From Actinospica robiniae DSM 44927 (lineage in GTDB: Bacteria > Actinomycetota > Actinomycetes > Streptomycetales > Catenulisporaceae), in the NCBI RefSeq assembly GCF_000504285.1, contig NZ_KI632511.1, forward strand, positions 1,981,372 to 2,045,371: a stretch of 64,000 nt of DNA. The letters run 5' to 3'. Both the position numbers and the translations under genes were made by a program. This document shows positions 1 to 64,000 of the stretch, piece after piece; positions within the stretch are counted from its first letter, which is position 1; every line of letters begins with the position of its first letter. The notes below the pieces were generated by a model that saw only the letters and a program-made list of their open reading frames with translations, did no database searches and had not been told where the DNA came from.

Positions 1-278
1 GCCAGGGAAAAGCCAGGTCAGTGCCCCGCTGACCCGCCACACTCACAGCCGCGTCCGCGCGTGCGGGAACTCACCGACGACTACGCGATAGTGACCACGC
101 TGCCGTAGTGAACCGCTCCGTCGGCGCTTTCCTCGTACAAGCCACACGGTCCTCGTGCGCTCCGCGCCCTCGGATCCCGCCGACCGCAGGGGTGCGGAAT
201 AACGCCGCGATAGAGGACTGATGCCGACGGCGTCTACGTTCACCGCGCAGCCGAACCCGAGCCGACGGAGGCTTCCCG
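1..278. other. Left edge, no gene seen; upstream region of the thioesterase
   Basis: I see no convincing coding frame, RNA gene or repeat here. The last bases before 279 hold a clear ribosome binding site (GGAGG at about 267-271) for the following gene, so its promoter probably lies in this stretch. I could not identify -35/-10 boxes with confidence. Confidence 0.4.
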
Positions 279-1049
279 ATGATCACAGACCCCTGGTTCC
301 CCTTCTGGTCCGCACAGACCGGCGCCGCGCTGCCGCGCCTGTACTGCCTGCCCTCAGCCGGTTCCGGCGCGACGATGTACCGGACCTGGATCACCGACCT
401 CGCCGACGCCTACGACGTGCGGCCGATGCAGCCGCCGGGTCGGGAGAGCCGCCTGGGCGAGGCGCCGTTCGCCTCGTTCCCCCGCCTGGCCGCGGCGGCC
501 GCGGCGGCGATCGCGGCGCAGGAGCCTGAGGACTACGTCCTGTTCGGGCACAGCCTCGGCGCCCTGATCGCCTTCGAGGCCGCGCGCTCCCTGGGCGCGG
601 CCGGGAGGCCGCCGCGAGCGCTGGTCGTCTCCGGTTCGCGCGCCCCGCACCTGCGCCTGGTGGCCACGCCCGCGCATGCCCCCGACAAGCTGGACGACGA
701 CGAGGCCTGCAAGGACTTCATGCGCATGGCCGAGGGCACCGACGAGGAGATCCTGGCCAACCGCGACCTGATGGACCTTCTCCTGCCCACGCTGCGCGCG
801 GACCTGCGAGCCGGAGCCTCCTACCACTACACCGAGCAGCCCGCGCTGAACCTGCCGGTCCTGGCGATCGGAGGCGAGCAGGACCCGCTGGCCCGGCCCG
901 ACGAGGTGCGCGCCTGGTCCGGGCACACCGCCGCCGAGTTCGACGTGCGGATCTACCCGGGCGGGCACTTCTTCATCCAAGACGCGCCCGGACTTCTCGA
1001 CCGGCTGCGCGCACTCGTCCGCGCTCCGCGGCCGCTGCGCGTCGGCTGA
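279..1049 (+). CDS. Type II (editing) thioesterase
   Basis: A 256-residue stand-alone alpha/beta-hydrolase thioesterase of the type found beside NRPS and PKS genes. It removes wrong or stalled acyl groups from carrier proteins in the cytoplasm. The nucleophile elbow GHSLG places the catalytic serine at residue 92, and GGHFF near the C-terminus places the catalytic histidine at residue 230. The N-terminal pattern (LYCLPSAGSGATMYRTW) and the length are typical of this family. The ATG at 279 has a good GGAGG ribosome site about 7 bases upstream. The adenylation gene follows after 50 bases in the same direction. It is distinct from the TE domain fused to PKS-1. Confidence 0.95.
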   Translation: MITDPWFPFWSAQTGAALPRLYCLPSAGSGATMYRTWITDLADAYDVRPMQPPGRESRLGEAPFASFPRLAAAAAAAIAAQEPEDYVLFGHSLGALIAFEAARSLGAAGRPPRALVVSGSRAPHLRLVATPAHAPDKLDDDEACKDFMRMAEGTDEEILANRDLMDLLLPTLRADLRAGASYHYTEQPALNLPVLAIGGEQDPLARPDEVRAWSGHTAAEFDVRIYPGGHFFIQDAPGLLDRLRALVRAPRPLRVG

Positions 1050-1099
1050 GCCGACGCCCTACCCGAACTCAGCCTCCCGACCCGAAAGGATGGGCCCTC

Positions 1100-2677
1100 G
1101 TGCCGGTCCGCACTTATCAGCCCACTGCCGACCTCGACGGGCCGCCGCTGGACGCGCCCGCCTCCGTCCTCGACCTCATCTCGGCACACTGGTCCTCGTC
1201 CGCCGCGGCCGCCCCGCGCGCGGCCGTCTCCGGGCCCGAAGGCGAACTCGGCTACCGCGAACTCGAGCGCGTGAGCGCCGGGATCGCCGCCGCTCTGCTC
1301 GACGCGGGCGCTCGGCCGGGTGAGCCGGTGATCGTCCGGGCGGGTGCGTCCGCGGTGGCGATCGCGGCGCTGCTCGGCGTGTTGCGGGCCGGCGCGCGCT
1401 TCGTCGCGATCGACCCGGCCTTCCCGCCGGAGCGGCAGGAGCGGATGATCGCCGCGTCCGGCGCGCGGCTGGCGTTGGCCGGGCCGGACACCGGCCCGAT
1501 GCCGGCGGCGCACGCGGACTCGCTCCGGGTGCTGGCCTTGGCGCAGATCGAGCCGGCCGACGGATTCCACGGCCCGCGCCTGTCCGCGGATGCTCCCGCC
1601 TACACCTGCTTCACCAGCGGGTCCACCGGCACGCCGAAGGGCGCGGTCATCTCGCACGGGGCGATCGCCGCCTCCACCGCGGCCCGCCTGCAGCACTATC
1701 CCGAGGCCGTCACCGGCTTCGTGCTGTGCTCCTCGCTCTCCTTCGACAGCGCGTACGCCGGGATCTTCTGGACACTGGCGGCCGGCGCCACCCTGCTCAT
1801 CCCCTCCGAGCGGGCCGGCGACCTGGGCGCGATCGGCCGCGCCGCGGCGGATCCACGTGCCTCGCACCTGCTGATCGTGCCGACGCTGTACGCCGTGGCC
1901 CTGCGCGGCGGGCTCGCCGCGCGGTTCGCCCGGCTCGCCGCGGTGATCGTGGCCGGCGAGGCCTGCCCGCGCGACCTGGTCCGCCGGCACTTCGAACTGC
2001 TGCCGCAGGTGGCCCTGGACAACGAGTACGGGCCCACCGAGTGTGCGGTCTGGTGCACGGTGCACCGGTGCAGCGCGCAGGACGCGGTCGCCTCCGGGAT
2101 ACCGATCGGCGTGCCGATCCCCGGGGCCCGGCTGCGCGTGCGCACCGCCGGACTCGAGCCGGTCCCGGCCGGCGGGATCGGCGAGCTCTGGGTCGCGGGG
2201 CCCGGCGTGGCGATGGGTTACGCGGTGGACTCGGCGGTGATCGACCCGTCCGGCGGCGGCAGGTTCGCCGTGCTCGACGGCGAACGCAGCTATCGGACCG
2301 GCGACCTGGTGAGCGTGCGGCCGGACGGGGCGCTCGACTTCCACGGCCGGGCCGACCGGCAGCTCAAACTCGGCGGGATGCGCATCGAACTCGAGGAGAT
2401 CGAGGCCGCGCTGGCCGCCTGCCCCGGAGTCGCCGAGGCCGGCATCGGCGTGGCGGCCGGGCCGGAGCGCAAGGTGCTGGTCGCCGCGGTGGTCGCCAGC
2501 GGCGAGCCGGTCTCGGCCAAGACCCTGCGCACGCACCTGCTCCGGCGGGTGCCGGCCGCGGCCGTGCCGAGCGCGTTCACCACGGTGGCCGACCTGCCCC
2601 GGCAGCCCAACGGCAAACTGGACCGGATCGCGCTGGACCGGCTCGCGGCGGCGGGCTTCAGCGCCGGGAGTCGATGA
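1100..2677 (+). CDS. Stand-alone NRPS adenylation (A) domain protein
   Basis: A 525-residue AMP-forming adenylation enzyme without carrier or condensation domain. It would activate an amino (or similar) acid as the adenylate and load a carrier protein in trans. Visible core motifs are the glycine-rich loop [30 protein letters not shown], and near the C-terminus NGKLD with the catalytic lysine. My manual reading of the ten pocket residues against GrsA gives DSAIIAEVWK; I do not assign a substrate. The GTG start at 1100 follows GAAAGGA at 1084-1090. It overlaps the convergent carrier-protein gene by 20 bases tail to tail. An A/carrier pair outside the modules suggests loading in trans, perhaps for the module left incomplete by NRPS-4. 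Confidence 0.93.
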   Translation: MPVRTYQPTADLDGPPLDAPASVLDLISAHWSSSAAAAPRAAVSGPEGELGYRELERVSAGIAAALLDAGARPGEPVIVRAGASAVAIAALLGVLRAGARFVAIDPAFPPERQERMIAASGARLALAGPDTGPMPAAHADSLRVLALAQIEPADGFHGPRLSADAPAYTCFTSGSTGTPKGAVISHGAIAASTAARLQHYPEAVTGFVLCSSLSFDSAYAGIFWTLAAGATLLIPSERAGDLGAIGRAAADPRASHLLIVPTLYAVALRGGLAARFARLAAVIVAGEACPRDLVRRHFELLPQVALDNEYGPTECAVWCTVHRCSAQDAVASGIPIGVPIPGARLRVRTAGLEPVPAGGIGELWVAGPGVAMGYAVDSAVIDPSGGGRFAVLDGERSYRTGDLVSVRPDGALDFHGRADRQLKLGGMRIELEEIEAALAACPGVAEAGIGVAAGPERKVLVAAVVASGEPVSAKTLRTHLLRRVPAAAVPSAFTTVADLPRQPNGKLDRIALDRLAAAGFSAGSR

Positions 2678-2930
2678 GCGCGGCGAGGCGCGCGATGGTC
2701 GGCTCGCGGAAGAGCGCGGCGGCCGCGACCTCCACGCCGAAGCCGGCCTCGAGGGCGAGCTGGAGCTCGGCCGCGGCCATCGAATCGCCGCCGAGTTCGA
2801 AGAAGTCGTCCTCGATCCCGACCGGCTCGATGCCGAGACGATCGGCCCACAGCAGGGTCAGCCGCCGCTGTGTCTCGGTCACGGGTGCGGCGTATTCGGT
2901 GCCGAGCTCGGCCTCGGCGCGGGTGATCAT
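2658..2930 (-). CDS. Stand-alone peptidyl/acyl carrier protein
   Basis: A 90-residue discrete carrier protein. The phosphopantetheine site is DDFFELGGDSMAA with serine 50, as in NRPS thiolation domains; the length matches a single carrier domain with no linker. The ATG at 2930 is preceded on the minus strand by a strong GGGAGGG site. It faces the stand-alone adenylation gene and their 3' ends overlap (2658-2677). The likely role is to carry the residue activated by that enzyme, either as a loose module or for tailoring while tethered. It is transcribed away from the SARP-type regulator, so the stretch 2931-3325 should hold divergent promoters. Confidence 0.92.
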   Translation of the reverse strand: MITRAEAELGTEYAAPVTETQRRLTLLWADRLGIEPVGIEDDFFELGGDSMAAAELQLALEAGFGVEVAAAALFREPTIARLAALIDSRR

Positions 2931-3325
2931 CGGTAGCCCTCCCGGACATTCATTCCCCAGATGATATCAGGATGCTGCATGACCGGTCGGCGCGAAGCCG
3001 GGAATCCGTTTCATTGACTGCTTTTGACTGTTCCCAGGGTGACTCGAGAGCGCGGATCGGAGAGGGGCACGTGAGATTCGTGAGCATCACGCGAGGACTT
3101 AGGGCCGGTCAGACGGCCGGAGGCGGTCGGCGCGGCCCGGACCCGGGGCGCCGGTGTGCCCGGAATCGGCCGCAGTGGCCGAACCCGCGCAACCCTGGAA
3201 GCCGCCTGCGGTGTATGCCACCCTTGACGCGTTGCGACGCACAGGGTGTACTCGCATGTGTACCGGAGCATGATGTCGTGCCCTGGTACCGACTGCACTG
3301 CACGGTGATGATGGGGACTGGTGTA
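2931..3325. promoter_or_regulatory. Divergent intergenic region between carrier protein and SARP regulator
   Basis: Non-coding by my reading, although the frame of the regulator stays open upstream through about 2972. That upstream peptide is arginine/proline-rich, without family similarity, and I treat it as non-coding. The region must hold the minus-strand promoter of the carrier gene and the promoter of the regulator. I found no clear operator repeat. Confidence 0.4.
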
Positions 3326-6300
3326 GTGAGGAATGCGACGGGAGCGACGGGCGGCACCGCAGACGGGGAAGGCGTTCCGGCCCGGCGCACCGAGTTCCGG
3401 GTGCTGGGCCCGTTCGAGGCGGCGCACGCGGGGATGCCCGTCGACGTCGGCGGGCCGCGCAACCTGACCGTCCTGGCCATGCTGCTGCTCGAGGAGGGCA
3501 GCGTCGTGCCGGTGGACCGGCTGATCACCGCGGTCTGGGACGAGGATCCGCCGCGCACCGCGCGGGCCCAGATCCAGATCTGCGTCTCGGCCATCCGGCG
3601 TCTGCTGCGCGAGAGCGGCGGGCGCGATCCGATCTCCACCCGCCGGCCCGGCTATCTGCTCGAACTCGACACGGACTGGCTGGACCTGGACGCGTTCGAG
3701 TCCGGAGTGGCCGCCGGACGCCGGCTGCGCGAGGCCGGGGACCGGGCCGGCGCGGCCGCCGCGTATCGCAGTGCCCTCTCTCTCTGGCGCGGCCCGGCGC
3801 TCTCCGGCCTGGAGAGCCCGGTCCTGCGCGGCGCCGTGCTGCATCTCGACGAGACCCGGATGGCCGCGACCGAGGAGTGCCTCGAGACCGAACTGCACGC
3901 GGAGCCGCGGCAGGAGTCGATCGGCGAGCTGATCCGGCTGGTGCGCGACCATCCGCTCCGGGAGCATCTCCAGGCCTTGCTCATCTCGGCGCTCTACCGG
4001 ACCGGCCGGCAGGCCGAGGCCCTGGACGCGTACCGCAAGGCCCGCATCTTCATCGTGGACGAACTCGGCATCGAGCCGGGTCCGGAGCTGCAGCGGCTGC
4101 ACCGGGCGATCCTCAACGGCGAGGCGCTGCCGGAGCCCGCGGCCCCGCGCCGGGCCGAACCCCCCGCGCCGGTGCCGGTGGCCGTGCGGCTCCCGTCCGA
4201 ACCGCCGATCCCGCGGCTGCTCTCGGCGGCGGTGCCGGATTTCACCGGGCGGGAACTGATCACCGCCCGCATCCTCGCCTCCGCCGACCCGCGCCGGGCC
4301 CAGACCGGAGCGCAGACCGCGGTCAGCGTCGACATCGTGTTCGGCCCGGGCGGTTCGGGCAAGACGGCGCTGGCGATCGAGGTGGCCCACCGGCTCGCCC
4401 CGGACTATCCGGACGGTCAGCTCATGGCCCGGCTCCAGGTGGGCGACCGCCCGGTGGACGCCGCCGAGGTGCTCGGCCGCTTCCTGCGGGTGCTCGGGGT
4501 GGAGGGGCACAATCTGCCCGAGGGCTTGGATCAGCGGGCTGAGATGTACCGGAACCTGCTGGGCTCGCGCCGGATCCTGGTGGTGCTGGACGACGCCGTC
4601 TCCGAGGAGCAGCTCTCCTGGCTGCTGCCGGGCAATCCGCAGTGCGCGGTCATCGTCACCAGCCGACGCCGGCTGGCCGGCCTGCCCGCGGCCGGCCGGC
4701 ACGAGGTCGGCGCTCTCGAGCCGGGGGGTTCGACCGCACTGCTCGCGCGCATCCTCGGCGATGAGCGGGTCGCGGCCGAGCCGGAGCCGGTGGCGACGCT
4801 GTGCGCGTTGTGTGACGGGCTGCCGCTGGCGCTGCGCATCGCCGCCGCGCGTCTGGCCGCCCGGCCACACTGGAGCGTTGCCTCGCTCGTGGACCGGCTG
4901 CTCGACGACTCGCGGCGCCTGGACGAGCTCCACCACGGCGAGATGGGCCTGCGCGCGAGCATCAGCGGGACCTACGAGTCCTTGTCGGCCGGCGCGCGCC
5001 GGCTCCTTCGCCTGATGGCGCTGCCCGAGGCCCCGAGCCTGGCCTCGTGGGCCGTCGCCCCGCTGCTGGACGTGGACGTCTACGACGGCGAAGACCTGCT
5101 CGAGGAACTGGTCGAGGCCTATCTGCTGCACACCGAGCAGCTGCCGGTGGGCGAGCCGACGCGCTACCGCTTCCACGACATCATGCGCTCCTTCGCCCGG
5201 GAACGGCTGGCCGCCGAGGAAAGGCCCGATGAGCAGGCGGCCGCACTCGAGCGCCTCGCCGGCACCATGCTCTACCTCTCCCGCGCGGCGCACAGCCGCG
5301 AGTACTGCGGCGAATACCTGCTGCCGCAGGGCCGTGCGCGACGGCGCGCGCTACCGCAGCAGCTGACGGACCGTCTGCTCAAGGATCCGCTGGCCTGGTT
5401 CGAGCACGAGCGGGTCGCGCTGGCCGCGACGATAAGGCAGTGCGCTGCGAACGCTCTGGTGGACCACGCCTCGGAGCTGGCGATCAGCTCGGTCGCGCTC
5501 TACGAGGCCCGCTGTTATTTCGAGGACTGGCGCGAGACGCACGAGGCGGTGCTGCAGGCGGCCTGCCGCACGGGCAACGAGCGGGGCGAGGCGGCGATGC
5601 GCTACTCGCTCGGCTCGCTGCATCTGTTCGTCCAGCGCAACGAGCAGGCCATGCGCCAGTTCTCGCTGGCCGACGAGATCTACCTGCGGAACGGCGACGA
5701 GTACGGCTCGGCGCTGGTGCAGCGCAACGTGGCGACGCTGGAGCGGCGCGGCGGGAACGTGCAGGCCGCGACGGAGCACTGGGAGTCCTCCCTGCGCGTC
5801 TTCCAGGTGGCCGGCGACCGGATCGCCGAGGCCTACTGCCTGATCCATCTGGCCCAGGTGCAGATCGAGTCCGGGAACGCCGAACAGGCGCGCGGACTGC
5901 TGCGCCGGGCCGAGGAGCTGTGCCAGCGCACCGGCAACCACCGCGTCGGGGCGCAGGTGGAGAAGCAGCTCGGCGACCTGGCTCTGCACAGCGGGGAACT
6001 GGACCGGGCCGCGCAGTGCTACGACAAGGTGATCGCGATGACCCGCGAGTCCGGGGACGTCGTCGGCCGGTGCTACGGCGTGATCGGGCTGGCCCGCGTG
6101 GACCTGCGGCGAGCGCGCTATCTGGAGGCCGCGCAGGCGCTGGCCGACGCGGCCCGGCAGGCCGCCATCGTGGGCGACCGCGCGGTCGGCTATCGCGCGG
6201 TGATCGCGCTCGCCGAGGCGGAACTCGGGCTGGAGCACCACGACAGCGCGGGCGGGCACGCGGAGAAGGCCGCCGCGCTGGCCAGGGAGATCGGCGCGCC

Positions 6301-6487
6301 GCTGTTGTCCGTACAGGCCATGGCGATGAAGGCGCGGGTGCTCGAGGCCTGCGGCCGCATCCGCGAGGCGGAGGCCGAGCTGCGCACGGCGGCCCGGCTG
6401 CTTTCCGGCAGCGACGCCGGACCGGCCGCGGCGCTCTCCGCGGAGATCGGCCGCCGGCTCGAGGCCCTTGCCGCGGCCGGTTCCTGA
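3326..6487 (+). CDS. SARP-type (AfsR-like) transcriptional regulator with NB-ARC and TPR domains
   Basis: About 1053 residues, a large SARP of the AfsR type. In order: an OmpR-like winged-helix DNA-binding domain (about residues 20-110), a bacterial transcriptional activation domain (about 110-260, ending DELGIEPGPELQRLHRAIL), an NB-ARC-type ATPase with Walker A GPGGSGKT near residue 340 and the hydrophobic Walker-B-like run ILVVLDDAV, then helical repeats of TPR type to the C-terminus. Such proteins activate antibiotic gene clusters by binding direct repeats near promoters. I chose the GTG at 3326 because GGGGA lies about 8 bases upstream and the fold begins soon after; ATGs at 3308 and 3311 are alternatives. 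It is the most likely cluster-situated activator. Confidence 0.9.
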   Translation: MRNATGATGGTADGEGVPARRTEFRVLGPFEAAHAGMPVDVGGPRNLTVLAMLLLEEGSVVPVDRLITAVWDEDPPRTARAQIQICVSAIRRLLRESGGRDPISTRRPGYLLELDTDWLDLDAFESGVAAGRRLREAGDRAGAAAAYRSALSLWRGPALSGLESPVLRGAVLHLDETRMAATEECLETELHAEPRQESIGELIRLVRDHPLREHLQALLISALYRTGRQAEALDAYRKARIFIVDELGIEPGPELQRLHRAILNGEALPEPAAPRRAEPPAPVPVAVRLPSEPPIPRLLSAAVPDFTGRELITARILASADPRRAQTGAQTAVSVDIVFGPGGSGKTALAIEVAHRLAPDYPDGQLMARLQVGDRPVDAAEVLGRFLRVLGVEGHNLPEGLDQRAEMYRNLLGSRRILVVLDDAVSEEQLSWLLPGNPQCAVIVTSRRRLAGLPAAGRHEVGALEPGGSTALLARILGDERVAAEPEPVATLCALCDGLPLALRIAAARLAARPHWSVASLVDRLLDDSRRLDELHHGEMGLRASISGTYESLSAGARRLLRLMALPEAPSLASWAVAPLLDVDVYDGEDLLEELVEAYLLHTEQLPVGEPTRYRFHDIMRSFARERLAAEERPDEQAAALERLAGTMLYLSRAAHSREYCGEYLLPQGRARRRALPQQLTDRLLKDPLAWFEHERVALAATIRQCAANALVDHASELAISSVALYEARCYFEDWRETHEAVLQAACRTGNERGEAAMRYSLGSLHLFVQRNEQAMRQFSLADEIYLRNGDEYGSALVQRNVATLERRGGNVQAATEHWESSLRVFQVAGDRIAEAYCLIHLAQVQIESGNAEQARGLLRRAEELCQRTGNHRVGAQVEKQLGDLALHSGELDRAAQCYDKVIAMTRESGDVVGRCYGVIGLARVDLRRARYLEAAQALADAARQAAIVGDRAVGYRAVIALAEAELGLEHHDSAGGHAEKAAALAREIGAPLLSVQAMAMKARVLEACGRIREAEAELRTAARLLSGSDAGPAAALSAEIGRRLEALAAAGS

Positions 6488-6621
6488 GCACCACGGCAGC
6501 ATTCTGATCATCAGCATCCAGATACCCGTGCGCTGATCCGCGGATCGCCCGGCCGCGGGCCGGTCTTCGACGTCCGCAGAAGCTTCGCATACAACTATCA
6601 ACCACCCATAAGGGGTTCATC

Positions 6622-8112
6622 ATGGCAGGTGAGTTGACCGGCCGGATCAGCGGCGTACCCGCCGAGGTCTGGAACGAGGAGATCCTCGCTCCCCAGTTCG
6701 CGTACGAGGCCGAGCATCTGCTCGGACACTACGCGGCGATCGAGCGGGTGCTGCTCCTGGAGTACCGGCGGATGGGGCTGGTGGACGCGGCCGGAGCGGC
6801 CGCGATCGCCGAGCGGCTGGATTCGCTCGATACCGCGGCGGTACGCGCCGATCCGCGGGAGAACATGTCAGACATCTCTTTCGCCATCGAGCGCCACGTC
6901 GCGGCGGGCTCGGCTCGGCCGTTCAGCGCCTGGCACGTGGACCGCAGCCGCAACGACCTGCAGTCCTGCGCGCAGCTGATGGCCGCGCGCGAGCAGGTGG
7001 CCGCGATCGCCGGGGAACTGCTCGCGCTCGCGCACGCCGCCGGCGAGCTGGCCCGGGAGTACGCGGACGTCCCGATGCCCGGGTACACCCACGCCCAGGC
7101 CGCGCAGATCATCACCCCCGGCTTCTACTTCGCGGCGGTGGCGGGCGAGACGCTCGGCTGTGCGCGTCGGCTGCTCGCCGTCTACGACGAGATCGACGCC
7201 TCGCCGCTGGGCGCGGGGACGATGGCGGGGCAGGAGCTGCCCTGGGACCGGGACCGCATGGCGAAGCTGCTCGGCTTCGCCCGGCCGCAGGCCCACGCGC
7301 TGGTCTCGGTCGCCTCCCGCGGCTGGGCCCTGGCCGTCGCGATGGAGCTGTCCAACTTCGCCGTCACCCTCAGCCGCTTCAGCACCGACCTGATGACCTG
7401 GGGCGGCAGCGGATACGGTTTCCTCGAGCTGCCCGACGAGCTGTCCGGGATCTCGGCCGCGATGCCGCAGAAGCGCAACTTCCCCGTGCTCGAGCGGCTG
7501 CGGGGCCGGTGCGCGCACGTCAGCGGGCTCGCCTTCGACCTCGCCAACGGCCAGCGCAACAGCGCCTACGCGAACACGGTCGAGGTGTCCAAGGAGGCCG
7601 GGGCCCGGCTGCACGGCCAGTTCGACGCGATGCGCTCGGTGCTGCGGATCGCGCTGGTGGTCGTGCGCAACCTCTCGTTCCACACCGAGCGCATGCGCGA
7701 GGCCTGCGAAGCGGAGTTCCTCGGCGGATTCACCCTCGCCAACCGCCTCACCCTGGACGAGGGCGTCCCCTGGCGCACCGCCCAGGTGATCGCCGGCCGC
7801 TACATCAAGCGGGCGATCGAGGCGGGGATCGCGCCCGCCGAGCCCGACGGCGCGCTGCTCGCGGCGGTCGCGGCGGAGGCCGGCCACCCGGTGCGGGACG
7901 GGCGGACGCTGCTCGAGGCCACCCTCGGCGTGGCCGAGGGGCTGCGGGCCAAGCGCTCGGCCGGCTCCGCCCACCCGGACGCGGTCCGCACGATGCTCGC
8001 CGACCTGGACGCCGAGGCGGCGGAGCTCGGCAAGGGCTGGGCGCGGCGCGGCCGGGCCGGCCGCGATGCCGCCACTGAAGTCAATGCCCTGCTTTACGAC
8101 GTAGAATCCTGA
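6622..8112 (+). CDS. Argininosuccinate-lyase homologue, probable diaminobutyrate-releasing lyase
   Basis: A 496-residue member of the fumarase/aspartase superfamily, closest in motifs to argininosuccinate lyase: VDRSRNDLQS, MPGYTHAQ, and the signature loop. The loop reads GISAAMPQKRNF where the family normally has GSSxMPxKxNP, so one of the two serines (serine 278) is kept and the other is alanine. These enzymes eliminate fumarate from an N-succinyl group. It lies 19 bases before the PLP/ATP-grasp fusion, and a threonine kinase is in the neighbouring operon. In 2,3-diaminobutyrate pathways of friulimicin- and pacidamycin-type clusters (from memory) a homologue releases the amine from an aspartate adduct. 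That is more likely here than arginine synthesis, but it is inferred from context. Confidence 0.85.
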   Translation: MAGELTGRISGVPAEVWNEEILAPQFAYEAEHLLGHYAAIERVLLLEYRRMGLVDAAGAAAIAERLDSLDTAAVRADPRENMSDISFAIERHVAAGSARPFSAWHVDRSRNDLQSCAQLMAAREQVAAIAGELLALAHAAGELAREYADVPMPGYTHAQAAQIITPGFYFAAVAGETLGCARRLLAVYDEIDASPLGAGTMAGQELPWDRDRMAKLLGFARPQAHALVSVASRGWALAVAMELSNFAVTLSRFSTDLMTWGGSGYGFLELPDELSGISAAMPQKRNFPVLERLRGRCAHVSGLAFDLANGQRNSAYANTVEVSKEAGARLHGQFDAMRSVLRIALVVVRNLSFHTERMREACEAEFLGGFTLANRLTLDEGVPWRTAQVIAGRYIKRAIEAGIAPAEPDGALLAAVAAEAGHPVRDGRTLLEATLGVAEGLRAKRSAGSAHPDAVRTMLADLDAEAAELGKGWARRGRAGRDAATEVNALLYDVES

Positions 8113-8131
8113 CTCTCGAAGGAGCCCGACC

Positions 8132-10369
8132 ATGCGACACTCATCGATCATCGACGCGATCGGCCACACCCCGCTGGTGCGGCTGCGGATCGACGCCCCG
8201 GAAGGCGTGGAGGCGTACGCCAAGCTCGAGATGCTCAACAACTTCGCCATGAAGGACCGGGTCGCCCGCCAGGTGATCGCCGAGGCCCGGCGGACCGGGG
8301 CGCTGGCCGAGGGCGCGCCCATCGTGGAGAGCTCCTCGGGCACCATGGCCCTCGGCCTGGCGCTGGTGGGCACCCATCTCGGCCATCCGGTGCACATCGT
8401 CACCGACCCGCGGATCGACCCGATCACCCTGGCCAAGCTCACCACCCTCGGCTGCGAGGTGCACGTGGTCGAGGCGATGACCGGCCAGGGCTGGCAGAGC
8501 GCCCGGCTGGAGCGGCTGGCCGAGCTGATGGCCGGCCTGCCCGGGGCGTTCTGGCCGCGGCAGTATTCGAACCCGCAGAACCCGGCGGCCTACCGCACCC
8601 TGGCCGACGAGCTGGTGGCCGATCTGGGCGGGCTGGACGTGGTGGTCGGCGCGGTGGGCAGCGGCGGCTCGCTGTGCGGCACCTCGCGGGCGCTGCTGGA
8701 GCGGCTGCCGGAGCTGAAGGTCGTCGGTGTGGACTGCGTCGGCAGCGTGCTCTTCGCCCAGCCGGACGTGCCCTCGCGCAAGCAGAGCGGCCTCGGCAAC
8801 AGCCTGTTCCCGGACAACATCGACTACACGCTCTTCGACGAGGTGCACTGGCTCTCCGACGACGAGGCCTTCGACGCCACCCACCGGCTGGCCCGGGAGC
8901 AGAAGATCTTCGGCGGCAACACTTCGGGCTCGGTCTACCGGATCCTGAGCCACCTCGCGCGCAACGCCGCGCCCGGCACGAAACTGGTCGGCATCATGCC
9001 CGACCGCGGCGACCGCTACGTGGAGAGCGTGTACACGCACCGGCCGGCCGGACCGATCGCGGCCGAGCCGGCCGAGGTCGAGTACGGGACCGCCGTCACG
9101 AGCTGGTCCTTCGCCCGCATCCCGCGCCGGGATCGGCCGGTGCTGGTGTTCGTCGAGTCCAACACCACCGGCACCGGGATGTTGATGCTGCGCACGGCTG
9201 TGCGCCTCGGGGTGGAGCCGGTGCTCTTCGCGAAGGACCGGGAGCGCTACCCGGGCCTGGCCGAGACCGGCTGCCGGGTCGTGGTCTGCGACACCGACGA
9301 CGCCGCCGCGCTGCACGACGTCGTGGCGGAGACGGTGGCCGGACGCACCGTCGCCGGTGTGACCACCACCAGCGAGTTCTACCTCGAACACAGCGCGCGG
9401 CTGGCGGCGCGGCTCGGCGTGCCGGGCAACCCCGTCGACGCGATGGCGGCCTGCCGCAACAAGGCGTTGACCCGCCGGGTGCTCGCGGACGTCGGCATCG
9501 GCCAGCCGCGGTTCTCGGCCGTGAGCGAGCCGTCCGAGGTCGACGCCGCCATCGCCGCGGTCGGCCTGCCTTGCGTGGTGAAGCCGGTCGGTGAGTCGGG
9601 TTCGCACGACGTGCTGTGGTGCCCGGATGCCGAGACCGCCGCCGCGCACGCCGCGAAGGTCCTCGCGGTCACCCGGAACGTGCGCGGCCAGGAGACCGCG
9701 CGCACGGCGCTGGTCGAAGAGTACGTCGCAGGGCCGGAATACAGCGCGGAGATGTTCTGCGTGAACGGCGAGGTCTACTGCGTCGGCGTCACCGAGCGGA
9801 CGCTCAGTGCGCTGCCGCACTTCGTGGAGACCGGCCACCTGTTCCCGGCCGCTCTGGACGAGATCAAGGCCCGGGAGATCTCCGAGGCGGCCGGGCAGGC
9901 GCTCAAGGCGCTCGGCTTCGAGCGCGGCGCGGCGCACGTGGAGCTCAAGACCGCCGACTGCGGCCCGGTCGTGGTGGAGGTCAACGCGCGCCCGGCCGGC
10001 GGGATGATCCCGGAACTGGTCCGCCTGGCCACCGGGATCGACCTGATGGACCAGCAGGTGCGCAGCGCCGCGGGCCTCCCGGTGAGCCTCGCGGCGACCC
10101 GCGCGAAGCGGGCCGGCATCAGGTTTCTGACCGTGCCGGCTCCGGGGCGCCTGCTCCAGGTGACCGGCGTGGAGCGGGCGCGGGCGGTGGCCGGCGTGGA
10201 CCAGGTCACGGTCACCGGCGTCCCCGGGCAGGCGGTGCACGCGGTACGCGACGCATACGACCGACTCGGCTACGTCATCGCGTCCGGAGAGAGCGCCGAG
10301 GAGGTGCGGCGGGCGCTCGACGAGGCCGTCGCGCAGCTGAACGTCGTGGTCGAGGCCGACCTGGGGTAA
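8132..10369 (+). CDS. Cysteine-synthase-like PLP enzyme fused to ATP-grasp ligase
   Basis: A 745-residue two-domain protein. Residues 1 to about 320 are a fold-type II PLP enzyme of the cysteine synthase/SbnA group, with the Schiff-base lysine in AMKDR (lysine 41), a substrate loop ESSSGTMALGLA, and the phosphate-binding GSGGSLCGT. Residues about 335 to 745 are an ATP-grasp ligase, with the CVVKPVGESGSHDV strand and VVVEVNARPAGG metal site. The PLP half should perform beta-replacement on an O-phosphorylated hydroxy-amino acid with an amine donor such as aspartate or glutamate. The ATP-grasp half implies an ATP-dependent amide-type bond whose substrates I cannot name. The ATG follows AAGGAG. 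Together with the lyase upstream and the GHMP kinase it suggests 2,3-diaminobutyrate supply. Confidence 0.88.
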   Translation: MRHSSIIDAIGHTPLVRLRIDAPEGVEAYAKLEMLNNFAMKDRVARQVIAEARRTGALAEGAPIVESSSGTMALGLALVGTHLGHPVHIVTDPRIDPITLAKLTTLGCEVHVVEAMTGQGWQSARLERLAELMAGLPGAFWPRQYSNPQNPAAYRTLADELVADLGGLDVVVGAVGSGGSLCGTSRALLERLPELKVVGVDCVGSVLFAQPDVPSRKQSGLGNSLFPDNIDYTLFDEVHWLSDDEAFDATHRLAREQKIFGGNTSGSVYRILSHLARNAAPGTKLVGIMPDRGDRYVESVYTHRPAGPIAAEPAEVEYGTAVTSWSFARIPRRDRPVLVFVESNTTGTGMLMLRTAVRLGVEPVLFAKDRERYPGLAETGCRVVVCDTDDAAALHDVVAETVAGRTVAGVTTTSEFYLEHSARLAARLGVPGNPVDAMAACRNKALTRRVLADVGIGQPRFSAVSEPSEVDAAIAAVGLPCVVKPVGESGSHDVLWCPDAETAAAHAAKVLAVTRNVRGQETARTALVEEYVAGPEYSAEMFCVNGEVYCVGVTERTLSALPHFVETGHLFPAALDEIKAREISEAAGQALKALGFERGAAHVELKTADCGPVVVEVNARPAGGMIPELVRLATGIDLMDQQVRSAAGLPVSLAATRAKRAGIRFLTVPAPGRLLQVTGVERARAVAGVDQVTVTGVPGQAVHAVRDAYDRLGYVIASGESAEEVRRALDEAVAQLNVVVEADLG

Positions 10370-10380
10370 GGCGGGGACAA

Positions 10381-10424
10381 AAGCCGATCGCCGCTCCGGA
10401 GTCTTCCGGAGCGGCGATCGGCTT
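10381..10424. terminator. Perfect 20-bp hairpin, probable bidirectional terminator
   Basis: Bases 10381-10400 and 10405-10424 are exact reverse complements, separated by the loop GTCT. It sits 11 bases after the stop of the PLP/ATP-grasp gene and also downstream of the minus-strand small peptide gene that ends at 10510, so it can end both transcripts. There is no long T run, as is common for actinobacterial terminators. Confidence 0.85.
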
Positions 10425-10509
10425 GCCTCGTGGGCAGTGCCGGCGGGCCTCGTGGGCCTTCGGCGGTCGGGCCTTGTGGGCCGCGCACCTCCTTCTTCGG
10501 GGTCTGTTC

Positions 10510-10704
10510 CTACTCCCAGGACGTGTTGTCCGGCTCGGCCGGCGGCACCGGGGTGCCGCTCGTGGTGGAACCGTCGGCCAGAATGTGCGCGGCCACCGTC
10601 GCGCCGTGGTGCGCGGTGACGCTGAGCACGCCCGGTCCGAGCGCGAGCAGGCCCGCCGCGGACGCGATCCCCGCCATCGCCTTGATGCCCTTGACCATGT
10701 CCAT
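10510..10704 (-). CDS. Small secreted or membrane-anchored peptide (64 aa)
   Basis: A 64-residue peptide of unknown family. It starts MDMVKGIK, followed by a hydrophobic stretch (about residues 9-30) that could be a signal peptide or a single membrane segment. The tail is polar and proline/threonine-rich and ends PDNTSWE. The ATG at 10704 is chosen because a perfect GGAGAAA lies 5-6 bases upstream; a longer frame to 10800 lacks this. It is divergent from NRPS-1. Its size, export-type N-terminus and aromatic-acidic ending resemble another small peptide at 58539-58709. A signalling or immunity role is possible but only a guess. Confidence 0.7.
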   Translation of the reverse strand: MDMVKGIKAMAGIASAAGLLALGPGVLSVTAHHGATVAAHILADGSTTSGTPVPPAEPDNTSWE

Positions 10705-11032
10705 CGCGGTTTCTCCAGTCTGCGCTCGGATGGTGCGCCGATGCCGTTTCCGGCCAACTGGAATGAAGTTAAGACGGCCTGCTTTCGGTACTCCTTCCAA
10801 GCCTTATCCATCCGCTATCAACGGTGGATCATCAGAATTCAGATTGCCTCGATCCGGCGCCCGGAGGTCGCGGCGGGGGGTCTCGGACCGATAGCGCGGC
10901 GAAGCCGTTCCGATCGAACGCCGCTGCACACTGCCCATGTCAGGCCCCGGACCACGCCGGCGAATCGGCGGCCGGCCTGGCTGTCGGCAAAAGTGCCGGA
11001 TGGTGAACGGCCGGACTCGGGAGAAGCTCGCA
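10705..11032. promoter_or_regulatory. Divergent promoter region between small peptide gene and NRPS-1
   Basis: Lower in GC than its surroundings (notably about 10740-10850), which suits promoters in such DNA. It must hold the start of the long NRPS-1 operon and of the small peptide gene. The NRPS-1 frame is open back to 10937, but the peptide there is not condensation-domain-like. I see no clear tandem SARP box. Confidence 0.45.
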
Positions 11033-14000
11033 ATGCATGAAGACGATGTGGAGATCGAGGACGTATACCCGCTCTCGGCGCTCCAGGCAGGGCTGCTGTA
11101 TGAGGAGTCGAATGTCGCGCCCGGCGCGGCTCGCCCTTATCTGGTGCAGCAGGTCGATCGTTTCACCGGAGCCATCGATGTCGGCATCCTGATAGCGGTC
11201 TACGAGTCCCTGGTGGACCGGCACCCGGCGCTGCGCACGGGTTTCGAGTGGGCCGGGGACGAGCCGCGGCAGCTGGTGCGGCGCGCGGCGCGGCTCCCGG
11301 TGACCCGTCTCGACTGGTCGGCGATCGCACCCGGGCGGCGCGAGGCCGAACTCGCCGCGCTCATCGAGCAGGACCGGCGCACCCCCTTCGACCCGGCGTG
11401 CCCGCCGCTGGCCCGGCTCACCGTCGTCAGCCTGTCCGGCACCGAGCTGCTCACCCTCTTCACCGTCCATCACATCCTCGTGGACGATCAGAGCCTGACC
11501 GTGCTCGACGCGGAGTTCGACGAGCTCTACCGCGCCGCGGTCTCGGACCGCGAGGCCGCGCTGCCGCCGGCTCCGTACTTCGCCGACTTCATCCAGTGGC
11601 AAGCCGATCGGCGGCGCGAGCTGACCGACGAGGACGCCCGGGCCGCTGCGGCGCGGTTCGCCGACCTCGCGCAGCTCGGCCCGCTCACGCTCGGCTCCGC
11701 GCGTTCGGCCGCCGCGTTCGAGCGGGTCACGCTGCGGATGACGGCCGAGGAAGAGGCCTCGCTCACCGGCTTCGCCCGCCGGGCCCGGGTCTCGATGAGT
11801 TCGCTGCTGCACGGTGCCTGGGCGTTGGTGCTCAGTGGCCTGACCGGCGGTGACGAGGCCGTCTTCGGTTTCACCGCGACCCAGCGGCCCAAGGCCGTTC
11901 CCGGCGTGGACCGCCTGGTCGGCGCCTGCATCGCGACTCTGCCGGTGCGTCTCGCGGTGGACCGCGCGGCCAAGGCCGGGGATTGGCTGCGCGGGGTGCA
12001 GCGGGAACTGGTGGATGCCTGGAGCGACGAGGCGCTGCCCTTCCTGGACGGCCGGCTGCTCGGTCGCCGCGGCGAGGACGCCGGGGCGCGCATCGAGTCG
12101 ATCTTCGTGGTGGAGAACGGCACGGCCGTCATCCACGACCTGCCCGGCGTCGAGCGCACCCGCCTCGACTCGATCGGCTGGACCGGCTATCCCGTCGTCG
12201 TCGACGTCGGTTTCATCGACGGCCTGCACGTGGACGTCACGGTGGACGGGTCACGCGCCGACGCCGCGGCCGCCCGCCGCCTTGCCGAGCGCTTCCGGCA
12301 CGTGCTTCACGCCCTGGCCGCGGACCGCGATGCCCTGGTGGGCACGGTCGACCCGCTGCTGCCGGACGAGCGCGAGCAACTGCTCCGCTGGGGGACCGGC
12401 GCCGCTCTGGCCGCCGACGCGAAAGGAGTCGCCGAGCGCTTCGAGCAGCAGGCCGCCCGCACCCCGGACGCGATCGCGGTGGAGTTCGAGGGGCGCAGTG
12501 TCTCCTACCGCCGGCTCGACCAACGGGCGAACCGCCTGGCGCGTACCCTTCGCGAGCACGGGGTGGGTGCTGAGGTATTCGTCGCCTTGGCGATGGAGCG
12601 CTCCGTCGAGCTCCTCGTGGCCTTCCTCGCGACGCTCAAGGCCGGCGGCGCCTACGTGCCGATCCCGGCGGCGTACCCGCTCGCGCTGGCCCGGGCAGTG
12701 CTGGCCGACCTCCAGCCGGCGGTGCTGTTGACCGACGCCGTCCATGTGCGCGGCGAGGTGGTGCCGGGGCTCGCGGACACCGGTCTACCGGTGATCGTGG
12801 TCGACGACGCCGACGCCGAGTCACCCGGCGACGACTCGGGCCTGGGCCTCGACTGCCCGCCGGATCAACTCGCCTACGTGATGTTCACCTCGGGGTCCAC
12901 CGGAACCCCCAAGGGCGTGGCGATCACTCACGGGAACATCATCACCCTGACGGACGACGCGTGCTGGCGCAACGGCAACCACGACCGGGTCCTGATGCAC
13001 TCGCCGCACTCCTTCGACGCCGCCACCTACGAGATGTGGGTCCCGCTGCTGCACGGCGGCACGGTCGTGCTGATGCCGCCCGGCGCGGTGGACACCGACA
13101 GCCTCACCCGTTGCCTGGAGACCGCGGACGCCACCGGCATGTACCTGACCAAGGCCATGTTCGATGTCTTGGTCGCCGAGTCGCCGCGCACCCTCTCGCT
13201 GGTGCGCGAGGTGTGGACCGGCGGCGAGGAGGCCTCGCTGCGCTCGATGAACACCGTCGGGCAGCTGTGCCCCGACCTGTCAGTCCTGCACGTCTGGGGG
13301 CCCACCGAGACCACCGTGTTCGCGACCTACCGCCTGGTGGGCGCCGGCGGCTACGAGGGTTCGGTCTCGATCGGCGCCCCGATGGACGACACCCGCGTCT
13401 ACGTGCTCGACGGCGGCCTGCGGCTGCTGCCGCCCGGTACTGTCGGCGATCTCTACGTGGCCGGGCCGCGACTGGCCCGCGGCTACGTCAACCGTCCCGC
13501 CGTGACCGCGCAGGCCTTCCTGCCCGACCCGTTCGGGGAGCCCGGCTCGCGGATGTACCGCACCGGCGATCTGGCCCGCTGGAACGCAGAGGGCGAACTC
13601 GAGTTCGCCGGGCGAGCCGACGGCCAGGTGAAGATCCGCGGGTTCCGGATCGAACTGGGCGAGATCGAGACCGTACTCGCGCAGGCTCCGGGCGTGAGCC
13701 AGGCCGTGGCCGTGGTGCGCGAGGACCGCGCCGGGGACAAGCGGCTCGTCGCCTACGTGGTGCCGGCGGATCCGCATCCGGTCACGGGCGGCTCCTCCGA
13801 GAGCGCCGTCGATCTCGAGGCGCTGCGCGGATTCCTGGCGACCCGGCTGCCCGGCTACATGCTGCCCTCGGCGATCGTGGTGCTGCCCGGACTTCCGCTC
13901 ACCGCACACCGCAAGGTCGATCGCAGGGCCCTGCCGGCGCCGTCGGCCGCACAGTCACAGAGTTCGCACATCGAGCCGAGCACGCCGGCCGAGGCCGAAC

Positions 14001-17000
14001 TGTGCCGCCTGTTCGCCGACGTGCTCGGCATCGCGCGGATCGGTATCGACGAGGACTTCTTCGCCATGGGCGGGCACTCGCTGCTCGCCATGCAGCTGAC
14101 CAACCGCATCCGCTCGGCCTTCCAGACCGAGATCAGCATCCGCGACCTGTTCCTCGGCGCGACGGTCGAGCAGATGGCCGCCCGGCTGCAGACCGCGTCG
14201 GCCGCCGGGGCGCGCCTGAAGCCCGCGGTGCGGCCGGATGTGCTGCCGCTCTCCCCCGCCCAGCGCCGGCTGCGCTTCCTGCATGCCTTCGAGGGCCCGA
14301 GCGCCACCTACAACGTGCCGCTCGCCCTCGAGTTGACCGGCACACTCGACACGCAGGCGCTGGAAGCCGCGGTCAACGACGTGGTCGCCCGGCACGAGAT
14401 CCTGCGCACCGTCTACCCCGACTACCTCGGCGAGCCGCGTCAGCTCATCCTCGATCCCGAGCACGTCCACATCGCCCTGGAGATCGACGACGTCCCGGCC
14501 GCGCGGGTCGAGGAGTGGATCAATCGCCAGATCGGGCACTGCTTCGAGCTGACCGTCGAGCCGCCGATCAAGGCGCTGCTGCTGCGCTCCGAGGCGGACG
14601 CGGACCCGGACGCGCGGACGGCCACGCTGCTCCTGCTCACGCATCACATCGCCACCGACGGCTGGTCGATGGGCCCGCTGATCGCGGATCTGGGCACCGC
14701 GTACAACGCGCGCCTGCGAGATCAGAATCCTGATTGGTCCGCGCTGCCCGTGCAGTACGCCGACTTCACCCTCTGGCAGGCCGGACGCGTCGAGGACCAG
14801 CTGGAGTTCTGGCAGCGGGAGCTGGCCGGCCTGCCCGAGGAGATCGCCCTCCCGCTGGACCGGCCGCGCCCGGCCCAACGCGGCAACGACGGCGTGACGC
14901 AGCTGTTCGGCACCCGCCCCGAGGTGCACGACGCGCTTCAGGACCTGGCCCGCGCCAACCAGGCCAGCCTGCTGATGGTGCTGCAGGCGGCGATCGCGGC
15001 CCTGCTGCACCGGCACGGCGCGGGCGACGACATCCCGGTCGGCACCGTCGTGGCCGGACGCGACGACGAGGGCCTCGAGGATCTCATCGGCTTCTTCGTC
15101 AACACCGTCGTGCTGCGCACCGACACCAGCGGCAACCCCACCTTCCGGGAACTGCTCGGCCGGGTGCGCGAGGCCGACCTGCGCGCCTTCGCCCACCAGG
15201 ACGCCCCCTTCGACCGGCTGGTCGAGCAGCTGGCGCCGACCCGCACGCCGGGCCGCCATCCGCTCTTCCAAGTGGCCTTCGCCCTCGACACCGATCAGGA
15301 CCTGCGGCCGGAGCTCGACGGTCTCACCGCGCGCACGCTCGCGATCGCGCCGACCACGGCGAAGTTCGACCTGCACTTCACCTTCCGGCTCAGCCACGCC
15401 GCCGACGGCACGCCGTCCGGTCTCTCGGGTGAACTCACCTACGCCACCGACGTCTTCGACGCGGCCACGGTGCAGGGCCTGATCCAGCGTCTCGACCTGC
15501 TGCTCGCCTCGGTCGCGGCCGATCCCGACGAACGCATCGACGACATCGAGGTGCTCGACGCGGCCGAGCTCAGCCTGCTGACGTCAGGCCTGTGCGCCAC
15601 GCCGGCGCCCGAGGACACCGGGACCATCCTGGACCTGTTCGGCTACGTCGTCGCCGAGGACCCGGACTCGATCGCGGTCGCGGACGGCACCGTGGAACTG
15701 AGCTACGGCGAGCTCGACCGGCTCGCCGGCCGCTTCGCCCGGCGCCTGGCGGACTCCGGCGTCGGCGCGGGCACCGCGGTCGGCGTGTGCGTGCCGCGCT
15801 CGGCGGCGGTGGCCGTGGCCGTGCTCGGCATCTGGAAGGCCGGCGCGGTCTACGTCCCGATCGACGCGGAGGCCCCGGAGGAGCGCTCCCGCTACCTGAT
15901 CACCGACTCCGGCGCGCAGGTGCTGGTGGCGACGGCGCGCACCGCGGACCAGGCGAGCCGCTTCGGCCTGCCGGTGCTCACGCTCACCGAACTCGAGGAT
16001 CCGGCGGACGGAGCGGCGGACCCGGCGGCGCCTCGGCCGCCGCATCCGGCCGAGCTCGCCTACATCATCTACACCTCCGGCTCCACCGGACGTCCCAAGG
16101 GCGTGGCCATCGAACACCGGAGCCTGGGCAACCTCGCCTACGCGGTGCGCCGCTGGTCCGGCCTGGACCGGCACGACCGGGTGCTGCAGTACGCCTCCTT
16201 CACCTTCGACGCCTCGATCTGGGAGTTCCTGCTCGCCTGGGGCGCCGGCGCGGTGCTGCGCATCGCCACCGAGCACGAGCGCGGCGGCGACGAGCTCTCC
16301 CGCGTCCTGGCGGACGAGCGGATCAGCTTCAGTACCCTGACGCCCTCGGTCGCGGCGCTCATCGGCGGCCCGGACGATCTGCCTGATCTCCACACCCTGA
16401 TGCTGTGCGGCGAGGCGGTGCCGCCGGTGCTGGCCGACCGCTGGGCGGTGCCCGGACGCGTGCTGATCAACGGCTACGGCCCCACCGAGACCACGATCGC
16501 GGCAGGCCTGGCCGAGCTGCACGCCGGGGAGCCGATCACCATCGGCCCGCCGCCCGCGGGCGTGCGCGTCTACGTCCTCGGCGACAACCTGCGGCCCATG
16601 CCGCCCGGCGGCGTCGGCGAGATCTACATCGGCGGCGCCTCCACCGCGCGCGGCTACGTCGGGCGCCCGGCCCTGACCGCGTCCCGCTTCGTCGCCGACC
16701 CGTACACGAGCCACCCCGGCACCCGGATGTACCGCTCCGGCGACCTCGGCCGGGTCGACCGGGATGGCGCGCTCAGCTTCGCCGGCCGCGTCGACGACCA
16801 GGTCAAGATCCGCGGCGTGCGGATCGAGCCCGGCGAGATCGAGGCGGCGCTGGCCGAGCATCCGGCGATCGCACAGCCCTTCGTCGCCGTGCGCGAGGAC
16901 CTCCCGGGGGACAAGCGCCTGGTCGCCTACCTCGTGCCGGCCCTGCCCCGCGCGGCGGCCGACGGCCCCGTACTCGACCTGGCCGACGTGCGCGAGTTCC

Positions 17001-20000
17001 TGGCCGCCCGGCTGCCCGCCGCGTTGATGCCGTCCGCGTTCGTGGAGCTGCCGGAGCTGCCGCTCACCGCGCACGGCAAGGTCGACCGCGCCGCGCTGCC
17101 CGCTCCGGTGGCGGACCGCGCCCGGGTGCATCGCAAGCCCGGCACCGCGCTCGAGGAGCTGGTGTGCGGACTGTTCGCGGAGACCCTCGGTCTGCCGGAG
17201 GTCGGCGTCGACGAGGACTTCTTCGTCCTCGGCGGCCACTCGCTGCTCGCGCTGCGACTGACCAACCGCATCCGCGCCGCCATGGAGACGGATCTGCGCA
17301 TCCGCGACCTGTTCGAGTCGCCCACGGCCGAGGGCGTCGCCCGGCGCCTCGAGGCCGAGACGGCCCGCCGCAGCCGGATCGAGCCGATGCCGCGGCCGGA
17401 CCTGCTGCCGCTCTCCTTCGCCCAGCGCCAGCTGCGGTTCCTCTACGAGTTCGAAGGTCCGAGCGCGACCTACAACCTGCCCATCGCGCTGCGCCTCGTG
17501 GGCGCGGTCGACCTCGAGGCGCTGCAGAGCGCGATCGACGACGTCGTCGCCCGGCACGAGGTGCTGCGCACCTGCTACCCCGGCGATCTCGGCGAGCCGC
17601 GCCAGCTCATCCTCAGCCCGGAACGGGCGCGCGTCGTCCTCGAGGTCTGCGAGGTGCCGGCCGGGCAGATCGGCGACCGGCTGCGGCACGAGGCGGAGCG
17701 GCCCTTCGATCTCGCGGCCACTCCCCCGTTCCGCGCCTTGCTGCTGCGCACCGCCCCGGACGCCGCGGTCCTCCTCGCCGTCGTGCACCACATCGCCACC
17801 GACGGCTGGTCGATGGGCGTGCTCCTCAGCGACCTGGGCGAGGCGTACAACGCCCGGCGCCGCGGCCGCGGCCCGCAGTGGGACGCCCTGCCGGTGCAGT
17901 ACGCCGACTTCTCGCTCTGGCAGGCGGCCGAGGTGGACGACGGGCTGGAGTTCTGGCGGACGGAACTGGCCGGGCTGCCCGAGGAGATCCCGCTGCCGCT
18001 GGACCGGCCCCGCCCGGCCCAGCGCGACGGGCGCGGCGGCACGGTCGGCTTCGCGGCCGGGCCGGAGAGCCACCGCAGGCTGGAACAGCTCGGCCGCGAC
18101 CAGCACGCGACCCTGTTCATGGTGCTGCAGACCGCGCTCGTCACCCTGCTGCACACGCACGGCGGCGGCGAGGACATCCCGCTCGGCACCCCGCTGACCG
18201 GTCGCACCGACGCGTGCCTCGAGAACCTCGTCGGCCTGTTCATCAACACCCTGGTCCTGCGCGCGGACACCGGGGGCGACCCCACCTTCCGCGAGCTGCT
18301 CGGCCGGGTGCGCGAGGCCGACCTGCGCGCCTTCGCCCACCAGGACGCCCCCTTCGACCGGCTGGTCGAGCACCTGGCGCCGGCCCGCAACCCGAACCGC
18401 AACCCGCTCTTCCAGGTGATCTTCTCGGTGGAGACCGGTCAGGATCCGGGCCCCGCGTTCGACGGGCTCGACGCGACGCCGCTCGCGGTCCAGGCCGAGG
18501 TGGCCAAGTTCGACCTCACCATCACCTTCCGCCCCCGGTACGGCGCCGACGCCGCCCCCGCGGGCCTGACCGGCGAGGTCAACTACGCATCCGACGTCTT
18601 CGACCGGGCCACGATCGAGGCCCTGGTCGAGCGCCTCAGCACGCTGATCGACGCGATCGGCGCCGACCCGGACGCCCGGCTCGGCGCGCTCGAGATCCTC
18701 CCGGCCGGCGAGCGCGACCGGCTCCTGGCGTGGGGCACCGGCCTCGTCACGGCCGCCGGCCCGCGCAGCGTGGCAGAGCGCTTCGAGCAGCAGGCCGCGC
18801 GCACCCCGGCGGCCGTCGCGGTCGAGTACGACGGCGCAACGGTGACCTACCGCGAGCTCAACCGGCGAGCCAACCGGCTGGCCCGGCTGCTGCGCGGGCA
18901 CGGGGTCGGGCCGGAGGTGTTCGTCGCCGTCGCGATGGACCGCTCGGTCGACCTGCTCGCCGCCTTCCTCGCCACCCTCAAGGCGGGCGGTGCCTACGTG
19001 CCGATCCCGGCCGCGTACCCGCCGCCGCTGGCGCGGGCCGTACTCGACGACGTCAAGCCGGCCGTGGTGCTGACCGACCTCGTCAACGCCGGGCGCGAGG
19101 TCGTGCCCGCAATCGCGGCCACCGGCCTGCCGGTGATCGTGGTCGACGACGCGGACACGGCCCTGCCCGGTGACGCGGCTGACCTCGGCCTGGTGTGTCC
19201 GCCGGATCAGCTCGCGTATGTGATGTTCACCTCGGGGTCCACCGGCACGCCCAAGGGCGTGGCGATCACCCACGGGAACATCGTGGCCCTGGCCGACGAC
19301 GTTCGCTGGCGCAACGGCAATCACGACCGGGTCCTGATGCACTCGCCGCACTCCTTCGACGCGGCCACCTACGAGATGTGGGCGCCGCTGCTGCACGGCG
19401 GGACCGTCGTGCTGATGCCGCCGGGGGCGGTGGACCCGCAGCGCCTGCACCACACGCTCAGCACCGGCCGGGTCACCGGGATGTTCCTGACCACAGCCCT
19501 GTTCGACGTGCTGGTGGCCGACGCGCCGGAGACGCTCTGCCTGGTCCGCGAGGTGTGGACCGGCGGAGAAGGGGTCTCGGTCCGGTCCATGAACCGGGTC
19601 GGACAGCTCTGCCCCGACCTCGCGGTCTTCCACGTGTACGGCCCGACCGAGACCACCGTGTACGCCTTGCACCACGCGGTGCGCGGCAGCGGGTTCACCG
19701 GCACGGTCCCGATCGGCGGTCCGCTGGACAACACAGTCGTCTACGTGCTCGACGATGCCCTGCGGCCGGTGCCCTCGGGCGTGGTCGGAGAGCTGTACAT
19801 CGCCGGCGCCGGGGTGGGCCGCGGCTACGCCGACCGCCCCGGCCTGACCGCCGGCCGCTTCCTGCCCGACCCCTTCGGCGAGCCCGGCTCGCGGATGTAC
19901 CGCACCGGCGACCTGGTGCGCTGGAACGCGCGCGGCGAGATCGAGTTCGTCGGCCGCGCCGACGGCCAGATCAAGCTGCGCGGCTTCCGGATCGAGCTCG

Positions 20001-21907
20001 GCGAGATCGAGGCGGCCCTGGGTCTGCACCCCGCGGTCGGCCGGCCCTTCGTCATGCTGCGCGAGGACCGGCCGGGCGACAAGCGCATCGTCGCCTACGC
20101 GGTCCCCGCCGAGCCGGACGCCGGCCTTGACCTGGCGGACCTGCGCGAGTTCCTCGCCGTGCGGCTGCCCGGCTACATGATGCCCTCGGCGTTCGTGGTG
20201 CTGCCGGAGCTGCCGCTGACCCCGCATCAGAAGATCGACCACAGGGCGCTGCCCGCGCCGGCCGCCGAAGCGCCCCGGACGCACCGCAGCCCTCGTACTC
20301 CGGTCGAAGAAGTGGTCTGCGGCCTGTTCGCGGAGACGCTGGGGCTCGCGCAGGTCGGCGTGGACCAGGACTTCTTCGCCCTCGGCGGCCACTCGCTGCT
20401 GGCTCTGCGCCTGACCAACCGGATCCGCGCCGCGTTCGCCGGCGAGCTGAGCATCAGGGACCTGTTCGAAGCGCCGACCGTCGAGGGCATCGCCAAGCGC
20501 CTGGAAGCCGCCGCCGCGAGGCAGGAGATCGAACTCGGCGTCCTGCCGCCGGTGGCGCGGGCCGAGACGCGGCCCGAGGTCCTTCCGCTCTCCTCGGCGC
20601 AGCTGCGGCTGTGGATCCTCAACCGCTTCGAGGGTCCGAGCGCCACCTACAACGTGCCGTTCGCGGTGCGGCTGACCGGCCCGCTCGACCCGCGGGCCCT
20701 GCAGGCGGCGCTGAACGACCTCGTCGCCCGGCACGAGACGCTGCGCACGCTCTACCCGGACCTGTTCGGCGAGCCGCGGCAGCTGATCCTGGCCCCCGAG
20801 GACGCGCTGATCGACCTCGAGGACTGCGAGGTCGCGGCCGAGCAGGTCGAGGCCAGGATCGAGCAGGAGATCGCGCACCGCTTCACCCTGGCCTCCGAGC
20901 AGCCAGTCAAGGCCCTGCTGCTGCGTTCGGCGCCGCAGGACGCGACGCTGCTCCTGCTGATCCACCACATCGCCACCGACGGCTGGTCCACCGGGCCGCT
21001 GACCCGCGACCTGAGCACCGCGTACAACGCGCGGCTGCTCGGGCGGGCGCCGGACTGGCCGGCCCTGCCCCTCCAGTACGCGGACTTCGCCCTGTGGCAG
21101 CGCGACGCCGCGGCCGAGGGACTCGAGCATCAGCTCGAGTTCTGGGCCGGGGAACTGGCCGGGCTGCCCGAGGAGATCCCGCTGCCGTTGGACCGGCCCC
21201 GCCCGGCCCAACGCGACGGACGCGGCGCCGTGGTCGGCTTCGAGCTGCGACCCGAACTCGGCGCCGCGCTGCGGGAGCTGGCCGGGCAGAACCAGGCGAC
21301 GCTGCTGATGGTGCTGCACGCCGGCGTGGCCGCGCTGCTCGACCAGTGCGGCGCCGGCTCCGACATCCCGCTCGGCACGCCGGTCACGGGACGCGGCGAC
21401 GAGGCTCTGGAAGACCTCGTCGGGTTCTTCGTCAACACCCTGGTGCTGCGCGCCGACACCAGTGGCGACCCCGGCTTCCGGGAGCTGCTCGGCCGTGTCC
21501 GCGAAGCCGACCTGCGTGCCTTCGCGCACCAGGAGGCCCCGTTCGACCAGCTGGTCGAGCGGCTGGCGCCGACCCGCACGGCGCACCGCAATCCGCTCTT
21601 CCAGGTCGCCTTCTCCCTCGTCCCCGACCTCGAGCAGGAGGACCCGCTGCGCTTCCAGGGCCTTGAGTCCCGAGCCCTGCCGATCGCGCCGAACACAGCG
21701 AAGTTCGATCTCACCGTCACCTTCCGGCCCGGCGGCGCGGCGGACGACGCGCTCTACGGCGAGATCGACTACTGCACCGACATCTTCGACCCGGCCACGG
21801 TGCACGGGCTGGCCCGACGGCTCGTCGGCCTGCTCGAGGCGGCCGCGGCACAACCCGAAACCCCGATCGGGCGCCTCGGCGCCCTGGTGAACCAGGAAGG
21901 CGAGTAA
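11033..21907 (+). CDS. NRPS-1: C-A-T-C-A-T-C-A-T-C
   Basis: About 3624 residues, three full modules plus a C-terminal condensation domain. C1 (about 10-430) has VYPLSALQ and HHILVDD. A1 (about 460-975), T1 (GGHSL near 1010), C2 (1066-1500, HHIATDGWS), A2 (about 1525-2020), T2 (near 2063), C3 (2120-2550), A3 (about 2575-3075), T3 (near 3115), C4 (about 3180-3624). No epimerase, methyltransferase or TE is present. Manual pocket readings: A1 DAYYWGVVFK, A2 DAWTMCGIAK, A3 DAYFWGVVYK; I do not assign substrates. The ATG at 11033 follows GGGAGA. C4 has no A-T on the same protein and must act with NRPS-2, encoded two genes on. C1 could accept from PKS-2 of the other operon. Confidence 0.96.
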
Positions 21908-21909
21908 TC

Positions 21910-22134
21910 ATGCCCAGTCCCTTCGAGAACCAGACCAAGCAGTTCAACGTCCTGATCAACGCCGAGGACCAGCACTCGCTCTGGCCGCAGGACTATGCCG
22001 TGCCGGCCGGCTGGGAGCCCGTCTCAAGCGGCACCCTCGCCGAGTGCACCGCCTACGTGGACGCGCACTGGACCGACATGCGCCCGCGCTCGCTCAAGCT
22101 GGCCCAGGCCGCAGCGAACGGGAGCCGTCGGTGA
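21910..22134 (+). CDS. MbtH-like protein
   Basis: A 74-residue MbtH-family chaperone. The [10 protein letters not shown] segment and the C-terminal WTDMRP are the family hallmarks, and the length is standard. These proteins bind and activate NRPS adenylation domains. It begins 2 bases after the NRPS-1 stop and its stop overlaps the GTG start of NRPS-2 (GTGA), so it is translationally embedded between the C and A halves of one module. A second copy heads the minus-strand operon at 53910-54131. Confidence 0.97.
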
Positions 22135-24110
22135 GCCTGACGACCACGCAGACCGTCCGCGAGGACCCGGACCTGGACGGGTACCGCCGCGAGTGGGCGG
22201 ACTCGGTCACCCCGGTCCCGGACGCGACCCTGCCGCGCCTGCTGGATCTGCGCATCGCGCAGACCCCGGACGCCGTCGCGGTGGAGTCCGGGGAGCAGAC
22301 GCTCAGCTACGCGCAGCTCGGTGCGCACGTCGACCGGCTGGCCCGCCGGCTGCTCGACGCGGGCGTCGCCCCCGGCGACCCGGTCGCGGTGCTGCTGCCG
22401 CGCTCGACGCACCTGGTGGTCGCGCTGCTGGCGATCGCCCGCTGCGGAGCCGTGTACGTCCCGCTCGACGCCCGCGACCCGCTCGCCCGGATGCGGGGCG
22501 TGCTGGCGAACGCGGGGTGCGAACACCTGGTCGTGGACCACGCGACGCAGGACCATGAGGTCGCCGCCGGCCACAAGCCGGTCCGGGCCGACCTCGAGGG
22601 GTCCGCAACGCCGGGCGGATCAGCGGCCGAACACGTTCCGGATCTGACACAGGGCCCTGACTCGCTCGTCTACGTCATCCACACCTCCGGGTCCACCGGA
22701 GCGCCCAAGGGCGTCGCGGTCAGCCACCGCAACGTGGCCGCGTTCGCCGCCGACCGGATCTGGCGCAACGGCAACCACGAGCGGGTGCTGCTGCACTCGC
22801 CGCACGCCTTCGACGCCAACACCTACGAGCTCTGGGTGCCGCTGCTCGGCGGCGGCACGGTGGTGCTCGCCCCGGACCGGCTGGACGTTCCGCTGATGCG
22901 GAAGCTGGCGGGTACCGGCCGGATCACGGCGGCCTTCCTGACCATCGGCCTGTTCAACGCCCTGGCCGCGGCCGACCCGACCTGCTTCCGCGGGCTGCGC
23001 GAGGTGTGGACGGGCGGCGACGTGGTCTCCCCGGAAGCTCTGGCCAAGGTGCGCGACGCCAACCCGGGCATCACCGTGTACGGGGTCTACGGCCCCACCG
23101 AGACCACCACGTACGCCACCTGCTACCGGGTCGGCGCGCACCTCGATCCGGCGCAGAGCGTCCCGATCGGCAAGCCGATGGACAACACCCGCGGCTACGT
23201 GCTCGACGAGCGCCTGGAACTGGTCGCTCCGGGCGAGGCGGGCGAACTGTTCCTGGCCGGCGCGGGTGTGGCCCGCGGCTATCTCAACCAGCCGGGCCTG
23301 ACCGCGCAGCGCTTCGTCGCAGACCCCTTCGGGGCGCCGGGCGAGCGCATGTACGCGACCGGCGACCTGGTCCGGCGGGAGGCGGACGGCAACCTCCGCT
23401 TCGTCGGACGGGCCGACGGCCAGGTGAAGATCAACGGCTTCCGGATCGAGGTCGGCGAGATCGAGGCGGCGCTGGTCGGGCACCCGGCCGTGCGCGAGGC
23501 CGTCGCGATCGCGTCCAAGACCGCGGACGGCGGCGGCCGGATCCACGCCTACGTGGTGACGGCGCCGTCCACGGCGCTCGACAGTGAACTGATACGTGAG
23601 CACCTGTCCGCGCGGCTGCCCGGCTACATGGTCCCGGACGAGTACTCCTTCCTGCCGGAACTGCCGCTGACGCCGAACGGCAAGGTCGATCGCAGACGAC
23701 TCGCGGCCACCCCGCCGCCCGTGCGGCAGCCGGCTCCGGTCGGGCCGGTCGCGACCGGCCCGACCAGCGTGGCCGAGCCCCGGCCGTCCCTCGACGAGAC
23801 CGAGGCGAAGGTCGCCGCGCTGTGGAGCCTGGTGCTCGGCGTGGAGCAGATCGGGCTCGACGACAACTTCTTCGAGTGCGGCGGCACCTCGCTCAAGCTG
23901 ATCGGCCTGCATGCGCGGCTGTGCGCCGAGTTCGGCGTGGAGCTGCCGATCCAGCGCCTGTTCGAGATATCGACCATCCGGGCCATCGCCCGCCACCTCG
24001 CGCCCGACACGGCCTCGGCGAACTCGGCCGCGGCCGAGCGGCGCGCCGACGTGGACGAGAGGGCCGCGGCCCGCCGCGAGCAGATCCGGCGCAGGGCGGA
24101 ATGGAGATGA
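22131..24110 (+). CDS. NRPS-2: A-T didomain
   Basis: About 659 residues, an adenylation domain (about 30-535) and a thiolation domain ([13 protein letters not shown] near residue 578) with no condensation domain. It completes the module begun by the C-terminal condensation domain of NRPS-1. My pocket reading is DAYFWGVTYK, close to A1 and A3 of NRPS-1, and the core stretch [19 protein letters not shown] is shared with them. So related residues may be used three times. The GTG at 22131 overlaps the MbtH stop and follows GGGAG. The tail after the T domain is rich in arginine and glutamate and could be a docking helix towards PKS-1, whose ATG overlaps this stop. Confidence 0.95.
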
Positions 24111-27100
24111 GCATGGATACCGACGGCAGGATCGCCGTGACCGGCATGGCCGTACGGCTGCCCGGCGCGGCGGACCTGGCCCGCTACTGGAGGCTGCTGC
24201 AGGCCGGCGCGGAGGGCATCACCCGGCACGGCGAGGCCGAGCTGCTCGCCGCGGGCTACGACGCGCAGACCATCCGGAGCAGCGAGTTCGTCCCGGCCGG
24301 CGGCGCGCTGCCGGCGGCGCGCGCGTTCGACTGGTCCTACTTCGGCTACAGCCGGACCGACGCCGCCCTGATCGACCCGCAGCAGCGCGTCTTCCTGCAA
24401 TGCGCGGCCGAGGCCCTGGACGACGCCGGCATCGACCCGACCCGCTTCGCCGGCTGGATCGGCGTATACGGGGGCAGCGACAGTCCCGAGGACGGGCTCG
24501 ACGACCTGATCGACCCGCTGCTGCGGGCCATCGGACGCAACCAGGACTTCCTGGCCACGCGGGTCGCCTACAAGCTCGGGCTGCGCGGCCCGGCGTTCAC
24601 CGTGCAGACGGCGTGTTCGACCTCGCTGACCGCGGTGCACCTGGCCGTGCAGAGCCTGCTCTCCTACGAGACGGACGCGGCGCTGGCCGGCGGGGTCGGC
24701 CTGGCCTCCGCGGGGAGGATGGGCTACACGTACGTGGAGGGCGGCAGTCTCTCCCCGGACGGGCACTGCCGCTCGTTCGACGCCCGCGCCCTCGGCACGG
24801 TGCCCAGCGAGGGCGTCGGGATGGTGGTGCTGCGGCGGCTGGAGGACGCGCTGCGCGACGGCGACCGCATCGCCGCCGTCATCCTCGGGTCGGCCGTCAA
24901 CAACGACGCCGGGGACAAGATCGGGTTCACCGCCCCCTCGGTCTCCGGGCAGCGCGAGGCGATCCTGCTGGCGCAGAAGGTGAGCGGCGTCGACCCGGCG
25001 GACCTCGGCTACATCGAAGCCCACGGCACCGCCACCCCGATGGGCGACCCGATCGAGGTGCAGGCGCTGACCGACGCGTTCCGCCGCTCCACCGACGCCA
25101 CCGGCTACTGCGGGCTCGGCTCGGTCAAGAGCAACATCGGCCACACCGGGGCCGCGGCGGGCGTCGCCGGGCTGATCAAGACGGTGCTGATGCTCGAGCA
25201 CCGGGAACTGGTGCCCTCGCTGCACTTCACCGAGCCGAACCCGCGGCTGCAGCTCGAGGACTCGCCGTTCCGGGTGACGACCAGGCGGACGCCCTGGCCC
25301 GAGCGGGGCACGCCGATGGCGGCGGTCAGCGCCTTCGGTCTCGGCGGCACCAACGCGCACGTGATCCTGCAGGCGCCCCCTTCGCGCGACCGCCCGGCCG
25401 GGCGCCGCACCGCGCGCGTGCTCGGCCTGTCCGCGATGACCGGCACCAGCCTCGACCGGATGCGCGGGAACCTCGCCGACCATCTCGAGGAGCACGGCGA
25501 GACAGAGCTCGGCGACGCGACGCAGACCCTGGCCCGCCGCCGCCAGTACGAGCACCGGGTCGCGGTGGTCGCCGCGGAGCCGGGTGAGGCCGCCGAGGCG
25601 CTGCGCGTCGCGGCGCCGTCCCCGGGCAAGCGCGCGCTCGGCAAGGTGGCGTTCCTCTTCCCCGGCCACGGGGTCCTGGACCACGCCGCGGGGGCCGCCG
25701 CCTACCGGCTACTGCCGACCTTCCGGACCTGCTTCGACGAGATGGCCGACGCCTTTCAGGCCGGCCCCGGCGTCGACCTGGCCCCGGTCGTGGTGCCGGG
25801 GGCCGGCGACGCGGAGTGGTTCTCGCCCCCGGCGCACCAGCACGCGGGCCTGCTGGCCCTGGGCTACGCGCTGGCCAAGCAGCTGATCGAGTGGCGCGTG
25901 TGCCCAGCGGGCATGATCGGCAACAGTATCGGCGAGTGCGTCGCCGCCACCGTGGCCGGGCTCTGGACGCCCGCGGAGGCCGCGGCCGTGGTGCATACCC
26001 GGGCCGTGGCGGCGCAGAACACGAAGCCGGGCCGGATGATCGCGGTCAAGGCTCCGGTGGAGGAGGTCCTCCGGCGTATCGCCGGGTTCGACGGGGTGGG
26101 CGTCGCGGTGGCCGGACCGGGCACCGCGGTCATCTCAGGGATCGAAGCGGCCATGGACGCGCTCACGCTCACCGACGCGCTGGACGGCCTCGACCTCACC
26201 GTGCTCGATGCCCCGGCGGCCGGCCATTCCGCCGCGATGGAGCCCGCGGCGCGGGAACTGCGCGCGGCGCTCGCGCGGGTGACCACCCGGGAGCCGGGGC
26301 TGCCCTTCGTCTCCAACCTGACCGGGCAGTGGGCCCGCCCGGAGGCCGTGCTCGGCGCCGACTACTGGGCGGACCAGCTGTGCCGCACGGTACAGCTGGA
26401 GGCCGGTATCGCGACCCTGATCGATGAGGGCTGCGACACCTTCATCGAGCTCGGCCCCGGCACGTCGATGTGCGGATCGCTGCGCCGGCACCGGGACTGG
26501 GATCCGGAGCGCTTCGTGCTGCCGATGCTCGGCCGGGCCGCCGAGGACCGCGACCGCAGCCTGCTGCGGGCGATCGGCGCCCTGTGGGAGCGCGGCGCCG
26601 AGATCGACCTGGCCGCGGTGACCGGCGACAGTCGGGCACCGGTGTGCTCGCTGCCTCCGTACGCCTTCGACGCACAGGACCCGCGAGCGGACTGGGTCTT
26701 GGCCGCGCCGGCCGAGAAATCGGCGGATTCCGGTGCACCGCACCAGGACGACGTGGCCGGGCTGCCGACCCTGGAGCTCCTGTGGCGCCAGGCGCTCGGC
26801 GTCTCCTCGGTCCGCGCGGAGGACGATTTCTTCGCCCTCGGCGGGGAGTCGCTCATGGCGGTCAACCTCGTCAACCAGATCCGCAGGCACTGGGGCGTGC
26901 GGGTGACCGCCGCCGAGTTCCTCAAGAGCCCGACCTTCGCCACCCTGGTCCGGCTGGCCGGCCCGGCCGCGGCGCAGGCGCGCACCCGCGCGGAGGCGGC
27001 CACCTCGGCTGCGTCGACCGGTCTGGTCACCTTGCGCGAGGGCACCGGGCGACCGGTGTTCTTCGCCGCCGACGTCCTCGGCACCTCCTCCAGCTATCTG

Positions 27101-27769
27101 GTGCTGGCCGACCTGCTCGAGACGGACCGCCCGGTCTGCGGGCTCGAACAGACCGAGCGCCCGGGCCGTTTCCCGCGACTCGAGCGGCTCGCTGCCGAAC
27201 AGGTCGCGCTCGCCCGACAGGCCCAGCCCGAAGGCCCGTACACCCTGGCCGGCTGGTCCTTCGGAGCCGTACTCGCGCATGAGATGGCCCGTCAGCTGAT
27301 CGAGGCCGGACAGAGCGTGGACCTGCTCGTCTGCCTCGACGGACAGGTCCGGGGACGGCGCGGCCGGCCGCTCGGCGCCAGCCCCGCGGTGCTGCGCGAC
27401 GCCGTCACCCTGCAGGTGGGCGTGGCACTCGGCACCGGGCCGCTCGGCGCCCGCATCCGCAGACTGCCCGAGCTGCGCCGCCGCTTCCTGGCCAACGCCG
27501 GCGCCCTGCTGCGCTACCGGCCGAAGCCGGCGGCCTGCCGCACTGTGCTGTTCAAGGCGGAACCGGGCGACGCCGGGCGCAGCGCGGCGATCGAACGCGG
27601 CCTCGCCTCGCTCTACCGGGAGGTCCGGGTCGAGCCGGTGGCCGGCGACCACTGGTCCATGCTCGCCGAACCGCACGCCCGCGGCCTCGCCGCCCGGATC
27701 AGTGCCCTGCTTCCGCATGACACCCCGCGCCCCGCCGCGGCCACCGCCGCGTCCACGACAGGAGATTGA
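24107..27769 (+). CDS. PKS-1: KS-AT-T-TE terminal module
   Basis: About 1220 residues, a type I polyketide module with thioesterase. KS (about 5-425) has cysteine 170 in TACSTSL, histidine 306 in [12 protein letters not shown] and histidine 346 in SNIGH. AT (about 510-800) has GNSIGE, serine 607, with asparagine where GHSxGE normally has histidine; the specificity segment reads AAGHS rather than HAFHS or YASHS. T has serine 915 in GGESL. TE (about 980-1210) has serine 1051 in GWSFG and histidine 1182 in GDHWSML. There is no ketoreductase, so a beta-keto product is released unless reduced in trans. AAGH resembles XAGH motifs of larger extenders, which fits the CCR/KAS III/dehydrogenase genes downstream. 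The start overlaps the NRPS-2 stop (ATGA); ATG 24113 is an alternative with its own GGAG. Confidence 0.95.
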
Positions 27770-27770
27770 C

Positions 27771-28343
27771 ATGACCGTCACCACCGAGATCCGCGAGATC
27801 ACCGACCTCGAGGCGCTGGCCGCGACCGCGCACCCGATCCGCCGACGCCTGCTCGACTTCCTCGACGTCGAAGGCGAGATGACCGCCACGGCGATGGCCG
27901 AGAGCTCCGGGCAGTCGGTGCGCACCATCGAGCGGCACCTGCACCTGCTCGAGGAGAGCCGGCTGGTCGAGCAGAGCGCCGCCGACGAGGACGGGGAGCG
28001 GCCGTGGCGCCGGTCCGCGCCCGGGATGCGCACGCAGACCAACGATCTGGCCGACGACGCCGTCACCCGCGCGGTGATCTTCGCCATGCTCTGCGTCACC
28101 CGGGAGCGCCACGCCGGCTTCATGCGGGAGTGGACCGAGGCCCGGGAAACCTTCGGCCCGGACTGGAAGGTCAGCGGCTTCGTCGCGGACTGCTGGCTGC
28201 GGCTGAGCCCGGCCGAGCTGGTGCAGGTGCGCGGCGAGTTCGCCGACATCTTCGAGCGCTGGTCCACCCGGGACGTGCCGGACGACGGCGTGGACCGCCG
28301 CCCGGTGACCTTCTTCGCCCAGGCCGTGCGGGCCCAGCCGTGA
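27771..28343 (+). CDS. Winged-helix (ArsR-like) transcriptional regulator
   Basis: A 190-residue protein with an N-terminal winged helix-turn-helix of the ArsR-like type (about residues 12-75): AHPIRRRLLDFL, then ATAMAESSGQSVRTIERHLHLL. The helical C-terminal part resembles the partner region seen in many actinobacterial ArsR-like regulators. There is no CxC metal-binding motif. The ATG follows AGGAG, one base after the PKS-1 stop. It sits in the middle of the biosynthetic operon and probably tunes it or the exporter; the target is unknown. Confidence 0.85.
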   Translation: MTVTTEIREITDLEALAATAHPIRRRLLDFLDVEGEMTATAMAESSGQSVRTIERHLHLLEESRLVEQSAADEDGERPWRRSAPGMRTQTNDLADDAVTRAVIFAMLCVTRERHAGFMREWTEARETFGPDWKVSGFVADCWLRLSPAELVQVRGEFADIFERWSTRDVPDDGVDRRPVTFFAQAVRAQP

Positions 28344-29338
28344 CCCGGCCGCCCGCCGACGACACCCGCCCCTCCGTCCGCCCCCTTCACGAGATTGCCG
28401 GTGATCCCATGCGCGACCTCATCTCCCTGGCCGACCTGACTCCGACCGAACTCGACACCCTGGTCCGGCGCGCGGTGCGCTTCGGCGGCCCGGAGCCGGT
28501 GGCCAAAACACTGGCCGGCCGCCGCGTCGCCACCTTCTTCAGCAAGACCTCCACCCGCACCCGCACCTCGTTCTGGGCCGGGGCCGTGCGGCTCGGCGCC
28601 GACGTGATCACCTACGGCCCGAACGAGCTGCAGCTGAGCACCGGAGAAACCCTGGAGGACACCGCGCGCGTCCTCGGCGAATACGTGGACGCACTGGTCA
28701 TCCGCACCAACGGCGACGTCGGCGAGATGCGCCGGCTGGCCTCCTGCGACAACCTCGCCGTCGTCAATGCCCTGAGCTCCGACGAGCACCCCACCCAGGC
28801 GATCGCCGACCTGGCCACGCTTCTCGAGCACTTCGGCTCGCTCGACGGTCTGCACGTGCTGTGCGTCGGCGAGGGCAACAGCAGCGCCGTCGCGCTCGCC
28901 CTGGCCGCCGCCCGCACCCCCGGCTTCCGGGTCACCCTCGTGTGCCCGCCCGGCTACGGCGTGGACAAGCAGATCCTGGACAAGGTCGCCGAGATCTCCG
29001 AGGGCCGGGCACTGGTCGAGCAGCACGAGAGCTTCGACGAGGTGCGCCGCCCGGTGGACGCCGTCTACACCAGCCGCTGGCAGACCATGGGCGTGTCGAA
29101 GCCGGACCCCAACTGGCTCTGGGCCTTCCGCGACTACCGGGTGAGCACCGGGCTGCTCGAGCGCTTCAGCGGGCCGGAGACCGTCTTCCTGCACGACCTG
29201 CCCGCCGTCCGCGGCCAGGAGGTCGACGACGAGGTGCTCGACGGCCCGCGCAGCGTGGCCTGGCGGCAGGCCCACCACAAGATGACCGCCGCCATGGCCG
29301 TCCTGGAGTGGTGCGTCACCGGCGGGGAGCAGGAGTGA
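28340..29338 (+). CDS. Ornithine/aspartate carbamoyltransferase homologue, probable tailoring enzyme
   Basis: About 332 residues from the GTG that overlaps the upstream stop; a start at ATG 28409 (309 residues) matches the family length better. The carbamoyl-phosphate site STRTRTSF (serine near residue 71) and HPTQ are intact. The OTC ornithine loop HCLP reads HDLP here, replacing the key cysteine with aspartate, and the usual SMG loop is altered (SRWQTMG). This points to a substrate other than ornithine. In viomycin-type pathways a homologue carbamoylates a diaminopropionate-derived amine. Here 2,3-diaminobutyrate, free or in the peptide, is the attractive acceptor (inference). It is translationally coupled on both sides, to the regulator and to the GHMP kinase. 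Confidence 0.85.
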   Translation: MTRPPADDTRPSVRPLHEIAGDPMRDLISLADLTPTELDTLVRRAVRFGGPEPVAKTLAGRRVATFFSKTSTRTRTSFWAGAVRLGADVITYGPNELQLSTGETLEDTARVLGEYVDALVIRTNGDVGEMRRLASCDNLAVVNALSSDEHPTQAIADLATLLEHFGSLDGLHVLCVGEGNSSAVALALAAARTPGFRVTLVCPPGYGVDKQILDKVAEISEGRALVEQHESFDEVRRPVDAVYTSRWQTMGVSKPDPNWLWAFRDYRVSTGLLERFSGPETVFLHDLPAVRGQEVDDEVLDGPRSVAWRQAHHKMTAAMAVLEWCVTGGEQE

Positions 29339-30243
29339 ACCGCACCCGGACCACGGCGCGGCGCACCGGCACCGCGACCTCGCCCATCCACCACGGCGAA
29401 ATCCTGCAGGGCGCGTTCCGGGTGCACGGCCGGATCCAGCGCGGGCTGGTGACCATCCCGTGCGAGCTGTACTGGTCCACCGCCGCGTTCACCCCGGAGC
29501 CCGGCGGCGAGGTCACCGTGCTGCCGGAGTGGCGCGGCAAGGCCCGCCAGGCCGCCGAACTGACCCTGCGTGAGCTCGAGCCGCTCGTCGGCGAGGGGCT
29601 CGGCGGCACGCTGAGCGTCTGCAGCGACGTGCCGCTCGGGCGCGGCTTCGGCTCCTCCACCAGCGACGTGCTCGCCGCGATCCGGGCGGTCGCCGACGCC
29701 TTCGACGTCCGGTTGCCGCGGGAGACCGTGGCCCGGCTCGCGGTGGCGGCGGAGACCGCGTCCGACTCGCTGATGTTCGACCAGAGCGCGGTGCTCTTCG
29801 CCCACCGCGAGGGCGCGCTCATCGAGGACTTCGGCGCGCGGCTGCCGGCCATGCACGTGCTGGGCTTCGGCACCGGGCTGGCGGTCGACACCGTCGGCTT
29901 CCTGCCCGCCCGCTACACCGAGCGGGAACTCGACTGCTTCGACGAGCTGCGCGTCAGGCTGCGCACGGCCGTCCGCTCCGGAGACGTCGCGCGGATCGGC
30001 GAGATCGCCACCGTCAGCACCCGCATCAACCAGAGCCATCTGCCGATCCCGCGGCTCGAGCAGGTGTGTGAGGCGGCCGCCGAGGCCGGCGCCGCCGGCG
30101 TGCACACCGCGCACAGCGGGGACATCGCCGGGCTGCTCTTCGACCTGCGCGACCCCGACCTGTCCTACCGGCTCAAGCTCGCCGGGAAGCTGCTACGCGA
30201 CATCGACTACGAGGAGCAGTGGGGCTTCGACACCGAGCCCTGA
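29335..30243 (+). CDS. GHMP kinase, PduX-like L-threonine kinase
   Basis: A 302-residue GHMP-family kinase. The N-terminal HHGEILQGAF resembles the GELLQG start of PduX, the L-threonine kinase of cobalamin synthesis. The ATP loop is PLGRGFGSSTSD (from about residue 100), and ETASDSLMFDQ resembles the PduX segment EPTDSTLF. The reaction would be ATP-dependent phosphorylation of threonine to O-phosphothreonine. Its place in a natural product operon, with a cysteine-synthase-like enzyme and an argininosuccinate-lyase homologue in the cluster, fits activation of threonine for beta-replacement to 2,3-diaminobutyrate rather than cobalamin synthesis. The GTG at 29335 overlaps the preceding stop and follows GGGGAGCAG. 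Confidence 0.85.
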   Translation: MNRTRTTARRTGTATSPIHHGEILQGAFRVHGRIQRGLVTIPCELYWSTAAFTPEPGGEVTVLPEWRGKARQAAELTLRELEPLVGEGLGGTLSVCSDVPLGRGFGSSTSDVLAAIRAVADAFDVRLPRETVARLAVAAETASDSLMFDQSAVLFAHREGALIEDFGARLPAMHVLGFGTGLAVDTVGFLPARYTERELDCFDELRVRLRTAVRSGDVARIGEIATVSTRINQSHLPIPRLEQVCEAAAEAGAAGVHTAHSGDIAGLLFDLRDPDLSYRLKLAGKLLRDIDYEEQWGFDTEP

Positions 30244-30361
30244 GCCGTCCCCGCCCGCACGCGACGACTTCGACCACCGAGTCCGAGTCCGCGCCACCGA
30301 GATTTCGAACTCCCACCTTCCCTCCCGTTGGGCGCCCCCGCCGCGCCCGGAAAGGATCACC

Positions 30362-30409
30362 GTGTCCTGCGAAACGAACGACTTGCGTGCCCGGCAGGTG
30401 CGCCGATGA
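30362..30409 (+). CDS. Possible 15-codon leader ORF upstream of the exporter
   Basis: A GTG preceded by GGAAAGGA opens a 15-residue frame (MSCETNDLRARQVRR) whose TGA overlaps the ATG of the MFS gene as ATGA. The ribosome site and overlap suggest translational coupling. I know no family for the peptide, and it could be chance. Confidence 0.4.
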   Translation: MSCETNDLRARQVRR

Positions 30410-31743
30410 GCGCGAACGCCGCGGCCCCGCTGCGCCGCACCGGCTTCCGGCTTCTCGTCGGCGGCCAACTCGCCTCGAACATCGGCGACGCCTTCTACGC
30501 CGTGGCACTGCCCTGGTACGTCCTGTCGGCGCACGGCGGCATGCTGATGCTCGGCCTCATCCTGGTCGCCTACGGCGTCCCGCGCACCGTGCTGCTGTCC
30601 GTCGGCGGGCTCGCGGCCGACCGGTGGGGACCGTGGAGCGCCATGATGAGCGCCGACGCCGTGCGCGCGCTCTCCCTGGTCGGGCTGGCCGTGGCCGCGC
30701 ACAGCGGCCCGCCCCGGCTCTGGATCCTGATTCCGATCGCGGTGGTCGTCGGCGCCGGCGAGGGCTTCTTCCTGCCGGGTTCGTTCGCGATCGTCCCCGC
30801 CCTGCTGCCGGACGAGGAACTCCAGGCCGGCAACGCGCTCGCCTCCAGCGGCACCGAACTCGCCGGCTTCGTCGGCCCGGCTCTCGGCGGCGCGCTGGTG
30901 GCCCTGGCCGGAGCGACCTTCGCCTTCGGTTTCGACGCCGCGACCTTCGTCCTGTCCGGCTTGACACTGCTCGGCGTCCGGGTGCTCCAGCGCAAGAGCG
31001 TGGCGGCTCCCGACGTCGCCGGGGCCGAGGTGACGGCGGCCGACCCCGCAGTGACCACGGCCGGCGTCACCGAGCAGCCCGCCACCTCTACGTGGCAGGT
31101 CCTGCGCGCCGAGCCCGTCGTGCTGATGCTGCTCCTGCTCACCGTCGTCGCCAACCTCGGCTCCGGAGGTGTCAGCCAGGTCGCACTGGCCGCCTTCGCC
31201 CAAGACAGACTCCACGTCAGCGCGACCGGCTACGGCGCGCTGCTGGCCGCGATCGCTGGCGGTGCGCTGTTCGGCGCCGTGGCGGCCGGACAGGTGCGCC
31301 GCGCCCGCCGGCCGGCGATCCTCGGCTCGGCCTCGTTCCTGCTGTGCGCCCTCGCCCTCGGGCTCGTCCCGTACCTCGGCGGCCCGATCGCGGCCGGCGC
31401 GGCGCTGGCGGTGTTCGGCATCGGCTACGGCTTCGGCAACATCATCATGCTGACGACCTTCCAGCGCTGGGCCCCGCCGGCCCTCATCGGCCGGCTGACC
31501 GGGCTGCTGATGCTGGCCAGCTTCGGGGTCTTCCCGCTCGCCGCGCTCGCCGCCGGCCTGGTGGCGCAGGACGTGAGCACCGTCGCCTACTTCCCGATCG
31601 CGGCCGGGCTGATGGGCCTGGCCGTCCTGGCCGGGCTGGTGCAGCGCCGCTGGCGCGGCTTCGGCGCCGACGCCGACGCAGACGCCTCGCCGAACACCGA
31701 TCAGGCCGCGGGGCTGCCCGAGCCGGAGCTGAGCGCCGTCTGA
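30406..31743 (+). CDS. MFS transporter, probable product exporter
   Basis: About 445 residues with roughly twelve hydrophobic segments and the major facilitator loop GLAADRWG between segments 2 and 3. It begins near RRTGFRLLVGGQLASNIGDAF (an MFS segment-1 pattern of efflux proteins) and ends in a short acidic, aspartate/alanine-rich tail. It belongs to the drug-efflux-like branch, so export of the peptide and self-resistance are the likely roles. The ATG at 30406 has GGCAGGTG upstream and overlaps a small leader frame. The CCR gene follows after 34 bases. Confidence 0.9.
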   Translation: MSANAAAPLRRTGFRLLVGGQLASNIGDAFYAVALPWYVLSAHGGMLMLGLILVAYGVPRTVLLSVGGLAADRWGPWSAMMSADAVRALSLVGLAVAAHSGPPRLWILIPIAVVVGAGEGFFLPGSFAIVPALLPDEELQAGNALASSGTELAGFVGPALGGALVALAGATFAFGFDAATFVLSGLTLLGVRVLQRKSVAAPDVAGAEVTAADPAVTTAGVTEQPATSTWQVLRAEPVVLMLLLLTVVANLGSGGVSQVALAAFAQDRLHVSATGYGALLAAIAGGALFGAVAAGQVRRARRPAILGSASFLLCALALGLVPYLGGPIAAGAALAVFGIGYGFGNIIMLTTFQRWAPPALIGRLTGLLMLASFGVFPLAALAAGLVAQDVSTVAYFPIAAGLMGLAVLAGLVQRRWRGFGADADADASPNTDQAAGLPEPELSAV

Positions 31744-31777
31744 ATCCGCACCCCACCACAACCATCAGGGAGTTTCC

Positions 31778-33106
31778 ATGGATGCACTGGCCCAGGCGCT
31801 GCTCGACGGCGCCGGCCCCGAGCAGATCGCCCGCCTCGAGGTGCCCGCCGAGTTCACCGCCGCGCACACGCTGGCCGAGGACGTCGGGATGTTCAAGGAC
31901 GTGGCCGACAAGGACGTGCGCAAGTCCCTGCACGTCGGCAAGGTGCCGATGCCGGAGCTCGCGCCGGACGAGGTGCTCGTGGCCGTCATGGCCAGCTCGG
32001 TCAACTACAACACCGTGTGGTCCGGCACCTTCGAGCCGGTCTCCACCTTCGACTTCCTGCGCAACTACGGCCGGCAGGGCCCGTGGGAGGCACGGCACGA
32101 CCAGCCCTTCCACGTGCTCGGCTCCGACGCCGCCGGCGTGATCGTCCGCGTCGGCGCCGGGGTGCGCCGCTGGAAGCTCGGCGACCACGTGCTCGTCAGC
32201 CCGGTCCAGGCGGACGACCAGGAGCCGGCCACGCACGCCGACGGGATGCACGGCGCGCAGCAGCGCGCCTGGGGCTACGAGACCAACTTCGGCGGCCTGG
32301 CGCACTACACCGTGGTGCGCGCCAGCCAGCTCATCCCCAAGCCGGCCCACCTCTCCTGGGAGGAGGCGGCCAGCACGCCGGCCTGTGCGGGCACCGCGTA
32401 CCGGATGCTGGTGAGCGACCGCGGTGCCCGGATGAAGCAGGGCGACGTGGTGCTGGTCTGGGGTGCGGCCGGCGGCCTCGGAGCGTACGCGGTGCAGATC
32501 GTGCGCAACGGCGGCGGCACCGCGGTCGGCGTGGTCAGCTCGGAGGAGAAGGCGCGCATGCTGCGCCGGCTCGGCTGCGACGTCGTGATCAACCGTGAGG
32601 AGATCGGCATCGGCCGCGACGTCTCCGATGATCCGGACAGCGTGATCGAGGCGGGCAAACGGCTGGGCCGGATCATCCGCCGGGAGACGGGCCAGGACCC
32701 GAACATCGTGTTCGAGTACGTCGGCCAGGCCACCTTCGGCATCTCCATGTTCGTGCTGCGCCGCGGCGGCAGCATCGTCACCTGCGGGTCCTCCACCGGA
32801 TACAACCACCGCTACGACAACCGGTACCTGTGGATGAAGCTCAAGCGGGTCATCGGCAGCCATGCCGGCAACCTGCAGGAGATGTGGGAGAGCAACGCCC
32901 TGGTCGACGCGGGACGGATCGTGCCCGCCCTCTCCACCGTCTACCCGCTTGCCGAGATCGGCGAGGCGGCGCGCCTCGTGCAGGAGAACCGGCACTTCGG
33001 CAAGGTCGGGGTGCTGTGCCTGGCCCCGGAGCAGGGGCTCGGGGTCACCGACCCGGCCAAGCGGGCGCGACTGGGCGCCGACCGACTCAACCTGATGGGA
33101 GACTGA
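31778..33106 (+). CDS. ccr: Crotonyl-CoA carboxylase/reductase homologue
   Basis: A 442-residue medium-chain dehydrogenase of the CCR family. Long family hallmarks are visible: the N-terminal SSVNYNTVW, HVLGSDAAGV, WGYETNFGGLAHYTVV, WGAAGGLGAYAVQ as the NADPH-binding loop, and VTCGSSTGYNHRYDNRYLWM near the C-terminus. The enzyme reductively carboxylates 2-enoyl-CoA thioesters to alkylmalonyl-CoA (ethylmalonyl-CoA from crotonyl-CoA, longer forms in paralogues). Followed directly by KAS III and a 3-hydroxyacyl-CoA dehydrogenase, it forms an extender-unit cassette for PKS-1. A strong AGGGAG precedes the ATG. Confidence 0.95.
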   Translation: MDALAQALLDGAGPEQIARLEVPAEFTAAHTLAEDVGMFKDVADKDVRKSLHVGKVPMPELAPDEVLVAVMASSVNYNTVWSGTFEPVSTFDFLRNYGRQGPWEARHDQPFHVLGSDAAGVIVRVGAGVRRWKLGDHVLVSPVQADDQEPATHADGMHGAQQRAWGYETNFGGLAHYTVVRASQLIPKPAHLSWEEAASTPACAGTAYRMLVSDRGARMKQGDVVLVWGAAGGLGAYAVQIVRNGGGTAVGVVSSEEKARMLRRLGCDVVINREEIGIGRDVSDDPDSVIEAGKRLGRIIRRETGQDPNIVFEYVGQATFGISMFVLRRGGSIVTCGSSTGYNHRYDNRYLWMKLKRVIGSHAGNLQEMWESNALVDAGRIVPALSTVYPLAEIGEAARLVQENRHFGKVGVLCLAPEQGLGVTDPAKRARLGADRLNLMGD

Positions 33107-33108
33107 CC

Positions 33109-34116
33109 ATGGCCGCGCATCGTTCTATCGGCGTCCTGGGCACTGGCGCCTACCTGCCCAAAGAGGAGATCACCAACGCGGAGATCGCCGCCCGCTTCGA
33201 GGTCACCACGGAGTGGATCGAGCGCAAGACGATGATCCAGTGCCGCCGCTACGCCGCGCCGCACGAGGCGACTTCGGACTTGGCGGCCAAGGCGGCCGAG
33301 GCGGCGTTGGACAACGCCGGGCTCACCGCCGAGGAGGTGGACTTCCTGATCGTGTCCACCTCCACCGGCGATCACGCGGTCCCCGCCACCTCCTGCCTGG
33401 TGCAGTCCCTGATCGGCGCGAACCGAGCGGCCTGCTTCGACCTCAACATCGCCTGCAGCGGCTTCGTGTACGCGCTCGAAGTCGCCCGGTCCCTGCTCGC
33501 CTCCCGCCCCGGCGCGCGCGCCCTGGTCGTGGCGGCGGACCTCTACTCCCGGTTCATCGACCACGACGACCGCAGCACCGCGGTGCTGCTCGGCGACGGT
33601 GCGGGCGCGGCCGTGCTCGGCGAGGTCGCCGCCGGCGGCGGCCTGCACGACGTGGACCTGCGCGGCTTCGGCGGCGCCGCCGAGCTGCTGGTGATCGAGG
33701 CGGGCGGCAGCCGCCGCCCGGCCAGCGCCGAGACCGTGGCGGACAAGGCGCACCTGCTGCGGATGCGCGGGAGGGAGGTCACCGAGTTCGTCCTCGGCAA
33801 CGTCCCCGGCGCGCTCATGGAACTGGTGCGGCGCAACGGTCTGCAGCCCGCCGAGATCGACCACTTCATCCCGCACCAGGCGAACGGCGTGATGGTCGGC
33901 AAGATCGCGCAGGAAGCCGGCCTCGGCTGGGCTCACCTGCACCTGACTCTGCCGCGTTACGGCAACATGGGCAGCGCGTCCGTCGCGGTGACGCTCGACG
34001 ACGCGAACCGCAGCGGCGCGCTGCACGATGGCGACCTCGTCCTGCTCTCCGCCTTCGGCGGCGGCATGGCGATGGGCAACTGCCTGCTGCAGTGGTCCGT
34101 CGGCGGTGTCGGGTGA
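33109..34116 (+). CDS. 3-oxoacyl-ACP synthase III (KAS III, FabH-like)
   Basis: A 335-residue FabH-type ketosynthase with the full triad: cysteine 116 in NIACSGF, histidine 256 in FIPHQAN and asparagine 286 in YGNMGSAS. It should condense an acyl-CoA starter with a malonyl thioester to a 3-oxoacyl thioester. Coupled to the dehydrogenase (overlap) and preceded by CCR (2 bases), it probably makes the carbon skeleton of an unusual alkylmalonyl-CoA, as in clusters for butyl-, isobutyl- or hexylmalonyl-CoA. Its starter preference cannot be read from sequence alone. GGGAGA lies before the ATG. Confidence 0.94.
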   Translation: MAAHRSIGVLGTGAYLPKEEITNAEIAARFEVTTEWIERKTMIQCRRYAAPHEATSDLAAKAAEAALDNAGLTAEEVDFLIVSTSTGDHAVPATSCLVQSLIGANRAACFDLNIACSGFVYALEVARSLLASRPGARALVVAADLYSRFIDHDDRSTAVLLGDGAGAAVLGEVAAGGGLHDVDLRGFGGAAELLVIEAGGSRRPASAETVADKAHLLRMRGREVTEFVLGNVPGALMELVRRNGLQPAEIDHFIPHQANGVMVGKIAQEAGLGWAHLHLTLPRYGNMGSASVAVTLDDANRSGALHDGDLVLLSAFGGGMAMGNCLLQWSVGGVG

Positions 34117-35003
34117 GCGGCGCGGGCGCCGTCGCGGACATCCGCCGGGTCGGGGTCGTCGGCTGCGGGGCGATGGGCTCGGGCATCGCAGAGGTCTGCG
34201 CACGTTCCGGCCTGGACGTGCGGGTGGCGGTCTCCGCCGCCAACCGGATCGAGCCGGCCAGGCGCAGCCTCGCCGCCTCACTGGACCGCGCCGTCGCCGG
34301 CGGCCGGCTCGCCGAGGCGCAGCGCGATGCGGCGCTGGCGCGGGTGGAGTTCACCTGGCACCTCGGGGATCTGGCCGACCGTCAGTTCGTCTTCGAGTGC
34401 GTCCCGGAGGACGAGGCCGCGAAGCAGAAGGTGTTCGCGGAGCTCGATCGCGTGGTCGAGGACCCGGCGGCCGTCTTCGCGACGAATACCTCCTCGCTGC
34501 CGATCATCCGGCTGGCCCGGGTCTGCGAGCGTCCGGAGCAGGTCGTCGGCACGCACTTCTTCAACCCGGTGCCGCTGCTGCCGCTGGTGGAGGTGACCGC
34601 CTCGCTGCTGACCGACGAAGGTACGGCACGGCAGGCCGAGGAGTTCATCGCCGGCCCGCTCGGCAAGACCGTGATCCGCGCCCGGGACCGGGCCGGCTTC
34701 GTGGTCAACGCCCTGCTCGTGCCCTACCTGATGTCCGCGGTCCGGATGGTGGAGTCGGGCTTCGCCTCAGCCGAGGACATCGACCAGGGCATGCGCCTGG
34801 GCTGCGCCCACCCCATCGGCCCGCTCGCCCTCGCCGACCTGATCGGCCTCGACACCCTCGCTGCCGTGACCGAGGGTCTCTACGCCGAGTTCCGCGACCC
34901 GGTCTACTCCTGCCCTCCGCTGCTCGGCCGCATGGTGGAGGCAGGGCTGCTGGGCAAGAAGTCCGGCCGGGGTTTCCATCGCTATCAGCCCGTAGGGGCC
35001 TGA
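34113..35003 (+). CDS. 3-hydroxyacyl-CoA (3-hydroxybutyryl-CoA) dehydrogenase
   Basis: A 296-residue NAD(P)-dependent enzyme. The N-terminal Rossmann motif VVGCGAMGSGIAE is followed by FECVPED, ATNTSSLP, the THFFNPVPLLPLVE active-site region, and the C-terminal HPIGPLALADLIGLD and KKSGRGFH, all typical of 3-hydroxybutyryl-CoA dehydrogenase. It should reduce the KAS III product to the 3-hydroxyacyl thioester, which after dehydration feeds CCR; no dehydratase is seen here, so a primary-metabolism enoyl hydratase would serve. The GTG overlaps the KAS III stop (GTGA). It is the last gene of the long + strand operon. Confidence 0.94.
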   Translation: MSGAGAVADIRRVGVVGCGAMGSGIAEVCARSGLDVRVAVSAANRIEPARRSLAASLDRAVAGGRLAEAQRDAALARVEFTWHLGDLADRQFVFECVPEDEAAKQKVFAELDRVVEDPAAVFATNTSSLPIIRLARVCERPEQVVGTHFFNPVPLLPLVEVTASLLTDEGTARQAEEFIAGPLGKTVIRARDRAGFVVNALLVPYLMSAVRMVESGFASAEDIDQGMRLGCAHPIGPLALADLIGLDTLAAVTEGLYAEFRDPVYSCPPLLGRMVEAGLLGKKSGRGFHRYQPVGA

Positions 35004-35018
35004 CCCGCGCGCATCCCA

Positions 35019-35042
35019 GCGGGCGGCGGCCGAGCCGCCCGC
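35019..35042 (+). terminator. GC-rich hairpin after the left operon
   Basis: Bases 35019-35027 and 35034-35042 are exact 9-base reverse complements with a 6-base loop, 16 bases after the dehydrogenase stop. It has no T run. It is a plausible but modest terminator. Confidence 0.5.
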
Positions 35043-35261
35043 CGGGGGCACGCTTGAAAAGCGGGTTCGAGGCCAGTCATTGACGGCGGCGAGCTGGACG
35101 GCTTCCCATTCTGGCCTCGCGCATTCCGAGCCAGCGCTGGTGGTCGTACAGCGGGACCTGGAGAAGTTCGGCGACGGTCCTCATCTGCCTCAGGCTGTCG
35201 TTGGGGTCGATCCGCATGAGCGACTCGTTTGCTTGCCGGGCGTGATGGCCTGTCGGGTCAG

Positions 35262-35704
35262 GGTGGTTGTCTGGGTGTGGGCGGCCGCTTCGCTCCGCCC
35301 GGTTTGTCGGACCACCCGCCCACCCGTTGCGTGGGCGGGGCGGGCTGCGGTTTCAAGATTCCGCCTCCGGCGCGGGCCCTTCCCTCGGAGAGAGATGCCG
35401 GGGTTGCGTGGGTGCTGGCGTTGGTGGGGCGGGCTGTTGTTCGGGGTGGTGGGGTTGCGGGGGTGTGCTCTCTCCTCGGTTGGTCCCCGGAGGCAATCAG
35501 GGACCTGCCGGGAGGTCAAGCGGCGGTGGCCTGCGCTGATGGTCGATTTCGCATCGCGCCGCTTGACCTCCCGGCAGAACCCTGATCGGGCTTCGCCTGC
35601 CCGACCGAGGAGAGAGCCCACCCCCTGGGGGAGTCGTGCGAGCTGCACTCAGGCCGAGTCCCATCCCGTGGCCCGGCCGCGCTCGACCCGGAAGGATCCT
35701 GCAT
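35262..35704. repeat. Left arm of a ~440-bp long inverted repeat
   Basis: Reads as an imperfect (by eye roughly 85-90%) reverse complement of 36089-36533. The best-conserved blocks run from GGACCACCCGCCCACCCGTT outward and from GCCCGGCCGCGCTCGA inward. The arm itself contains a second, smaller palindrome, 35468-35525 against 35557-35616, around CTCTCCTCGGT and GTCAAGCGGC. I see no coding frame that I trust. It lies between two convergent operons. Confidence 0.85.
35468..35616. repeat. Inner palindrome within the left arm
   Basis: Arms 35468-35525 and 35557-35616 can pair around a loop of about 31 bases. They begin CTCTCTCCTCGGT and end with GGGAGGTCAAGCGGCG on the inner side. The right arm carries the same structure at 36178-36324, so the unit occurs four times in alternating orientation. 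Confidence 0.8.
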
Positions 35705-36088
35705 CACTCTGATCCGACGATCCTAGTCCTCGATCCGCACGAAGGCGTCGGCGCTCCGGTCGTACCTGCCGTCGAATTCTGCATCGCCCCGGTCGGATCC
35801 ACCCGGTATTCACGCACTGCACGGGATCGCGCGGCCCGGTCGCACGCCGAGGGGAAATCCTGCACCGCTTTCAGCCACACCCCTGACGCCGTCCGCGCAG
35901 CCATCCCGTCCACAACCCCTCCTGCCACAACCACAACAACTCCGTACGCTTCCATGCTAGACGCTGCCACCGACAAAAGTTGCATACCCGGCCTTCGGCA
36001 AATAAAGAAAATCCCGTAGATTACCGGGGAACTCGGGCATGCTCCCCGTCGTTGACATAGGAGAGAAGAAGCGACCGCTCAGAACGGC
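35705..36088. other. 384-bp spacer of the inverted repeat, possible decayed coding remnant
   Basis: Less GC-rich than the arms, particularly at about 35980-36030. A minus-strand frame ending near 35725 reads DGRYDRSADAFVRIED before a stop and looks protein-like, but it is closed by a stop only a few codons upstream of this segment. I regard it as a possible fragment of a lost gene. I see no complete gene, tRNA or clear promoter. Confidence 0.35.
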
Positions 36089-36533
36089 GATGCAGAATCC
36101 TTCCGCATCGAGCGCGGCCGGGCCGCGGTCCGGGACTGGGCCCGAGTGCAGCTCGCACTACTCCCCCAGGGGGTGGGCTCTCTCCTCGGTCGGGCAGGCG
36201 AAGCCCGATCAGGGTTCTGCCGGGAGCTCAAGCGGCGCCATGCACAATCGAGCACGCGGAAACCACCGCCGCTTGACCTCCCGACAGGTTCCTGATTGCC
36301 TCCGGGGACCGACCGAGGAGAGAGCACGCACCCGCAACCCCACCACCCCCAACCTCAGCCCGCCCCGCCAACGACAGCACTTACGGAGACCCGGCACTCT
36401 CTCCGAGGGAAGGCCCGCGCCGGAGGCGAAATCTTGAAACTGCAGCCCGCCCCGCGACGCAACGGGTGGGCGGGTGGTCCGACAAACAGGGCGACGCGAA
36501 GCGGCCGCCCCCGCCACCACGACCACTCAGCCG
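36089..36533. repeat. Right arm of the ~440-bp long inverted repeat
   Basis: Reverse complement partner of 35262-35704, with small insertions and substitutions. It ends about 77 bases before the stop of PKS-2, so the repeat reaches almost to the 3' end of the minus-strand operon and could act as a strong transcription barrier for it. Confidence 0.85.
36178..36324. repeat. Inner palindrome within the right arm
   Basis: Arms 36178-36237 and 36267-36324 are reverse complements with some mismatches, loop about 29 bases. Same design as 35468-35616. Confidence 0.8.
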
Positions 36534-36610
36534 ATCATCAACCCGCAGTAGTGTCCCTTTCCGGATTGGGGACACTAGACGGTCGCGAGCAGAGGAATCG
36601 GCTTCCGAGC

Positions 36611-39600
36611 TCAGGCGCCCGCGTCGCGCGATTCGGGTCCAGCCGCCTCGAACTCGTCCAGGAGCGCGGCGAGCAGGTCGCCCGCGGCGGAGGCCTCGGC
36701 GACCAGCCGGTCGGCTAGTTCGCGCAGCGGGATGGGCTCGAGCAGCAGCGCGAGCGGGGCCTCGAGGCCGAACTCCTCGCGAAGACGACCGACCAGGTGC
36801 ACGGCGGTGAGCGACTCGCCGCCGGCGGCCAGGTAAGACAGCCGACGGTCGTCGGGTTCTGCCACGCCCAGGGTCTCCCGCAGCAACGCCGCGATCCGAT
36901 CTGCCGGCGTGCCTGGTTCGGCGGGCTGCGGCACCTCGGCCAACCGGGCGCCTGGCCCCTGTGCCTCGCTGCTCACTGCCACAGATGTCAGCGCCCGCAG
37001 GGTCATCGCGCCGTGCGACGCACCGGCGAACGGGTACGTCGGCAGGTGCACTCGCCGGCCCTCCTCCCCCAGCGCGCTCCACTCGATCCGCCGGCCGCGA
37101 CTCCACAGCTCGCCGACCGCCCGCAGGAGGTCGCGGGGCTCGTCGCCGCCGCGCCCGAGCGTGGCCAGGACGTGCGTCCCCGGCCGGCTGCGGCGCACGT
37201 GCCCGCTGAGGGCCACGCCCGGGCCGACCTCGAGCACCATTGCGGCCGGGTGCGCGGCTTGGGCGGCGGCCATCGCCGCGCCGAAGAGCACCGGCCCGCG
37301 GATCTGCTGCGCCCACATGCGCGGGTCAGTGGCCTGATCGGCGCTCGCCCACGCTCCGGTGACGGTCGAGACGTAGCGCGGCGAGGATTGATCGGCCGCA
37401 TGCAGCGTCACCTGCGCGGCGATGCGCGCGAACTCCTCGACCACGCCGTCCATCAGCGACGAGTGGAAGCCGTACTGCACGTTCAGGTCGCGGTGACTGA
37501 TGCCGCGCGAGTCGAGCACGCCGGCCAGCGAACGCACCTTCGCGGCGTCGCCGGATACGACGCACGCGTCCGGGCCGTTGGCCGCCGCGATGTCGATGTC
37601 CGCTGTCAGCAGCGGACGCACCTGCTCCTCGCCGGCGAACACGGCGAGCATCGCGCCCGGTTCGGTGGCCGACATCAGGCGACCGCGCTCGGCGACGAGC
37701 TGGAGTGCGTCGTCGAGGTCGAGTACGCCCGCGAGGCATGCTGCGGTGTACTCGCCGATGCTGTGGCCGACCGTCGCCGCCGGTTCGATGGCGAGTTCGC
37801 GCAGCAGCACGGCGGTGGCGTACTCGACGCTGACGATGGTCGGCTGCCAGTAGTCGGTGCGGCCGAGGATGTCCGTGACCGGGTTTCCGTGCTGCGGCGC
37901 CCACGAGCGCGGGTCGATGCCGTGGCTCGCCGTCAGGATCCGCGCGCAGCGGTCCATCGCGTCGCGGAAGGCGCTGTGCTGCGCGTATAGCTCGCGGCCC
38001 ATGCCGCCGTATTGACTTGCCTGGCCTGGGAAGACGAACACGCATCCGTACGAATCAGTGTCCTCATCGACTGACACCGGCTGATAGCGTGCGCTCGCGG
38101 CCGACGCCCGGATCGCGTCGACCGCCTCGGCCCGGTCTGCGGCGAGGACGTATCCGCGCGCTGCCAGCGGCAATCGGCTGACCTGCAGCGTGTGGGCGAC
38201 GTCGGCGAGGCGCAGCCGAGGATCCGCGGAGATGGCCTCGGCGAGGCTTGCTGCGAGCGTCGCGGCTTGCTCGGATGTGCGCGCGGAGATCGGCAGGAGG
38301 CTGACGTGGCCGGAGGGCGCGCTCTCGCTGCCCTGGCCGCTGTCCGCGGCACGCGGTGCTTCCTCCAGGATCACGTGCACGTTGCTGCCGCCGAGCCCGA
38401 CTGAGCTGACGCCGGCCCGGCGCGGGGCAGCGCCGTCGCTCGGCCACGCCGCCGGCTCGGTGGCCAGGCGCAGCCCGGCCTGAGCGAGCTTCAGCTCCGG
38501 GTTGGGCGCGGCGACCCCGGGCAGCGGGACGATCGTACGATGCTGCAGCATCAGCACTGTCTTGATCAGGCCCGCGATACCGGCGGCGGCGTCGAGGTGG
38601 CCGATGTTCGCCTTCACCGAGCCGATAGTGATGCCGGTGCCCGCGTCCGAATAGGCCGCGGCGGTGGCGGCGACCTCGATCCGGTCGCCGAGCGCGGTGG
38701 CTGTGCCGTGCATCTCGATATAGCCGACGCTGCCCGGCTCGACGCCGGCTGCCGCCAGGGCCTCGCTCATCGCGGCTATCTGGCCCTCGACGCCGGGAGC
38801 GGTGAATCCGATCTTCGCGCTGCCGTCGTTGGTCAGGGCCGAACCCCGGATGACGGCGCGCACCGGATCACCGTCGTCGAGCGCGTCTTCGAGGCGGCGC
38901 AGCATGACGAGGCCGGCACCGTTGCCGCGCACGGTGCCGTCCGCGTCGGCGGCGAAGGGGCGGCAGCGGCCGTCGCGCGAAGTGATGCCGCCGCTCTGGT
39001 ACAGGTAGCCCTCGCGGCGCAGGTGGTCCACGGCCACGCCGCCGGCCAGCGCCGCGTCGCACTCACCTAGCAGCAGCGCCTGCACGGCCACGTGCACCGC
39101 CGTCAACGAGGTCGAACACGCCGTCTGCACCGCCATGCTGGGGCCGTCGAGGCCGAGCCGGTAGGAGATCCAGGAGGCGAGGAAGTCCTTGTCCGTCAGC
39201 AGTCTGATGTTGAGCGCGCCGAGGTCCCCGGCCAGGCCGCGGTCGACCGCGGCGGCGATCATATGCTCGGTGGAGCCACCGCCGACGTACACGCCGGTGC
39301 GCAGCGGCACGGCCCGCGGGTCGTAGCCGGCGTCTTCGAGAGCGGACCATGCGGTCTGCAGCAGCAGCCGATGCTGCGGGTCGAGCGCCGCGGCCTGCGG
39401 CAGCGTGAAGCCGAACAGTTCGGCCTCGAAGCGGTCGGCGTCCTCGAGGTAGCCCTTGCTCGGTACGTACGCGGGGTCTGCGGCCTCGGCCGGGTCGAGC
39501 CCGTCGGCGGCGAGTTCCTGCGGAGTGAAGTCGCGCAGGGAGCACACGCCGTCGCGCAGGTTCGTCCAGTACTCGGCCAGGTCGGCGGCGCCGGGGAATC

Positions 39601-39670
39601 GGCCGCTCATACCGACGACGGCGACGGCGCGCTCGGGGATCTCGGGCTCGGCTGCGGCGTGGGCGTTCAC
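36611..39670 (-). CDS. PKS-2: KS-AT-T module without thioesterase
   Basis: A 1019-residue type I PKS module. KS (about 14-430) has cysteine 185 in TACSTSL, with MHGTATALGDRIE and ANIGH for the two histidines. AT (about 545-835) has GHSIGEY, serine 637, and YGFHSS at the specificity position, closest to the malonyl HAFH type. T has serine 953 in GGESL. There is no KR, DH, ER or TE, so the chain keeps a beta-keto group and must be handed on. The GTG at 39670 follows AAGGAAGG on the minus strand and lies 15 bases after the NRPS-5 stop. It is the last gene of the right operon; the acceptor could be the first C domain of NRPS-1. Confidence 0.95.
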   Translation of the reverse strand: MNAHAAAEPEIPERAVAVVGMSGRFPGAADLAEYWTNLRDGVCSLRDFTPQELAADGLDPAEAADPAYVPSKGYLEDADRFEAELFGFTLPQAAALDPQHRLLLQTAWSALEDAGYDPRAVPLRTGVYVGGGSTEHMIAAAVDRGLAGDLGALNIRLLTDKDFLASWISYRLGLDGPSMAVQTACSTSLTAVHVAVQALLLGECDAALAGGVAVDHLRREGYLYQSGGITSRDGRCRPFAADADGTVRGNGAGLVMLRRLEDALDDGDPVRAVIRGSALTNDGSAKIGFTAPGVEGQIAAMSEALAAAGVEPGSVGYIEMHGTATALGDRIEVAATAAAYSDAGTGITIGSVKANIGHLDAAAGIAGLIKTVLMLQHRTIVPLPGVAAPNPELKLAQAGLRLATEPAAWPSDGAAPRRAGVSSVGLGGSNVHVILEEAPRAADSGQGSESAPSGHVSLLPISARTSEQAATLAASLAEAISADPRLRLADVAHTLQVSRLPLAARGYVLAADRAEAVDAIRASAASARYQPVSVDEDTDSYGCVFVFPGQASQYGGMGRELYAQHSAFRDAMDRCARILTASHGIDPRSWAPQHGNPVTDILGRTDYWQPTIVSVEYATAVLLRELAIEPAATVGHSIGEYTAACLAGVLDLDDALQLVAERGRLMSATEPGAMLAVFAGEEQVRPLLTADIDIAAANGPDACVVSGDAAKVRSLAGVLDSRGISHRDLNVQYGFHSSLMDGVVEEFARIAAQVTLHAADQSSPRYVSTVTGAWASADQATDPRMWAQQIRGPVLFGAAMAAAQAAHPAAMVLEVGPGVALSGHVRRSRPGTHVLATLGRGGDEPRDLLRAVGELWSRGRRIEWSALGEEGRRVHLPTYPFAGASHGAMTLRALTSVAVSSEAQGPGARLAEVPQPAEPGTPADRIAALLRETLGVAEPDDRRLSYLAAGGESLTAVHLVGRLREEFGLEAPLALLLEPIPLRELADRLVAEASAAGDLLAALLDEFEAAGPESRDAGA

Positions 39671-39685
39671 AGGGTGGCCTTCCTT

Positions 39686-42600
39686 TCAGGCGCCCGGTGC
39701 CGGGCGGTGACGGCTGCGGGCGGCGAGTACGTCGAGCCGGTCGCGGCGGGTGGCGCCGCGTGCGCCCGGATCGGCGGCGCGGGCGCGCGGCTCGGCCGCG
39801 GCACGGTCGAGGTGTGCGGCGAGGGCGCCGATGGTCGGATGCGCGAACAGGTCGACGAGTTCGACCTCGAGAGGCGGGTCGTCGTCCACGGGCCGGGTCA
39901 GCCGGGTGTGGACGCGCAGCAGTCGGACGGAGTCGCCGCCGAGCTCGAAGAAGCCGTCGTGGATTCCGGCGCGGTCGATGCGAAGGATCTCCTGCCAGAC
40001 CGCTGCGATGCGCCGCTCCACGTCGGTGCGCGGAGCCGCGTACGCGCGGGCCTGTTCAGGGCGCTGATACGCCGGTGCGGGCAGCGCGGCCTTGTCGACC
40101 TTGCCGGACACGGTCGTGGGCAGGCGTTCCAGCAGCACGATCACGGCGGGGACGAGGTGCGCGGGCAGCCGCCGGGTGAGCCAGTCGCGCAGTTCGTACT
40201 CGGTGACGCTCGCCTCCTCGCTCGGCTCGGCGTAGCCGACGAGGCGCGGTTCGTCGCCAGCCTCGGCCCGGGCGACGACGGTGGCTCGGGCGATGCCAGG
40301 GTGTTCGGCAAGGACGGCCTCGATCTCGCCGGGTTCGATGCGGTAGCCACGCACCTTCACCTGGTCATCGGTGCGGCCGAGGATCTCCAGGCGGCCGGAG
40401 CTCATGTAGCGGCCGAGGTCTCCGGTGCGGTACATGCGAGAGCCGGCGACGGCCGCATACGGGTCGGCGACGAAGCGCTCGGCGGTCAGGGCGGAGCGGC
40501 CGATGTAGCCGCGGGCCAGTCCGGGGCCGGCGAGGTAGATCTCGCCGACCACGCCGATCGGGACCGGCCGGAGCGCGTCATCGAGCACATATACGCGCGT
40601 GTTCGGCAGCGGGCGGCCGATATCGACCGCGTCCTCGGGCCCTAGCTCCGCGACGGTCGCGCACACGGTGGCTTCGGTCGGGCCGTATGCGTTGAACAGG
40701 CGGCGGCCGCGCGCCCACTCGCGCACGACGGCTGGCGGCAGCGGCTCGGCGCCTAGGACGAGCGTGCGTAGCGCCGGTAGGTCCTCCGGCGAACATGGCA
40801 ACGCGGCCACGACGGAGGGCAGCAGCAGCGTCATCGTGATTTCGGAATCGCGCAGCCGGGCGAGAAGCGGCGCGCCGATCCGTTCACCGGGGGCGCTCAG
40901 GTGCAGCTCGGCGCCCACCGCCCACGCCGTGAACAGGGTGGCCACGGAGATGTCGAAGCTGAACGACCCGGCATTTAGGACCCTGTCACGGTGGTCGAGC
41001 CCGAAGACCTCGGCGCGAGTGACGGCGTAGTCCACGAGGCTGCGCTGCGAGATGCCGACGGCCTTGGGCATCCCAGTGGAGCCGGAGGTGTGGATCACAT
41101 AGGCCAGGTCGTCGGGGCTCGCGCACGCTTCGACCGCAGGCGATTCGTCGGCTGCGGCGATGACCTCGCTCAGCAGGAGGACTTGCGCGCCGCCTGCACG
41201 CACCGACGCGGACGTACTGGGATCCGCGATGACGCGCGACGCTCCCGCATCGGCGATGAGCAGGGCGAGGCGTTCCGCGGGATACTCCGGCTCCAGCGGC
41301 AGATACGCCGCGCCCGCCTTGAGCACGCCGAGCACGGCGAGCGGCAAGGCCTGGCCGCGCGGGATGCAGAGCCCGACGATAACGCCCGGTCCGACGCCGT
41401 GCGCCCGCAGCCCGGCGGCGATCTGCGCGGCCCGGGCGTCGAGTTCGGCATAGCTGAGTACTGATTCCTCGGTGACGAGTGCGCGGGCGTTCGGGCGCTC
41501 GCGGACCTGTCGGGAGATCAGCTCGGCCACCGACACCTCGGGCACCTCGACCCGCGGGCCGACGGCAAGGTCGAGCAGGCTCTCACGGTCGCGGGCGGTG
41601 AGCCAGTCGGCCGCGCGCACCGGGCGGCCGCCGCCGTCGGCTGCGAGCTCGGCGAGCAGTGTCTGGAACAGCCCGGCCCAGCGCGTGATCGTGCCCGCCG
41701 AGAAGAGTTCCGACCGATAGACGAGCCGGATCGAGAGGCGTTCGCCGCGGCGCTCCGCCTGGGCCATGAAATCGAACTTGGCGACGTCCAGGAACAGCCC
41801 CATCCGGCGCACGTGGGCGCCGGCCAGGTCGAGATCGAGCGTGTCGAGATCATCGAAGGCGAAGACGGCCTGGTAGACCGGGTCGTGGTCCAGCGCCCGC
41901 GCGGGGGCGACGCGTGCGACGACCGCGTCGAACGGCGCGTCCTGGTTCGCGCGGGCCTCGACCAGCGACCTGCTTGTCTGCGCGGCCAACTGCTGGAACG
42001 TCAGCCTGCTGTCGATCTCGATGCGCAGTCCCACGGTGTTGACGAGCATGCCGACGAGCTCGTGCAGGTCCGGCCGGTCGCGTCCGGCGACGGGCAGGCC
42101 GACGACCACATCCGAGCGTCCGCTCAACCGTCCGAGGAAGACCCCGAACGCGGCCAGGAGCACCGAGGTCAAGGTGGTGCCGAGATCGCGGCCGAGCTGC
42201 GCGAGCGCGGCCGAGGTGCTCTCCGGCAGCTCGGTCAGCACGTGGCCGCCGAGGGGCGTGCGCATGGGCGGACGCGGCAGATCGGTCGGCAGCGGCAGGA
42301 CCGGCGGCGCGTCGGCGAGCCGGTCGGACCAGTAGTCGACCTGCGGTGCGAAGTCTCCGGCGGCGAGGCGCTCGGCATACCAGACCGCGAAGTCGCCGTA
42401 CTGGAGGCCGGGCTCCGGAAGATCCGGCGCCGCTCCTTCGCGCAGCCGCCGGTAGCAGACTGCCAGCTCCCGCACGATGATCCCGAGTGACCAACCGTCG
42501 GCTACGGCGTGATGCGCAACGAGGAGCACCCGCCGGGTGCCGTCGTCGACTTCGAAGACGACGGCACGAAAGAGCGGACCGTGTTCGAGATCGAACGGCG

Positions 42601-42916
42601 CTGCCGCCTGCTCGACAACGGTTTGCGCGATCGCGTCGACCGGCACGTCGCGCAGCACCGAACACACCGACGGCACTTCCTCGCGCACGATCTGCACGAG
42701 CGTGTCGCCCTCCGCGCGGAACACCGTGCGCAGGGCTTCATGCCGGCCCACCACCTCGTCCACGGCGGCGGTAAACGCCAGCGTGTCGAAGGGTCCTTTC
42801 ACATCGTAACCCACGTACATCGAGTACTGTGCACTACCGGGCGCGAGGCGGTCGAGGACGAGCAGCCGGCCCTGCGCGGGCGTCACCGGGAATACGTACT
42901 CTGTGCTCTCGGACAT
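39686..42916 (-). CDS. NRPS-5: C-A-T module
   Basis: A 1076-residue single module. C (about 10-430) has HHAVADGWS near residue 139; A (about 460-940) has HTSGSTGMPKAVG, NAYGPTE and YRTGDLG; T has GGDSVRLL near residue 990. My pocket reading is DIALVGAVCK, which I do not assign. The start at 42916 is 3 bases after the NRPS-4 stop. An alanine/arginine-rich tail follows the T domain and may be a linker to the PKS-2 ketosynthase. Because NRPS-4 ends in its own C domain, two C domains meet at this protein boundary, an unusual arrangement. Confidence 0.95.
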   Translation of the reverse strand: MSESTEYVFPVTPAQGRLLVLDRLAPGSAQYSMYVGYDVKGPFDTLAFTAAVDEVVGRHEALRTVFRAEGDTLVQIVREEVPSVCSVLRDVPVDAIAQTVVEQAAAPFDLEHGPLFRAVVFEVDDGTRRVLLVAHHAVADGWSLGIIVRELAVCYRRLREGAAPDLPEPGLQYGDFAVWYAERLAAGDFAPQVDYWSDRLADAPPVLPLPTDLPRPPMRTPLGGHVLTELPESTSAALAQLGRDLGTTLTSVLLAAFGVFLGRLSGRSDVVVGLPVAGRDRPDLHELVGMLVNTVGLRIEIDSRLTFQQLAAQTSRSLVEARANQDAPFDAVVARVAPARALDHDPVYQAVFAFDDLDTLDLDLAGAHVRRMGLFLDVAKFDFMAQAERRGERLSIRLVYRSELFSAGTITRWAGLFQTLLAELAADGGGRPVRAADWLTARDRESLLDLAVGPRVEVPEVSVAELISRQVRERPNARALVTEESVLSYAELDARAAQIAAGLRAHGVGPGVIVGLCIPRGQALPLAVLGVLKAGAAYLPLEPEYPAERLALLIADAGASRVIADPSTSASVRAGGAQVLLLSEVIAAADESPAVEACASPDDLAYVIHTSGSTGMPKAVGISQRSLVDYAVTRAEVFGLDHRDRVLNAGSFSFDISVATLFTAWAVGAELHLSAPGERIGAPLLARLRDSEITMTLLLPSVVAALPCSPEDLPALRTLVLGAEPLPPAVVREWARGRRLFNAYGPTEATVCATVAELGPEDAVDIGRPLPNTRVYVLDDALRPVPIGVVGEIYLAGPGLARGYIGRSALTAERFVADPYAAVAGSRMYRTGDLGRYMSSGRLEILGRTDDQVKVRGYRIEPGEIEAVLAEHPGIARATVVARAEAGDEPRLVGYAEPSEEASVTEYELRDWLTRRLPAHLVPAVIVLLERLPTTVSGKVDKAALPAPAYQRPEQARAYAAPRTDVERRIAAVWQEILRIDRAGIHDGFFELGGDSVRLLRVHTRLTRPVDDDPPLEVELVDLFAHPTIGALAAHLDRAAAEPRARAADPGARGATRRDRLDVLAARSRHRPAPGA

Positions 42917-42919
42917 CGG

Positions 42920-45900
42920 TCAGCGTCCCCGCAGTGACGGCGCAAGCTCGTCGACCAGCGTGTCCGGCGCGGCCACGGCGGCCGTGAGGATCCGCACGAG
43001 CCCGTTGGCCAGTTCCTGCGCGGTCTCCGGCCGGAAGAGCGCGGTGTCGTACTCGATGGCGCCGAGCACCCCGGCGGGGCCGCCGTCCTCATCGTGCTGG
43101 TCGACGAAGTGGAAGATCAGATCGAGACGGGCGACGTTCGCCGGCACCGGGTGGAACTCCAGTGCGGCGCCATCCAGCCGCGGATGCCCGAGGCCACCCG
43201 TGTCGAAGGCGATCAGGGCGCGGAAAGGCGCCACCATACTGGGTTCGCGCTCCGGGTGCAGCGCCGGCACCACATATTCGAACGGCAACTCCTGATGCTC
43301 GTAGGCGGCCAGGTCCGTGGCCCGCACTCGGGCCAGTAGCTCACGGAACGCAGGACGGCCGGACACGTCGGTGCGCAGCACCAGTGTGTTGATGAAGGCG
43401 CCGACCATGGGTTCGAGCTCTGGTTCACCACGGCCGGCCACGACCGTGCCGATCGGGATGTCGGTGCCCGCGCCGTAGCGCGAGAGCAGGACTGCCACCG
43501 CGGCCTGCACAGTCATGAAGAGCGTCGTGTCAGTCTCGCGGGCGAGATCGATCAAGCGCTGGTGCAGGTCCGCATCGAGGCACAGCGGCAGTTGCACGCC
43601 GACGGAGGAGAGGGCGTCCGGGCGCTCGAAGTCGTAAGGGAGCGCGAGCTCCTCGGGCATGCCGGAGAGCGTCGGCACCCAGTAGCCGAACAGTTCGGCG
43701 GCGTAGCTCTGCGGGTCGGCCGGGTCGCCGAGAAGCTCGCGCTGCCAGAAGACGTAGTCGGCGTACTGCACCGGCAGCGGCGCCCAGCCGGGCTCCTCGC
43801 CGTGCCGCCTGGCCGCGTACGCCTCGGCCAGATCCTGCCAGAACACCCGCGCGGACCAGCCGTCGCTGGCCACGTGGTGGATCAGCACCAGTAGAGCGCG
43901 CACGTCGCCACCGCAGTCGAGCAGCGTCACCCGGATAGGCGGCTCGACGGAGAGGTCGAAGACGTGTTCCGCCTCGGCGAGGATCAGTGCTTCGGATTCC
44001 TCGAGTGTGCAGGCGGATTCACGCCACGCGTCAGCCGGCAGCTCCTCGATCACGAGTTGGCCAGGCATGCCGTCAGTCTCCGGGAAGACCGTGCGCAGCG
44101 ACTCGTGCCGCTCGGCGACGTCGGCCACGGCCAGCCGGAGCGCGGCGTGGTCCAGCGGACCGCGTACGAGGAGGCGGTAGGGCATGTTGAACAGCGCGTT
44201 CGGGCGACCGTCGGTCCGGCTGGCGAACCACAGGCCCATCTGGGCCGAGGAGAGCGGGAGCGTGGGTTGCGGCTCGGGTGCGAGCCCGCGCTCCCCGACG
44301 GCGCGGCGCACCAGCGGCGGCCGAACGCGGGCGGGGCGGGCGGGGGCGGCGCCCAACCGGGCGGCGAGCCGGGCCGGGGTGGGCGCCTCGAACAGGGCTT
44401 GGAGCCCGGGGTCGCGGCCGAGTGCCGCGTGAATACGCGCAGCGAGCCGAGTGGCCAGCAGCGAGTGGCCGCCGAGCGCGAAGAAACTGTCGTCGGGGCC
44501 GACCGCGGGCAGGCCGAGCACCTCGGCGAACAGTTCCGCGAGAGTCTGCTCGGCCGCGGTCATCGGCCTGGCCCCGATTGGGACATCGGAGGCGGCCGGT
44601 TCCGGCAGGGCGGCCCGGTCGAGCTTGCCCGAGGGTGTGAGTGGGAGCGCGTCGAGCACGACATACGCGGACGGGAGCATGTACGAGGGCAGATACTTGG
44701 CAAGCTGGGTGGTGAGCGCGGCAGTGTCGAGTGTTCCGGCGCTCGCCGCGCCCGTGCCGTTCGGGACGACGTACGCGATCAGGCGGCTCTCGCCGGTGCG
44801 CGCGTCCGGTCGAGCCAGCACGCCGCAGCCGCCCACGCCCGCGCACGAGGCGAGTACGGCTTCGACTTCACCAGGCTCGATCCGGAAGCCCCGTATCTTC
44901 ACCTGCTGATCGGATCGGCCGAGGAAGTGGACGTCACCGTCGACGTCGTACCAGCACCGGTCTCCGGTGCGGTACATCCGGCCGCCGGGTACGGGCGCGA
45001 AGGGGTCGGCGACGAAGCGTTCCACGGTCAGCGCTCCCCGCCCGACGTAGCCGCGAGCCAGGCCGGCGCCAGCGAGGTAGAGCTCGCCGACGACACCGGC
45101 GGGCACCGGCTCCAGTCGCGCGTCCAGCACATAGGCCCGCTGGCCCGCGAGCGCGCGGCCGATGGCGGTGGCGGAGTCCGGGACCCCGGGCACGGGCTCG
45201 TGGCTGAGTGCGGTGACGGTCGTCTCGGTGGGTCCGTAGGTGTTGAGCAGGCGGGCCTTGGCGCCGCACTCGAACCAGGCGGCGACGGCGGCCGGGTTGA
45301 CCGCTTCTCCCCCGATCACCACCAGGCGGACCGTCGGCGGAAGTTCGTGTCCTGAACTCAGGCTTCGTACGACCTCGTGCCAGTAGGCAGTGGGGAAACA
45401 GAGCACGGTCACGTCGTGGCGCCGCGCCGTGTCCATGAGCTCTGCGACGCTCGTGCGCGACGGGTCGCCGCCGAGGACGACGCAGCCGCCGGAGACGAGC
45501 GCGGGCAAGAGTTCCTGGAGGACGGCGTCGAAGCTGTACGAGGCGAACTGCAGCACACGATCGTCGGCCGTCGTCTGGTAGGACGCGGCCTGCGCGTGCA
45601 CCAGCTGCGTCAACGCGCCCTGCTCGACGGCGACGCCCTTGGGGCGGCCGGTCGAGCCGGATGTGTAGATGATGTAGCCGAGGTCGTGCGGCGAACTCGC
45701 CACAGCCGCGGGCGCGCAGGACTCGGTCGGCGACGCAGCAGCGGGCGCGTCGAGTTCGATGCACTCGAGCCCGGTCGCGGACATGACGTGCGCCGTCTCG
45801 CCGGTCACGAGGGCGAGCGCGGCCATGCTGTCCTCGACCATCATCCGCAGCCGCTCTGCCGGGTACAGCGGGTCGAGCGGCAGGAACGCCGCGCCCGCCT

Positions 45901-47662
45901 TCAGCACGCCGAGCAGAGCGACCGGGAAATGGAACGAGCGCGGCAGACAGACGGCGACGACGCTCTCGCGTCCGACGCCGCGCGCGAGCAGTCCCGCAGC
46001 CAAAGCGTCCGACGCCGCGTCCAACTCGGCGTATGTCAGTGTACTGCCGTTGAAGACAACGGCCGGAGCCTGCGGCGTCGCGACGGCCTGCGCGCGAAAA
46101 GCCTCGGCCACCGGCAGCCCCGACTGCGGCCGGGTTCCCGCTGCCCAGCTCTCGACCAGCTCGGCGCGCCGCGCGCCCGGCAGCAGCGGCACCTGCCCGA
46201 TCGGCGTCCGCCCACCGTCGCGCACCAGCAGCGGCACGAGCTCCAGGTAGGCCTCCAGCCAGCGGCGCACCAGCGCCGGGTCGAACAGGTCCGCCCGGAA
46301 CTCGCAGTTCAGCCGGATCTCGCCGCGACGGTTGTTGCGCAGGATGAGCGCGAAGTCGTTCTCCTCGGCACCGGAGGAGAGCCGTTCGTGCCGGGCGGCC
46401 TCAGGCAGTTGATGAATGCTCTCCTGGCCCGGCAGGTACATGAACAGCCAGCGGATCAGCGGGCTGCGACCGGGCACGCGTTCCGGGTTCACATCCGCGA
46501 TCACCCGCCCGATCGGCACGTCGGCGTTCTCGGCGAGCTCGCCGAACTCCGCCACGAAGGCGCGCACGAGCGAACCGAAGTCGTCCTGCGGGCGCAGCCG
46601 CCACCGCGTGGCCACCATGTTCATCACGTAGCCCACGACCTGGTCGAGACCGCGCGCGTGCCGGTTGGCCACCGGCGTGCCCACGACCACGTCGTACACG
46701 CCGGAGACGCGCGCCGCGAACACTGCGAACGCGGCGGTGAGCGCGTGGAAGAGCGTCGCCCCCTGCTCCCGCGCGAAAACCTCGACCGCGCGGATGAGCT
46801 CCTCGTCGACGAGGAACTCGAACTTCACCGCATCGAGCGCCGAGACGCCCGGCTCGCGCTGCACCCCGAGCGCGGGCGCGGGAGGCAGGTCGGCCAGATA
46901 ACGGCGCCAGAACCCGAGCTGCCGATCGAAGACGCCGGCCGCCTCCAGCTCGCGCTGCCAGGCGGCGTAATGCGCATACTGCACTTCACTGCGCGCCGTG
47001 TCGTAGGGCGCGCCGTCGAGAATTGCCCGGTAGGCCTTGGCGAACTCGGTGTGCAAAACGTCGAAGGACCACCAGTCGGCGACCACATGGTGCAGGCTCA
47101 TCAGCAGGACCCTGCGTTCCTCGTCGAGCACGACGAAGGTGGCCCGGATGAGGCGGTCGTTCTCGAGGTCGAAGGTGGCGCGGCGGAACTCGTCGGCGAC
47201 CCGCGCGTACTCATGGTCCGCGTCCTTGCCATGCACCCGCAGGTCGACGTGCGCGAACGGCACACGCGCCGGATAGACGAGCTCCATCCGAAGCTCGCCG
47301 GGCGTCCCACGGACCGCACCGCGCAGCACGTCGTGCCGTGCGACGACGAGCTCGAGCGCCGCCTCGAGTCCGGCCGGATCCACCGGCCCGTCGAAGTGGT
47401 AGGCCGAGCAGAGATTGATCGCCGCGCTGTCCGGATAGAGCAGCTCGAACATCCTGAGGTCTTCCTGCGCCGGGCTCAACGGCGCAGGACCCTGATCAAC
47501 ACGCAGGGGCACGGCCCCGAGCGCGGCGGCGAGCGGCTGCCCGGAGGCGGCCAGCCTGCGCAGCAGCGCAATCCGCTGCTCGCTCGGCAACGCGGCCACC
47601 CGCTCGGCCAGCGCCGCCGGTCCGCCGGCAGCGGCGGCCGATCCGTCCATCTGCCCGCTCAT
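42920..47662 (-). CDS. NRPS-4: C-A-T-C
   Basis: A 1580-residue NRPS. An N-terminal helical stretch (LPSEQRIALLRRL) precedes C1 (about 55-480) with HHVVADWWS, where tryptophan replaces the usual glycine after the aspartate. A (about 520-1005) has [19 protein letters not shown] and a pocket I read as DAQCVGTVTK. T has GGHSLLATRL near 1062. The final C (about 1144-1570) has HHVASDGWS and no A or T behind it. The next protein begins with its own C domain, so an A-T pair is missing here; the stand-alone A and carrier proteins at 1100-2930 are the obvious candidates. The ATG overlaps the monooxygenase stop (ATGA). Confidence 0.95.
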   Translation of the reverse strand: MSGQMDGSAAAAGGPAALAERVAALPSEQRIALLRRLAASGQPLAAALGAVPLRVDQGPAPLSPAQEDLRMFELLYPDSAAINLCSAYHFDGPVDPAGLEAALELVVARHDVLRGAVRGTPGELRMELVYPARVPFAHVDLRVHGKDADHEYARVADEFRRATFDLENDRLIRATFVVLDEERRVLLMSLHHVVADWWSFDVLHTEFAKAYRAILDGAPYDTARSEVQYAHYAAWQRELEAAGVFDRQLGFWRRYLADLPPAPALGVQREPGVSALDAVKFEFLVDEELIRAVEVFAREQGATLFHALTAAFAVFAARVSGVYDVVVGTPVANRHARGLDQVVGYVMNMVATRWRLRPQDDFGSLVRAFVAEFGELAENADVPIGRVIADVNPERVPGRSPLIRWLFMYLPGQESIHQLPEAARHERLSSGAEENDFALILRNNRRGEIRLNCEFRADLFDPALVRRWLEAYLELVPLLVRDGGRTPIGQVPLLPGARRAELVESWAAGTRPQSGLPVAEAFRAQAVATPQAPAVVFNGSTLTYAELDAASDALAAGLLARGVGRESVVAVCLPRSFHFPVALLGVLKAGAAFLPLDPLYPAERLRMMVEDSMAALALVTGETAHVMSATGLECIELDAPAAASPTESCAPAAVASSPHDLGYIIYTSGSTGRPKGVAVEQGALTQLVHAQAASYQTTADDRVLQFASYSFDAVLQELLPALVSGGCVVLGGDPSRTSVAELMDTARRHDVTVLCFPTAYWHEVVRSLSSGHELPPTVRLVVIGGEAVNPAAVAAWFECGAKARLLNTYGPTETTVTALSHEPVPGVPDSATAIGRALAGQRAYVLDARLEPVPAGVVGELYLAGAGLARGYVGRGALTVERFVADPFAPVPGGRMYRTGDRCWYDVDGDVHFLGRSDQQVKIRGFRIEPGEVEAVLASCAGVGGCGVLARPDARTGESRLIAYVVPNGTGAASAGTLDTAALTTQLAKYLPSYMLPSAYVVLDALPLTPSGKLDRAALPEPAASDVPIGARPMTAAEQTLAELFAEVLGLPAVGPDDSFFALGGHSLLATRLAARIHAALGRDPGLQALFEAPTPARLAARLGAAPARPARVRPPLVRRAVGERGLAPEPQPTLPLSSAQMGLWFASRTDGRPNALFNMPYRLLVRGPLDHAALRLAVADVAERHESLRTVFPETDGMPGQLVIEELPADAWRESACTLEESEALILAEAEHVFDLSVEPPIRVTLLDCGGDVRALLVLIHHVASDGWSARVFWQDLAEAYAARRHGEEPGWAPLPVQYADYVFWQRELLGDPADPQSYAAELFGYWVPTLSGMPEELALPYDFERPDALSSVGVQLPLCLDADLHQRLIDLARETDTTLFMTVQAAVAVLLSRYGAGTDIPIGTVVAGRGEPELEPMVGAFINTLVLRTDVSGRPAFRELLARVRATDLAAYEHQELPFEYVVPALHPEREPSMVAPFRALIAFDTGGLGHPRLDGAALEFHPVPANVARLDLIFHFVDQHDEDGGPAGVLGAIEYDTALFRPETAQELANGLVRILTAAVAAPDTLVDELAPSLRGR

Positions 47663-48732
47663 CGGGTGCCCTCCTCATCCTCGAGCCGCGCGCGTACTTC
47701 GGCCAGCCGTTGCAGGGATTTGAGAACCTCGTCGTGTTCGAGGCCGAAGTCGACCAGGCAGGCGAGCTCGTCGCAGCCGAGCGCGCGCAGGTCCGCCATC
47801 GCCGCAAGGCAACGCTCGGGCGTGCCCAGCAGCGACCCCCAGGCCAGGTAGCGTTCGAACGCGAACTCGGCCATGGTCTCCTGCTGGGCGTCGCTCAACT
47901 CCGGGGCCGCGCCGTCCCCCGTGCCCACCTTGCTCGCGGCGGCCTGGCGCAGATACGTCTTGAAGTAGTCCTTCAGCGGCTGCCGGGCCTTGGCGCGCAC
48001 CTCGGCCATGTCGTCCCCGACATACGCGTGCACCATCAGCGTCACCGTCCCCCGCGCGGGCGCGCCGAGCTGCTCCGGCGCGGCGGCATAAGCCTCGCGG
48101 TAGAGCGCGATCTTCTCGGCGAGTTCCTGCCTGGTTTGGCCGGGCGCAGCGGCCAGCACGCCGGTGCGCAGTTCCCCGGCCGTCTGCCAGGTGGCAGGGT
48201 TGCCCGAAGAGGTGAGCCACAAAGGTAGTTCGGCACGGTAAGGCGCGGGTCGCGGCCGCACCTGCACCGGGCTGCCGAGCCCGTCCGGGAACTCCGCCTC
48301 CTGCCCCGCCCACAATCTGCGGATCAAGCCGATCTGCCGGAACGCCTCGGCGCGGCGGTCGGCGAAGGAACCCGGCGCGAGCACGAAGTCGGTGGAGTGC
48401 CAGCCGGTTGCCACGGACAGGCCGACCCGGCCTCGGGAGAGGTTGTCAAGGACTGACCACTCTTCCACCGTGCGCAACGGATGCTTGAGCGGAAGCACTG
48501 CGCTGCCGGCCCTGATGTGCAGGCGCCGGGTCTCCCGGGCCAGCGCCGCGCCGAGCACGGCGGGTGCGGGGAAGACCTGGCCGAAATCCTGGAAGTGCCG
48601 CTCGGGCGTCCACACCGCACGGAAGCCGAGCCCGTCGGCCGCCCGGGCGCACTCGATCACCTGCTCGTACACGGCGGCGGCCCCGCCCGCTCCGGCACCC
48701 TGCGCGCCGAAGAACATGACACTGAGTTCCAA
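47659..48732 (-). CDS. LLM-class (luciferase-like) flavin-dependent monooxygenase, MupA-like
   Basis: About 357 residues of the bacterial luciferase fold. ELSVMFFGAQ opens the first strand, then AVWTPERHFQDFGQVFPAPAV, RLHIRAGSAVLPLKHPLR, GWHSTDFVLAP and GTPERCL, all typical of the natural-product luciferase-like family often fused into NRPS/PKS lines (MupA-like). It would use reduced flavin and oxygen to hydroxylate or oxidise a tethered chain or residue. It is encoded between NRPS-3 and NRPS-4. I prefer the TTG at 48732, with GAGGAAG 6 bases upstream; GTG 48747, which overlaps the NRPS-3 stop, is the alternative. The substrate is unknown. Confidence 0.9.
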   Translation of the reverse strand: MELSVMFFGAQGAGAGGAAAVYEQVIECARAADGLGFRAVWTPERHFQDFGQVFPAPAVLGAALARETRRLHIRAGSAVLPLKHPLRTVEEWSVLDNLSRGRVGLSVATGWHSTDFVLAPGSFADRRAEAFRQIGLIRRLWAGQEAEFPDGLGSPVQVRPRPAPYRAELPLWLTSSGNPATWQTAGELRTGVLAAAPGQTRQELAEKIALYREAYAAAPEQLGAPARGTVTLMVHAYVGDDMAEVRAKARQPLKDYFKTYLRQAAASKVGTGDGAAPELSDAQQETMAEFAFERYLAWGSLLGTPERCLAAMADLRALGCDELACLVDFGLEHDEVLKSLQRLAEVRARLEDEEGTR

Positions 48733-48743
48733 GGTTCGCTTCC

Positions 48744-53900
<5,157 letters not shown>

Positions 53901-53909
53901 GACGCCGCG

Positions 53910-54131
53910 TCAGCGCGCGGCCGCCGGACGGATGTCGGTCCAATTGCTTTCCACGTAGGCCAGGCACGCGGCCCGGTCCGCCGCCCCGTGCGCGATCCGC
54001 CACCCCGTCGGCACGGCCAGGTCGGCCGGCCACAGTGAATGCTGGGCCTGCTCGTTGACCAGCACGAGGAAGGCGCGGTCCTCGTCTTCGAAGGGGTTGG
54101 CCGTTGCCGCTCCGGCCTCATCCGTACCCAA
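53910..54131 (-). CDS. MbtH-like protein (second copy)
   Basis: A 73-residue MbtH-family protein, first gene of the right operon. It has NPFEDEDRAF, NEQAQHSLWP and the C-terminal WTDIRP, so all hallmarks are kept. I chose TTG 54131, which gives the standard length and has GAGAGG 8 bases upstream; no ATG or GTG occurs in frame until well upstream. The sequence differs clearly from the copy at 21910-22134, so each probably serves the adenylation domains of its own operon. Confidence 0.93.
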   Translation of the reverse strand: MGTDEAGAATANPFEDEDRAFLVLVNEQAQHSLWPADLAVPTGWRIAHGAADRAACLAYVESNWTDIRPAAAR

Positions 54132-54346
54132 GGTCCCCGCCTCTCGATCTCGCCGTGCTGCGTCACCCTCGTCACACCCGCCACGGCCGTGCTGTCTCAT
54201 CACACTGATGGCGATTCGACACGTCTCAGAGCTCGTATAGTGTGCCATGGCGCGGCCCGAGGCAACAATGCAGAACACTGCGATAGCACACGGGCTTGGC
54301 GATATCGGCCCGCCGACCTGCGCCGACGGCTCCCGACACACCCGTG
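54132..54346 (-). promoter_or_regulatory. Promoter region of the right (minus-strand) NRPS operon
   Basis: The 215 bases between the MbtH start and the terminator of the upstream minus-strand gene. The terminator separates the two units, so the operon promoter must lie here. The less GC-rich run near 54190-54245 is the likely location. I cannot place the -35 and -10 boxes with confidence. Confidence 0.5.
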
Positions 54347-54378
54347 CGGCGCCGGACGCTCAGGAGCGTCCGGCGCCG
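54347..54378 (-). terminator. 14-bp perfect hairpin terminator
   Basis: Bases 54347-54360 and 54365-54378 are exact reverse complements around the loop CAGG. It lies about 32 bases beyond the stop of the minus-strand DUF1906 gene, so it separates that gene from the NRPS operon. Confidence 0.8.
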
Positions 54379-54409
54379 GAGTGCGCGGTACTCGGTGCGG
54401 TTACCCGGT

Positions 54410-56875
54410 TTAGCGGAGGTGGTTGTATCCGGCGCCGGTGCCGGCGTTGGTGATGGCGTTCTGGTCGACCCCGACGCTGGTTCCGGTGTAGCCGGTGACC
54501 TGGGTGGGGTAGCCGGATTCGATCTGGTAGATGTTGCCGGTGGTCTCGCCGCGCAGCATGGTGTTGTCGGCGGGGTACATGCTCAGGTGGGTGTCCTCGG
54601 CGGTGGTGCCGGCGTTGTCGAGGGTCCATTCGTCGACGTAGGTGCGCGGGCCGATATCGGGGACGTTGGAGAAGCTCGAGACGTAGATCGGGGCTCCGCC
54701 GGCGACGATGTACACCCCTCCGCCCGGGCCGTCACCGAGCAGGGCGGTGCCGTCGGCCGGGGTGGCGCGCAGGTGGGTGTCTTCCGCGGTGCTACCTGCG
54801 TTGGTCAGGGTCCACTGGTCGACCGTGACGCGGTTGGCGGAGATGTGCGGGACGTCGGAGAAGGAGTGCACGTGGATCGGAGCGCCACCGGCCACGATGT
54901 ACACGCCGCCGCCCGGGCCGTCACCGAGCAGGGCGGTGCCGTCCGCCGGGGTGGCGCGCAGGTGGGTGTCCTCCGCGGTGCTGCCCGCGTTGGTCAGCGA
55001 CCACTGGTCGACGTAGACGCGGTTCGGAGAGATGTCGGGGACATCAGCAAAGGAGTGCACGTGGATCGGGGCTCCGCCGGCGACGATGTACACGCCACCG
55101 CCCGAACCATCACCAAGGAGGGTGGTGCCGTCGGCCGGGGTGGCACGCAGGTGCGTGTCCTCCGCGGTGCTGCCAGCGTTGGTCAGCGACCACTGGTCGA
55201 CGAGGACGCGGTTCGGAGAGATGTCGGGGACATCAGCAAAGGAGTGCACGTGGATCGGAGCGCCACCGGCCACGATGTACACGCCACCGCCCGAACCATC
55301 ACCGAGCAGCGCGGTGCCGTCGGCCGGGGTCGCGGACAGGTGGTTGTAGACGCCACCGGACCCTGCGTCGTCGATCGCGCTCTGGTCGACGATGACCCGG
55401 GCGTGGATGTCGGGGACGTCGGAGAAGGAGTGCACGTGGATCGGGGCGCCACCGGCGACGATGTAGACCCCGCCGTTGTAGCCCTCCAGCGCGGTGCCGT
55501 CGGCCGGGACCTGCGGCAGCGCATTGAGCTGCGCCTGAGTGATGTTCGTGTACGGCTGTGAGCCGCCGACGTTCGCCCAACTCGAGACGTAGATCGGCGC
55601 GCCGCCCGCGATCCGGTAGACCTGCCCGGTCTCGATCACGTTCACGAACGTCCCGTCCGCCAACGACGGCTTGGTCGATACGTCCATGTAGTCTTCGTCG
55701 ATGCCGCCGCTGATCGAGTACCCGCCGTACGACGGCGTGGCGTTGCCGGCGTACTGGTGGATGCGCTGGTGATTGGCGAAGTCGCCGCTCGGCACGTAGG
55801 AGTCGCTGGCGGTCGCCTGGCCGTTCCAGTGCGCGACGTCGACCATGTCCGGCAGCGTCTCGCTGCCCAGGTTGTTGACCAGGTCGGCGATGCCCGACGC
55901 GCCGCTGCTGTACTCGCCGGCGAGATATCCCAGCGAGTGCAGCTTGGTCGTCCACGACGAGGCGAAGGTCAACGCGGCGCTCGTGCCGCCGGAGGAGTAC
56001 GCCTCCATGTCGTAGAAGATCGGGGTGCCGGTGCCGAACCCGAGCGCCGACGCCTCCGACGCGGCGTCCTGGGCGGAGCTCACGGCCGCGGACGAGGCGG
56101 TCGAGGCGGAGAAGGTGGAGCACGACACGCAGCCGGAGCTGACGTCGGGGTCCTGCGGACCGACGTACATCAGGTAGAAGTGCCAGCCCGCGTTCGCCAG
56201 CGTCGAGACCCAGCTCGCGGTCAGGTTGGCCTGCGAGCACCCGCGGTTGACGCCGCCGATGTAAATCCCGATCGCGCTGTAGGGCGAGTTCGCCTTCCAG
56301 GCGTTCATCGTGGTCAGGCTCGGAGCGTCGCAGGCGTCGAAGGCCTCGCCGGTGAAGGTCGTCGCGCTGGACGGCTGCGCCGCGGTCTGCGGCTGCACGG
56401 CATTCGCAGTCGCGAGCGGGCTCGCGCTCGACGTGGATAGCCCGGCGGAGCTCAGGATGGAGGAGACCTGGCCGAAGTCCGGACCGTAGCCGCCGGTCAC
56501 GGTGATGCCCGGCGCGGTGGCGGACACCTCGTGGCCGACCGAGTCCACGTGCGTCCGCACCGGGGCGTTCGCCGGCCCGGGGCCGACCAGCAGCGCCGCG
56601 GTCTTGCCGCGGGCTCGGGCCGAACAGTCCTGGGTGTCGCTGGGGGCGCCCAGGTAGAGCGCGTGGCGGGAGAAGTCGACGCACGTGTGCGGCGAGTTCG
56701 CCAGGTCGATCACCGGCCAGGACTTCGGGACGGTGAACTGGTAACCGCGATAGCTCACGGTCTGCTGCGATGCCGTGGCCGCGTCGGCGGCGGAGGCCGT
56801 GGTGCCCGCGACCACGAGGGCCGCGAGCGCGGCCGAGGCCGCGACCAGCGTTCGACCTATTCCGGTTCTCGTCAT
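54410..56875 (-). CDS. Secreted DUF1906 (glycoside-hydrolase-like) protein with C-terminal repeats
   Basis: An 821-residue exported protein. A signal peptide with MTRTGIGR and a long hydrophobic core ends near residue 30. A catalytic-type domain from about residue 165 to 395 matches DUF1906/Rv2525c-like glycoside-hydrolase folds (GEAFDACDAPS, IGIYIGGVNRGC, FYDMEAY, GGIDEDYMD). From about residue 400 to the end run seven repeats of roughly 55-60 residues built on ADGTxLxG, GGVYxVAGGAPIHVHSF and VDQWxLxNAG. The repeats probably bind the cell surface (inference). The stop is followed by a terminator hairpin. The repeat part is almost identical to that of the NlpC/P60-like protein at 59937-61655. 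Confidence 0.85.
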   Translation of the reverse strand: MTRTGIGRTLVAASAALAALVVAGTTASAADAATASQQTVSYRGYQFTVPKSWPVIDLANSPHTCVDFSRHALYLGAPSDTQDCSARARGKTAALLVGPGPANAPVRTHVDSVGHEVSATAPGITVTGGYGPDFGQVSSILSSAGLSTSSASPLATANAVQPQTAAQPSSATTFTGEAFDACDAPSLTTMNAWKANSPYSAIGIYIGGVNRGCSQANLTASWVSTLANAGWHFYLMYVGPQDPDVSSGCVSCSTFSASTASSAAVSSAQDAASEASALGFGTGTPIFYDMEAYSSGGTSAALTFASSWTTKLHSLGYLAGEYSSGASGIADLVNNLGSETLPDMVDVAHWNGQATASDSYVPSGDFANHQRIHQYAGNATPSYGGYSISGGIDEDYMDVSTKPSLADGTFVNVIETGQVYRIAGGAPIYVSSWANVGGSQPYTNITQAQLNALPQVPADGTALEGYNGGVYIVAGGAPIHVHSFSDVPDIHARVIVDQSAIDDAGSGGVYNHLSATPADGTALLGDGSGGGVYIVAGGAPIHVHSFADVPDISPNRVLVDQWSLTNAGSTAEDTHLRATPADGTTLLGDGSGGGVYIVAGGAPIHVHSFADVPDISPNRVYVDQWSLTNAGSTAEDTHLRATPADGTALLGDGPGGGVYIVAGGAPIHVHSFSDVPHISANRVTVDQWTLTNAGSTAEDTHLRATPADGTALLGDGPGGGVYIVAGGAPIYVSSFSNVPDIGPRTYVDEWTLDNAGTTAEDTHLSMYPADNTMLRGETTGNIYQIESGYPTQVTGYTGTSVGVDQNAITNAGTGAGYNHLR
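54413..55668 (-). repeat. Seven-unit coding repeat array, copy 1
   Basis: Tandem units of about 180-190 bases within the DUF1906 gene. Internal units are nearly identical to each other and to those at 60588-61652. The first and last units are divergent, as is usual for such arrays. Confidence 0.9.
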
Positions 56876-57236
56876 GTTCGTTCCCTGCTTTCCTGGTGTA
56901 CGTGCGGAGGCGTGGCGCGATGCCGGAGTCGATGATCAAAGCGCTGATACTGATGCGGTGGCGGGACCGCCCGCGGGGTGCCGCGCAGGGCTCTGATTCG
57001 CCTCGGCCAGAGCCATGTTCGCCCGCGCGGCCCGGTTCGCGGAAGCACTCCGACCTGGCATAAACCGTCCCTGGCCTGGACGTTTTATGCCAGCGCGGCA
57101 ACCGCGCCGGTGAACGGCGCCGCAATGCAATCAGCAGATGGACGGACGTGGACGCTATGGAAGACCTCTGAGATAATTCCGGCGGGCGGCGGCACGCGTG
57201 CAGACCGGGCTGCTTGGGGCAGTGGGGAGAAGAATC
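56876..57236. promoter_or_regulatory. Divergent promoter region between DUF1906 gene and LuxR-type regulator
   Basis: Non-coding. It contains the strong dyad at 57056-57092 roughly midway between the two start codons, so one operator could control both genes. The regulator has a weak upstream GTG at 57198 that may extend its frame into this region. Confidence 0.6.
57056..57092. promoter_or_regulatory. 15-7-15 dyad, likely operator
   Basis: Left arm TGGCATAAACCGTCC (57056-57070), 7-base spacer, right arm GGACGTTTTATGCCA (57078-57092); 14 of 15 positions pair. A second copy with the same spacing is at 58356-58392 after the regulator gene. The pattern fits a homodimeric regulator, most simply the LuxR-type protein encoded next to it. 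Confidence 0.75.
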
Positions 57237-58226
57237 TTGTTGTCGGCATTGGGTGTCTCGGAGACGGCCGAACAGGTCTACGTGGCGATGCTCGCGCAGC
57301 CGGACCTCGGCGTGGAGGGCCTGGCCGCGCAGCTCGATCTGACCGAGGCCCAGGTGGGCGAAGCCCTCGACGACCTGTTCGCCCTGTCCTTGGTGCGCGA
57401 GTCCTTCGACCGGCCGGGCCGGCTGCGCGCGCTCGAGCCCGAGATCGGCCTGCAGGCGGCGCTCGCGCGCCAGCACGAGGAGCTCGTGCGGCGCCAGCAG
57501 CAGGTCGCCGCCGGCCAGGCCGCCGTCGCCCGGATGCTCGCCGAACACGCCCGGGCCGCCCCTCGGCCGGCCGGGGACTCCGGGGTCGAACACCTGATCG
57601 GCATGGACGCGGTCCAGGGCCGGCTCGAGCGCTTCTCCCGCGATACCGAATCCGAGGTGCTCACCTTCATGCCCGGCGGCGCCCAGTCCGCCTCCGCGCT
57701 CGAAGCGGCCTGCGAGAACGACGCCCGGCTGCTCGCGCGCGGCGTGTCCATCTGCACCGTCGGCCAGGACAGCATCCGCAATCACGCACCGACGCTGGCC
57801 TACGCCCAGTTCCTCGCCGATCACCACGCCGAGTTCCGCACCGCGCCGATGCTGCCGCCGCGGATGATCGTGATCGACCGTCGCAGTGCCCTGGTGCCGC
57901 TGGATCCGGCCGACACCCGCAAGGGAGCCCTGCACCTGACCGCCCCGGGCACCGTCGCCGTCCTGCTCGCCCTGTTCGAACAGGTCTGGGAGACCGCCGT
58001 CCCGCTCGGCGCCGACCGCACCCCCGACCGGGAGAGCCTGACCGCCATCGAGCGCGGCCTGCTCACCCTGCTAGCCCGAGGCCTGACCGACGAGGCGGCC
58101 GCGGCCCGTCTCGCCGTCTCCCCGCGCACCGCCCGGCGCCTGATGGCGGAACTGATGGAGCGGCTCGGCGCCACCAGTCGCTTCGAGGCCGGTCTCAAGG
58201 CCGCCCGGAGCGGCTGGCTCCCCTAA
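57237..58226 (+). CDS. TrmB/LuxR-type transcriptional regulator
   Basis: About 329 residues. The N-terminus (LGVSETAEQVYVAMLAQPDLG...LAAQLDLTEAQVGEALDDL) is a TrmB-like winged helix. The middle is an effector-like domain of unknown ligand. The C-terminal 60 residues are a LuxR-type helix-turn-helix (LTAIERGLLTLLARGLTDEAAAARLAVS in outline). This layout is common in actinomycetes near small secreted peptide genes. I chose TTG 57237, with GGGGAG 7 bases upstream; GTG 57198 and TTG 57240 are alternatives. The dyads on both sides suggest self-regulation and control of the peptide gene downstream. No link to the biosynthetic cluster can be read from the sequence. Confidence 0.88.
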   Translation: MLSALGVSETAEQVYVAMLAQPDLGVEGLAAQLDLTEAQVGEALDDLFALSLVRESFDRPGRLRALEPEIGLQAALARQHEELVRRQQQVAAGQAAVARMLAEHARAAPRPAGDSGVEHLIGMDAVQGRLERFSRDTESEVLTFMPGGAQSASALEAACENDARLLARGVSICTVGQDSIRNHAPTLAYAQFLADHHAEFRTAPMLPPRMIVIDRRSALVPLDPADTRKGALHLTAPGTVAVLLALFEQVWETAVPLGADRTPDRESLTAIERGLLTLLARGLTDEAAAARLAVSPRTARRLMAELMERLGATSRFEAGLKAARSGWLP

Positions 58227-58538
58227 GCCGTGCCCTCGAACTAGGGCCTGTGCCCCGGAACTGGCGTCAGATCGGGCCGCGACGCCCGTCACGCACGCTC
58301 GCCGCAGCACACGGGCCAGCGCACGGACCAGCGTTGACCTGCGCCGTTTCGGCCGTGGCCGGAAGCGTCCGGGCTGGGGACGGTTTATGCCAGGCTCCGG
58401 ACCTTCCGCCGGCGGGCCGCGGCGGGCGAGGATGGGACTTGCCGGGGAAGCCCGGGGCCGCACTCGGGCGAGATCGCCCGATCCGGGCCGCGTCGATCCC
58501 GATCAAGAATTCCTTCTCGCCGAAACCGGGGTACCCCC
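58227..58538. promoter_or_regulatory. Intergenic region with second operator copy
   Basis: 312 non-coding bases between the regulator and the small peptide gene. It contains the second dyad (58356-58392), about 150 bases before the peptide start, and no other gene that I can see. Confidence 0.55.
58356..58392. promoter_or_regulatory. Second copy of the 15-7-15 dyad
   Basis: Left arm TGGCCGGAAGCGTCC (58356-58370), 7-base spacer, right arm GGACGGTTTATGCCA (58378-58392). The right arm is the exact complement of the left arm at 57056-57070; the left arm matches that arm at 11 of 15 positions. The identical spacing supports a real site upstream of the small peptide gene. Confidence 0.7.
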
Positions 58539-58709
58539 ATGCCTGCTTCCCGACGTATCAGAACTCTGACCACGGCGCTGCTGGCCGCGGCCGCCCTCGG
58601 TACCGCCGCCGTCGGCGGGATCGACGCCGCGCACGCGTCGCACGCGCCCCGTTCCGCCGCCGCGGCGCCGTCGGACGATTCCACGCCCGACGGCCTGATC
58701 TGGGACTAG
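58539..58709 (+). CDS. Small secreted peptide (56 aa)
   Basis: A 56-residue peptide too short for most gene callers. It begins MPASRRIRTL, then an alanine/leucine-rich hydrophobic core (about residues 11-28) with a likely signal-peptidase site after AHA (near residues 30-33). The mature part is about 23 residues, acidic and proline/serine-rich, ending STPDGLIWD. The preceding sequence is not a strong ribosome site. It lies downstream of the LuxR-type regulator and of the second operator copy. Such short exported peptides next to TrmB/LuxR-type regulators are possible signalling peptides; that is inference. Confidence 0.55.
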   Translation: MPASRRIRTLTTALLAAAALGTAAVGGIDAAHASHAPRSAAAAPSDDSTPDGLIWD

Positions 58710-58719
58710 ATCCTCTTCC

Positions 58720-59040
58720 ATGCGCCTGTCGCTGATCACCCTGTACCCGCCGGCGAACGCGGCCGGCCCGGGTCCGAGCGCCGCGGTCGTCGTCGACCTG
58801 CTCTGGGTGGTGGCCCTCCCGCAGGACAAAGTCGAGCACATCTCCGTACGCGCCGCACCCGAACGCATCCAGGTCGGCGTGTTCACGACACTCCCGGACC
58901 GGGAGGCCGCCCTGGCCGCCGTCGGACTGGCCGCCCGCGCCTGTGCGTGCTCGGCCCTGCTGTCCGGCTGGACCTGGATCGCCCCGGGCCATGCACACGA
59001 AACCGGGCCGCCGATCGCCTCCGCGCCCCCCGAAGACTGA
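58720..59040 (+). CDS. Hypothetical protein (106 aa)
   Basis: A 106-residue protein that I do not recognise. It begins MRLSLITLYPP, contains one moderately hydrophobic stretch (AAVVVDLLWVVALP), a central ISVRAAPERIQVGVFT segment and a cluster of two cysteines (ARACACSALL). The base pattern by codon position looks coding. It starts 10 bases after the small peptide gene and ends 16 bases before the next start, so the three genes may be one unit. The ribosome site is weak. Confidence 0.5.
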   Translation: MRLSLITLYPPANAAGPGPSAAVVVDLLWVVALPQDKVEHISVRAAPERIQVGVFTTLPDREAALAAVGLAARACACSALLSGWTWIAPGHAHETGPPIASAPPED

Positions 59041-59056
59041 AAGGGCTGATCCACTC

Positions 59057-59887
59057 GTGAACCTCGTCCGCCGACCCCGCCGCCGTATGACGGCGATCGC
59101 GCTCGCCACGGTAGCCGCGTGCGGCGCCTGCGCGGCGGTAATCCTCGCCGCCGGCGCGGGAGCCGCCACCGCCTCGTCGAGCACGGCGCGGAAGCCACTC
59201 GCCCCCGCCCTGAGCACTCCACCCGTGGCCACTGCCTCCGCCGCGCCCGCGACGTCCGTCGCCGTCACGCCGACGAGCTCGCTCGGCGGCGGCGCCGCGA
59301 AGACTCCGTCCGGCGGCACCAAGCCGGTCACGCCGGCCGCCACCCGGTCTGCGCTCGCCCCCTCGCAGCTGCCCGCCTTTTCCGGTGAGCAGTGGGAGTC
59401 CGCGGGCGCGCTGAGCGTCCGCACCGTCACCGGGCACACGATCACCGAGAACGAGTGCGCGGACGTGCCGGGCGCTACCGTATGGACCCAGCAGGGATTC
59501 TCCGGCGGCGACGGGAAGAACCCGGCCATCGAAGACGCCTTCGACTTCCCCGACGCGGCTGCGGCACAGCGGGCCTACGCCCGGTTCACCGCCGCGATGG
59601 CCGATTGCCAGACGACCACCCGGGCGTATCAGAGCAAGAACGGCGTCACGCCCGACGCCGTGGTCCGGCAGACGGCCGCGCTGCCGCACGCGCTCGCCTG
59701 GTCCCGGACCTGGACCGGAGTCGAGGGCATGTCCGCCGAGGGCCCGCAGACCAACCACGTCTACGTGGCGACGGCCGGCAGCCGGCTGATCGTGCTGCAG
59801 TTCACCGAATTCCCCGGAGCCACCGCGCCGTACGCGATCTCCGGCGATCCCCAGACCCTGGCCATGCTCGCGGGCAAGACCGCGTAG
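59057..59887 (+). CDS. Secreted or lipid-anchor-like protein, possible PknH-like sensor fold
   Basis: About 276 residues. The N-terminus has a basic stretch (RRPRRR) and a hydrophobic core ending near AAGAGAATA, a signal peptide or single anchor. A low-complexity Ala/Thr/Pro/Ser linker covers about residues 40-105. The C-terminal domain has cysteines in ENECADVPG and MADCQTT, and segments FDFPDAAAAQRAYARF and VYVATAGSRLIVLQF, which recall extracellular sensor domains of the PknH type; I am not certain. The GTG at 59057 follows AAAGGG at a rather long distance; ATG 59087 is the alternative. It precedes the NlpC/P60-like gene by 49 bases. Confidence 0.6.
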   Translation: MNLVRRPRRRMTAIALATVAACGACAAVILAAGAGAATASSSTARKPLAPALSTPPVATASAAPATSVAVTPTSSLGGGAAKTPSGGTKPVTPAATRSALAPSQLPAFSGEQWESAGALSVRTVTGHTITENECADVPGATVWTQQGFSGGDGKNPAIEDAFDFPDAAAAQRAYARFTAAMADCQTTTRAYQSKNGVTPDAVVRQTAALPHALAWSRTWTGVEGMSAEGPQTNHVYVATAGSRLIVLQFTEFPGATAPYAISGDPQTLAMLAGKTA

Positions 59888-59936
59888 CCGGGCCGGAAAC
59901 CGCACCACCGTCCACTCACTCGAAAAGGACTCATCG

Positions 59937-61655
59937 ATGTCGCCATCCTCCACTCGCGGCGCCCGCGTACGCGCCGGCGCAGTCCTGGCAGCCATGACCG
60001 CGGCCTGCGTGATCACGGTCATCCCCTCGTCCTCGGCCAGCACCGGATACGGCCCGGCCAAACCCCTCGGCACCAACGCCACCACCAACGGCTCGCTCGG
60101 CCCGTCGACCTTCCTGGGCGCCGAGACCCGCGGCCAGATCATCGGCCGGGCCAGGGACTGGATCCAACAGGGCGTCATGTACAGCGACACGCAGAACTCC
60201 GACGGCTCCGGCGACTGGAACTACTGGTCGGACTCGCAGACCGGCGGACCGTACCGGCAGGACTGCTCCGGCTTCGTCTCCATGGCCTGGGGCCTCGGCT
60301 CCTCGCAGGCCTCGTTCACGATCGACGCGTCCCCGTACTCGACGATCACCGACTCGAACATCACCAGCGACAAGAACATCGACGACGGCGACGCCCTCGA
60401 CTACCACAACGACCACATCGTGCTGTTCGACCACTGGACCGACACGAGCGGGCACTTCGCCTATGACGCGGAGCACACCCAGGGCGAGGTCACCGACCAG
60501 CGGACCAGCAGCGTGTACGGCAGTTCCCTGGAGGGCTACGCGCTGAGCGACTTCGAGGCCCTGCAGCGCTCCAGCGTCGTGGCGCCGTCGTTGGCGGACG
60601 GGACGTTCGTGGACGTGATCGAGACCGGGCAGGTCTACCGGATCGCGGGCGGCGCGCCGATCTACGTCTCGAGTTGGGCGAACGTCGGCGGCTCACAGCC
60701 GTACACCTACATCACTCAGGCGCAGCTCAATGCGCTGCCGCAGGTCCCGGCCGACGGTACCGCGCTGGAGGGCTACAACGGCGGGGTCTACATCGTCGCC
60801 GGTGGCGCCCCGATCCACGTGCACTCCTTCTCCGACGTCCCCGACATCCACGCCCGGGTCATCGTCGACCAGAGCGCGATCGACGACGCAGGGTCCGGTG
60901 GCGTCTACAACCACCTGTCCGCGACCCCGGCCGACGGCACCGCGCTGCTCGGTGACGGACCCGGCGGCGGGGTCTACATCGTCGCCGGCGGAGCCCCGAT
61001 CCACGTGCACTCCTTCTCCGACGTCCCCCACATCTCCGCCAACCGCGTCACGGTCGACCAGTGGACCCTGACCAACGCTGGCAGCACCGCCGAAGACACC
61101 CACCTGCGCGCCACCCCGGCCGATGGTACTGCGCTCCTTGGTGATGGTTCGGGCGGCGGCGTGTACATCGTCGCCGGCGGAGCCCCGATCCACGTCCACT
61201 CGTTCTCCGACGTCCCCGACATCTCCCCGAACCGCGTCTACGTCGACCAGTGGTCGATCACGAACGCGGGCAGCACCACCGAGGACACCCACCTGTCCGC
61301 CACTCCCGCCGACGGCACCGCCCTGCTCGGTGACGGCCCGGGCGGAGGGGTGTACATCGTCGCCGGCGGAGCCCCGATCTACGTCTCGAGCTTCTCCAAC
61401 GTCCCCGACATCGGCCCGCGCACCTACGTCGACGAATGGACCCTCGACAACGCCGGCACCACCGCCGAGGACACCCACCTGAGCATGTACCCCGCCGACA
61501 ACACCATGCTGCGCGGCGAGACCACCGGCAACATCTACCAGATCGAATCCGGCTACCCCACCCAGGTCACCGGCTACACCGGAACCAGCGTCGGGGTCGA
61601 CCAGAACGCCATCACCAACGCCGGCACCGGCGCCGGATACAACCACCTCCGCTAA
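59937..61655 (+). CDS. Secreted NlpC/P60-like protein with C-terminal repeats
   Basis: A 572-residue exported protein with a signal peptide (about residues 1-35). The catalytic-type domain (about 60-215) has RQDCSGFVSMAW, cysteine 110, and NDHIVLF, histidine 160, the pattern of NlpC/P60-like cysteine peptidases that cut cell wall peptides. From about residue 215 to the end run six repeats of 55-60 residues with ADGTxLxG, GGVYIVAGGAPI and VDQW, nearly identical to those of the DUF1906 protein at 54410-56875, which has seven. Repeat-directed wall or polymer binding is likely. The ATG follows AAAGGA. A perfect terminator hairpin lies 33 bases after the stop. Confidence 0.85.
   Translation: MSPSSTRGARVRAGAVLAAMTAACVITVIPSSSASTGYGPAKPLGTNATTNGSLGPSTFLGAETRGQIIGRARDWIQQGVMYSDTQNSDGSGDWNYWSDSQTGGPYRQDCSGFVSMAWGLGSSQASFTIDASPYSTITDSNITSDKNIDDGDALDYHNDHIVLFDHWTDTSGHFAYDAEHTQGEVTDQRTSSVYGSSLEGYALSDFEALQRSSVVAPSLADGTFVDVIETGQVYRIAGGAPIYVSSWANVGGSQPYTYITQAQLNALPQVPADGTALEGYNGGVYIVAGGAPIHVHSFSDVPDIHARVIVDQSAIDDAGSGGVYNHLSATPADGTALLGDGPGGGVYIVAGGAPIHVHSFSDVPHISANRVTVDQWTLTNAGSTAEDTHLRATPADGTALLGDGSGGGVYIVAGGAPIHVHSFSDVPDISPNRVYVDQWSITNAGSTTEDTHLSATPADGTALLGDGPGGGVYIVAGGAPIYVSSFSNVPDIGPRTYVDEWTLDNAGTTAEDTHLSMYPADNTMLRGETTGNIYQIESGYPTQVTGYTGTSVGVDQNAITNAGTGAGYNHLR
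60588..61652 (+). repeat. Six-unit coding repeat array, copy 2 (inverted relative to copy 1)
   Basis: Same units as 54413-55668 but on the opposite strand. Long stretches, including the 3' end through the stop codon, look identical or nearly so at the base level. This makes a long inverted repeat about 5 kb apart. Confidence 0.9.
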
Positions 61656-61688
61656 ACCGAGTAGCAGACAACTGAGACCCCGATAACG

Positions 61689-61736
61689 CGGCGGGCCGCC
61701 GCATCCGACGTCATCGTCGGATGCGGCGGCCCGCCG
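61689..61736. terminator. Perfect 22-bp hairpin terminator
   Basis: Bases 61689-61710 and 61715-61736 are exact reverse complements around the loop TCAT. It follows the NlpC/P60-like gene and ends that transcript before the DUF4132 gene. Confidence 0.88.
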
Positions 61737-61857
61737 GTGCGTCATACGACCACGACGAGGGCGCGGCAGAAGTTGTCGGCGTGGTCCGCTAACGTCCTCT
61801 GCCATCGGGCCCCGGGTATCCGGATCCGAACTCGAGGAGAGCAGAGGTGGGGCGGGC

Positions 61858-62769
61858 ATGGGCTGGGTGCGGACCGCGGACGACGGCTATGAGCTGGCCG
61901 TCGAGGAGGGGAAGCTGGTCTGCCGCAACGCAGCCGGCAAGCGCCTGCGCTCCATACCCAAGCAGGTCAAGGAGGATCCCGCCGTCCTCGAGTTACGCCA
62001 GCTGGTCGAGTGGCTCACCCGGCACGCGGCCGAGTGCCGCGAGCAGGCCGAGCGCTGGCTGGTGCGCTCCCTGCCCGTGCCGGCCGCACTGATCACGCGG
62101 ATCTGGCCGGACGAGGCCTGGCAGACGGTGCTCAAGGACCTGGTCGTCGTACCCGTCCTCGACGACGGAGCGGAGAGCGCGGCCGGAATCGGCGCCTGGG
62201 ACACGGCCCGGGCCGGCTTCCTGCGGGCTGCGGACGCTCGCGGACTCGGCGTCGTCGACCTCGACGGCGAGAGCGTGCGCATCACCGCCGAGCGGATCGC
62301 GATCCCGCATCCGGTGCTGCTGGCGGACCTGGCGGATCTGCGCGAGTTCGCCGTCGAGCTGAATCTGCGTCAGTCCGTGGACCAGCTCTTCCGCGAGACC
62401 TGGATCCGGCCCGCAGGCATCGAGGCCCAGGCCGTGCAGTTCGAGGAGTACGCGCGCGGGCGGTATCCCGAGCTCAGGCAGCTGGCTCAGCGGGCCCTGG
62501 CCTTCGGCTACCAGGTGCGCGGCGGCTATGCGGTCTGCCGCGTGCACGAGGCCGGCGTCGGCATCGAGGCGCGCGTGTGGGTCGGGGCCGAAGATCCCTA
62601 TTCCCAAACCGAGACAGGCGCCTTGGAGTTCGCGGACGGCGCCGGGCGCCGGCTTCGGTTGGTGGAGGTCGGACCGGTGGCCTGGTCCGAGGGTGTGCGT
62701 CTGGCCGCCGCGCTCTACGCCGGCCGGACCGTCCAGGAGTCGAACGCCGGCTCGGAGGCCGGGCAATGA
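61858..62769 (+). CDS. DUF4132 domain protein
   Basis: A 303-residue protein with the DUF4132 pattern: MGWVRTADDGYELAVEEGKLVCRNAAGK in outline, then VEWLTRHAAECREQAERW and LPVPAALITRIWPDEAW, with the family-typical tail containing YAVCRVHEAG. The function of this domain is unknown. It has no signal peptide. GAGGAGAGCAGAGG-type purine-rich sequence precedes the ATG. It is coupled by ATGA overlap to the large gene behind it. It lies after a terminator and so is separate from the secreted-protein genes. Confidence 0.75.
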   Translation: MGWVRTADDGYELAVEEGKLVCRNAAGKRLRSIPKQVKEDPAVLELRQLVEWLTRHAAECREQAERWLVRSLPVPAALITRIWPDEAWQTVLKDLVVVPVLDDGAESAAGIGAWDTARAGFLRAADARGLGVVDLDGESVRITAERIAIPHPVLLADLADLREFAVELNLRQSVDQLFRETWIRPAGIEAQAVQFEEYARGRYPELRQLAQRALAFGYQVRGGYAVCRVHEAGVGIEARVWVGAEDPYSQTETGALEFADGAGRRLRLVEVGPVAWSEGVRLAAALYAGRTVQESNAGSEAGQ

Positions 62770-64000
62770 GCAACGAGATCACCGAGGCCCTGCTCGAAGC
62801 CGGCGCGGTCACTCCGGCCGGCACCCCGCTCGGCGAGCGGAGAGACGCCCTCACCGCGCGCGCCTATCAGCACCGTGCCCTCGACGGCCGGACGGTGGTG
62901 CGGCTGACGCCGGCCAAGCTCGGCCCGGCCGAGGACCTGACGATGAACTTCCTCGGGTTCGACGAGCCGATCGAGAGCACCGAGGTGGGCGTCGTGCGCC
63001 AACAGGCCCTGGGCTTCCCGGCCTGGGCGCTCGTGCACGACCCGGCCAACGGCCACCACGCGCTGGCGCTGGTCAAGGACATCGAGAAGCTCTCCCGGCG
63101 GGCCAAGTCCAAGCCGGGCAACGCGAAGGACGGCTTCGACGCGCTCGCCCGCACGCTCGAGGTCGCGGTGCCGCACTTCCTGCCGACCTTCTACGAGCAG
63201 GCCGCGCGCGCGTTCCTCGCCGTGGAGAACGCCACGTATGCGTCCTCGTACTTCACCCGGGCGCGCGAGGCCGAGAAGGCCTACGGGCTCGCCGTCGACG
63301 AGGACGCCCAGGCCGCGTCGTTCCTGGAGTTCGCGCTCGCCGGCGCGCTCAGCGCCAAGTCGCTCACGGCCTATGCCAAGGCCCTGGCGGAGCGCTGCAC
63401 GCCGCAGGAGGCGTACGCCCGGTTCAAGCGGATCTGCATCGAGCGGGTGGCCGGTGGCCTGCCGCCGTACACGGCGATGCCGAAGGATCTCAAGAGGCTG
63501 GCCAAGGCGGCGAAGCTGGACACGGCCGTGGAGGACGCCGCCGTGGCCGCGGAGCTGCTGCCGCTCGCCGCGACGGGCAAGGCGGCCTCGGGCTTCTGGA
63601 CGACCTACAAGCCGATCCTCGTGGCCGCGGGCAAGGCGGACCCGCAGGTGCGTGGTCTGATGCTGGCCCTGCTGCCGACGATGGGCAGCGAACTGGCGCA
63701 CGTCGCCGACCACATCTGGCTCGGCATCCTCGAGGAGAGCGGCGCCACGGCCGGCCTGACCGAGCCGGTGGCGCAGCTCGCGTCCGACGAACTGCCCGCC
63801 GACGGCGCGGCCGGCTGGCTCAACCGCTTCGTCCGGCATGCCAACCGGTCCAACCACTGGCGCCACTACCGCAGCACGACGGACTCCGTCCGCGGGCTCA
63901 TTCCCCTGGTCGGGCGGATGGCGGCTCGGCTGCAGGCCGAGAACGCCGAGCTGGTCCTGTGCGAGTGGGAGCGCGCCGACATCGACCTGATCGATCTGTG
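62766..64000 (+). CDS. Large gene coupled to DUF4132, cut by the window edge
   Basis: An open frame of at least 411 residues with no stop before the edge. The ATG overlaps the DUF4132 stop (ATGA). It starts MSNEITEALLEAGAV; visible features are a conserved-looking LTMNFLGFDEPIE, a helical region (about residues 130-240) with FLPTFYEQAARAFL and SYFTRAREAEKAYGL, and no signal peptide. I do not recognise the family. Proteins of this sort near DUF4132 genes are often very long and accompany MoxR-type ATPases, so those genes may lie beyond the window. Confidence 0.75.
   Translation, partial: MSNEITEALLEAGAVTPAGTPLGERRDALTARAYQHRALDGRTVVRLTPAKLGPAEDLTMNFLGFDEPIESTEVGVVRQQALGFPAWALVHDPANGHHALALVKDIEKLSRRAKSKPGNAKDGFDALARTLEVAVPHFLPTFYEQAARAFLAVENATYASSYFTRAREAEKAYGLAVDEDAQAASFLEFALAGALSAKSLTAYAKALAERCTPQEAYARFKRICIERVAGGLPPYTAMPKDLKRLAKAAKLDTAVEDAAVAAELLPLAATGKAASGFWTTYKPILVAAGKADPQVRGLMLALLPTMGSELAHVADHIWLGILEESGATAGLTEPVAQLASDELPADGAAGWLNRFVRHANRSNHWRHYRSTTDSVRGLIPLVGRMAARLQAENAELVLCEWERADIDLIDL

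Follow-up and report, generated by a model that had tools for sequence, protein, structure and literature searches.

Two half-operons of different ancestry may form a single pathway to a ureido amino acid in an antibiotic-type gene cluster of Actinospica robiniae

The pacidamycin, mureidomycin and friulimicin clusters carry gene sets for 2,3-diaminobutyrate. This amino acid is found in products of that type (PMC4572928, PMC10714638), and a related lipopeptide cluster is reported to contain genes for a lyase and a PLP enzyme (PMC12471526). In the viomycin, capreomycin and zwittermicin A systems, which use SbnA/SbnB and a DPTCase, an SbnA-like enzyme leads to a 2,3-diamino acid that a carbamoyltransferase with the motif HDLP converts to the beta-ureido amino acid used by an NRPS. 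The padanamide DBTCase, which belongs to an NRPS cluster, also has HDLP, and its substrate for carbamoylation is a short diamino acid. The published signature of diamino-acid transcarbamylases is HDLP in place of HCLP and (S/T)RWQ(T/S)(T/M)G in place of DxxxSMG (PMC4581275, PMC6022934). RWQSMG is the motif reported for 2,4-diaminobutyrate transcarbamylase (PMC4581275/PMC6022934), and the two papers are at odds over which motif variant marks which acceptor. EDDS lyase from Chelativorans sp. BNC1 (PDB 6g3d-6g3i), a member of the argininosuccinate-lyase superfamily, adds fumarate to or releases it from N-(2-aminoalkyl)aspartates, including toxin A, the diaminopropionate adduct. It couples diaminopropionate with fumarate and, with excess fumarate, proceeds to near-complete adduct formation.

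We analyzed a 64,000-nucleotide stretch of the Actinospica robiniae DSM 44927 genome (the window), for which three genes had been proposed to make 2,3-diaminobutyrate from threonine. All three are real genes on the forward strand at the coordinates claimed in the original prediction (6622-8112, 8132-10369 and 29335-30243), and all are set in an NRPS/PKS, antibiotic-type gene cluster (Table 1). The part of the proposed scheme in which a kinase, a PLP enzyme acting with aspartate and a fumarate-releasing lyase produce a 2,3-diamino acid is supported by comparative genomics, but the scheme lacked an ATP-grasp ligase and a carbamoyltransferase. An origin from threonine is proposed both here and for the pacidamycin, mureidomycin and friulimicin sets; the window set differs from them in that it is chimaeric, lies in two pieces and is linked to a carbamoyltransferase gene.

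Table 1. Features of the window, with positions counted from its first nucleotide.
Feature	Coordinates	Strand	Evidence
SARP/BTAD-NB-ARC-TPR regulator	2972..6487	+	56% to L120
Argininosuccinate-lyase-superfamily C-N lyase, type I lineage	6622..8112	+	Pfam Lyase_1, motifs, tree
SbnA/cysteine-synthase-like PLP domain, fusion N-terminus (residues 1-305)	8132..9046	+	PF00291, TIGR03945
ATP-grasp L-amino-acid-ligase domain, fusion C-terminus	9134..10366	+	ATP-grasp_4, LAL_C2, PRK02186
NRPS C-A-T-C-A-T-C-A-T-C	11033..21907	+	A codes DAYYWGVVF, DAWTMCGIA, DAYFWGVVY
NRPS A-T	22131..24110	+	A code DAYFWGVTY; 55% to L120
PKS KS-AT-T-TE	24101..27769	+	KS 70% to L120
ArsR-type HTH regulator heading ancestral carbamoyltransferase-kinase operon	27771..28343	+	42% homologue, same place in L120
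Diamino-acid-type carbamoyltransferase	28409..29338	+	STRTR, HPTQ, SRWQTMG, HDLP
GHMP kinase, type A	29335..30243	+	PF00288, fold search, tree
162-bp gap; sister clusters have PLP enzyme and ATP-grasp/lyase fusion genes there	30244..30405	+	
MFS transporter, end of ancestral operon	30406..31743	+	60-62% to L119/L120
NRPS A-T-C-A-T	48744..53900	-	first A code DVQYMGGIL

We infer each chemical step that follows, as well as threonine as the substrate and the final product, from what was observed: the identities of the genes, their motifs and co-location, their phylogeny and the chimaerism. We lean toward the view that the window holds one five-activity pathway, in two separated pieces, leading to 3-ureido-2-aminobutyrate. 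The GHMP kinase would phosphorylate L-threonine on its beta-hydroxyl. With the SbnA-like half of the fusion protein as catalyst, L-aspartate would then displace the phosphate through its amino group, and elimination of fumarate from the resulting aspartate adduct by the lyase would leave 2,3-diaminobutyrate. The carbamoyltransferase would next use carbamoyl phosphate to carbamoylate the beta-amine, yielding 3-ureido-2-aminobutyrate for the adjacent NRPS/PKS. For the ATP-grasp half, our best guess is an ATP-dependent ligation with either an intermediate or the product as substrate. We know of no natural product that contains the 3-ureido-2-aminobutyrate residue. Only tentatively would we extend this five-activity route to a version in which SRWQTMG marks a third acceptor class, the diamino acid is made without SbnB through an ATP-grasp step that is obligatory and chemically new, and two broken operons have been rejoined.

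The carbamoyltransferase has the carbamoyl-phosphate motifs STRTR (residues 48-52) and HPTQ (127-130), and its acceptor motifs, SRWQTMG (222-228) and HDLP (262-265), fit the published diamino-acid transcarbamylase signature. Scores, motifs and a separate genomic copy rule out a housekeeping ArgF. Its acceptor motif differs from the RWQTTG of SbnA/SbnB-linked DPTCases and from the RWQSMG of the padanamide DBTCase, which also has other partner enzymes. Members of the window enzyme's clade have this kinase as a neighbor in 13 of 13 scorable cases, and a listed SbnB in 0 of 18. In the sister clade (RWQTTG), at least 30 of 60 are beside SbnB (diaminopropionate) and 0 of 60 beside this kinase; its neighbors are true SbnA and SbnB by NCBIfam cut-offs. 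We found no SbnB partner in the window cluster, and searching the genome for SbnB at E ≤ 1e-60 gave a single match, located at 3.65 Mb and adjoining another carbamoyltransferase. Unlike the SbnA/SbnB and DPTCase systems, the window cluster has no SbnB; in its place are a dedicated kinase, an ATP-grasp ligase and a lyase that would release fumarate.

This exchange of partners implies that the kinase module supplies a diamino acid, and the carbamoyltransferase probably converts the pathway product to a ureido amino acid. Taken with the carbamoyltransferase signature, the lyase active-site residues and the EDDS lyase precedent, the swap makes it most likely that the pathway forms a 2,3-diamino acid and releases fumarate; the diamino acid is probably 2,3-diaminobutyrate from threonine. 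A widespread, poorly characterized module (kinase, SbnA-like enzyme, ATP-grasp and lyase) would thereby be tied to 2,3-diamino acid supply. The pairing of related carbamoyltransferases with either SbnA/SbnB or the kinase module amounts to a natural swap experiment, which makes the module's product and its puzzling ATP-grasp step directly testable.

The four activities (kinase, PLP enzyme, ATP-grasp and lyase) are encoded together time and again among actinobacteria and proteobacteria, with gene order and fusions that differ from case to case, and the tetrad is also present on Streptomyces, Sulfuriferula and Azospirillum plasmids. In nearly all of the related loci that we examined, homologues of the four lie next to one another, so the grouping is not due to chance. 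The kinase and PLP/ATP-grasp genes are beside the lyase in 28 of 29 type I loci and 5 of 7 type II loci, where, as in type III, neighbors were labeled by BLAST against the window proteins and with a crude GC-frame gene caller, so that small genes may be miscalled and start positions may be imprecise. In type I the ATP-grasp domain is joined to the PLP enzyme; in L119, L120 and L078 it is joined to the lyase.

In the sister clusters L119 and L120, genes for the carbamoyltransferase, kinase, PLP enzyme, ATP-grasp/lyase fusion and MFS transporter follow one another, with an ArsR gene in front in L120. The window counterpart consists only of ArsR, carbamoyltransferase, kinase and MFS genes; the middle genes are gone. 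About 18 kb upstream is a pair of lyase and PLP/ATP-grasp genes without a kinase of its own. Trees place the window lyase, PLP and ATP-grasp sequences in type I (support 0.99-1.0) and the kinase in type III, next to L119 and L120 (support 0.95-1.0), which indicates that the window is a chimera of two half-operons of different ancestry. Apparently the genes in the middle of a type III operon disappeared, as did the kinase of a type I set, which left the pathway in complementary halves. This complementarity supports the earlier idea that the three genes, although about 20 kb apart, belong to one pathway, and it provides a clean example of a pathway put together again from two half-operons.

The 496-residue lyase belongs to the Lyase_1/argininosuccinate-lyase superfamily (Pfam E 1.3e-28), as had been proposed. 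Its score against the ArgH profile TIGR00838, 210.2 bits, is under the cut-off of 279.5, and therefore it is not a housekeeping ArgH; that identity is also ruled out by replacement of the ArgH motif DLQEDKEP with EVSKEAG and by a separate genomic argH at 7.82 Mb. The superfamily's catalytic Ser/Lys/Asn loop and T-H pair are present, and across 19 lyase homologues R108-D112, T156, S278, K284 and N286 are invariant and H157 nearly so. Structures predicted for the lyase and kinase from alignments of four sequences (mean pLDDT 76.9 and 69.3) confirm nothing beyond the folds, and the lyase model matches EDDS lyase and ArgH alike (Z about 32-34). EDDS lyase, whose structure with N-(2-aminoethyl)aspartate is PDB 6g3i, has about 22% aligned identity to the window lyase by structure and does not come from a biosynthetic cluster of this kind. 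Because excess fumarate drives EDDS lyase toward the adduct, cleavage in the window pathway would have to be pulled forward.

The gene at 8132-10369 encodes a 745-residue fusion of an SbnA-like half and an intact ATP-grasp ligase. Its description as a cysteine-synthase-like PLP enzyme is correct for residues 1 to ~305 (PF00291, E 8e-50; PLP-lysine motif MKDR) but overlooked the ATP-grasp domain at residues ~335-745. The PLP half scores 232.7 bits (E 5e-69) against the SbnA profile TIGR03945, under the curated cut-off of 349.95, and its nearest solved structure is SbnA (5d84/5d87); it is thus kin of SbnA and no member of the SbnA family. The second half matches ATP-grasp_4, LAL_C2 and PRK02186 (E 8e-98), and its motifs VESNTTGTG, VVKP and EVNARPAGG, kept in module homologues, indicate that it is catalytically intact. 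PRK02186 (NF002563) describes ATP-grasp/argininosuccinate-lyase fusions, both halves of which are homologous to window domains. L120 encodes a true member (722 bits; cut-off 625), whereas the window has two separate proteins under the cut-off, at 328.7 and 183.3 bits, and its ATP-grasp domain is fused to the PLP enzyme instead of the lyase. The diamino acid scheme has no need for an ATP-grasp enzyme, yet one is nearly always present, which means that a step of the scheme is missing or wrong.

The kinase belongs to the GHMP family by PF00288 and by predicted fold and has the type A motifs HHGEILQ and SSTSDV; its gene overlaps the 3' end of the carbamoyltransferase gene by 4 bp. Mevalonate and homoserine kinases were the top fold-search matches of the model, and the absence of PduX from its PDB match lists excludes nothing as to the putative likeness to PduX proposed earlier. 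We found no second such kinase, lyase (argH aside) or fusion protein in the genome. Threonine is the likely substrate over serine, a preference suggested by hints from neighboring genes: several type I loci have, downstream of the tetrad, a gene resembling an aldolase (labeled threonine aldolase from one annotated neighbor, in L080, and 60-62% homologues), and in Mesorhizobium a threonine synthase gene adjoins the kinase-PLP pair. No sequence test separated threonine from serine. A possible but rather unlikely alternative is a route from serine, analogous to that of SbnA/SbnB, in which O-phosphoserine and aspartate would form a toxin A-like adduct and then 2,3-diaminopropionate, which a carbamoyltransferase of the viomycin/zwittermicin type would turn into beta-ureidoalanine. 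It agrees with the SbnA/SbnB neighbors of the sister carbamoyltransferases, with toxin A being the very adduct on which EDDS lyase acts, and with the proximity of the PLP half to SbnA. However, a dedicated kinase would be superfluous, given that primary metabolism supplies O-phosphoserine; SRWQTMG differs from the RWQTTG of the SbnB-linked clade; and the aldolase and threonine synthase neighbors favor threonine.

The ATP-grasp and lyase might alternatively form an amidation pair, joining a carboxylate to aspartate and then releasing fumarate like PurC/PurB, with another role for the PLP enzyme. We consider this improbable: the two are fused in one lineage and the lyase superfamily frees fumarate from N-succinyl compounds, but fusions of ATP-grasp with the PLP enzyme are more frequent, NRPS loading requires a free carboxylate, and the partner swap points to a diamino acid. 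Scarcely more attractive, and if anything a shade less so, is a homoserine kinase whose product would become 2,4-diaminobutyrate and then be carbamoylated in the manner of padanamide biosynthesis. The GHMP family does include homoserine kinases, the Mesorhizobium threonine synthase would suit this route as well, and RWQSMG shares MG with SRWQTMG; yet the kinase matches ThrB only weakly, cysteine-synthase/SbnA-type enzymes catalyze beta- and not gamma-replacement, and 2,4-diaminobutyrate usually comes from an aminotransferase. Some toxin clusters do have resistant ornithine carbamoyltransferases, but a self-resistance copy outside the pathway is very improbable here, since the enzyme has the diamino acid signature in place of ornithine-binding motifs, the acceptor-site evidence on which we rejected this reading, and is linked to the kinase in every scorable case.

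The favored pathway to 3-ureido-2-aminobutyrate calls for an A domain that loads its product, which the A-domain codes did not pinpoint. The code DIWQxT(A/C)DD is shared by A domains beside the tetrad in unrelated clusters, and no A domain within the window carries a code of this type. A literature search on the pathway and the A-domain code strings returned nothing usable. The first A domain of the reverse-strand NRPS (DVQYMGGIL) is nearest to A domains of Streptomyces clusters with the carbamoyltransferase and tetrad, which makes it a weak candidate for loading the ureido amino acid; the pathway predicts ureido amino acids in a Streptomyces peptide family.

All three genes that the original prediction assigned to the conversion of threonine to 2,3-diaminobutyrate, by way of an aspartate adduct from which fumarate is released, are present in the window (see table). 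The label cysteine-synthase-like holds for only the first part of the second gene product, the remainder being an ATP-grasp domain that had been left out. Separate argH and argF genes lie in an arginine cluster of this genome, near 7.82 Mb, so the window copies are dedicated genes of an NRPS/PKS cluster. The carbamoyltransferase gene, whose end overlaps the kinase start by 4 bp, had likewise been overlooked; the distributed pathway itself is real, and its logic was well guessed.

Features of the window
Feature	Position	Strand	Remarks
Lyase, argininosuccinate-lyase superfamily	6622-8112		Below ArgH cut-off
745-aa fusion protein	8132-10369		Residues 1 to ~305 SbnA/cysteine-synthase-like; ~335 to 745 ATP-grasp L-amino-acid-ligase domain
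Carbamoyltransferase gene	28409-29338
GHMP kinase	29335-30243
Three genes in a row	31778-35003		Crotonyl-CoA carboxylase/reductase, KAS III, 3-hydroxybutyryl-CoA dehydrogenase
Long imperfect inverted repeat	35263-36526		Arm pieces 77 to 166 nt, 84 to 91% complementary
First A domain within	48744-53900
Secreted-looking protein	54410-56815	-
Secreted-looking protein	59994-61655	+

Kinase, PLP enzyme, ATP-grasp ligase and lyase recur together as a conserved module. Among 392 genomes of the order, a search returned about 25 close lyase homologues (52 to 70% identity) plus remoter ones, and the kinase and PLP/ATP-grasp genes adjoin the lyase in 28 of the 29 type I loci examined; in L041, the lone exception, the kinase is present and the PLP/ATP-grasp gene is absent from the 20-kb slice. 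Type II loci, with the order PLP-lyase-ATP-grasp-NRPS-kinase (L063 to L068), are complete in five of seven cases. The type III order, kinase-PLP-ATP-grasp-lyase, was found in Streptomyces, Sulfuriferula and Azospirillum, and in Sinorhizobium the PLP enzyme is followed by an ATP-grasp/lyase fusion. At most type I loci the ATP-grasp domain is fused to the PLP enzyme, in L119, L120 and L078 to the lyase. Its ATP- and metal-binding motifs are conserved, so it is a working partner, one that the predicted scheme leaves unexplained. About 15 Streptomyces genomes (L108, L110 and relatives) share an NRPS cluster with a carbamoyltransferase at one end, the type III-ordered module about 25 kb from it, a glutamate mutase and an AsnA-like gene. 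Two type I loci, L050 and L057, have the module but no NRPS. Next to it (L050, 3995-4747; L057, 15003-15746), L050 encodes an AzlC-type exporter, a methyltransferase and a tRNA_SAD protein (ThrRS/AlaRS editing), and L057 has genes of matching size. These modules may make a free toxic threonine or serine analogue, with tRNA editing as self-protection.

Gene order and phylogeny show that the window is a chimera of two operon types. Locus L120 reads C domain, MbtH, A-T, KS, ArsR, carbamoyltransferase, kinase, PLP enzyme, ATP-grasp/lyase fusion and MFS; L119, from a second genome of the same family, spans the carbamoyltransferase-to-MFS part only. The window repeats the L120 series, but the PLP enzyme and ATP-grasp/lyase are absent between kinase and MFS, where there is a 162-bp gap. 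A type I lyase and PLP/ATP-grasp fusion instead sit 18 kb upstream of the carbamoyltransferase, without the kinase that normally lies between them (19 bp from lyase stop to fusion start). In trees, the window lyase, PLP and ATP-grasp domains fall in type I, in a subclade with L003, L004, L039, L040 and L079 (support 0.99 to 1.0), and the kinase groups with L119 and L120 (0.95) inside type III (1.0). Elsewhere in this genome there is no further kinase of this kind, no such fusion protein and no lyase of the type other than ArgH. That the two pieces complement each other is the strongest argument for one distributed pathway.

Both carbamoyl-phosphate motifs, STRTR and HPTQ, are intact in the carbamoyltransferase, in which SRWQTMG and HDLP replace DxxxSMG and HCLP of the ornithine enzyme. 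Transcarbamylases for 2,3-diaminopropionate and 2,4-diaminobutyrate have, as their published signature, HDLP together with an RWQ loop, although the two reviews conflict over which loop variant matches which acceptor (PMC4581275, PMC6022934). In the sister clade, whose members that we read have an RWQTTG loop, SbnB lies within 40 kb for at least 30 of the 60 genes, a lower bound counted among the matches listed and with many contigs broken, and the module's kinase is nearby in none of the 60. In the window clade, the kinase is nearby in all 13 cases with both genes on one contig (in a further five the two are on different contigs), and SbnB in 0 of 18 among the matches listed; these counts are raw and taken at one fixed distance, and the exclusivity is complete. 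Curated cut-offs identify the sister-clade neighbors tested as true SbnA and SbnB. In the simplest interpretation, the module stands in for SbnA/SbnB as the 2,3-diamino-acid source for the carbamoyltransferase. The same genome holds a second NRPS cluster at 3.62 to 3.65 Mb (L104 and L136), in which SbnA/SbnB accompany a sister carbamoyltransferase (54%); both diamino-acid routes thus coexist in one organism.

The lyase keeps the superfamily catalytic residues and has lost an ArgH-specific loop. Structure predictions, made from four-sequence alignments, confirm folds only. For EDDS lyase, another member of the superfamily, there is a structure with N-(2-aminoethyl)aspartate (6g3i, per the entry title); the enzyme converts 2,3-diaminopropionate and fumarate to toxin A with >99% conversion (PMC10792612). 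This is the reverse of the proposed window step, on the serine-derived homologue; the step is therefore chemically sound, although the equilibrium must be pulled. AMA synthase, only a lead here, joins aspartate to an activated serine. The EDDS lyase paper cites it as a biocatalytic way to make aspergillomarasmine A (PMC10792612).

Two kinds of neighbor hint at threonine as the substrate: a homologue of aldolases, assigned to the GntG family in the L080 annotation, downstream of the module at several type I loci, and threonine synthase beside a kinase and a PLP enzyme that have no ATP-grasp or lyase with them, on Mesorhizobium pMLb (L076, 6929-10266). That partial module lies on a conjugative plasmid, near an acyl-homoserine-lactone synthase gene. 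O-Phosphoserine is already a primary metabolite, so a dedicated kinase is best explained by threonine as the substrate. We consider it quite probable that the module makes a diamino acid; the threonine version with carbamoylation is slightly favored.

We read A-domain codes with a GrsA core sequence that was checked only against its known signature. The first A domain within 48744-53900 is nearest to those of other clusters with carbamoyltransferase and module, and is a weak candidate for loading the product. The three genes in a row at 31778-35003 suggest an alkylmalonyl-type extender unit for the cluster's PKS modules. The long inverted repeat lies in the gap where the two halves of the gene cluster converge; the two ORFs tested there had no Pfam match, and Rfam returned nothing. 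The two secreted-looking proteins have in common an 829-nt, 91% inverted duplication of 189-nt repeats, and their non-shared parts look, by eye, lysozyme-type and peptidase/amidase-type.

Follow-up and report, generated by a model that had tools for sequence, protein, structure and literature searches.

The window, by which we mean the whole 64,000-nucleotide stretch of Actinospica robiniae DNA that was analyzed, carries a carbamoyltransferase gene between a regulator and a kinase, along with peptide synthetase and polyketide synthase genes on both strands. Its features, including the motifs and residues of the carbamoyltransferase, are as follows.

6622..8112, forward: argininosuccinate-lyase-like protein (TIGR00838 210.2 bits, below the 279.5 cut-off; Pfam Lyase_1)
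8132..10369, forward: SbnA-like PLP enzyme fused to an ATP-grasp domain, 745 aa (Pfam PALP, ATP-grasp_4, LAL_C2)
10937..21907, forward: peptide synthetase with 4 condensation, 3 adenylation and 3 carrier domains
22044..24110, forward: peptide synthetase module, adenylation plus carrier, code DAYFWGVTY
24107..27769, forward: polyketide synthase module with a C-terminal thioesterase
27771..28343, forward: helix-turn-helix regulator, immediately 5' of the carbamoyltransferase (Pfam HTH_20, 36.6 bits)
28409..29338, forward: carbamoyltransferase of the HDLP type, 309 aa (alternative start GTG 28340)
28550..28567, forward: STRTRT, carbamoyl-phosphate site, residues 48-53, intact
28787..28798, forward: HPTQ, carbamoyl-phosphate site, residues 127-130, intact
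28880..28882, forward: Ser158, second-substrate residue, aligned with Asn159 of the L-2,3-diaminopropionate (Dap) transcarbamylase DPTCase and with E. coli OTCase Asn167
29072..29092, forward: SRWQTMG, 240s loop by alignment, residues 222-228; Ser222 at its start aligns with DPTCase Thr211 and OTCase Asp231
29192..29203, forward: HDLP, residues 262-265, replacing HCLP
29335..30243, forward: GHMP-family kinase, proposed L-threonine kinase (Pfam GHMP_kinases_N 50.9 bits, above cut-off)
30328..31743, forward: MFS exporter (Pfam MFS_1, 110.8 bits)
36611..53900, reverse: divergent peptide synthetase/polyketide synthase operon with a luciferase-like monooxygenase; first module code DVQYMGGIL

The position of the reverse-strand operon suggests that it belongs to the same pathway. 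Genes for a crotonyl-CoA carboxylase/reductase (560.7 bits against a cut-off of 378.55), a KASIII and a 3-hydroxybutyryl-CoA dehydrogenase at 31778-35003 probably supply an unusual extender unit, and a large imperfect inverted repeat at 35263-36526 (arms of 166, 141, 77 and 49 nt, 84-92% complementary, with further inverted repeats nested inside) separates this acyl-CoA operon from the minus-strand polyketide synthase. Farther along, proteins encoded at 54410-56875 (reverse) and 59937-61655 (forward) have nearly identical C-terminal repeat halves; the former also has an Rv2525c-like glycoside-hydrolase domain, and the latter has a different N-terminal part.

The sequence-only reading had placed the carbamoyltransferase at 28340-29338. 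That forward-strand frame is indeed open and encodes an OTCase-fold protein, but conservation begins at ATG 28409; beginning at GTG 28340 would add 23 residues and overlap the stop of the upstream gene. The same reading had described an intact carbamoyl-phosphate site, HDLP in place of HCLP, and changes in the ornithine (SMG) loop, and STRTRT, HPTQ, HDLP and SRWQTMG can all be read in the translation. HDLP is present in 78 of the 84 rows of our alignment, whose relatives are the best 80 of 226, and the remaining 6 rows are the outgroup. Given that the same residues recur in 23/23 rows of the clade described below, and HDLP in all 78 non-outgroup rows, a sequencing slip is excluded as the source of the variant.

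Both transcarbamylase domains were found by Pfam (132.5 and 105.1 bits), and STRTRT, HPTQ and HDLP correspond to SxRT, HPxQ and HxLP, the motifs given in PMC4581275, in the passages used here, as defining the superfamily. An AlphaFold2 model built with 42 aligned sequences as input reached a pLDDT of 93.4 and a pTM of 0.93. In structure comparison with VIA-align, its best matches were ornithine carbamoyltransferases, among them 4nf2 (Z 39.4, 1.9 Å, 300 residues) and 2i6u (Z 39.1, 2.2 Å, 303 residues), a structure containing carbamoyl phosphate and norvaline; the protein is 26-38% identical to the solved OTCases listed. These best matches are unknotted, unlike the AOTCase, SOTCase and YgeW group with its proline-rich loop and long 120s loop. 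The protein thus shares the fold and carbamoyl-phosphate site of ArgF, but DxxxSMG, Asn167 and HCLP are each replaced. It scored below the NCBIfam cut-offs for ornithine carbamoyltransferase (236.8 against 280.85 bits), aspartate carbamoyltransferase (150.2 against 236.95, with an RWQTMG loop lacking the ER of RxQxER) and putrescine carbamoyltransferase (162.1 against 500). Taken together, the pocket residues and model cut-offs would rule out ornithine or aspartate as the substrate. YgeW, which according to a passage of a 2025 paper (PMC12507026) cleaves the 2-ureido group from a ureido Dap compound, was set aside as a functional parallel because its models matched weakly (45.7-48 bits against cut-offs of 453-500).

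The combination of HDLP with an altered SMG loop, which had been regarded as unusual, proved to be an already published mark, and we dropped HDLP as a novelty. Shi, Allewell and Tuchman (2015, PMC4581275), in the passages used here, give HDLP for HCLP as marking both Dap transcarbamylases, known from zwittermicin A and viomycin, and the 2,4-diaminobutyrate (2,4-Dab) enzyme from padanamide; the two are told apart by their loops, (T/S)RWQTTG in the former and TRWQSMG in the latter. A passage of a 2018 review (PMC6022934) assigns the two loop motifs the opposite way. The same A. robiniae genome has a second HDLP carbamoyltransferase with a TTRWQTTG loop (L005:9509-10456, reverse, with L008:13233-15229, reverse; 53-54% identity), which sits in another peptide-synthetase cluster beside genes that pass the cut-offs for SbnA (417.8 bits, cut-off 349.95) and SbnB (387.3 bits, cut-off 326.9), and this locus is likely a cluster converting Dap to ureidoalanine. 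Since a TTRWQTTG enzyme here neighbors SbnA and SbnB, we favor the 2015 assignment.

Compared with the DPTCases (VioL of viomycin and the capreomycin and zwittermicin A enzymes), the window enzyme has a common fold, carbamoyl-phosphate motifs, HDLP and RWQT loop, and both reside in peptide-synthetase clusters. However, its SRWQTMG loop differs from (T/S)RWQTTG at one residue, and it has S222 for T, M227 for T, S158 for N and V267 for H, as well as W56. The partners also differ, with SbnA and SbnB accompanying DPTCases and a kinase, an SbnA-like enzyme, an ATP-grasp domain and a lyase accompanying the window clade; the SbnA-like part in the window falls below the SbnA cut-off (TIGR03945, 232.7 against 349.95 bits), and of the window genes that were scanned with profiles, none was of the SbnB type. 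The padanamide DBTCase, compared by its published motif rather than its full sequence, has HDLP and the loop M in common with the window enzyme but differs at two loop residues, S222 and T226. With a loop and partners that match neither described HDLP substrate class, what appears to be new is the indicated substrate.

Scanning a single genome for each species returned 226 relatives. Of the best 80, five had 63-73% identity (from Streptomyces murinus, S. griseofuscus, S. malaysiense, Catenulispora pinistramenti and an actinomycete MAG), 71 were further HDLP enzymes with 43-56% identity, and four were distant rows resembling ATCases or OTCases. In an 84-row tree that included these 80, the window protein and its five close relatives were monophyletic (support 100/100) and L020, L034 and L050 branched next (nine together, 99/93), with several deeper forks weakly supported. 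We compared the full set of 23 clade rows, in which L014 and L126 are one gene, with 69 Dap-type rows (68 loci drawn from the best 80 of 226, plus the paralogue from the same genome). Position 158 was Ser in 23/23 clade rows and Asn in 68/69 Dap-type and 3/3 near-outgroup rows, while position 222 was Ser in 23/23 clade rows and Thr in 69/69 Dap-type rows. Met227 and Val267 were clade-wide, against Thr and His, respectively, in all 69 Dap-type rows, and Tyr92, Asn101, Leu122 and Trp56 also set the whole clade apart.

The three near-outgroup enzymes already have Tyr92, Asn101, Met227 and Val267 but retain Asn158, Thr222 and Met122. One of them, L020, which has a TMG loop and HDLPAVRG, still has neighbors above the SbnA and SbnB cut-offs, and the switch to a kinase cassette therefore tracks the four remaining residues, Ser158, Ser222, Leu122 and Trp56, which are invariant in 23/23 clade rows. 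Passages in the text and Table 1 of PMC4581275 suggest Asn159, Thr160, Thr211, Arg212 and Asp250 as second-substrate residues of the Dap enzyme. Judging from the alignment, the smaller Ser158 and Ser222, replacing Asn and Thr, may free space for a methyl group on carbon 3, although smaller pocket residues could suit some other substrate instead.

In the window, the GTG start of the kinase overlaps the stop of the carbamoyltransferase, and a distance of 18-22 kb separates the latter from the genes for the SbnA-like enzyme and the lyase. The kinase matched no curated threonine-kinase model and its closest solved structures are mevalonate kinases (E 4e-4); with the GHMP fold alone identified, its role as an L-threonine kinase is a proposal. 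The ATP-grasp part of the fusion matches PRK02186. Kinase, SbnA-like, ATP-grasp and lyase parts occur together in the window, L014, the MAG (L015), S. griseofuscus, S. malaysiense and the genomes G010, G132 and G306. The most compact arrangement spans 7.5 kb in C. pinistramenti and runs carbamoyltransferase, kinase, SbnA-like gene, ATP-grasp-lyase fusion (PRK02186 733.7 bits, above the 625 cut-off) and exporter. In the MAG, the cassette is oriented toward the carbamoyltransferase with the kinase at 4.2 kb, and the S. griseofuscus cassette is about 22 kb off, with a peptide synthetase and a methylaspartate-mutase-like pair in between (E part under the NCBIfam cut-off, 154.4 against 390.1 bits, and over that of Pfam, 269.3 against 26.6). 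The S. malaysiense cassette is on a different contig from the carbamoyltransferase, as are the ATP-grasp and lyase parts in S. murinus, whose sole kinase match is distant (38%). No SbnB-type gene was found with the clade cassette; S. griseofuscus has an ornithine-cyclodeaminase-family gene at a distance of 6.2 kb from its carbamoyltransferase, which reached 136.3 bits against the SbnB cut-off of 326.9. The same species has a second cassette (L111:9093-13992) of lyase, kinase and SbnA-ATP-grasp fusion, and none of the genes called in that 20 kb read encodes a carbamoyltransferase. The window lyase and fusion are closest to this second cassette (56-61%), and the cassette in the window has a mosaic appearance.

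Among the 71 non-clade HDLP loci in the best 80 of 226, the kinase adjoined none within flanks of at most 10 kb, many of them shorter, and SbnA-like and ornithine-cyclodeaminase-family matches occurred together at 13. The 2,3-diaminobutyrate genes of the friulimicin dabABC type encode a kinase, a cysteine-synthase-like enzyme and a lyase, and the window cassette resembles this set while adding an ATP-grasp domain and the carbamoyltransferase. A gausemycin-type cluster, whose product contains 2,3-diaminobutyrate, likewise has cysteine-synthase and argininosuccinate-lyase genes according to a passage of PMC12471526, and a passage of PMC10714638 derives the 2,3-diaminobutyrate of uridyl peptides from threonine and ammonia.

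We surveyed 391 genomes of the host's order for the clade enzyme (E ≤1e-100) and the kinase (E ≤1e-60) and found them in 18 and 26 genomes, respectively. The kinase was present in 18/18 genomes with the clade enzyme, compared to 8/373 of the others (Fisher p 3e-25, a value that treats related genomes as independent). Any HDLP-type match (E ≤1e-65) was found in 72 genomes. Of these, 54 lacked a clade member and served as a control with the Dap-type enzyme only; a single one of them (G258) had the kinase, on a separate contig from that enzyme. Identity to the window protein was bimodal: the 17 clade genomes besides the host's own gave 67-73%, and the rest 46-56%. Enzyme and kinase shared a contig in 13/18 genomes, the remaining 5 being split across draft contigs; stop and start overlap in the window, whereas the two genes are 102-108 bp apart in two g2-genus genomes and about 24 kb apart in ten others. 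Because genus g4 accounts for 15/18 clade genomes, with the one spacing of about 24 kb in the ten where both genes are on one contig, the genome count inflates the independent evidence. The eight genomes with the kinase but without the clade enzyme indicate that the cassette also has another use.

An adenylation code also recurs in the synthetases of these clusters. The three adenylation domains of the 10937..21907 synthetase read DAYYWGVVF, DAWTMCGIA and DAYFWGVVY, and the code D[AS]YYWG[AV]VF occurred in 6/7 clade clusters: those of the window, S. griseofuscus, and G010, G132, G306 and G361, four of the 17 other clade genomes in the survey. The seventh cluster, in the MAG, is truncated at a contig edge. 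Using regular expressions, which can miss domains, we found the wider pattern D.Y[YF]WG in 0/103 adenylation domains at 49 non-clade HDLP loci, and in none of 12 domains near the kinase in kinase-only genomes (3/8 of which yielded domains); D[AS]YYWG[AV]VF thus occurred in 0/115 domains of the comparison loci overall. It resembles DAYWWGGTF, a valine code, and it may mark the loader of a ureido residue or merely the common ancestry of the clusters. Another candidate loader, a Ser-Trp-Asp domain with the code DALQMAGGF in the streptomycete and MAG clusters (nearest window code DVQYMGGIL, 50-55% identity), was weakened by its absence from the 39.6 kb of the G010 cluster that were read.

Given these patterns, we propose, with a probability of about 0.65, that the window enzyme is an HDLP-class, OTCase-fold transcarbamylase that converts carbamoyl phosphate and L-2,3-diaminobutyrate to 2-amino-3-ureidobutyrate for the peptide synthetase. 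The sequence-only reading had suggested this product, and it stands as the reading that best fits the clade-wide kinase co-occurrence and the pocket residues, although we infer the substrate, along with the regiochemistry and the chemistry of the cassette, from sequence. In the proposed route, the GHMP kinase would make O-phospho-L-threonine, the SbnA-like enzyme would swap the phosphate for an amino donor, possibly aspartate, and the lyase would free fumarate to leave 2,3-diaminobutyrate; this scheme does not account for the ATP-grasp domain. The carbamoyltransferase, a trimer by homology with its substrate shifted to L-2,3-diaminobutyrate, would then modify the 3-amino group, and the peptide synthetase would load the resulting 2-amino-3-ureidobutyrate. 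The Dap-enzyme model in passages of PMC4581275 sets the Asp of HDLP by the 2-amino group and the Arg of RWQ by the carboxylate, roles that Asp263 and Arg223 may fill here.

An ordinary DPTCase making ureidoalanine, with a kinase that supplies phosphoserine or serves some other step, would be the conservative alternative in that DPTCases are the closest characterized class by motif and the near outgroup L020 has true SbnA and SbnB as neighbors. Primary metabolism already provides O-phosphoserine, on which SbnA acts in Dap synthesis, and a Dap route therefore needs no kinase, whereas a dedicated small-molecule kinase is sensible for threonine. Since the clade cassette also comes without an SbnB-type gene (the S. 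griseofuscus candidate falling far under the cut-off) and the pocket changes are confined to the clade, we consider this alternative unlikely. The acceptor could instead be a 2,3-diaminobutyryl residue bound to a carrier or peptide, as in one viomycin scheme that puts VioL after synthetase loading (a passage of PMC10880069). We regard this as quite unlikely, given that the carbamoyltransferase gene overlaps that of the kinase that would begin free 2,3-diaminobutyrate synthesis and that passages of two reviews (PMC4581275 and PMC6022934) name free Dap as the acceptor.

The remaining alternatives are weaker still. In the biosynthesis of 2,4-diaminobutyrate, the amino acid arises from aspartate semialdehyde by transamination, a route requiring no part of this cassette, and a 2,4-Dab transcarbamylase as in padanamide is thus very improbable despite the loop M common to the two enzymes. 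A second or resistance ornithine carbamoyltransferase producing citrulline is scarcely credible: the fold and the 26-38% identity speak for it, but OTCase Asp231, Asn167 and HCLP are missing, the score lies below the OTCase model cut-off, and the genome encodes an ordinary ArgF with SMG and HCLP elsewhere, as well as an ATCase.

Our search of openly readable papers under six spellings, with subscription literature mostly outside its reach, did not find 2-amino-3-ureidobutyrate. The open literature likewise yielded no carbamoyltransferase acting on 2,3-diaminobutyrate, and nothing useful on a threonine kinase or phosphothreonine with 2,3-diaminobutyric acid, or on a carbamoyltransferase with glutamate mutase. 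The clade enzyme is found in at least three lineages, the window's genus, Catenulispora and Streptomyces. We tentatively suggest, at somewhat less than even odds, that a dedicated pathway converting threonine to 2-amino-3-ureidobutyrate is present in at least these three lineages and an actinomycete MAG, where it would feed undescribed ureido peptides made by synthetases that share the code D[AS]YYWG[AV]VF. If the proposal is true, the HDLP transcarbamylases would gain a third diamino-acid substrate, with two residues named that may discriminate Dap from 2,3-diaminobutyrate, and the pairing of carbamoyltransferase with GHMP kinase would provide a genome-mining handle for peptides that contain a beta-methyl ureido residue.
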